Shown: one piece after another, positions 1-35,507 of the stretch
How positions within the stretch are numbered: position 1 is the stretch's first letter
Layout of the letters: each line of letters opens with the position of its first letter
Assembly (NCBI RefSeq): GCF_000003605.2
Contig: NW_003116659.1
Span: 1-35,507, forward strand
Reading direction: 5' to 3'
Length of the DNA: 35,507 nt
From: Saccoglossus kowalevskii
Taxonomy: Eukaryota; Hemichordata; Enteropneusta; Harrimaniidae
Program-made: the position numbers and the translations under genes
Notes under the pieces: generated by a model
Told to the model about the DNA's origin: nothing
The model's input: the letters and a program-made list of their open reading frames with translations, nothing else
Database searches by the model: none

Positions 1-15
1 TCTTCAGTGGTGCCT
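1..15 (+). tRNA. tRNA-Thr 3' end fragment cut by the window edge
   Basis: Only the 3' strand of the T stem, the 3' acceptor strand and discriminator T73 are present, followed by a T6 run (15-20). The T-arm part differs slightly from the consensus. Anticodon unknown. Confidence 0.8.
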
Positions 16-286
16 TTTTTATTTAGGTACTTCACCGAACAAATCCTTGTTTGATAATTACATTATTGACACTCATGATTGGTACTCGTCCAGGGTTGGG
101 AAATTCTCTTTAGGCTGGGAGATGATATGCAAGTAAATCGGAACATGCTATCATTTTAAAAATAAAAATAACCTGGCAATTGAAATATCACTGTGTCGAT
201 GAAACTTATGACACTTATTATGGATCGTAATCATGTCCATACAGTGCACCTAGAGGTCGAAACGAAAGGTCAAAGTTCGTGACCAG

Positions 287-360
287 GGCGCCATGGGTTA
301 GTTGGTTAAAGCGCCTGTCTAGTAAACAGGAGATCCTGAGTTCGAATCTCAGTGGTGCCT
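287..360 (+). tRNA. tRNA-Thr-AGT: tRNA-Thr(AGT), D-stem variant
   Basis: Full-length 74 nt with C11G, which breaks the C11-G24 pair and alters the A box. The rest matches the consensus. A T6 run follows. Function is doubtful. Confidence 0.85.
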
Positions 361-631
361 TTTTTATTTAGGTGCTTCGCTGAACAAATCCTTGTTTGAT
401 AATTACATTATTGACACTCATGATTGGTATTCGTCCAGGGTTGGGAAATTCTCTTGATGCTGGTGGATGATATGCAAGTAAATCGGAACATGCTATCATT
501 TTAAAAATAAAAATTACCTGGAAATTGAAATATCACTGTGTCGATGAAACTTATGACACTTATTATGGATCGTAATAATGTCCATACAGTGTACCGAGAG
601 GTCGAAACGAAAGGTCAAAGTTCGTGACCAG

Positions 632-705
632 GGCGCCATGGCTTAGTTGGTAAAAGCGCCTGTCTAGTAAACAGGAGATCCTGAGTTTGAATCTCAGTGG
701 TGCCT
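632..705 (+). tRNA. tRNA-Thr-AGT: tRNA-Thr(AGT), degenerate T loop
   Basis: Full length but with C56T in the T loop, removing the base that pairs with G19 and weakening the B box. A D-loop T also reads A. Probably non-functional. T6 follows at 705-710. Confidence 0.82.
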
Positions 706-973
706 TTTTTATTTAGATGCTTTCACCGAACAATTCCTTGTTTGATAATTACATTATTGACACTCATGATTGGTACTCGTTCAGGTTGATAAATTTACTT
801 TAGACTGTGGATGATATGCAAGTAATCGGACCTGCTATCATTTTAAAAATAAAAATAACCTGGCAATTGAAATATCACTGTGTCGATGAAACGTATGACA
901 CTTAATATGGATCGTAATAATGTCCACACAGTGTACCGAGAGGTAGAAACGAAAGGTCAAAATTCGTGACCAG

Positions 974-1047
974 GGTGCCATGGCTTAGTTGGTTAAAACG
1001 CCTGTCTAGTAAACAGGAGATCCTGAGTTCGAATCTCAGTGGCGCCT
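974..1047 (+). tRNA. tRNA-Thr-AGT: tRNA-Thr(AGT) with altered acceptor pairs
   Basis: Carries C3T (U3-G70 wobble), T69C (turns G4-U69 into G4-C69) and G24A (C11-A24 mismatch). The identical variant set occurs at 16326-16399, inside a block duplicated at an offset of 15352 bp. Confidence 0.87.
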
Positions 1048-1305
1048 TTTTTATTTAGGTGCTTCACCGAACAATTACTTGTTTGATAATTACATTATTT
1101 GTACTCGTCCAGGGTTGGGAAATTCACTTCAGGCTGGTGGATGATATGCAAGTAAATCGGAACATGCTATCATTATAAAAATAAAAATTACCTGGAAATT
1201 GGAATATCACTGTGTCGATGAAACGTATGACACTTAATATGGATCGTAATAATATCCACACAGTGTACCGAGAGGTAGAAACGAAAGGTCAAATTTCGTG
1301 ACCAG

Positions 1306-1379
1306 GGCGCCATGGCTTAGTTGGTTAAAGCGCCTGTCTAGTAAACAGGAGATACTGAGTTCGAATCTCAGTGGTGCCT
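1306..1379 (+). tRNA. tRNA-Thr-AGT: tRNA-Thr(AGT), C48A
   Basis: Consensus except C48A, which replaces the base forming the Levitt pair with G15. The same gene and flanks occur at 16658-16731. Confidence 0.9.
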
Positions 1380-1650
1380 TTTTTATTTAGGTGCTTCACC
1401 GAACAATTCCTTGTTTGATAATTACATTATTGACACTCATGATTGGTACTCGTCTAGGGTTTGGAAATTCTCTTTAGGCTGGTGGATGATATGCAAGTAA
1501 ATCGGAACATGCTATTATTTTAAAAATAAAAATAACCTGGAAATTGAAATATCACTGTGTCGATTAAACTTAAGACACTTATTATGGATCGTAATAATGT
1601 CCATACAGTGCACCGAGAGGTCGAAACGAAAGGTCAAAGGAAGTGACCAG

Positions 1651-1724
1651 GGCGCTATGGCTTAGTTGGTTAAAGCGCCTGTCTAGTAAACAGGAGATCC
1701 TGGGTTCGAATCTCAGTGGTGCCT
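1651..1724 (+). tRNA. tRNA-Thr-AGT: tRNA-Thr(AGT), pair-preserving variants
   Basis: C6T (U6-G67) and A52G (G52-U62) both keep pairing, so the fold is intact. The leader reads AAGGAAGTGACC. A52G and this leader are shared with 17346-17419. Confidence 0.9.
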
Positions 1725-1995
1725 TTTTTATTTAGGTGCTTCACCGAACAATTCCTTGTTTGATAATTACATTACTGACACTCATGATTGGTAGTCGTCC
1801 AGTGTTGGGAAATTCTCCTTAGGCTGGTGGATGATATGCAAGTAAATCGGAACATGCTATCATTATAAAAATAAAAATTACCTGGAAATTTGAATATCTC
1901 TGGGTCGATGAAACGTATGACACTTAATATGGATCGTAATAATGTCCACACAGTGTACCGAGAGTTAGAAACGAAAGGTCAAAGTTCGTGACCAG

Positions 1996-2069
1996 GGTGC
2001 CATGGCATAGTTGGTTAAAGCGCCTGTCTAGTAAACAGGAGATCCTGAGTTCGAATCTCAGTGGTGCCT
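1996..2069 (+). tRNA. tRNA-Thr-AGT: tRNA-Thr(AGT), D-stem variant
   Basis: C3T (wobble) and T12A, which loses the T12-A23 pair and changes the A box. Flanks match the unit at 34883, which lacks T12A. Confidence 0.86.
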
Positions 2070-2340
2070 TTTTTATTTAGGTGCTTCACCGAACAATTCC
2101 TTGTTTGATAATTACATTATTGACACTCATGATTGGTAGTCGTCCAGTGTTGGGAAATTCTCCTTAGGCTGGTGGATGATATGCAAGTAAATCGGAACAT
2201 GCTATCATTATAAAAATAAAAATTACCTGGAAATTGGAATATCACTGTGTCGATGAAACGTATGACACTTAATATGGATCGTAATAATATCCACACAGTG
2301 TACCGAGAGGTAGAAACGAAAGGTCAAAATTCGTGACCAG

Positions 2341-2358
2341 GGCGCCATGGCTTAGTTG
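2341..2358 (+). pseudogene. 18-nt tRNA-Thr 5' remnant fused to spacer
   Basis: The first 18 nt (acceptor strand to G18) run straight into spacer TTTGATAATTAC. Everything from the D loop through the terminator and the first part of the spacer is missing. TTGTT-like microhomology lies at the join. Sub-lineage with ATTGGCACTC downstream, shared only with 35228. Confidence 0.93.
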
Positions 2359-2595
2359 TTTGATAATTACATTATTGGCACTCATGATTGGTACTCGTCC
2401 AGGGTTGGGAAATTCTCTTTAGGCTGGTGGATGATATGCAAATAAATCGAAACATGCTATCATTTTAAAAATAAAAATAACCTGGCAATTGAAATATCAC
2501 TGTGTCGATGAAACGTATGACACTTAATATGGATCGTAATAATGTCCACACAGTGTACCGAGAGGTAGACACGAAAGGTCAAAATTCGTGACCAG

Positions 2596-2669
2596 GGCGT
2601 CATGGCTTAGTTGGTTAAAGCGCCTGTCTTGTAAACAGGAGATCCTGAGTTCGACTCTCAGTGGTGCCT
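2596..2669 (+). tRNA. tRNA-Thr-TGT: tRNA-Thr(TGT)
   Basis: The anticodon loop reads CTTGTAA, giving UGU, which reads ACA. It also has C5T (U5-G68 wobble) and A59C, and the trailer is CCTATTTTTA, with a T5 terminator at 2671-2675. The fold is intact. It lies directly downstream of an 18-nt truncated unit. Confidence 0.92.
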
Positions 2670-2941
2670 ATTTTTATTTAGGTGCTTCACCGAACAATTC
2701 CTTGTTTGATAATTATATTTTTGACACTCATGATTGGTACTCGTCCAGGGTTGGGAAATTCTCCTTAGACTGGTGGATGATATGCAAGTAAATCGGAACA
2801 TGCTATCATTTTAAAAATAAAAATAGCTTGGAAATTGAAATATCACTGTGTCGATGAAACTTATGACACTTATTATGGATCGTAATCATGTCCATACAGT
2901 GCACCGAGAGGTCGAAACAAAAGGTCAAAATTCGTGATCAG

Positions 2942-3015
2942 GGCGCCATGGCTTAGTTGGTTAAAGCGCCTGTCTAGTAAACAGGAGATCCTGAGTTCGC
3001 ATCTCAGTGGTGCCT
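2942..3015 (+). tRNA. tRNA-Thr-AGT: tRNA-Thr(AGT), A58C
   Basis: Consensus except A58C, which removes the near-invariant T-loop A that pairs with T54 and is methylated, and breaks the B box. Likely weak or dead. T5 terminator. Confidence 0.85.
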
Positions 3016-3280
3016 TTTTAATTTAGGTGCTTCACCGAACAATTCCTTGTTGGATAATTACATTATTTGTACTCGTCCAGGGTTGGGAAATTCTCTTCAG
3101 GCTGGTGGATGACATGCAAGTAAATCGGAACATGCTATCATTATAAAAATAAAAATTACCTGGAAATTGGAATAACACTGTGTCGATGAAACGTATGACA
3201 CTTAATATGGATCGTAATAATATCCACACAGTGTACCGAGAGGTAGTAACGAAAGGTCAAAATTCGTGATCAGGGCGCCA

Positions 3281-3292
3281 TGGCTTAGTTGG
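3281..3292 (+). promoter_or_regulatory. Pol III A box (reference copy)
   Basis: TGGCTTAGTTGG fits TRGYNNARNNGG at all fixed positions. The same motif is in most full-length copies. It is damaged at 287, 1996, 6313, 11015, 15303, 23960, 28271 and 33620, and deleted at 32950. Confidence 0.95.
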
Positions 3293-3326
3293 TTAAAGCG
3301 CCTGTCTAGTAAACAGGAGATCCTGA

Positions 3327-3335
3327 GTTCGAATC
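3327..3335 (+). promoter_or_regulatory. Pol III B box (reference copy)
   Basis: GTTCGAATC fits GWTCRANNC. The A59C variant GTTCGACTC also fits. It is damaged where C56, G57, A58 or G53 is changed (632, 2942, 4279, 5641, 11015, 17001, 21931, 23960, 28271). Confidence 0.95.
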
Positions 3336-3346
3336 TCAGTGGTGCC

Positions 3347-3352
3347 TTTTTT
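3347..3352 (+). terminator. Pol III oligo-T terminator (reference copy)
   Basis: A T6 run begins at the discriminator base. Genes with the A59C haplotype have CCTA followed by T5 instead, and a few copies have T7 (4006, 5368, 21658). Confidence 0.93.
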
Positions 3353-3605
3353 ATTTAGGTGCTTCACCGAACAATTCCTTGTTGGATAATTACATTATTT
3401 GTACTCGTCCAGGGTTGGGAAATTCTCTTCAGGCTGGTGGATGACATGCAAGTAAATCGGAACATGCTATCATTATAAAAATAAAAATTACCTGGAAATT
3501 GGAATAACACTGTGTCGATGAAACGTATGACACTTAATATGGATCGTAATAATATCCACACAGTGTACCGAGAGGTAGAAACGAAAGGTCAAAATTCGTG
3601 ACCAG

Positions 3606-3661
3606 GGCGCCATGGCTTAGTTGATTAAAGCGCCTGTCTATTTCGAATCTCAGTGGTGCCT
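3606..3661 (+). pseudogene. tRNA-Thr pseudogene, 18-nt internal deletion
   Basis: 56 nt long. The 3' half of the anticodon arm, the variable loop and the 5' T-stem strand are missing, joining TGTCTA to TTTCGAATC. G19A is also present. It keeps the A box and most of the B box but cannot form a cloverleaf. Confidence 0.93.
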
Positions 3662-3932
3662 TTTTTATTTAGGTGCTTCACCGAACAATTCCTTGTTTGA
3701 TAATTACATTATTGACACTCATGATTGGTACTCGTCCAGGGTTGGGAAATTATCTTTAGGCTGGTGGATGATATGCAAATAAATCGGAACATGCTATCAT
3801 TTTAAAAATAAAAATAACCTGAAAATTGAAATATCACTGTGTCGATGAAACGTATGACACTTAATATGGATCGTAATAATGTCCACACAGTGTACCGAGA
3901 GGTAGAAACGAAAGGTCAAAATTCGTGACCAG

Positions 3933-4006
3933 GGCGCCATGGCTTAGTTGCTTAAAGCGCCTGTCTAGTAAACAGGAGATCCTGAGTTCGAATCTCAGTG
4001 GTGCCT
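3933..4006 (+). tRNA. tRNA-Thr-AGT: tRNA-Thr(AGT), G19C
   Basis: Full length, but G19C removes the partner of C56 in the elbow and the last G of the A box. T7 terminator. Unit context matches 5295 and 21585. Confidence 0.85.
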
Positions 4007-4278
4007 TTTTTTATTTAGGTGCTTCACCGAACAATTCCTTGTTTGATAATTACATTATTGACACTCATGATTGGTACTCGTCCAGTGTCAGAAAATTCTC
4101 CCCAGGCTGGTGGATGATATGCAAGTAAATCGGAACATGCTATCATTATAAAAATAAAAATTACCTGGCAATTTGAATATCGCTGTGTCGATGAAACGTA
4201 TGACACTTAATATGGATCGTAATAATGTCCACACAGTGTACCGAGAGTTAGAAACGAAAGGTCAAAGTTCGTGACCAG

Positions 4279-4352
4279 GGCGCCATGGCTTAGTTGGTTA
4301 AAGCGCCTGTCTAGTAAACAGTAGATCCTGAGTTGGAATCTCAGTGGTGCCT
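4279..4352 (+). tRNA. tRNA-Thr-AGT: tRNA-Thr(AGT), degenerate G43T/C56G
   Basis: G43T breaks the pair closing the anticodon stem (C27-G43). C56G removes the elbow base and damages the B box. Probably non-functional. The same pair of changes is at 5641 and 21931. Confidence 0.83.
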
Positions 4353-4623
4353 TTTTTATTTAGGTGCTTCACCGAACAATTCCTTGTTTGATAATTACAT
4401 TATTGACACTCATGATTGGTAGTCGTCCAGTGTTGGGAAATTCTCCTTAGGCTGGTGGATGATATGCAAGTAAATCGGAACATGCTATCGTTTTAAAAAT
4501 AAAAATAGCTTGGAAATTGGAATATCACTGTGTCGATGAAACGTATGACACTTAATATGGATCGTAATAATGTCCACACAGTGTACCGCGAGGTAGAAAC
4601 GAAAGGTCAAAATTCGTGACCAG

Positions 4624-4697
4624 GGCGCCATGGCTTAGTTGGTTAAAGCGCCTGTCTAGTAAACAGGAAATCCTGAGTTCGAATTTCAGTGGTGCCT
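4624..4697 (+). tRNA. tRNA-Thr-AGT: tRNA-Thr(AGT), G45A/C61T
   Basis: G45A in the variable loop and C61T (G53-U61 wobble) leave the fold possible. The T run is T5. It heads a block repeated at 20913 and, in altered form, at 12357. Confidence 0.88.
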
Positions 4698-4967
4698 TTT
4701 TATTTAGGTGCTTCACTGAACAATTCCTTGTTTGATAATTACATTATTGACACTCATGATTGGTACTCGTCCAGGGTTGGGAAATTCTCCTTAGGCTGGT
4801 GGATGATATGCAAGTAAATCGGAACATGCTATCATTTTAAAAATAAAAATAGCTTGGAAATTGAAATATCACTGTGTCGATGAAACTTATGACACTTATT
4901 ATGGATCGTAATAATGTCCACACAGTGTACCGAGAGGTCGAAACGAAAGGTCAAAGTTCGTGACTAG

Positions 4968-5023
4968 GGCGCCATGGCTTAGTTGATTAAAGCGCTTGTC
5001 TATTTCGAATCTCAGTGGTGCCT
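4968..5023 (+). pseudogene. tRNA-Thr pseudogene, 18-nt internal deletion
   Basis: 56-nt deletion form with G19A and an extra C-to-T giving GCGCTTGTC. This sub-type is shared with 12701 and 21258. Confidence 0.93.
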
Positions 5024-5294
5024 TTTTTATTTAGGTGCTTCACCGAACAATTCCTTGTTTGATAATTACATTATTGACACTCATGATTGGTACTCGTCCA
5101 GGGTTGGGAAATTATCTTTAGGCTGGTGGATGATATGCAAATAAATCGGAACATGCTATCATTTTAAAAATAAAAATAACCTGAAAATTGAAATATCACT
5201 GTGTCGATGAAACGTATGACACTTAATATGGATCGTAATAATGTCCACACAGTGTACCGAGAGGTAGAAACGAAAAGTCAAAATTCGTGACCAG

Positions 5295-5368
5295 TGCGCC
5301 ATGGCTTAGTTGGTTAAAGCGCCTGTCTAGTAAACAGGAGATCCTGAGTTCGAATCTCAGTGGTGCCT
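5295..5368 (+). tRNA. tRNA-Thr-AGT: tRNA-Thr(AGT), G1T
   Basis: Otherwise consensus, but G1 is T, so the terminal G1-C72 pair (an important position for 5' processing and recognition) is lost. T7 terminator. Confidence 0.85.
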
Positions 5369-5640
5369 TTTTTTATTTAGGTGCTTCACCGAACAATTCC
5401 TTGTTTGATAATTACATTATTGACACTCATGATTGGTACTCGTCCAGTGTCAGAAAATTCTCCCCAGGCTGGTGGATGATATGCAAGTAAATCGCAACAT
5501 GCTATCGTTATAAAAATAAAAATTACCTGGAAATTTGAATATCTCTGTGTCGATGAAACGTATGACACTTAATATGGATCGTAATAATGTCCACACAGTG
5601 TACCGAGAGTTAGAAACGAAAGGTCAAAGTTCGTGACCAG

Positions 5641-5714
5641 GGCGCCATGGCTTAGTTGGTTAAAGCGCCTGTCTAGTAAACAGTAGATCCTGAGTTGGAA
5701 TCTCAGTGGTGCCT
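5641..5714 (+). tRNA. tRNA-Thr-AGT: tRNA-Thr(AGT), degenerate G43T/C56G
   Basis: Same two damaging changes as 4279-4352, with matching upstream spacer. Probably non-functional. Confidence 0.83.
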
Positions 5715-5985
5715 TTTTTATTTAGGTGCTTCACCGAACAATTCCTTGTTTGATAATTACATTATTGACACTCATGATTGGTAGTCGTCCAGTGTTGGGA
5801 AATTCTCCTTAGGCTGGTGGATGATATGCAAGTAAATTGGAACATGCTATCGTTTTAAAAATAAAAATAGCTTGGAAATTGAAATATCACTGTGTCGATG
5901 AAACTTATGACACTTATTATGGATCGTAATAATGTCCACACAGTGTACCGAGAGGTCGAAACGAAAGGTCAAAGTTCGTGACCAG

Positions 5986-6041
5986 GGCGCCATGGCTTAG
6001 TTGATTAAAGCGCCTGTCTATTTCGAATCTCAGTGGTGCCT
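5986..6041 (+). pseudogene. tRNA-Thr pseudogene, 18-nt internal deletion
   Basis: 56-nt deletion form with G19A and intact 3' CC. T6 follows. Confidence 0.93.
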
Positions 6042-6312
6042 TTTTTATTTAGGTGCTTCACCGAACAATTCCTTGTTTGATAATTACATTATTGACACTC
6101 ATGATTGGTACTCGTCCAGTGTTAGAAAATTCTCCTCAGGCTGGTGGATGATATGCAAGTAAATCGGAACATGCTATCATTATAAAAATAAAAATTACCT
6201 GGAAATTTGAATATCACTGTGTCGATGAACCGTATGACACTTAATATGGATCGTAATAATGTCCACACAGTGTACCGAGAGGTAGAAACGAAAGGTCAAA
6301 ATTCGTGACCAG

Positions 6313-6386
6313 GGCGTCATGGATTAGTTGGTTAAAGCGCCTGTCTAGTAAACAGGAGATCCTGAGTTCGAATCTCAGTGGTGCCT
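6313..6386 (+). tRNA. tRNA-Thr-AGT: tRNA-Thr(AGT), C5T/C11A
   Basis: C5T keeps a U-G wobble. C11A loses the C11-G24 pair and changes the A box to TGGATTAG. Function uncertain. Confidence 0.85.
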
Positions 6387-6644
6387 TTTTTATTTAGGTG
6401 CTTCACCGAACAATTCCTTGTTTGATAATTACATTATTTGTACTCGTCCAGGGTTGGGAAATTCTCTTCAGGCTGGTGGATGATATGCAAGTAAGTCGGA
6501 ACATGCTATCATTATAAAAATAAAAATTACCTGGAAATTTGAATATCACTGTGTCGATGAACCGTATGACACTTAATATGGATCGTAATAATGTCCACAC
6601 AGTGTACCGCGAGGTAGAAACGAAAGGTCAAAGTTCGTGACCAG

Positions 6645-6718
6645 GGTGGCATGGCTCAGTTGGTTAAAGCGCCTGTCTAATAAACAGGAGATCTTGAGTT
6701 CGACTCTCAGTGGGGCCT
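6645..6718 (+). tRNA. tRNA with Ile anticodon AAT on a Thr body, acceptor damaged
   Basis: The loop CTAATAA gives anticodon AAU, predicted to read AUU (Ile). Other changes are C3T, C5G, T13C, C49T, A59C and T69G. The acceptor has G4/G69 and G5/G68 mismatches, so function is doubtful. Identical changes are at 11692. Confidence 0.85.
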
Positions 6719-6977
6719 ATTTTTATTTAGGTGCTTCACCGAACAATTCCCTGTTTGATAATTACATTATTTGTACTCGTCCAGGGTTGGGAAATTCTCC
6801 TTAGGCTGGTGGATGATATGCAAGTAAATCGGAACATGCTATCATTTTAAAAATAAAAATAGCTTGGAAATTGAAATATCACTGTGTCGATGAAACTTAT
6901 GACACTTATTATGGATCGTAATCATGTCCATACAGTGCACCGAGAGTTAGAAACGAAAGGTCAAAGTTCGTGACCAG

Positions 6978-7051
6978 GGTGCCATGGCTTAGTTGGTTAA
7001 AGCGCCTGTCTAGTAAACAGGAGATCCTGAGTTCGAATCTCAGTGGTGCCT
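6978..7051 (+). tRNA. tRNA-Thr-AGT: tRNA-Thr(AGT), C3T
   Basis: Only C3T differs from the consensus (U3-G70 wobble). The fold and promoter boxes are intact. Confidence 0.94.
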
Positions 7052-7322
7052 TTTTTATTTAGGTGCTTCACCGAACAATTCCTTGTTTGATAATTACATT
7101 ATTGACACTCATGATTGGTACTCGTCCAGTGTTAGAAAATTCTCCTCAGGCTGGTGGATGATATGCAAGTAAATCGGAACATGCTATCATTATAAAAATA
7201 AAAATTACCTGGAAATTTGAATATCACTGTGTCGATGATACGTATGACACTTAATATGGATCGTAATAATGTCCACACAGTGTACCGCGAGGTAGAAACG
7301 AAAGGTCAAATTTCGTGACCAG

Positions 7323-7396
7323 GGTGCCATGGCTTAGTTGGTTAAAGCGCCTGTCTAATAAACAGGAGATCCTGAGATCGACTCTCAGTGGTGCCT
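7323..7396 (+). tRNA. tRNA with Ile anticodon AAT on a Thr body
   Basis: Anticodon AAU in an otherwise threonine body. C3T and A59C are present and T54 is A (loop ATCGACT), though the B box GATCGACTC still fits. The acceptor is fully pairable with T69. T5 terminator. Discriminator U73 is not the A73 usual for tRNA-Ile. Confidence 0.87.
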
Positions 7397-7667
7397 ATTT
7401 TTATTTAGGTGCTTCACCGAACAATTCCTTGTTTGATAATTATATTTTTGACACTCATGATTGGTACTCGTCCAGGGTTGGGAAATTCTCCTTAGACTGG
7501 TGGATGATATGCAAGTAAATCGGAACATGCTATCATTTTAAAAATAAAAATAGCTTGGAAATTGAAATATCACTGTGTCGATGAAACTTATGACACTTAT
7601 TATGGATCGTAATCATGTCCATACAGTGCACGAGAGTTAGAAACAAAAGGTCAAAGTTCGTGATCAG

Positions 7668-7743
7668 GGCGCTATGGCTTAGTTGGTTAAAGCGCCTGTC
7701 TAGTAAACAGGGAGATCCCTGAGTTCGAATCTCAGTGGTGCCT
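7668..7743 (+). tRNA. tRNA-Thr-AGT: tRNA-Thr(AGT) with 2-nt variable-region insertion
   Basis: 76 nt. One extra G and one extra C lengthen runs around the variable loop (ACAGGGAGATCCCTGAG). C6T is also present. A further G is added in the next spacer, so these may be sequencing or assembly errors in base runs. Confidence 0.8.
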
Positions 7744-8002
7744 TTTTTATTTAGGTGCTTCACCGAACAATTCCTTGTTGGGATAATTACATTATTTGTA
7801 CTCGTCCAGGGTTGGGAAATTCTCTTCAGGCTGGTGGATGACATGCAAGTAAATCGGAACATGCTATCATTATAAAAATAAAAATTACCTGGAAATTGGA
7901 ATAACACTGTGTCGATGAAACGTATGACACTTAATATGGATCGTAATAATATCCACACAGTGTACCAAGAGGTAGAAACGAAAGGTCAAAATTCGTGACC
8001 AG

Positions 8003-8076
8003 GGCGCCATGGCTTAGTTGGTTAAAGCGCCTGTCTAGTAAACAGGAGATCCTGAGTTCGAATCTCAGTGGTGCCT
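8003..8076 (+). tRNA. tRNA-Thr-AGT: tRNA-Thr(AGT), consensus
   Basis: Exact consensus with T6 terminator. Confidence 0.96.
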
Positions 8077-8347
8077 TTTTTATTTAGGTGCTTCACCGAA
8101 CAATTCCTTGTTTGATAATTACATTATTGACACTCATGATTGGTAGTCGTCCAGTGTTGGGAAATTCTCCTTAGGCTGGTGGATGATATGGAAGTAAATC
8201 GGAACATGCTATCGTTTTAAAAATAAAAATAGCTTGGAAATTGAAATATCACTGTGTCGATGAAACTTACGACACTTATTATGGATCGTAATAATGTCCA
8301 CACAGTGTACCGAGAGGTCTAAACGAAAGGTCAAAGTTCGTGACCAG

Positions 8348-8403
8348 GGCGCCATGGCTTAGTTGATTAAAGCGCCTGTCTATTTCGAATCTCAGTGGTG
8401 CCT
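8348..8403 (+). pseudogene. tRNA-Thr pseudogene, 18-nt internal deletion
   Basis: 56-nt deletion form with G19A and intact 3' CC. It is followed by an AAT unit. Confidence 0.93.
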
Positions 8404-8674
8404 TTTTTATTTAGGTGCTTCACCGAACAATTCCTTGTTTGATAATTACATTATTGACACTCATGATTGGTACTCGTCCAGTGTTAGAAAATTCTCCTCA
8501 GGCTGGTGGATGATATGCAAGTAAATCGGAACATGCTATCATTATAAAAATAAAAATTACCTGGAAATTTGAATATCACTGTGTCGATGAACCGTATGAC
8601 ACTTAATATGGATCGTAATAATGTCCACACAGTGTACCGCGAGGTAGAAACGAAAGGTCAAAGTTCGTGACCAG

Positions 8675-8748
8675 GGTGCCATGGCTCAGTTGGTTAAAGC
8701 GCCTGTCTAATAAACAGGAGATCCTGAGTTCGACTCTCAGTGGGGCCT
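8675..8748 (+). tRNA. tRNA with Ile anticodon AAT on a Thr body
   Basis: C3T, T13C, G35A, A59C and T69G. One internal acceptor mismatch (G4/G69) and one D-stem mismatch (C13/A22). It is the first member of a three-unit higher-order repeat. T5 terminator. Confidence 0.87.
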
Positions 8749-9007
8749 ATTTTTATTTAGGTGCTTCACCGAACAATTCCCTGTTTGATAATTACATTAT
8801 TTGTACTCGTCCAGGGTTGGGAAATTCTCCTTAGGCTGGTGGATGATATGCAAGTAAATCGGAACATGCTATCATTTTAAAAATAAAAATAGCTTGGAAA
8901 TTGAAATATCACTGTGTCGATGAAACTTATGACACTTATTATGGATCGTAATCATGTCCATACAGTGCACCGAGAGTTAGAAACGAAAGGTCAAAGTTCG
9001 TGACCAG

Positions 9008-9081
9008 GGTGCCATGGCTTAGTTGGTTAAAGCGCCTGTCTAGTAAACAGGAGATCCTGAGTTCGAATCTCAGTGGTGCCT
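9008..9081 (+). tRNA. tRNA-Thr-AGT: tRNA-Thr(AGT), C3T
   Basis: Only the U3-G70 wobble differs. Second member of the trimer. Confidence 0.94.
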
Positions 9082-9241
9082 TTTTTATTTAGGTGCTTCA
9101 CCGAACAATTCCTTGTTGGATAATTACATTATTTGTACTCGTCCAGGGTTGGGAAATTCTCTTCAGGCTGGTGGATGACATGCAAGTAAATCTGAACATG
9201 CTATCATTATAAAAATAAAAATTACCTGGAAATTGGAATAA

Positions 9242-9299
9242 CACTGTGTCGATGAAACGTATGACACTTAATATGGATCGTAATAATATCCACACAGTG
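9242..9299. repeat. Spacer inverted repeat CACTGTGT/ACACAGTG
   Basis: Arms at 9242-9249 and 9292-9299 are perfect complements (nine pairs here counting the outer A-T) around about 42 nt. The pair recurs in most units. Units with the CATACAGTGCACC haplotype carry a mismatch in one arm, so it is not strictly kept. Confidence 0.6.
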
Positions 9300-9320
9300 T
9301 ACCAAGAGGTAGAAACGAAA

Positions 9321-9337
9321 GGTCAAAATTCGTGACC
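9321..9337 (+). promoter_or_regulatory. Possible leader hairpin just upstream of tRNA
   Basis: GGTCA and TGACC flank a 7-nt loop, ending 2 nt before the mature 5' end of the gene at 9340. Common variants GGTTA/TGACC and GGTCA/TGATC keep pairing through G-U. It could be a leader stem if transcription starts far enough upstream. No function is shown. Confidence 0.4.
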
Positions 9338-9339
9338 AG

Positions 9340-9413
9340 GGCGCCATGGCTTAGTTGGTTAAAGCGCCTGTCTAGTAAACAGGAGATCCTGAGTTCGAAT
9401 CTCAGTGGTGCCT
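9340..9413 (+). tRNA. tRNA-Thr-AGT: tRNA-Thr(AGT), consensus
   Basis: Exact consensus. Third member of the trimer. With its downstream unit it matches 23295-23700 at an offset of 13955 bp. Confidence 0.96.
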
Positions 9414-9671
9414 TTTTTATTTAGGTGCTTCACCGAACAATTCCTTGTTGGATAATTACATTATTTGTACTCGTCCAGGGTTGGGAAATTCTCTTCAGGC
9501 TGATGGATGATATGCAAGTAAGTCTGAACATGCTATCATTATAAAAATAAAAATTACCTGGAAATTTGAATATCACTGTGTCGATGAACCGTATGACACT
9601 TAATATGGATCGTAATAATGTCCACACAGTGTACCGCGAGGTAGAAACGAAAGGTCAAAGTTCGTGACCAG
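9414..9671 (+). repeat. Short-class spacer (258 nt), representative
   Basis: Holds the T run, ATTTAGGTGCTTCACCGAAC, ATTATTTGTACTCG (13 nt shorter than the long class), an A-rich centre, the inverted repeat and the leader hairpin. No gene on either strand. Units of 332-333 bp have this spacer. Confidence 0.9.
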
Positions 9672-9745
9672 GGTGCCATGGCTCAGTTGGATAAAGCGCC
9701 TGTCTAATAAACAGGAGATCCTGAGTTCGACTCTCAGTGGGGCCT
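9672..9745 (+). tRNA. tRNA with Ile anticodon AAT on a Thr body
   Basis: As 8675 (C3T, T13C, A59C, T69G) plus a D-loop T20A giving TTGGATAAAGC. The same combination is at 23627. Confidence 0.87.
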
Positions 9746-10004
9746 ATTTTTATTTAGGTGCTTCACCGAACAATTCCCTGTTTGATAATTACATTATTTG
9801 TACTCGTCCAGGGTTGGGAAATTCTCCTTAGGCTGGTGGATGATATGCAAGTAAATCGGAACATGCTATCATTTTAAAAATAAAAATAGCTTGGAAATTG
9901 AAATATCACTGTGTCGATGAAACTTATGACACTTATTATGGATCGTAATCATGTCCATACAGTGCACCGAGAGTTAGAAACGAAAGGTCAAAGTTCGTGA
10001 CCAG

Positions 10005-10078
10005 GGTGCCATGGCTTAGTTGGTTAAAGCGCCTGTCTAGTAAACAGGAGATCCTGAGTTCGAATCTCAGTGGTGCCT
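10005..10078 (+). tRNA. tRNA-Thr-AGT: tRNA-Thr(AGT), C3T
   Basis: Only the U3-G70 wobble differs. Second member of the second trimer copy. Confidence 0.94.
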
Positions 10079-10336
10079 TTTTTATTTAGGTGCTTCACCG
10101 AACAATTCCTTGTTGGATAATTACATTATTTGTACTCGTCCAGGGTTGGGAAATTCTCTTCAGGCTGGTGGATGACATGCAAGTAAATCGGAACATGCTA
10201 TCATTATAAAAATAAAAATTACCTGGAAATTGGAATAACACTGTGTCGATGAAACGTATGACACTTAATATGGATCGTAATAATATCCACACAGTGTACC
10301 GAGAGGTAGAAACGAAAGGCCAAAATTCGTGACCAG

Positions 10337-10410
10337 GGCGCCATGGCTTAGTTGGTTAAAGCGCCTGTCTAGTAAACAGGAGATCCTGAGTTCGAATCTC
10401 AGTGGTGCCT
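10337..10410 (+). tRNA. tRNA-Thr-AGT: tRNA-Thr(AGT), consensus
   Basis: Exact consensus. Third member of the second trimer copy. Confidence 0.96.
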
Positions 10411-10681
10411 TTTTTATTTAGGTGCTTCACCGAACAATTCCTTGTTTGATAATTACATTATTGACACTCATGATTGGTACTCGTCCAGTGTTAGAAAATT
10501 CTCCTCAGGCTGGTGGATGATATGCAAGTAAATCGGAACATGCTATCATTATAAAAATAAAAATTACCTGGAAATTTGAATATCACTGTGTCGATGAACC
10601 GTATGACACTTAATATGGATCGTAATAATGTCCACACAGTGTACCGCGAGGTAGAAACGAAAGGTCAAAGTTCGTGACCAG
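10411..10681 (+). repeat. Long-class spacer (271 nt), representative
   Basis: Contains ATTATTGACACTCATGATTG before the TACTCG block, the segment shortened in the short class. Otherwise the same blocks in the same order. No gene on either strand. Units of 345-346 bp have this spacer. Confidence 0.9.
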
Positions 10682-10755
10682 GGTGCCATGGCTCAGTTGG
10701 TTAAAGCGCCTGTCTAATAAACAGGAGATCCTGAGTTCGACTCTCAGTGGGGCCT
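10682..10755 (+). tRNA. tRNA with Ile anticodon AAT on a Thr body
   Basis: C3T, T13C, G35A, A59C, T69G, identical in the gene to 8675. T5 terminator. Confidence 0.87.
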
Positions 10756-11014
10756 ATTTTTATTTAGGTGCTTCACCGAACAATTCCCTGTTTGATAATT
10801 ACATTATTTGTACTCGTCCAGGGTTGGGAAATTCTCCTTAGGCTGGTGGATGATATGCAAGTAAATCGGAACATGCTATCATTTTAAAAATAAAAATAGC
10901 TTGGAAATTTGAATATCACTGTGTCGATGAAACGTATGACACTTAATATGGATCGTAATAATGTCTACACAGTGTACCGAGAGGTAGAAACGAAAGGTCA
11001 AAATTCGTGACCAG

Positions 11015-11088
11015 GGCGGCATGGATTAGTTGGTTAAAGCGCCTGTCTAGTAAACAGGAGATCCTGATTTCGAATCTCAGTGGTGCCC
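11015..11088 (+). tRNA. tRNA-Thr-AGT: tRNA-Thr(AGT), degenerate
   Basis: C5G breaks an acceptor pair, C11A a D-stem pair and G53T the last T-stem pair and first B-box base. The discriminator reads C. Likely a pseudogene. T5 run after it. Confidence 0.82.
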
Positions 11089-11359
11089 TTTTTATTTAGG
11101 TGCTTCACCGAACAATTCCTTGTTTGATAATTACATTATTGACACTCACGATTGGTACTCGTCCAGTGTTAGAAAATTCTCATCAGGCTGGTGGATGATA
11201 TGCAAGTAAATCGGAACATGCTATCATTATAAAAATAAAAATTACCTGTAAATTTGAATATCACTGTGTCGATGAAACTTATGACACTTTTTATGGATCG
11301 TAATCATGTCCATACAGTGCACCGAGAGTTACAAACGAAAGGTCAAAGTTCGTGACCAG

Positions 11360-11433
11360 GGTGCCATGGCTTAGTTGGTTAAAGTGCCTGTCTAGTAAAC
11401 AGGAGATCCTGAGTTCGAATCTCAGTGGTGCCT
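11360..11433 (+). tRNA. tRNA-Thr-AGT: tRNA-Thr(AGT), C3T/C25T
   Basis: C25T gives a G10-U25 wobble and C3T a U3-G70 wobble. The fold is still possible. Confidence 0.9.
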
Positions 11434-11691
11434 TTTTTATTTAGGTGCTTCACCGAACAATTCCTTGTTTGATAATTACATTATTTGTACTCGTCCAGGG
11501 TTGGGAAATTCTCTTCAGGCTGGTGGATGATATGCAAGTAAGTCGGAACATGCTATCATTATAAAAATAAAAATTACCTGGAAATTTGAATATCACTGTG
11601 TCGATGAACCGTATGACACTTAATATGGATCGTAATAATGTCCACACAGTGTACCGCGAGGTAGAAACGAAAGGTCAAAGTTCGTGACCAG

Positions 11692-11765
11692 GGTGGCATG
11701 GCTCAGTTGGTTAAAGCGCCTGTCTAATAAACAGGAGATCTTGAGTTCGACTCTCAGTGGGGCCT
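11692..11765 (+). tRNA. tRNA with Ile anticodon AAT on a Thr body, acceptor damaged
   Basis: Same set as 6645 (C3T, C5G, T13C, C49T, A59C, T69G) with two adjacent acceptor mismatches. Function doubtful. Confidence 0.85.
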
Positions 11766-12024
11766 ATTTTTATTTAGGTGCTTCACCGAACAATTCCCTG
11801 TTTGATAATTACATTATTTGTACTCGTCCAGGGTTGGGAAATTCTCCTTAGGCTGGTGGATGATATGCAAGTAAATCGGAACATGCTATCATTTTAAAAA
11901 TAAAAATAGCTTGGAAATTGAAATATCACTGTGTCGATGAAACTTATGACACTTATTATGGATCGTAATCATGTCCATACAGTGCACCGAGAGGTCGAAA
12001 CGAAATGTCAAAATTCGGGATCAG

Positions 12025-12098
12025 GGCGCCATGGCTTAGTTGGTTAAAGCGCCTGTCTAGTAAACAGGAGATCCTGAGTTCGAATCTCAGTGGTGCCT
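12025..12098 (+). tRNA. tRNA-Thr-AGT: tRNA-Thr(AGT), consensus
   Basis: Exact consensus. The leader has the private variant AATTCGGGATCAG, shared with 22621. Confidence 0.96.
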
Positions 12099-12356
12099 TT
12101 TTTATTTAGGTGCTTCACCGAACAATTCCTTGTTGGATAATTACATTATTTGTACTCGTCCAGGGTTGGGAAATTCTCTTCAGGCTGGTGGATGACATGC
12201 AAGTAAATCGGAACATGCTATCATTATAAAAATAAAAATTACGTGGAAATTGGAATATCACTGTGTCGATGAAACGTATGACACTTAATATGGATCGTAA
12301 TAATGTCCACACAGTGTACCGAGAGGTAGAAACGAAAGGTCAAAATTCGTGACCAG

Positions 12357-12429
12357 GGCGCCATGGCTTAGTTGGTTAAAGCGCCTTTTAGTAAACAGGA
12401 AATCCTGAGTTCGAATTTCAGTGGTGCCT
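12357..12429 (+). tRNA. tRNA-Thr(AGT), 73 nt, broken anticodon stem with internal T4
   Basis: CCTGTCTAG has become CCTTTTAG, one nt shorter, so the anticodon stem cannot pair and a T4 run lies inside the gene. G45A and C61T are also present. Pol III might stop early. The same form is at 22953. Probably non-functional. Confidence 0.83.
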
Positions 12430-12700
12430 TTTTTATTTAGGTGCTTCACTGAACAATTCCTTGTTTGATAATTACATTATTGACACTCATGATTGGTACT
12501 CGTCCAGGGTTGGGAAATTCTCCTTAGGCTGGTGGATGATATGCAAGTAAATCGGAACATGCTATCATTTTAAAAATAAAAATAGCTTGGAAATTGAAAT
12601 ATCACTGTGTCGATGAAACTTATGACACTTATTATGGATCGTAATAATGTCCACACAGTGTACCGAGAGGTCGAAACGAAAGGTCAAAGTTCGTGACTAG

Positions 12701-12756
12701 GGCGCCATGGCTTAGTTGATTAAAGCGCTTGTCTATTTCGAATCTCAGTGGTGCCT
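12701..12756 (+). pseudogene. tRNA-Thr pseudogene, 18-nt internal deletion
   Basis: 56-nt form with G19A and the GCGCTTGTC sub-type, as at 4968 and 21258. Confidence 0.93.
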
Positions 12757-13027
12757 TTTTTATTTAGGTGCTTCACCGAACAATTCCTTGTTTGATAATT
12801 ACATTATTGACACTCATGATTGGTACTCGTCCAGGGTTGGGAAATTATCTTTAGGCTGGTGGATGATATGCAAATAAATCGGAACATGCTATCATTTTAA
12901 AAATAAAAATAACCTGAAAATTGAAATATCACTGTGTCGATGAAACGTATGACACTTAATATGGATCGTAATAATGTCCACACAGTGTACCGAGAGGTAG
13001 AAACGAAAGGTCACAATCCGTGACCAG

Positions 13028-13101
13028 GGCGCCATGGCTTAGTTGGTTAAAGCGCCTGTCTAGTAAACAGGAGATCCTGAGTTCGAATCTCAGTGGTGCC
13101 T
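13028..13101 (+). tRNA. tRNA-Thr-AGT: tRNA-Thr(AGT), consensus
   Basis: Exact consensus. The leader reads GGTCACAATCCGTGACC, a private change in the hairpin loop. Confidence 0.96.
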
Positions 13102-13372
13102 TTTTTATTTAGGTGCTTCACCGAACAATTCCTTGTTTGATAATTACATTATTGACACTCATGATTGGTACTCGTCCAGTGTCAGAAAATTCTCCCCAGG
13201 CTGGTGGATGATATGCAAGTAAATCGGAACATGCTATCATTATAAAAATAAAAATTACCTGGAAATTTGAATATCTCTGTGTCGATGAAACGTATGACAC
13301 TTAATATGGATCGTAATAATGTCCACACAGTGTACCGAGAGTTAGAAACGAAAGGTCAAAGTTCGTGACCAG

Positions 13373-13446
13373 GGTGCCATGGCTTAGTTGGTTAAAGCGC
13401 CTGTCTAGTAAACAGGAGATCCTGAGTTCGAATCTAGGTGGTGCCT
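13373..13446 (+). tRNA. tRNA-Thr-AGT: tRNA-Thr(AGT), T-stem variant
   Basis: C3T plus C63A (mismatch with G51) and A64G (U50-G64 wobble). Function uncertain. Confidence 0.86.
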
Positions 13447-13717
13447 TTTTTATTTAGGTGCTTCACCGAACAATTCCTTGTTTGATAATTACATTATTGA
13501 CACTCATGATTGGTAGTCGTCCAGTGTTGGGAAATTCTCCTTAGGCTGGTGGATGATATGCAAGTAAATCGGAACATGCTATCATTTTAAAAATAAAAAT
13601 AGCTTGGAAATTGAAATATCACTGTGTCGATGAAACTTATGACACTTATTATGGATCGTAATAATGTCCACACAGTGTACCGAGAGGTCGAAACGAAAGG
13701 TTAAAGTTCGTGACCAA

Positions 13718-13773
13718 GGCGCCATGGCTTAGTTGATTAAAGCGCCTGTCTATTTCGAATCTCAGTGGTGAAT
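13718..13773 (+). pseudogene. tRNA-Thr pseudogene, 18-nt deletion with 3' CC to AA
   Basis: 56 nt with G19A. The 3' acceptor ends TGGTGAA, so neither terminal pair can form. This AA sub-type recurs at 18036, 26346 and 28961, always followed by an 18-nt truncated unit. Confidence 0.93.
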
Positions 13774-14044
13774 TTTTTATTTAGGTGCTTCACCGAACAA
13801 TTCCTTGTTTGATAATTACATTATTGACACTCATGATTGGTAGTCGTCCAGTGTTGGGAAATTCTCCTTAGGCTGGTGGATGATATGCAAGTAAATCGGA
13901 ACATGCTATCATTATAAAAATAAAAATTACCTGGAAATTGGAATATCACTGTGTCGATGAAACGTATGACACTTAATATGGATCGTAATAATATCCACAC
14001 AGTGTACCGAGAGGTAGAAACGAAAGGTCAAAATTCGTGACCAG

Positions 14045-14062
14045 GGCGCCATGGCTTAGTTG
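14045..14062 (+). pseudogene. 18-nt tRNA-Thr 5' remnant fused to spacer
   Basis: Same junction as 2341. Sub-lineage with ATTGACACTC downstream, as at 33952. Confidence 0.93.
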
Positions 14063-14299
14063 TTTGATAATTACATTATTGACACTCATGATTGGTACTC
14101 GTCCAGGGTTGGGAAATTCTCTTTAGGCTGGTGGATGATATGCAAATAAATCGAAACATGCTATCATTTTAAAAATAAAAATAACCTGGCAATTGAAATA
14201 TCACTGTGTCGATGAAACGTATGACACTTAATATGGATCGTAATAATGTCCACACAGTGTACCGAGAGGTAGAAACGAAAGGTCAAAATTCGTGACCAG

Positions 14300-14373
14300 G
14301 GCGTCATGGCTTAGTTGGTTAAAGCGCCTGTCTTGTAAACAGGAGATCCTGAGTTCGACTCTCAGTGGTGCCT
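14300..14373 (+). tRNA. tRNA-Thr-TGT: tRNA-Thr(TGT)
   Basis: A34T, C5T and A59C with trailer CCTATTTTTA. The fold is intact. Downstream of a truncated unit. Confidence 0.92.
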
Positions 14374-14632
14374 ATTTTTATTTAGGTGCTTCACCGAACA
14401 ATTCTTTGTTTGATAATTACATTATTTGTACTCGTCCAGGGTTGGGAAATTCTCTTTAGGCTGGTGGATGATATGCAAGTAAATCGGAACATGCTATCAT
14501 TTTAAAAATAAAAATAACCTGGAAATTGAAATATCACTGTGTCGATGAAACTTATGACACTTATTATGGATCGTAATAATGTCCACACAGTGTACCGAGA
14601 GGTAGAAACGAAAGGTCAAAATTCGTGACCAG

Positions 14633-14706
14633 GGCGTCATGGCTTAGTTGGTTAAAGCGCCTGTCTTGTAAACAGGAGATCCTGAGTTCGACTCCCAGTG
14701 GTGCCT
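14633..14706 (+). tRNA. tRNA-Thr-TGT: tRNA-Thr(TGT), T62C
   Basis: As 14300 with T62C, which leaves A52/C62 unpaired. The same variant is at 27260. Confidence 0.9.
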
Positions 14707-14716
14707 ATTTTTATTT

Positions 14717-14846
14717 AGTGCTTCACCGAAAATTCTTTGTTTGATAATTACATTATTTGTACTCGTCAGGGTTGGGAAATTCTCTTTAGCTGGTGGATGA
14801 TATGCAGTAAATCGGACATGCTATCATTTAAAAATAAAATTACCTG
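14717..14846. other. Cluster of single-base deletions in spacer
   Basis: At least seven one-base losses against the consensus in about 130 nt (for example TTTAGTGC, GTCAGGG, TTAGCTGG, GCAGTAAATC, GGACATG). Most shorten a doubled base or run. A consensus or assembly error is the simplest reading. Confidence 0.7.
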
Positions 14847-14957
14847 GAAATTGAAATATCACTGTGTCGATGAAACTTATGACACTTATTATGGATCGTA
14901 ATAATGTCCATACAGTGCACCGAGAGGTCGAAACGAAAGGTCAAAGTTTGTGACCAG

Positions 14958-15031
14958 GGAGCCATGGCTTAGTTGGTTAAAGCGCCTGTCTAGTTAAAAG
15001 GAGATCCTGTGTTCGAATCTCAGTGGTGCCT
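14958..15031 (+). tRNA. tRNA-Thr-AGT: tRNA-Thr(AGT), U37 lineage, degenerate
   Basis: C3A (A3/G70 mismatch), A37T next to the anticodon, C40A (breaks G30-C40) and A52T (breaks A52-T62). Probably non-functional. Confidence 0.82.
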
Positions 15032-15302
15032 TTTTTATTTAGGTGCTTCATCGAACAATTCCTTGTTTGATAATTACATTATTGATACTCATGATTGGTA
15101 CTCGTCCAGTGTCAGAAAATTCTCCTCGGGCTGGTGGATGATATGCAAGTAAATCGGAACATGCTATCATTATAAAAATAAAAATTACCTGGAAATTTGA
15201 ATATCTCTGTGTCGATGAAACGTATGACACTTAATATGGATCGTAATAATGTCCACACAGTGTACCGAGAGTTAGAAACGAAAGGTCAAAGTTCGTGACC
15301 AG

Positions 15303-15376
15303 GGTGCCATCGCTTAGTTGGTTAAAGCGCCTGTCTAGTAAACAGGAGATCCTGAGTTCGAATCTCAGTGGTGCCT
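15303..15376 (+). tRNA. tRNA-Thr-AGT: tRNA-Thr(AGT), C3T/G9C
   Basis: G9C changes the second base of the A box and the position-9 tertiary contact. C3T is also present. Confidence 0.88.
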
Positions 15377-15647
15377 TTTTTATTTAGGTGCTTCACCGAA
15401 CAATTCCTTGTTTGATAATTACATTATTGACACTCATGATTGGTAGTCGTCCAGTGTTGGGAAATTCTCCTTAGGCTGGTGGATGATATGCAAGTAAATC
15501 GGAACATGCTATCATTATAAAAATAAAAATTACCTGGAAATTTGAATATCTCTGTGTCGATGAAACGTATGACACTTAATATGGATCGTAATAATGTCCA
15601 CACAGTGTACCGAGAGTTAGAAACGAAAGGTCAAAGTTCGTGACCAG

Positions 15648-15721
15648 GGTGCCATGGCTTAGTTGGTTAAAGCGCCTGTCTTGTAAACAGGAGATCCTGA
15701 GTTCGACTCTCAGTGGTGCCT
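15648..15721 (+). tRNA. tRNA-Thr-TGT: tRNA-Thr(TGT), C3T type
   Basis: The only TGT copy with acceptor GGTGCCA instead of GGCGTCA. A59C is present. It looks recombinant: a C3T 5' half joined to a TGT 3' half. Confidence 0.92.
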
Positions 15722-15980
15722 ATTTTTATTTAGGTGCTTCACCGAACAATTCTTTGTTTGATAATTACATTATTTGTACTCGTCCAGGGTTGGGAAATTC
15801 TCTTTAGGCTGGTGGATGATATGCAAGTAAATCGGAACATGCTATCATTTTAAAAATAAAAATAACCTGGAAATTGAAATATCACTGTGTCGATGAAACT
15901 TATGACACTTATTATGGATCGTAATAATGTCCATACAGTGCACCGAGAGGTCGAAACGAAAGGTCAAAGTTTGTGACCAG

Positions 15981-16054
15981 GGAGCCATGGCTTAGTTGGT
16001 TAAAGCGCCTGTCTAGTTAACAGGAGATCTTGAGTTCGAATCTCAGTGGTGCCT
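15981..16054 (+). tRNA. tRNA-Thr-AGT: tRNA-Thr(AGT), U37 lineage
   Basis: C3A mismatch, A37T (loop CTAGTTA) and C49T (U49-G65 wobble). Without A37 no t6A can be made. Confidence 0.86.
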
Positions 16055-16325
16055 TTTTTATTTAGGTGCTTCACCGAACAATTCCTTGTTTGATAATTAC
16101 ATTATTGACACTCATGATTGGTACTCGTCCAGGGTTGGGAAATTCTCTTTAGGCTGGTGGATGATATGCAAATAAATCGGAACCTGCTATCATTTTAAAA
16201 ATAAAAATAACCTGGCAATTGAAATATCACTGTGTCGATGAAACGTATGACACTTAATATGGATCGTAATAATGTCCACACAGTGTACCGAGAGGTAGAA
16301 ACGAAAGGTCAAAATTCGTGACCAG

Positions 16326-16399
16326 GGTGCCATGGCTTAGTTGGTTAAAACGCCTGTCTAGTAAACAGGAGATCCTGAGTTCGAATCTCAGTGGCGCCT
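16326..16399 (+). tRNA. tRNA-Thr-AGT: tRNA-Thr(AGT) with altered acceptor pairs
   Basis: C3T, G24A, T69C, identical to 974-1047. Confidence 0.87.
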
Positions 16400-16657
16400 T
16401 TTTTATTTAGGTGCTTCACCGAACAATTACTTGTTTGATAATTACATTATTTGTACTCGTCCAGGGTTGGGAAATTCACTTCAGGCTGGTGGATGATATG
16501 CAAGTAAATCGGAACATGCTATCATTATAAAAATAAAAATTACCTGGAAATTGGAATATCACTGTGTCGATGAAACGTATGACACTTAATATGGATCGTA
16601 ATAATATCCACACAGTGTACCGAGAGGTAGAAACGAAAGGTCAAATTTCGTGACCAG

Positions 16658-16731
16658 GGCGCCATGGCTTAGTTGGTTAAAGCGCCTGTCTAGTAAACAG
16701 GAGATACTGAGTTCGAATCTCAGTGGTGCCT
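16658..16731 (+). tRNA. tRNA-Thr-AGT: tRNA-Thr(AGT), C48A
   Basis: Identical to the gene at 1306-1379. Confidence 0.9.
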
Positions 16732-17000
16732 TTTTTATTTAGGTGCTTCACCGAACAATTCCTTGTTTGATAATTACATTATTGACACTCATGATTGGTA
16801 CTCGTCTAGGGTTTGGAAATTCTCTTTAGGCTGGTGGATGATATGCAAGTAAATCGGAACATGCTATTATTTTAAAAATAAAATAACCTGGAATTGAAAT
16901 ATCACTGTGTCGATGAAACTTATGACACTTATTATGGATCGTAATAATGTCCATACAGTGCACCGAGAGGTCGAAACGAAAGGTCAAAGTTTGTGACCAG

Positions 17001-17074
17001 GGAGCCATGGCTCAGTTGGTTAAAGCGCCTGTCTAGTTAACAGGAGATCCTGAATTCGAATCTCAGTGGTGCCT
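17001..17074 (+). tRNA. tRNA-Thr-AGT: tRNA-Thr(AGT), U37 lineage
   Basis: C3A, T13C, A37T and G53A (A53/C61 mismatch, also the first B-box base). Function doubtful. Confidence 0.84.
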
Positions 17075-17345
17075 TTTTTATTTAGGTGCTTCATCGAACA
17101 ATTCCTTGTTTGATAATTACATTATTGACACTCATGATTGGTACTCGTCTAGGGTTTGGAAATTCTCTTTAGGCTGGTGGATGATATGCAAGTAAATCGG
17201 AACATGCTATTATTTTAAAAATAAAAATAACCTGGAAATTGAAATATCACTGTGTCGATGAAACTTAAGACACTTATTATGGATCGTAATAATGTCCATA
17301 CAGTGCACCGAGAGGTCGAAACGAAAGGTCAAAGGAAGTGACCAG

Positions 17346-17419
17346 GGCGCCATGGCTTAGTTGGTTAAAGCGCCTGTCTAGTAAACAGGAGATCCTGGGT
17401 TCGAATCTCAGTGGTGCCT
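17346..17419 (+). tRNA. tRNA-Thr-AGT: tRNA-Thr(AGT), A52G
   Basis: Only A52G (G52-U62 wobble). Unit resembles 1651. Confidence 0.93.
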
Positions 17420-17690
17420 TTTTTATTTAGGTGCTTCACCGAACAATTCCTTGTTTGATAATTACATTATTGACACTCATGATTGGTGCTCGTCCAGTGT
17501 CAGAAAATTCTCCTCAGGCTGGTGGATGATATGCAAGTAAATCGGAACATGCTATCATTATAAAAATAAAAATTACCTGGAAATTTGAATATCTCTGTGT
17601 CGATGAAACGTATGACACTTAATATGGATCGTAATAATGTCCACACAGTGTACCGAGAGTTAGAAACGAAAGGTCAAAGTTCGTGACCAG

Positions 17691-17764
17691 GGTGCCATGG
17701 CTTAGTTGGTTAAAGCGCCTGTCTAGTAAACAGCAGATCCTGAGTTCGAATCTCAGTGGTGCCT
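17691..17764 (+). tRNA. tRNA-Thr-AGT: tRNA-Thr(AGT), C3T/G43C
   Basis: G43C leaves C27/C43 unpaired at the top of the anticodon stem. Confidence 0.88.
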
Positions 17765-18035
17765 TTTTTATTTAGGTGCTTCACCGAACAATTCCTTGTT
17801 TGATAATTACATTATTGACACTCATGATTGGTAGTCGTCCAGTGTTGGGAAATTCTCCTTAGGCTGGTGGATGATATGCAAGTAAATCGGAACATGCTAT
17901 CATTTTAAAAATAAAAATAGCTTGGAAATTGAAATATCACTGTGTCGATGAAACTTATGACACTTATTATGGATCGTAATAATGTCCACACAGTGTACCG
18001 AGAGGTCGAAACGAAAGGTTAAAGTTCGTGACCAA

Positions 18036-18091
18036 GGCGCCATGGCTTAGTTGATTAAAGCGCCTGTCTATTTCGAATCTCAGTGGTGAAT
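18036..18091 (+). pseudogene. tRNA-Thr pseudogene, 18-nt deletion with 3' CC to AA
   Basis: Same form as 13718, with the preceding leader AAGGTTAAAGTTCGTGACC. Confidence 0.93.
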
Positions 18092-18362
18092 TTTTTATTT
18101 AGGTGCTTCACCGAACAATTCCTTGTTTGATAATTACATTATTGACACTCATGATTGGTAGTCGTCCAGTGTTGGGAAATTCTCCTTAGGCTGGTGGATG
18201 ATATGCAAGTAAATCGGAACATGCTATCATTATAAAAATAAAAATTACCTGGAAATTGGAATATCACTGTGTCGATGAAACGTATGACACTTAATATGGA
18301 TCGTAATAATATCCACACAGTGTACCGAGAGGTAGAAACGAAAGGTCAAAATTCGTGACCAG

Positions 18363-18380
18363 GGCGCCATGGCTTAGTTG
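18363..18380 (+). pseudogene. 18-nt tRNA-Thr 5' remnant fused to spacer
   Basis: Same junction. Sub-lineage with a one-base loss downstream (ATTGAACTCATG), shared with 19982, 26673 and 29290. Confidence 0.93.
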
Positions 18381-18616
18381 TTTGATAATTACATTATTGA
18401 ACTCATGATTGGTACTCGTCCAGGGTTGGGAAATTCTCTTTAGGCTGGTGGATGATATGCAAATAAATCGAAACATGCTATCATTTTAAAAATAAAAATA
18501 ACCTGGCAATTGAAATATCACTGTGTCGATGAAACGTATGACACTTAATATGGATCGTAATAATGTCCACACAGTGTACCGAGAGGTAGAAACGAAAGAT
18601 CAAAATTTGTGACCAG

Positions 18617-18690
18617 GGCGTCATGGCTTAGTTGGTTAAAGCGCCTGTCTTGTAAACAGGAGATCCTGAGTTCGACTCTCAGTGGTGCCT
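18617..18690 (+). tRNA. tRNA-Thr-TGT: tRNA-Thr(TGT)
   Basis: A34T, C5T, A59C with trailer CCTATTTTTA. Confidence 0.92.
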
Positions 18691-18946
18691 ATTTTTATTT
18701 AGGTGCTTCACCGAACAATTCTTTGTTTGATAATTACATTATTTGTACTCGTCCAGGGTTGGGAAATTCTCTTTAGGCTGGTGGATGATATGCAAGTAAA
18801 TCGGAACATGCTATCATTTTAAAAATAAAATAACCTGCAAATTGAAATATCACTGTGTCGATGAAACTATGACACTTATATGGATCGTAATAATGTCCAT
18901 ACAGTGCACCGAGAGGTCGAAACGAAAGGTCAAAGTTTGTGACCAG

Positions 18947-19020
18947 GGAGCCATGGCTTAGTTGGTTAAAGCGCCTGTCTAGTTAACAGGAGATCCTGAG
19001 TTCGAATCTCAGTGGTGCCT
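18947..19020 (+). tRNA. tRNA-Thr-AGT: tRNA-Thr(AGT), U37 lineage
   Basis: C3A and A37T only. The upstream spacer has several one-base losses (18830-18885). Confidence 0.87.
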
Positions 19021-19291
19021 TTTTTATTTAGGTGCTTCATCGAACAATTCCTTCTTTGATAATTACATTATTGACACTCATGATTGGTACTCGTCTAGGG
19101 TTTGGAAATTCTCTTTAGGCTGGTGGATGATATGCAAGTAAATCGGAACATGCTATTATTTTAAAAATAAAAATAACCTGGAAATTGAAATATCACTGTG
19201 TCGATGAAACTTAAGACACTTATTATGGATCGTAATAATGTCCATACAGTGCACCGAGAGGTCGAAACGAAAGGTCAAAGTTTGTGACCAG

Positions 19292-19365
19292 GGAGCCATG
19301 GCTTAGTTGGTTAAAGCGCCTGTCTAGTTAACAGGAGATCCTGAGTTCGAATCTCAGTGGTGCCT
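19292..19365 (+). tRNA. tRNA-Thr-AGT: tRNA-Thr(AGT), U37 lineage
   Basis: C3A and A37T, identical in the gene to 18947. Confidence 0.87.
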
Positions 19366-19636
19366 TTTTTATTTAGGTGCTTCACCGAACAATTCCTTGT
19401 TTGATAATTACATTATTGACACTCATGATTGGTACTCGTCTAGGGTTTGGAAATTCTCTTTAGGCTGGTGGATGATATGCAAGTAAATCGGAACATGCTA
19501 TTATTTTAAAAATAAAAATAACCTGGAAATTGAAATATCACTGTGTCGATGAAACTTAAGACACTTATTATGGATCGTAATAATGTCCATACAGTGCACC
19601 GAGAGGTCGAAACGAAAGGTCAAAGGAAGTGACCAG

Positions 19637-19710
19637 GGCGCTATGGCTTAGTTGGTTAAAGCGCCTGTCTAGTAAACAGGAGATACTGAGTTCGAATCTC
19701 AGTGGTGCCT
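19637..19710 (+). tRNA. tRNA-Thr-AGT: tRNA-Thr(AGT), C6T/C48A
   Basis: Combines C6T (as at 1651) with C48A (as at 1306), which suggests exchange within the gene between those two lineages. Confidence 0.9.
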
Positions 19711-19981
19711 TTTTTATTTAGGTGCTTCACCGAACAATTCCTTGTTTGATAATTACATTATTGACACTCATGATTGGTAGTCGTCCAGTGTTGGGAAATT
19801 CTCCTTAGACTGGTGGATGATATGCAAGTAAATCGGAACATGCTATCATTTTAAAAATAAAAATAGCTTGGAAATTGAAATATCACTGTGTCGATGAAAC
19901 TTATGACACTTATTATGGATCGTAATAATGTCCACACAGTGTACCGAGAGGTCGAAACGAAAGGTCAAAGTTCGTGACCAG

Positions 19982-19999
19982 GGCGCCATGGCTTAGTTG
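19982..19999 (+). pseudogene. 18-nt tRNA-Thr 5' remnant fused to spacer
   Basis: Same junction, ATTGAACTCATG sub-lineage. Here it follows a full-length AGT gene, not a deletion pseudogene. Confidence 0.93.
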
Positions 20000-20235
20000 T
20001 TTGATAATTACATTATTGAACTCATGATTGGTACTCGTCCAGGGTTGGGAAATTCTCTTTAGGCTGGTGGATGATGTGCAAATAAATCGAAACATGCTAT
20101 CATTTTAAAAATAAAAATAACCTGGCAATTGAAATATCACTGTGTCGATGAAACGTATGACACTTAATATGGATCGTAATAATGTCCACACAGTGTACCG
20201 AGAGGTAGAAACGAAAGGTCAAAATTCGTGACCAG

Positions 20236-20309
20236 GGCGTCATGGCTTAGTTGGTTAAAGCGCCTGTCTTGTAAACAGGAGATCCTGAGTTCGACTCTCA
20301 GTGGTGCCT
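20236..20309 (+). tRNA. tRNA-Thr-TGT: tRNA-Thr(TGT)
   Basis: A34T, C5T, A59C with trailer CCTATTTTTA, after a truncated unit. Confidence 0.92.
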
Positions 20310-20581
20310 ATTTTTATTTAGGTGCTTCACCGAACAATTCCTTGTTTGATAATTATATTATTGACACTCATGATTGGTACTCGTCCAGGGTTGGGAAATT
20401 CTCCTTAGGCTGGTGGATGATATGCAAGTAAATCGGAACATGCTATCATTTTAAAAATAAAAATATCTTGGAAATTGAAATATCACTGTGTCGATGAAAC
20501 TTATGACACTTATTATGGATCGTAATCATGTCCATACAGTGCACCGAGAGGTTGAAACGAAAGGTCATAATTCGTGATCAG

Positions 20582-20655
20582 GGCGCCATGGCTTAGTTGG
20601 TTAAAGCGCCTGTCTAGTAAACAGGAGATCCTGAGTTCGAATCTCAGTGGTGCCT
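20582..20655 (+). tRNA. tRNA-Thr-AGT: tRNA-Thr(AGT), consensus
   Basis: Exact consensus. The leader is variant (AAAGGTCATAATTCGTGATC). Confidence 0.96.
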
Positions 20656-20912
20656 TTTTTATTTAGGTGCTTCACCGAACAATTCCTTGTTGGATAATTA
20701 CATTATTTGTACTCATCCAGGGTTGGGAAATTCTCTTCAGGCTGGTGGATGACATGCAAGTAAATCGGAACATGCTATCATTATAAAAATAAAAATTACT
20801 GGAAATTGGAATATCACTGTGTCGATGAAACGTATGACACTTAATATGGATCGTAATAATGTCCACACAGTGTACAGCGAGGTAGAAACGAAAGGTCAAA
20901 ATTCGTGACCAG

Positions 20913-20986
20913 GGCGCCATGGCTTAGTCGGTTAAAGCGCCTGTCTAGTAAACAGGAAATCCTGAGTTCGAATTTCAGTGGTGCCT
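20913..20986 (+). tRNA. tRNA-Thr-AGT: tRNA-Thr(AGT), G45A/C61T
   Basis: As 4624 plus a D-loop T17C. Fold possible. Confidence 0.88.
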
Positions 20987-21257
20987 TTTTTATTTAGGTG
21001 CTTCACTGAACAATTCCTTGTTTGATAATTACATTATTGACACTCATGATTGGTACTCGTCCAGGGTTGGGAAATTCTCCTTAGGCTGGTGGATGATATG
21101 CAAGTAAATCGGAACATGCTATCATTTTAAAAATAAAAATACCTTGGAAATTGAAATATCACTGTGTCGATGAAACTTATGACACTTATTATGGATCGTA
21201 ATAATGTCCACACAGTGTACCGAGAGGTCGAAACGAAAGGTCAAAGTTCGTGACTAG

Positions 21258-21313
21258 GGCGCCATGGCTTAGTTGATTAAAGCGCTTGTCTATTTCGAAT
21301 CTCAGTGGTGCCT
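21258..21313 (+). pseudogene. tRNA-Thr pseudogene, 18-nt internal deletion
   Basis: 56-nt form, GCGCTTGTC sub-type. Confidence 0.93.
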
Positions 21314-21584
21314 TTTTTATTTAGGTGCTTCACCGAACAATTCCTTGTTTGATAATTACATTATTGACACTCATGATTGGTACTCGTCCAGGGTTGGGAA
21401 ATTATCTTTAGGCTGGTGGATGATATGCAAATAAATCGGAACATGCTATCATTTTAAAAATAAAAATAACCTGAAAATTGAAATATCACTGTGTCGATGA
21501 AACGTATGACACTTAATATGGATCGTAATAATGTCCACACAGTGTACCGAGAGGTAGAAACGAAAGGTCAAAATTCGTGACCAG

Positions 21585-21658
21585 GGCGCCATGGCTTAGT
21601 TGGTTAAAGCGCCTGTCTAGTAAACAGGAGATCCTGAGTTCGAATCTCAGTGGTGCCT
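21585..21658 (+). tRNA. tRNA-Thr-AGT: tRNA-Thr(AGT), consensus
   Basis: Exact consensus with a T7 terminator (21658-21664), unlike its G1T counterpart at 5295. Confidence 0.96.
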
Positions 21659-21930
21659 TTTTTTATTTAGGTGCTTCACCGAACAATTCCTTGTTTGATA
21701 ATTACATTATTGACACTCATGATTGGTACTCGTCCAGTGTCAGAAAATTCTCCCCAGGCTGGTGGATGATATGCAAGTAAATCGGAACATGCTATCATTA
21801 TAAAAATAAAAATTACCTGGAAATTTGAATATCTCTGTGTCGATGAAACGTATGACACTTAATATGGATCGTAATAATGTCCACACAGTGTACCGAGAGT
21901 TAGAAACGAAAGGTCAAAGTTCGTGACCAG

Positions 21931-22004
21931 GGCGCCATGGCTTAGTTGGTTAAAGCGCCTGTCTAGTAAACAGTAGATCCTGAGTTGGAATCTCAGTGGT
22001 GCCT
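21931..22004 (+). tRNA. tRNA-Thr-AGT: tRNA-Thr(AGT), degenerate G43T/C56G
   Basis: Same two damaging changes as 4279 and 5641. Confidence 0.83.
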
Positions 22005-22275
22005 TTTTTATTTAGGTGCTTCACCGAACAATTCCTTGTTTGATAATTACATTATTGACACTCATGATTGGTAGTCGTCCAGTGTTGGGAAATTCTCCTT
22101 AGGCTGGTGGATGATATGCAAGTAAATCGGAACATGCTATCATTATAAAAATAAAAATTACCTGGAAATTTGAATATCACTGTGTCGATGAACCATATGA
22201 CACTTATTATGGATCGTAATAATGTCCACACAGTGTACCGCGAGGTAGAAACGAAAGGTCAAAGTTCGTGACCAG

Positions 22276-22349
22276 GGTGCCATGGCTTAGTTGGTTAAAG
22301 CGCCTGTCTAATAAACAGGAGATCCTGAGTTCGACTCTCAGTGGTGCCT
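22276..22349 (+). tRNA. tRNA with Ile anticodon AAT on a Thr body, intact fold
   Basis: C3T, G35A and A59C with normal T69 and a T6 terminator. All stems can pair, so this is the AAT copy most likely to be stable. It is the only A59C gene with the CCTTTTTT trailer, so it is recombinant at its 3' end. Confidence 0.9.
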
Positions 22350-22620
22350 TTTTTATTTAGGTGCTTCACTGAACAATTCCTTGTTTGATAATTATATTAT
22401 TGACACTCATGATTGGTACTCGTCCAGGGTTGGGAAATTCTCCTTAGGCTGGTGGATGATATGCAAGTAAATCGGAACAATCTATCATTTTAAAAATAAA
22501 AATAGCTTGGAAATTGAAATATCACTGTGTCGATGAAACTTATGACACTTATTATGGATCGTAATCATGTCCATACAGTGCACCGAGAGGTCGAAACGAA
22601 ATGTCAAAATTCGGGATCAG

Positions 22621-22694
22621 GGCGCCATGGCTTAGTTGGTTAAAGCGCCTGTCTAGTAAACAGGAGATCCTGAGTTCGAATCTCAGTGGTGCCT
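22621..22694 (+). tRNA. tRNA-Thr-AGT: tRNA-Thr(AGT), consensus
   Basis: Exact consensus. Leader private variant shared with 12025 (offset 10596). Confidence 0.96.
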
Positions 22695-22952
22695 TTTTTA
22701 TTTAGGTGCTTCACCGAACAATTCCTTGTTGGATAATTACATTATTTGTACTCGTCCAGGGTTGGGAAATTCTCTTCAGGCTGGTGGATGACATGCAAGT
22801 AAATCGGAACATGCTATCATTATAAAAATAAAAATTACCTGGAAATTGGAATATCACTGTGTCGATGAAACGTATGACACTTAATATGGATCGTAATAAT
22901 GTCCACACAGTGTACCGAGAGGTAGAAACGAAAGGTTAAAATTCGAGACCAG

Positions 22953-23025
22953 GGCGCCATGGCTTAGTTGGTTAAAGCGCCTTTTAGTAAACAGGAAATC
23001 CTGAGTTCGAATTTCAGTGGTGCCT
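22953..23025 (+). tRNA. tRNA-Thr(AGT), 73 nt, broken anticodon stem with internal T4
   Basis: Same CCTTTTAG form as 12357, with G45A and C61T. Confidence 0.83.
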
Positions 23026-23294
23026 TTTTTATTTAGGTGCTTCACTGAACAATTCCTTGTTTGATAATTACATTATGACACTCATGATTGGTACTCGTCC
23101 AGGTTGGGAAATTCTCTTCAGGCTGGTGGATGACATGCAAGTAAATCGGAACATGCTATCATTTTAAAAATAAAAATAACCTGGAAATTGAAATATCACT
23201 GTGTCGATGAAACTTAAGACACTTATTATGGATCGTAATAATATCCATACAGTGCACCGAGAGGTCGAAACGAAAGGTTAAAGTTTGTGACCAG

Positions 23295-23368
23295 GGCGCC
23301 ATGGCTTAGTTGGTTAAAGCGCCTGTCTAGTAAACAGGAGATCCTGAGTTCGAATCTCAGTGGTGCCT
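23295..23368 (+). tRNA. tRNA-Thr-AGT: tRNA-Thr(AGT), consensus
   Basis: Exact consensus. The upstream spacer has small losses near 23078-23105. Confidence 0.96.
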
Positions 23369-23626
23369 TTTTTATTTAGGTGCTTCACCGAACAATTCCT
23401 TGTTTGATAATTACATTATTTGTACTCGTCCAGGGTTGGGAAATTCTCTTCAGGCTGATGGATGATATGCAAGTAAGTCTGAACATGCTATCATTATAAA
23501 AATAAAAATTACCTGGAAATTTGAATATCACTGTGTCGATGAACCGTATGACACTTAATATGGATCGTAATAATGTCCACACAGTGTACCGCGAGGTAGA
23601 AACGAAAGGTCAAAGTTCGTGACCAG

Positions 23627-23700
23627 GGTGCCATGGCTCAGTTGGATAAAGCGCCTGTCTAATAAACAGGAGATCCTGAGTTCGACTCTCAGTGGGGCCT
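23627..23700 (+). tRNA. tRNA with Ile anticodon AAT on a Thr body
   Basis: C3T, T13C, T20A, G35A, A59C, T69G, identical to 9672-9745. Confidence 0.87.
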
Positions 23701-23959
23701 ATTTTTATTTAGGTGCTTCACCGAACAATTCCCTGTTTGATAATTACATTATTTGTACTCGTCCAGGGTTGGGAAATTCTCTTTAGGCTGGTGGATGATA
23801 TGCAAGTAAATCGGAACATGCTATCATTTTAAAAATAAAAATAGCTTGGAAATTGAAATATCACTGTGTCGATGAAACTTATGACACTTATTATGGATCG
23901 TAATCATGTTCGTACAGTGCACCGAGAGTTAGAAACGAAAGGTCAAAGTTCGTGACCAG

Positions 23960-24033
23960 GGTGCCATGGCTTATTTGGTTAAAGCGCCTGTCTAGTAAAC
24001 AGGAGATCCTGAGTTCCAATCTCAGTGGTGCCT
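23960..24033 (+). tRNA. tRNA-Thr-AGT: tRNA-Thr(AGT), degenerate G15T/G57C
   Basis: C3T plus G15T (A box, Levitt pair) and G57C (T loop, B box). Likely dead. Same set at 28271. Confidence 0.83.
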
Positions 24034-24304
24034 TTTTTATTTAGGTGCTTCACCGAACAATTCCTTGTTTGATAATTACATTATTGACACTCATGATTGG
24101 TGCTCGTCCAGTGTCAGAAAATTCTCCTCAGGCTGGTGGATGATATGCAAGTAAATCGGAACATGCTATCATTATAAAAATAAAAATTACCTGGAAATTT
24201 GAATATCTCTGTGTCGATGAAACGTATGACACTTAATATGGATCGTAATAATGTCCACACAGTGTACCGAGAGTTAGAAACGAAAGGTCAAAGTTCGTGA
24301 CCAG

Positions 24305-24378
24305 GGTGCCATGGCTTAGTTGGTTAAAGCGCCTGTCTAGTAAACAGGAGATCCTGAGTTCGAATCTCAGTGGTGCCT
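24305..24378 (+). tRNA. tRNA-Thr-AGT: tRNA-Thr(AGT), C3T
   Basis: Only the U3-G70 wobble differs. Confidence 0.94.
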
Positions 24379-24649
24379 TTTTTATTTAGGTGCTTCACCG
24401 AACAATTCCTTGTTTGATAATTACATTATTGACACTCATGATTGGTAGTCGTCCAGTGTTGGGAAATTCTCCTTAGGCTGGTGGATGATATGCAAGTAAA
24501 TCGGAACATGCTATCATTTTAAAAATAAAAATAGCTTGGAAATTGAAATATCACTGTGTCGATGAAACTTATGACACTTATTATGGATCGTAATAATGTC
24601 CACACAGTGTACCGAGAGGTCGAAACGAAAGGTTAAAGTTCGTGACCAA

Positions 24650-24705
24650 GGCGCCATGGCTTAGTTGATTAAAGCGCCTGTCTATTTCGAATCTCAGTGG
24701 TGCCT
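24650..24705 (+). pseudogene. tRNA-Thr pseudogene, 18-nt internal deletion
   Basis: 56-nt form with the AAGGCGCC leader of the AA sub-type but intact 3' CC, so it is either that sub-type's ancestor or a recombinant. Confidence 0.93.
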
Positions 24706-24976
24706 TTTTTATTTAGGTGCTTCACCGAACAATTCCTTGTTTGATAATTACATTATTGACACTCATGATTGGTAGTCGTCCAGTGTTGGGAAATTCTCCT
24801 TAGGCTGGTGGATGATATGCAAGTAAATCGGAACATGCTATCATTATAAAAATAAAAATTACCTGGAAATTGGAATATCACTGTGTCGATGAAACGTATG
24901 ACACTTAATATGGATCGTAATAATATCCACACAGTGTACCGAGAGGTAGAAAATAAAGGTCAAAGTTCGTGACCAG

Positions 24977-25050
24977 GGTGCCATGGCTTAGTTGATTAAA
25001 GCGCCTGTCTAGTAAACAGGAGATCCTGAGTTCGAATCTCAGTGGTGCCT
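24977..25050 (+). tRNA. tRNA-Thr-AGT: tRNA-Thr(AGT), C3T/G19A
   Basis: Full length with G19A, the D-loop change otherwise typical of the 18-nt-deletion pseudogenes. The leader has AAAATAAAGG for AAACGAAAGG, as at 25655. Confidence 0.87.
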
Positions 25051-25308
25051 TTTTTATTTAGGTGCTTCACCGAACAATTCCTTGTTTGATAATTACATTA
25101 TTGACACTCATGATAGGTTAGGACATTCTCCTCAGGCTGGTTGATGATATGCAAGTAAATCGGAACATGCTATCATTATAAAAATAAAAATTACCTGGAA
25201 ATTTGAGTATCACTGTGTCGATGAAACTTATGACACTTAATATTGATCGTAATAATGTCCACACAGTGTACCGAGAGGTCGAAACGAAAGGTCAAAGTTC
25301 GTGACCAG

Positions 25309-25382
25309 GGTGCCATGGCTTAGTTGGTTAAAGCGCCTGTCTAGTAAACAGGAGATCCTGAGTTCGAATTTCAGTGGTGCCT
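25309..25382 (+). tRNA. tRNA-Thr-AGT: tRNA-Thr(AGT), C3T/C61T
   Basis: Two wobble-preserving changes. The upstream spacer has lost part of the GGTACTCGTCCAG block near 25112. Confidence 0.9.
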
Positions 25383-25654
25383 TTTTTATTTAGGTGCTTC
25401 ACCGAACAATTCCTTGTTTGATAATTACATTATTGACACTCATGATTGGTACTCGTCCAGGGTTGGGAAATTCTCTTTAGGCTGGTGGATGATATGCAAG
25501 TAAATCGGAACATGCTATCATTTTAAAAATAAAAATAGCCTGGAAATTGAAATATCACTGTGTCGATGAAACTTATGACACTTATTATGGATCTGTAATA
25601 ATGTCCATGCAGTGCACCGAGAGGTCGAAAATAAAGGTCAAAGTTCGTGACCAG

Positions 25655-25728
25655 GGTGCCATGGCTTAGTTGATTAAAGCGCCTGTCTAGTAAACAGGAG
25701 ATCCTGAGTTCGAATCTCAGTGGTGCCT
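25655..25728 (+). tRNA. tRNA-Thr-AGT: tRNA-Thr(AGT), C3T/G19A
   Basis: Identical in the gene to 24977. The G19-C56 contact is lost. Confidence 0.87.
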
Positions 25729-25999
25729 TTTTTATTTAGGTGCTTCACCGAACAATTCCTTGTTTGATAATTACATTATTGACACTCATGATTGGTACTC
25801 GTCCATTGTCAGAAAATTCTCCTCAGGCTGGTGGATGATATGCAAGTAAATCGGAACATGCTATCATTATAAAAATAAAAATTACCTGGAAATTTGAATA
25901 TCTCTGTGTCGATGAAACGTATGACACTTAATATGGATCGTAATAATGTCCACACAGTGTACCGAGAGTTAGAAACGAAAGGTCAAAGTTCGTGACCAG

Positions 26000-26073
26000 G
26001 GTGCCATGGCTTAGTTGGTTAAAGCGCCTGTCTAGTAAACAGGAGATCCTGAGTTCGACTCTCAGTGGTGCCT
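26000..26073 (+). tRNA. tRNA-Thr-AGT: tRNA-Thr(AGT), C3T/A59C
   Basis: Intact fold. 3' haplotype with trailer CCTATTTTTA. Confidence 0.93.
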
Positions 26074-26345
26074 ATTTTTATTTAGGTGCTTCACCGAACA
26101 ATTCCTTGTTTGATAATTACATTATTGACACTCATGATTGGTAGTCGTCCAGTGTTGGGAAATTCTCCTTAGGCTGGTGGATGATATGCAAGTAAATCGG
26201 AACATGCTATCATTTTAAAAATAAAAATAGCTTGGAAATTGAAATATCACTGTGTCGATGAAACTTATGACACTTATTATGGATCGTAATAATGTCCACA
26301 CAGTGTACCGAGAGGTCGAAACGAAAGGTTAAAGTTCGTGACCAA

Positions 26346-26401
26346 GGCGCCATGGCTTAGTTGATTAAAGCGCCTGTCTATTTCGAATCTCAGTGGTGAA
26401 T
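26346..26401 (+). pseudogene. tRNA-Thr pseudogene, 18-nt deletion with 3' CC to AA
   Basis: Same form as 13718. Starts the repeated module at 26346-27333. Confidence 0.93.
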
Positions 26402-26672
26402 TTTTTATTTAGGTGCTTCACCGAACAATTCCTTGTTTGATAATTACATTATTGACACTCATGATTGGTAGTCGTCCAGTGTTGGGAAATTCTCCTTAGG
26501 CTGGTGGATGATATGCAAGTAAATCGGAACATGCTATCATTATAAAAATAAAAATTACCTGGAAATTGGAATATCACTGTGTCGATGAAACGTATGACAC
26601 TTAATATGGATCGTAATAATATCCACACAGTGTACCGAGAGGTAGAAACGAAAGGTCAAAATTCGTGACCAG

Positions 26673-26690
26673 GGCGCCATGGCTTAGTTG
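26673..26690 (+). pseudogene. 18-nt tRNA-Thr 5' remnant fused to spacer
   Basis: Same junction, ATTGAACTCATG sub-lineage. Confidence 0.93.
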
Positions 26691-26926
26691 TTTGATAATT
26701 ACATTATTGAACTCATGATTGGTACTCGTCCAGGGTTGGGAAATTCTCTTTAGGCTGGTGGATGATATGCAAATAAATCGAAACATGCTATCATTTTAAA
26801 AATAAAAATAACCTGGCAATTGAAATATCACTGTGTCGATGAAACGTATGACACTTAATATGGATCGTAATAATGTCCACACAGTGTACCGAGAGGTAGA
26901 AACGAAAGGTCAAAATTCGTGACCAG

Positions 26927-27000
26927 GGCGTCATGGCTTAGTTGGTTAAAGCGCCTGTCTTGTAAACAGGAGATCCTGAGTTCGACTCTCAGTGGTGCCT
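26927..27000 (+). tRNA. tRNA-Thr-TGT: tRNA-Thr(TGT)
   Basis: A34T, C5T, A59C with trailer CCTATTTTTA. First of three consecutive TGT genes. Confidence 0.92.
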
Positions 27001-27259
27001 ATTTTTATTTAGGTGCTTCACCGAACAATTCTTTGTTTGATAATTACATTATTTGTACTCGTCCAGGGTTGGGAAATTCTCTTTAGGCTGGTGGATGATA
27101 TGCAAGTAAATCGGAACATGCTATCATTTTAAAAATAAAAATAACCTGGAAATTGAAATATCACTGTGTCGATGAAACTTATGACACTTATTATGGATCG
27201 TAATAATGTCCACACAGTGTACCGAGAGGTAGAAACGAAAGGTCAAAATTCGTGACCAG

Positions 27260-27333
27260 GGCGTCATGGCTTAGTTGGTTAAAGCGCCTGTCTTGTAAAC
27301 AGGAGATCCTGAGTTCGACTCCCAGTGGTGCCT
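27260..27333 (+). tRNA. tRNA-Thr-TGT: tRNA-Thr(TGT), T62C
   Basis: As 14633, with A52/C62 unpaired. Confidence 0.9.
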
Positions 27334-27592
27334 ATTTTTATTTAGGTGCTTCACCGAAAAATTCTTTGTTTGATAATTACATTATTTGTACTCGTCCAGG
27401 GTTGGGAAATTCTCTTTAGGCTGGTGGATGATATGCAAGTAAATCGGAACATGCTATCATTTTAAAAATAAAAATAACCTGGCAATTGAAATATCACTGT
27501 GTCGATGAAACGTATGACACTTAATATGGATCGTAATAATGTCCACACAGTGTACCGAGAGGTAGAAACGAAAGGTCAAAATTCGTGACCAG

Positions 27593-27666
27593 GGCGTCAT
27601 GGCTTAGTTGGTTAAAGCGCCTGTCTTGTAAACAGGAGATCCTGAGTTCGACTCTCAGTGGTGCCT
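27593..27666 (+). tRNA. tRNA-Thr-TGT: tRNA-Thr(TGT)
   Basis: A34T, C5T, A59C, intact fold. Confidence 0.92.
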
Positions 27667-27925
27667 ATTTTTATTTAGGTGCTTCACCGAACAATTCTTT
27701 GTTTGATAATTACATTATTTGTACTCGTCCAGGGTTGGGAAATTCTCTTTAGGCTGGTGGATGATATGCAAGTAAATCGGAACATGCTATCATTTTAAAA
27801 ATAAAAATAACCTGGAAATTGAAATATCACTGTGTCGATGAAACTTATGACACTTATTATGGATCGTAATAATGTCCATACAGTGCACCGAGAGGTCGAA
27901 ACGAAAGGTCAAAGTTTGTGACCAG

Positions 27926-27999
27926 GGAGCCATGGCTTAGTTGGTTAAAGCGCCTGTCTAGTTAACAGGAGATCCTGAGTTCGAATCTCAGTGGTGCCT
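27926..27999 (+). tRNA. tRNA-Thr-AGT: tRNA-Thr(AGT), U37 lineage
   Basis: C3A and A37T, as 18947. Confidence 0.87.
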
Positions 28000-28270
28000 T
28001 TTTTATTTAGGTGCTTCATCGAACAATTCCTTGTTTGATAATTACATTATTGACACTCATGATTGGTACTCGTCTAGGGTTTGGAAATTCTCTTTAGGCT
28101 GGTGGATGATATGCAAGTAAATCGGAACATGCTATTATTTTAAAAATAAAAATAACCTGGAAATTGAAATATCACTGTGTCGATGAAACTTAAGACACTT
28201 ATTATGGATCGTAATCATGTTCGTACAGTGCACCGAGAGTTAGAAACGAAAGGTCAAAGTTCGTGACCAG

Positions 28271-28344
28271 GGTGCCATGGCTTATTTGGTTAAAGCGCCT
28301 GTCTAGTAAACAGGAGATCCTGAGTTCCAATCTCAGTGGTGCCT
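28271..28344 (+). tRNA. tRNA-Thr-AGT: tRNA-Thr(AGT), degenerate G15T/G57C
   Basis: As 23960, including leader private changes (CATGTTCGTACAG), but set between different spacers on both sides. Confidence 0.83.
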
Positions 28345-28615
28345 TTTTTATTTAGGTGCTTCACCGAACAATTCCTTGTTTGATAATTACATTATTGACA
28401 CTCATGATTGGTAGTCGTCCAGTGTTGGGAAATTCTCCTTAGGCTGGTGGATGATATGCAAGTAAATCGGAACATGCTATCATTATAATAATAAAAATTA
28501 CCTGGAAATTGGAATATCACTGTGTCGATGAAACGTATGACACTTAATATGGATCGTAATAATGTCCATACAGTGTACCGAGAGGTCGAAACGAAAGGTC
28601 AAAGGAAATGACCAG

Positions 28616-28689
28616 GGTGCCATGGCTTAGTTGGTTAAAGCGCCTGTCTAGTAAACAGGAGATCCTGAGTTCGAATCTCAGTGGTGCCT
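28616..28689 (+). tRNA. tRNA-Thr-AGT: tRNA-Thr(AGT), C3T
   Basis: Only the U3-G70 wobble differs. The leader reads AAGGAAATGACC. Confidence 0.94.
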
Positions 28690-28960
28690 TTTTTATTTAG
28701 GTGCTTCACCGAACAATTCCTTGTTTGATAATTACATTATTGACACTCATGATTGGTAGTCGTCCAGTGTTGGGAAATTCTCCTTAGGCTGGTGGATGAT
28801 ATGCAAGTAAATCGGAACATGCTATCATTTTAAAAATAAAAATAGCTTGGAAATTGAAATATCACTGTGTCGATGAAACTTATGACACTTATTATGGATC
28901 GTAATAATGTCCACACAGTGTACCGAGAGGTCGAAACGAAAGGTTAAAGTTCGTGACCAA

Positions 28961-29016
28961 GGCGCCATGGCTTAGTTGATTAAAGCGCCTGTCTATTTCG
29001 AATCTCAGTGGTGAAT
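28961..29016 (+). pseudogene. tRNA-Thr pseudogene, 18-nt deletion with 3' CC to AA
   Basis: Same form as 13718. The next spacer has a 2-nt gain (TGTCGTGATG). Confidence 0.93.
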
Positions 29017-29289
29017 TTTTTATTTAGGTGCTTCACCGAACAATTCCTTGTTTGATAATTACATTATTGACACTCATGATTGGTAGTCGTCCAGTGTTGG
29101 GAAATTCTCCTTAGGCTGGTGGATGATATGCAAGTAAATCGGAACATGCTATCATTATAAAAATAAAAATTACCTGGAAATTGGAATATCACTGTGTCGT
29201 GATGAAACGTATGACACTTAATATGGATCGTAATAATATCCACACAGTGTACCGAGAGGTAGAAACGAAAGGTCAAAATTCGTGACCAG

Positions 29290-29307
29290 GGCGCCATGGC
29301 TTAGTTG
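29290..29307 (+). pseudogene. 18-nt tRNA-Thr 5' remnant fused to spacer
   Basis: Same junction, ATTGAACTCATG sub-lineage, but followed by an AGT gene instead of a TGT gene. Confidence 0.93.
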
Positions 29308-29541
29308 TTTGATAATTACATTATTGAACTCATGATTGGTACTCGTCCAGGGTTGGGAAATTCTCTTTAGACTGGTGGATGATATGCAAGTAAATCGGAA
29401 CATGCTATCATTTTAAAATAAAATAACCTGGAAATTGAAATATCACTGTGTCGATGAAATTTATGACACTTAATATGGATCGTAATAATGTCCATGCAGT
29501 GTACTGAGAGGTCGAAACGAAAGGTCAAAGTTCGTGACTAG

Positions 29542-29615
29542 GGTGCCATGGCTTAGTTGGTTAAAGCGCCTCTCTAGTAAACAGGAGATCCTGAGTTCGA
29601 CTCTCAGTGGTGCCT
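29542..29615 (+). tRNA. tRNA-Thr-AGT: tRNA-Thr(AGT), G30C
   Basis: C3T and A59C, with G30C leaving C30/C40 unpaired in the anticodon stem. Same set at 31245. Confidence 0.87.
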
Positions 29616-29887
29616 ATTTTTATTTAGGTGCTTCACCGAACAATTCCTTGTTTGATAATTACATTATTGACACTCATGATTGGTACTCGCCCAGGGTTGG
29701 GAAATTCTCCTTAGGCTGGTGGATGATATGCAAGTAAATTGGAACATGCTATCATTTTAAAAATAAAAATAGCCTGGAAATTGAAATATCACTGTGTCGA
29801 TGTAACTTATGACACTTATTATGGATCGTAATAATGTCCATACAGTGCACCGAGAGGTCGAAATGAAAGGTCAAAGTTCGTGACCAG

Positions 29888-29961
29888 GGCGCCATGGCTT
29901 AGTTGGTTAAAGCGCCTGTCTAGTGAACAGGAGATCCTGAGTTCGAATCTCAGTGGTGCCT
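29888..29961 (+). tRNA. tRNA-Thr-AGT: tRNA-Thr(AGT), A37G
   Basis: Only A37G. The purine is kept but t6A is not possible. Confidence 0.92.
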
Positions 29962-30219
29962 TTTTTATTTAGGTGCTTCACCGAACAATTCCTTGTTTGA
30001 TAATTACATTATTTGTACTCGTCCAGGGTTGGGAAATTCTCTTCAGGCTGTTGGATGATATGCAAGTAAATCGGAACATGCTATCATTATAAAAATAAAA
30101 ATTACCTGGAAATTGGAATATCACTGTGTCGATGAAACGTATGACAGTTAATATGGATCGTAATAATATCCACACAGTGTACAGAGAGGTAGAAACGAAA
30201 GGTCAAAATTCGTGACCAG

Positions 30220-30293
30220 GGCGCCATGGCTTAGTTGGTTAAAGCGCCTGTCTAGTTAACAGGAGATCCTGAGTTCGACTCTCAGTGGTGCCT
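30220..30293 (+). tRNA. tRNA-Thr-AGT: tRNA-Thr(AGT), A37T/A59C
   Basis: U37 with a normal C3 acceptor, so distinct from the C3A lineage. T5 terminator. Confidence 0.88.
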
Positions 30294-30565
30294 ATTTTTA
30301 TTTAGGTGCTTCACCGAACAATTCCTTGTTTGATAATTACATTATTTACACTCATGATTGGTACTCGTCCAGTGTTAGAAAATTCTCCTCAGGCTGGTGG
30401 ATGATATGCAAGTAAATCGGAACATGCTATCATTATAAAAATAAAAATTACCTGGAAATTTGAATATCACTGTGTCGATGAAACGTATGACACTTAATAT
30501 GGATTGTAATAATGTCCATGCAGTGTACCGAGAGGTCGAAACGAAAGGTCAAAGTTCGTGACCAG

Positions 30566-30639
30566 GGTGCCATGGCTTAGTTGGTTAAAGCGCCTGTCTA
30601 GTAAACAGGAGATCCTGTGTTCGACTCTCAGTGGTGCCT
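30566..30639 (+). tRNA. tRNA-Thr-AGT: tRNA-Thr(AGT), C3T/A52T/A59C
   Basis: A52T breaks the A52-T62 pair in the T stem. Confidence 0.88.
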
Positions 30640-30911
30640 ATTTTTATTTAGGTGCTTCACCGAACAATTCCTTGTTTGATAATTACATTATTTACACTCA
30701 TGATTGATACTCGCCCAGGGTTGGGAAATTCTCCTTAGGCTGGTAGATGATATGCAAGTAAATCGGAACATGCTATCATTTTAAAAATAAAAATAGCCAG
30801 GAAATTGAAATATCACTGTGTTGATGAAACTTATGACACTTATTATGGATCGTAATAATGTCCATGCAGTGCACCGAGAGGTCGAAACGAAAGGTCAAAG
30901 TTCGTGACGAG

Positions 30912-30985
30912 GGTGCCATGGCTTAGTTGGTTAAAGCGCCTGTCTAGTAAACAGGAGATCCTGAGTTCGACTCTCAGTGGTGCCT
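30912..30985 (+). tRNA. tRNA-Thr-AGT: tRNA-Thr(AGT), terminator interrupted
   Basis: C3T and A59C with an intact fold, but the trailer is CCTATATTTATTT, so the first T run is only T3. Pol III readthrough into the spacer is plausible. Confidence 0.9.
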
Positions 30986-31244
30986 ATATTTATTTAGGTG
31001 CTTCACCGAACAATTCCTTGTTTGATAATTACATTATTTGTACTCGTCCAGGGTTGGGAAATTCTCTTTAGGCTGGTGGATGATATGCAAGTAAATCGGA
31101 ACATGCTATCATTTTAAAAATAAAAATAACCTGGAAATTGAAATATCACTGTGTCGATGAAATTTATGACACTTAATATGGATCGTAATAATGTCCATGC
31201 AGTGTACTGAGAGGTCGAAACGAAAGGTCAAAGTTCGTGACTAG

Positions 31245-31318
31245 GGTGCCATGGCTTAGTTGGTTAAAGCGCCTCTCTAGTAAACAGGAGATCCTGAGTT
31301 CGACTCTCAGTGGTGCCT
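31245..31318 (+). tRNA. tRNA-Thr-AGT: tRNA-Thr(AGT), G30C
   Basis: C3T, G30C and A59C, identical to 29542. Confidence 0.87.
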
Positions 31319-31590
31319 ATTTTTATTTAGGTGCTTCACCGAACAATTCCTTGTTTGATAATTACATTATTGACACTCATGATTGGTACTCGTCCAGTGT
31401 TGGGAAATTCTCCTTAGGCTGGTGGATGTTATGCAAGTAAATCGGAACATGCTATCATTTTAAAAATAAAAATAGCTTGGAAATTGAAATATCACTGTGT
31501 CGATGAAACTTATGACACTTATTATGGATCGTAATAATGTCCATACAGTGCACCGAGAGGTCGAAACGAAAGGTCAAAGGAAGTGACCAG

Positions 31591-31664
31591 GGCGCCATGG
31601 CTTAGTTGGTTAAAGCGCCTGTCTAGTAAACAGGAGATCCTGAGTTCGAATCTCAGTGGTGCCT
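31591..31664 (+). tRNA. tRNA-Thr-AGT: tRNA-Thr(AGT), consensus
   Basis: Exact consensus. The leader reads AAGGAAGTGACC, unlike its 1703-bp partner at 29888. Confidence 0.96.
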
Positions 31665-31922
31665 TTTTTATTTAGGTGCTTCACCGAACAATTCCTTGTT
31701 TGATAATTACATTATTTGTACTCGTCCAGGGTTGGGAAATTCTCTTCAGGGTGTTGGATGATATGCAAGTAAATCGGAACATGCTATCATTATAAAAATA
31801 AAAATTACCTGGAAATTGGAATATCACTGTGTCGATGAAACGTATGACAGTTAATATGGATCGCAATAATATCCACACAGTGTACAGAGAGGTAGAAACG
31901 AAAGGTCAAAATTCGTGACCAG

Positions 31923-31996
31923 GGCGCCATGGCTTAGTTGGTTAAAGCGCCTGTCTAGTTAACAGGAGATCCTGAGTTCGACTTTCAGTGGTGCCT
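31923..31996 (+). tRNA. tRNA-Thr-AGT: tRNA-Thr(AGT), A37T/A59C/C61T
   Basis: Partner of 30220 with an added C61T wobble. Confidence 0.88.
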
Positions 31997-32268
31997 ATTT
32001 TTATTTAGGTGCTTCACCGAACAATTCCTTGTTTGATAATTACATTATTTACACTCATGATTGGTACTCGTCCAGTGTTAGAAAATACTCCTCAGGCTGG
32101 TGGATGATATGCAAGTAAATCGGAACATGCTATCATTATAAAAATAAAAATTACCTGGAAATTTGAATATCACTGTGTCGATGAAACGTATGACACTTAA
32201 TATGGATTGTAATAATGTCCATGCAGTGTACCGAGAGGTCGAAACGAAAGGTCAAAGTTCGTGACCAG

Positions 32269-32342
32269 GGTGCCATGGCTTAGTTGGTTAAAGCGCCTGT
32301 CTAGTAAACAGGAGATCCTGAGTTCGACTCTCAGTGGTGCCT
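32269..32342 (+). tRNA. tRNA-Thr-AGT: tRNA-Thr(AGT), C3T/A59C
   Basis: Intact fold, T5 terminator. Partner of 30566 but without A52T. Confidence 0.93.
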
Positions 32343-32436
32343 ATTTTTATTTAGGTGCTTCACCGAACAATTCCTTGTTTGATAATTATATTATTTACAC
32401 TCATGATTGATACTCGCCCAGGGTTGGGAAATTCTC

Positions 32437-32606
32437 CTTAGCTGGTGGATGATATGCAAGTAAATCGGAACATGCTATCATTTTAAAATAAAATAGCCAG
32501 GAAATTGAATATCACTGTGTCGATGAACTTATGACACTTATTATGGATCGTATATGTCCATGCAGTGCACCGAGAGTCGAAACGAAAGGTCAAAGTTCGT
32601 GACTAG
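32437..32606. other. Cluster of single-base deletions in spacer
   Basis: Multiple short losses (TTAGCTGG, TTTTAAAATAAAATAG, ATTGAATATC, GATGAACTTATG, TCGTATATGTCC, GAGAGTCG, GACTAGGCGCC) in about 170 nt. Its 1703-bp partner unit lacks them. Probable sequence or assembly error. Confidence 0.7.
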
Positions 32607-32679
32607 GCGCCATGGCTCAGTTGGTTAAAGCGCCTGTCTAGTTAACAGGATATCCTGAGTTCGAATCTCAGTGGTGCCT
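32606..32679 (+). tRNA. tRNA-Thr-AGT: tRNA-Thr(AGT), T13C/A37T/G45T
   Basis: U37 lineage with a C13/A22 mismatch and variable loop ATATC. T5 run. Same set at 33275. Confidence 0.86.
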
Positions 32680-32949
32680 TTTTATTTAGGTGCTTCACCG
32701 AACAATTCCTTGTTTGATAATTACATTATTGACACTCATGATTCGTACTCGTCCAGAGTTGAGAAATTCTCTTTAGGCTGGTGGATGATATGCAAATAAA
32801 TCGAAACATGCTATCATTTTAAAAATAAAAATAACCTGGCAATTGAAATATCACTGTGTCGATGAAACGTATGACACTTAATATGGATCGTAATAATGTC
32901 CACACAGTGTACCGAGAGGTAGAAACGAAAGGTCAAAATTCGTGACCAT

Positions 32950-33016
32950 GGCGTCAGTTGGTTAAAGCGCCTGTCTAGTAAACAGGAGATCCTGAGTTCG
33001 AATCTCAGTGGTGCCT
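32950..33016 (+). pseudogene. tRNA-Thr pseudogene, 7-nt A-box deletion
   Basis: 67 nt. GGCGTCA joins directly to GTTGG, removing positions 8 to 14 and most of the A box. The anticodon (AGT) and T arms are intact. Confidence 0.92.
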
Positions 33017-33274
33017 TTTTTATTTAGGTGCTTCACCGAACAATTCCTTGTTTGATAATTACATTATTTGTACTTGTCCAGGGTTGGGAAATTCTCTTCA
33101 GGCTGGTGGATGATATGCAAGTAAATCGGAACATGCTATCATTATAAAAATAAAAATTACCTGGAAATTGGAATATCACTGTGTCGATGAAACGTATGAC
33201 ACTTAATATGGATCGTAATAATATCCACACAGTGTACCGAGAGTTAGAAACGAAAGGTCAAAATTCGTGACCAG

Positions 33275-33348
33275 GGCGCCATGGCTCAGTTGGTTAAAGC
33301 GCCTGTCTAGTTAACAGGATATCCTGAGTTCGAATCTCAGTGGTGCCT
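33275..33348 (+). tRNA. tRNA-Thr-AGT: tRNA-Thr(AGT), T13C/A37T/G45T
   Basis: Identical changes to 32606. Confidence 0.86.
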
Positions 33349-33619
33349 TTTTTATTTAGGTGCTTCACCGAACAATTCCTTGTTTGATAATTACATTATT
33401 GACACTCATGATTGGTACTCGTCTAGGGTTTGGAAATTCTCTTTAGGCTGGTGGATGATATGCAAGTAAATCGGAACATGCTATTATTTTAAAAATAAAA
33501 ATAACCTGGAAATTGAAATATCACTGTGTCGATGAAACATAAGACACTTATTATGGATGGTAATAATGTCCATACAGTGCACCGAGAGGTCGAAACGAAA
33601 GGTCAAAGGATATGACCAG

Positions 33620-33693
33620 GGCGCCATGGCTTTGTTGGTTAAAGCGCCTGTCTAGTAAACAGGAGATCCTGAGTTCGAATCTCAGTGGTGCCT
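33620..33693 (+). tRNA. tRNA-Thr-AGT: tRNA-Thr(AGT), A14T
   Basis: A14T removes the partner of T8 and a fixed A-box base. Probably impaired. The leader reads AAGGATATGACC. Confidence 0.86.
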
Positions 33694-33951
33694 TTTTTAT
33701 TTAGGTGCTTCACCGAACAATTCCTTGTTTGATAATTACATTATTTGTACTCGTCCTGGGTTGGGAAATTCTCTTCAGGCTGGTGGATGATATGCAAGTA
33801 AATCGGAACATGCTATCATTATAAAAATAAAAATTACCTGGAAATTGGAATATCACTGTGTCGATGAAACGTATGACACTTAATATGGATCGTAATAATA
33901 TCCACACAGTGTAGCGAGAGGTAGAAACGAAAGGTCAAAATTCGTGACCAG

Positions 33952-33969
33952 GGCGCCATGGCTTAGTTG
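33952..33969 (+). pseudogene. 18-nt tRNA-Thr 5' remnant fused to spacer
   Basis: Same junction, ATTGACACTC sub-lineage, followed by an AGT gene. Confidence 0.93.
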
Positions 33970-34206
33970 TTTGATAATTACATTATTGACACTCATGATT
34001 GGTACTCGTCCGGGGTTGGGAAATTCTCCTTAGGCTGGTGGATGATATGCAAGTAAATCGGAACATGCTATCATTTTAAAAATAAAAATAGCTTGGAAAT
34101 TGAAATATCACTGTGTCGATGAAACTTATGACACTTATTATGGATCGTAATCATGTTCATACAGTGCACCGAGAGTTAGAAACGAAAGGTCAAAGCTCGT
34201 GACCAG

Positions 34207-34280
34207 GGTGCCATGGCTTAGTTGGTTAAAGCGCCTGTCTAGTAAACAGGAGATCCTGAGTTCGAATCTCAGTGGTGCCT
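34207..34280 (+). tRNA. tRNA-Thr-AGT: tRNA-Thr(AGT), C3T
   Basis: Only the U3-G70 wobble differs. Confidence 0.94.
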
Positions 34281-34549
34281 TTTTTATTTAGTGCTTCACC
34301 GAACAATTCCTTGTTTGATAATTACATTATTGACACTCATGATTGGTGCTCGTCCAGTGTCAGAAAATCTCCTCAGGCTGGTGGATGATATGCAAGTAAA
34401 TCGGAACATGCTATCATTATAAAAATAAAAATTACCTGGAAATTTGAATATCTCTGTGTTGATGAAACGTATGACACTTAATATGGATCGTAATAATGTC
34501 CACACAGTGTACCGAGAGTTAGAAACGAAAGGTCAAAGTTCGTGACCAG

Positions 34550-34623
34550 GGTGCCATGGCTTAGTTGGTTAAAGCGCCTGTCTAGTAAACAGGAGATCCT
34601 GAGTTCGGCTCTCAGTGGTGCCT
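34550..34623 (+). tRNA. tRNA-Thr-AGT: tRNA-Thr(AGT), C3T/A58G/A59C
   Basis: A58G alters the invariant T-loop A and the B box. T5 terminator after CCTA. Confidence 0.87.
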
Positions 34624-34882
34624 ATTTTTATTTAGGTGCTTCACCGAACAATTCTTTGTTTGATAATTACATTATTTGTACTCGTCCAGGGTTGGGAAAT
34701 TCTCTTTAGGCTGGTGGATGATATGCAAGTAAATCGGAACATGCTATCATTTTAAAAATAAAAATAGCTTGGAAATTGAAATATCACTGTGTCGATGAAA
34801 CTTATGACACTTATTATGGATCGTAATCATGTTCATACAGTGCACCGAGAGTTAGAAACGAAAGGTCAAAGTTCGTGACCAG

Positions 34883-34956
34883 GGTGCCATGGCTTAGTTG
34901 GTTAAAGCGCCTGTCTAGTAAACAGGAGATCCTGAGTTCGAATCTCAGTGGTGCCT
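34883..34956 (+). tRNA. tRNA-Thr-AGT: tRNA-Thr(AGT), C3T
   Basis: Only the U3-G70 wobble differs. Aligns with 1996 at an offset of 32887 bp. Confidence 0.94.
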
Positions 34957-35227
34957 TTTTTATTTAGGTGCTTCACCGAACAATTCCTTGTTTGATAATT
35001 ACATTATTGACACTCATGATTGGTAGTCGTCCAGTGTTGGGAAATTCTCCTTAGGCTGGTGGATGATATGCAAGTAAATCGGAACATGCTATCATTATAA
35101 AAATAAAACTTACCTGGAAATTGGAATATCACTGTGTCGATGAAACGTATGACACTTAATATGGATCGTAATAATATCCACACAGTGTACCGAGAGGTAG
35201 AAACGAAAGGTCAAAATTCGTGACCAG

Positions 35228-35245
35228 GGCGCCATGGCTTAGTTG
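35228..35245 (+). pseudogene. 18-nt tRNA-Thr 5' remnant fused to spacer
   Basis: Same junction, ATTGGCACTC sub-lineage, as at 2341. Confidence 0.93.
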
Positions 35246-35482
35246 TTTGATAATTACATTATTGGCACTCATGATTGGTACTCGTCCAGGGTTGGGAAAT
35301 TCTCTTTAGGCTGGTGGATGATATGCAAATAAATCGAAACATGCTATCATTTTAAAAATAAAAATAACCTGGCAATTGAAATATCACTGTGTCGATGAAA
35401 CGTATGACACTTAATATGGATCGTAATAATGTCCACACAGTGTACCGAGAGGTAGACACGAAAGGTCAAAATTCGTGACCAG

Positions 35483-35507
35483 GGCGTCATGGCTTAGTTG
35501 GTTAAAG
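35483..35507 (+). tRNA. tRNA-Thr 5' part cut by the window edge
   Basis: The first 25 nt, with C5T as in TGT genes. By its match to 2596 it is probably TGT, but the anticodon is outside the window. Confidence 0.85.

What the first reader, a model, noticed from the sequence alone, without database searches (positions are those of the whole stretch)
1..35507. Satellite-like array of over 100 tRNA-Thr units on one strand
107 tRNA-derived segments occur in 35.5 kb with no other gene, and both edges are inside the array. Known tandem tRNA arrays (Entamoeba arrays, the Xenopus 3.18-kb multi-tRNA repeat) show the idea is possible. A single-isotype, about 340-bp unit with this much internal variation behaves more like a tRNA-built satellite. 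Whether it supplies tRNA, shapes chromatin, or is only parasitic expansion is open.
Basis: partly seen in the sequence, partly recalled or inferred. Interest (0 to 1): 0.75.

Follow-up and report, generated by a model that had tools for sequence, protein, structure and literature searches.

The report
Acorn-worm tandem array of threonine-tRNA genes
This stretch, most likely from an acorn worm, is over a hundred head-to-tail copies of a threonine transfer-RNA gene with its spacer, one of several such arrays in the same genome; it looks like a real gene supply that evolves like satellite DNA, a kind of organisation already known from a few other animals and an amoeba.

Summary
The whole 35.5-kb contig is a one-strand array: 107 spacer landmarks, 87 ARAGORN tRNAs, 82 Rfam tRNA hits. 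Full-length tRNAs in 106 complete units number 86: 69 Thr-AGT, 9 Thr-TGT, 8 AAT. The array recurs on four more contigs, 420 landmarks in all. The genome also has arrays of Arg-TCG, Cys-GCA, Thr-TGT, initiator Met with Leu-CAA, and 5S rRNA. Mitochondrial gene order and code point to the acorn worm Saccoglossus kowalevskii or a relative. The 40 scored matches (of 440 candidates) to a human-type Thr-AGT gene all lie on the five array contigs, so the array probably supplies the cell's Thr-AGU tRNA. Yet single copies are little constrained: 170 of 414 units carry a fully paired Thr-AGT tRNA, rare stem variants break pairs as often as chance, and defective forms are amplified. Best reading: a Pol III gene array with satellite-like turnover. 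The kind is known (Entamoeba, Xenopus, Hydractinia); host and near-exclusive supply are new.

The parts
1..35507 (+). Tandem array of Thr-tRNA units; whole contig C1035; 107 spacer landmarks, unit about 345 or 332 nt
3274..3347 (+). Example of an intact consensus tRNA-Thr(AGT) gene, 69.7 bits; this sequence stands 11 times in the window
3281..3292 (+). A box of the example gene (TGGCTTAGTTGG), Pol III internal promoter by resemblance
   Evidence: read; box consensus recalled
3325..3335 (+). B box of the example gene (GAGTTCGAATC), by resemblance
   Evidence: read; box consensus recalled
3347..3352 (+). Run of six T that includes the discriminator base, Pol III terminator-like; a run of 4 or more T there in 344 of 351 full-length copies of five contigs
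2595..2670 (+). Example of one of 9 Thr-TGT copies (68.3 bits)
6644..6719 (+). Example of one of 8 copies with anticodon AAT on a Thr body (47.2 bits here; the eight range 47.2 to 65.4); that they are defective is inference
2236..2490 (+). Example of one of 8 units with a 90-nt deletion that leaves 15 nt of the tRNA and fuses it to the spacer
3501..3827 (+). Example of one of 11 units with an 18-nt deletion in the tRNA (anticodon arm side)

Best explanation
It is a long head-to-tail array of nuclear tRNA-Thr(AGU) genes in an acorn worm (Saccoglossus kowalevskii or a close relative), one of several such arrays in that genome. Each intact unit looks like a self-contained RNA polymerase III gene: A and B boxes inside the tRNA, a T-run directly after it, and about 270 nt of AT-rich spacer. 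Inferred: the intact copies are transcribed and supply most or all of the cell's Thr-IGU tRNA, which eukaryotes need for ACU and ACC codons. Because there are hundreds of copies, selection sees the array and hardly any single copy; block duplication, unequal exchange and conversion reshuffle units, so the array turns over like a satellite and carries many defective copies. Shown: anatomy, extent in the assembly, sister arrays, weak constraint, shuffling, no better match among those the search scored. Not shown: transcription, charging, chromatin state, true copy number.
For: Consensus of 414 units: 21 of 21 stem pairs, anticodon AGT, T-loop TTC. T-run of 4 or more in 344 of 351 full-length copies. 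All 40 scored matches, of 440 first-look candidates, to the human-type Thr-AGT gene lie on the five array contigs. Sister arrays of other isotypes and of 5S rRNA. The initiator-Met array consensus shows the same signature of compensatory stem changes against the recalled human gene.
Against: Only 170 of 414 units are fully paired Thr-AGT tRNAs. Variants in stems keep pairing no more than chance when rare (4 of 25) or middling (7 of 28), 23% expected; of the three common ones 2 keep it. The tRNA diverges less than the spacer (ratio 0.60, 0.55-0.65), but 24% of all same-length blocks of the unit diverge as little, and the B box (0.0505) diverges more than the spacer average (0.0457). Initiator Met has a copy on C285 that stands alone in the 3.1 kb fetched, and one Arg-TCG gene stands alone in the 2.5 kb fetched on C3484, so arrays are not the only source for every tRNA. 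A dispersed Thr-AGT gene under about 95% identity could hide below the 40 rows scored; the pattern search meant to settle this did not complete.
Confidence: 0.66

Rival explanations
1. A tRNA-derived satellite: a Thr-tRNA gene and its flank were caught in a tandem expansion and the array is now mostly silent DNA, while the working Thr-AGU genes are few copies in it or elsewhere.
For: Weak constraint per copy and amplified defective forms; long-range shuffling of units: the best match is in another contig for 47% of units, and next door for 1.4% of those whose best match is in the same contig.
Against: Intact consensus and T-run; no dispersed Thr-AGT gene among the 40 scored matches; several other tRNAs and 5S are arrayed in the same genome.
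Confidence: 0.2
2. A stage-specific (germ-line, oocyte or early-embryo) tRNA gene set, silent in most adult cells, as reported for Xenopus tandem tRNA genes and, in root tips, for the Arabidopsis Ser/Tyr cluster. (This can be true together with the best explanation, so the odds do not add to 1.)
For: Initiator Met exists both as a human-like gene outside the arrays (97% to the recalled human one) and as an array variant with compensatory stem changes. Precedents: PMC11500080 (passages), PMC12308677 (abstract).
Against: No second Thr-AGT type was found; expression cannot be tested here.
Confidence: 0.25
3. Assembly artefact: a few real units multiplied or scrambled by the assembler.
For: Read data not available; contigs end inside the array; unit order could be partly wrong, which would also inflate the apparent shuffling.
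Against: Five contigs with no N in the parts checked, carrying differing units, and no match over 2.6 kb at 97% or more between them; two edges into non-array DNA; similar arrays of other tRNAs.
Confidence: 0.04
4. A SINE or other tRNA-derived mobile element that happens to be in tandem.
For: tRNA head and AT-rich remainder.
Against: Fixed-period head-to-tail order, tRNA 3' end and T-run intact; no copy outside array contigs (capped searches that skip very common words, so dispersal is not excluded).
Confidence: 0.03

Closest known systems
Hydractinia (hydroid) tandem arrays of tRNA and other non-coding RNA genes, PMC11067881 (section 14 and passages read)
   Same: Evenly spaced arrays of tens to hundreds of near-identical tRNA copies with similar spacers, many isotypes, rRNA also arrayed; significance unclear
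   Different: Different phylum. Here only a handful of isotypes were verified, copies are 93.6% alike on average, and many are defective
Entamoeba tRNA gene arrays, PMC2652664 (abstract and passages)
   Same: tRNA genes in tandem arrays, some units with several tRNAs; function debated
   Different: There, arrays make up over 10% of the genome and hold almost all tRNA genes, in two species with short tandem repeats between genes; here the five contigs are about 0.025% of 572 Mb
Xenopus tandemly arrayed oocyte-type tRNA genes, activated at zygotic genome activation (PMC11500080, a commentary, passages)
   Same: Arrays of Pol III tRNA genes in a deuterostome; here initiator Met exists both inside and outside arrays
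   Different: Xenopus repeat carries several different tRNAs per unit (recalled); expression unknown here
Arabidopsis Ser/Tyr tRNA cluster, PMC12308677 (abstract)
   Same: Tandem tRNA genes; precedent for silence in most tissues and cell-specific use
   Different: Plant; Ser and Tyr genes
Human 1q23.3 tRNA tandem repeat, PMC4041453 (abstract and outline)
   Same: tRNA-bearing tandem repeat
   Different: 7.3-kb GC-rich unit with a CTCF site, 9-43 units per allele
Nematostella and teleost tRNA clusters of fifty and more members, PMC2888827 (sections 6 and 8)
   Same: Large clusters in animals
   Different: Neighbours are mostly of different isotypes in Nematostella and zebrafish

Membership tests
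Tandem tRNA gene array (Entamoeba/Hydractinia kind) | Tens to hundreds of same-strand head-to-tail units with similar tRNA and spacer | tested here: met
Tandem tRNA gene array (Entamoeba/Hydractinia kind) | Copies predicted to be working tRNA genes | tested here: met
   met for a part: 170 of 414 units fully paired with AGT and TTC; T-run in 344 of 351 full-length copies
Tandem tRNA gene array (Entamoeba/Hydractinia kind) | Several isotypes arrayed in the same genome | tested here: met
   Arg-TCG, Cys-GCA, Thr-TGT, iMet; Leu-CAA by eye
Tandem tRNA gene array (Entamoeba/Hydractinia kind) | Transcription into mature tRNA | not testable with these tools
   no RNA data
Satellite DNA | Long tandem array with concerted evolution | tested here: met
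   mean identity 93.6% between all units, no rise between neighbours, 140 of 414 units identical to another
Satellite DNA | No selection on a gene within the unit | tested here: inconclusive
   tRNA/spacer divergence 0.60, yet 24% of blocks as low and stem pairing of rare variants at chance level
Satellite DNA | Heterochromatic or centromeric place | not testable with these tools
   no chromatin or chromosome data
Xenopus-type stage-specific tRNA array | Distinct array-type and dispersed-type genes for the same tRNA | tested here: inconclusive
   seen for iMet, not for Thr-AGT
Xenopus-type stage-specific tRNA array | Oocyte or early-embryo expression | not testable with these tools
   no expression data
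tRNA-derived SINE | Dispersed insertions with target-site duplications | not tested
   capped genome searches that skip common words; no dispersed copy

The most novel reading that the evidence does not exclude
In this acorn worm an essential tRNA, Thr-IGU, has no dispersed gene at all: its whole supply sits in satellite-like arrays of 400 or more units in which most copies are imperfect and no copy is visibly protected by selection. With the iMet pair (canonical gene outside arrays plus array variant), this would be an ambulacrarian counterpart of the Xenopus oocyte tRNA arrays and would place a two-tier tRNA gene system at the base of deuterostomes.
Probability: 0.25. Interest if true: 0.7.

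Novelty: new member of a known kind. Interest (0 to 1): 0.45.

Why it matters
Why some eukaryotes keep tRNA genes in huge arrays is open (PMC2652664, PMC11067881, parts read). Here copy-specific variants are plentiful, so which copies are used, when, and how selection acts on a gene spread over hundreds of redundant copies can be tested with tRNA sequencing in a deuterostome that is kept as a model (recalled). It also warns that repeat-masking before tRNA annotation, the method PMC8580430 describes for its species set with S. kowalevskii in it (passages), can remove real genes; that it did so there is inference.

Tried and rejected
Strict satellite with no gene content: not accepted, because the consensus is a perfect tRNA and no other Thr-AGT source appeared among the scored matches. 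Higher-order repeat: tested by unit identity against lag in C1035 and C1130, lags 1-39, no clear peak. Allelic duplicate contigs: the megablast listing of the five contigs shows no match over 2,566 nt at 97% or more. Transcription-associated mutation in the tRNA: rare variant types are more frequent in the tRNA (0.70 against 0.54 per site), but p = 0.08 and singletons are equal (0.351 against 0.358), so I make no claim. A first 5S control mixed in one unit from C2212, which has a different spacer, and looked like a 30-fold contrast; redone on 7 units of C3485 it is 0.0045 in the gene against 0.0070 in the flanks, 1 against 10 variable sites, too few to serve as a yardstick. Anticodon counts (AGT, TGT and AAT all 0) used a wrong offset and are replaced. 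Hydractinia as host: considered from the similar assembly size and dropped once the mitochondrial contig was read. Pfam on the ORF at the C402 edge gave 10 families, all under their cut-offs.

Other searches were answered only after repeats: the unit (then 25), the tRNA (then 43), human-type Thr-AGT (then 74). The hemichordate genome paper 10.1038/nature16150 is not held.
Full report
OBSERVATION. The window is the whole contig C1035 of a 572-Mb, 4830-contig genome. A spacer landmark occurs 107 times on + and never on -. Unit lengths are mostly 345/346 and 332/333 nt (a 13-nt spacer deletion), with 327 nt and 254/255 nt for units that lost part of the tRNA. ARAGORN finds 87 tRNAs, all on +; Rfam finds 82 tRNA hits and nothing else over threshold. 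Of 106 complete units 86 hold a full-length tRNA (3 gaps or fewer): 69 AGT, 9 TGT, 8 AAT; 53 of these 86 have all 21 stem pairs, 42 also AGT and TTC without a gap, 49 if any Thr anticodon is allowed. The rest are 11 units with an 18-nt deletion, 8 that keep only 15 nt of the tRNA, and 1 with a 7-nt deletion.

EXTENT. The same array is on C1130 (72,304 bp, 208 landmarks), C402 (10,956 bp, 28), C1680 (12,236 bp, 36) and C756 (13,715 bp, 41). With the window that is 420 landmarks; 414 complete units were kept, the last landmark of each contig having no complete unit, and one span of 894 nt in C1130 was dropped before counting. There is no N in the parts checked, which are three contigs whole and the first 10 kb of C1680 and C756. 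C1130 shows one edge, where about 2.1 kb of non-array DNA joins the array, and C402 another, where about 1.5 kb with an open frame bearing a 2A-like motif abuts it. A 1,241-nt block across the C1130 edge is duplicated at 99.3% identity. The longest match at 97% or more between or within the five contigs is 2,566 nt. I take them as pieces of one or several arrays, not as alleles; that is inference.

NOT ALONE. The genome-wide tRNA search scored 63 of 25,204 first-look candidates and lists further arrays. ARAGORN on fetched pieces gives Arg-TCG on C237, C1937 and C3006, Cys-GCA on C926 and C682, and Thr-TGT on C4103. The fetched C3681 pieces hold arrays of the same period, while the C285 copy is the only tRNA in its 3.1 kb. 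The C3681 unit also contains what I read by eye as an intron-bearing Leu-CAA gene. 5S rRNA is arrayed on C3485, C2212 and C3801. One Arg-TCG gene stands alone in the 2.5 kb fetched from C3484.

HOST. The only COX1 match is on C4830, a 17,037-bp contig. I named the other genes by reading the translations, and the two rRNAs only from the gap between tRNA-Phe and tRNA-Leu. The order read is ATP6-COX3-ND3-ND4L-ND4-ND5-CYTB-Pro(-)-ND6(-)-Phe-(rRNAs)-Leu-ND2-Leu-ND1-COX1(-)-COX2, with COX1 inverted and ND2 before ND1. In ten stop-to-stop frames there is no AGG and there are 7 AGA; AAA reads as Lys, AGA as Ser and ATA as Ile by comparison with conserved sites that I recalled. PMC3121625 (passages) states these features for Saccoglossus kowalevskii: inversion of COX1 and transposition of ND1 or ND2 against Balanoglossus, AUA Ile, AAA Lys, AGA Ser, AGG absent. 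PMC2697986 (passages) agrees on ND5-CYTB adjacency and AAA = Lys. I therefore take the genome to be S. kowalevskii or a close relative.

IS IT A GENE OR A SATELLITE? For a gene: the consensus of 414 units has 21 of 21 pairs, anticodon AGT and T-loop TTC; 344 of 351 full-length copies have a T-run of 4 or more at or just after the discriminator base; and the consensus differs from the human gene, as recalled, at four bases that make two compensatory pair changes. A human-type Thr-AGT query returned 40 scored matches of 440 candidates, all on the five array contigs at 95-96%. A dispersed gene that is more similar should have been listed; a more diverged one could be missed. Since eukaryotes read ACC with Thr-IGU tRNA (established knowledge, recalled), the array most likely is its source.

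Against strong selection on copies: of 414 units 170 are fully paired Thr-AGT tRNAs. Among stem variants seen in 1-2 copies 4 of 25 keep pairing, in 3-17 copies 7 of 28, in 18 or more 2 of 3, against 23% expected from the spacer's variants. Nucleotide diversity is 0.049 in the tRNA and 0.068 in the spacer; 24% of same-length blocks of the unit are as low. Divergence from consensus is 0.0275 against 0.0457, ratio 0.60 (0.55-0.65 by unit bootstrap), again with 24% of blocks as low; the A box is at 0.0223 but the B box at 0.0505. The least diverged block (0.0134) starts in the last ten bases of the tRNA and is mostly T-run and 3' flank. Small samples of other arrays vary: Cys shows constraint (gene 0.045, flanks 0.10 and 0.13, 14 copies), Arg little (0.028 against 0.033 and 0.022, 28 copies), Thr-TGT none (0.050 against 0.032 and 0.016, 5 copies); in 12 iMet/Leu units divergence is 0.0127 in iMet, 0.0057 in the Leu stretch and 0.0129 in the rest.

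TURNOVER. Units average 93.6% identity to each other. Identity hardly depends on distance along C1035 or C1130. The closest relative of a unit (mean 99.2%) is in another contig in 47% of cases; when in the same contig it lies a median of 33 units away and next door in 1.4%. 140 of 414 units are identical to another one. Defective types are amplified: 40 units with the 18-nt deletion and 18 with the 59-nt loss, 22 with AAT. This fits duplication of multi-unit blocks and long-range exchange or conversion. If the assembler misplaced units, part of this pattern would be artefact.

MECHANISM. Most likely each intact unit is transcribed by Pol III from its own boxes and stops at the T-run; redundancy makes single copies nearly neutral; exchange keeps the family alike and lets the array as a whole be maintained. 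All of this paragraph is inference from anatomy. A stage-specific use, as with Xenopus tandem tRNA genes (PMC11500080, passages) or the Arabidopsis cluster (PMC12308677, abstract), is an open alternative that the iMet pair makes plausible. Many silent copies are also proposed for Entamoeba (PMC2652664, passages).

NOVELTY. Tandem tRNA arrays are known: Entamoeba, Hydractinia with tRNAs for all 20 amino acids (PMC11067881, section read), Nematostella and teleost clusters (PMC2888827), human 1q23.3 (PMC4041453, abstract). My searches for hemichordate or Saccoglossus with tRNA genes, arrays or satellites listed 4, 9, 7, 0 and 10 (of 15) papers, none of which describes this by title or shown abstract; of these I looked into three by passages. 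These searches cover open-licence papers only, and the S. kowalevskii genome paper is not held. I call it a new member of a known kind.

Noticed in passing
74-nt block from position 170 of the 345-nt consensus unit, e.g. about 3338-3398 in the window: A block that begins in the last ten bases of the tRNA and covers the T-run and 3' flank is the least diverged of the unit (0.0134), less than the tRNA itself (0.0275); reason unknown.
   Followed up: partly
L060 (C285:196294-196365): An initiator-Met tRNA gene, 97% identical to the human one as recalled and alone in the 3.1 kb fetched, besides array versions with compensatory stem changes on C3681.
   Followed up: partly
L061-L063 (C3681): 603-nt array unit that holds initiator Met and, by eye, an intron-bearing Leu-CAA gene.
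   Followed up: partly
L023 from about 3990 (C402 about 9490-10956): At the array edge lies an open frame with a 2A-like NPGP motif and a probable coiled coil, followed by a frame that by eye resembles an endonuclease start: probably a non-LTR retrotransposon; Pfam gave only matches under cut-off.
   Followed up: partly
C1130 reverse complement 1642-4121: A 1,241-nt block spanning the array edge is duplicated in tandem at 99.3% identity, a duplication that carries flank into the array.
   Followed up: partly
L001 (C4103): Thr-TGT array whose unit also contains degenerate tRNA-like pieces of the same family (read by eye).
   Followed up: no
L020, L021 (C4830): Mitochondrial contig with direct repeats of about 141 nt at one end and 191 nt at the other.
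   Followed up: no
L054 (C2212) against L052, L053, L055-L059 (C3485): 5S rRNA arrays with near-identical genes but, judging by one C2212 unit, a different spacer.
   Followed up: no
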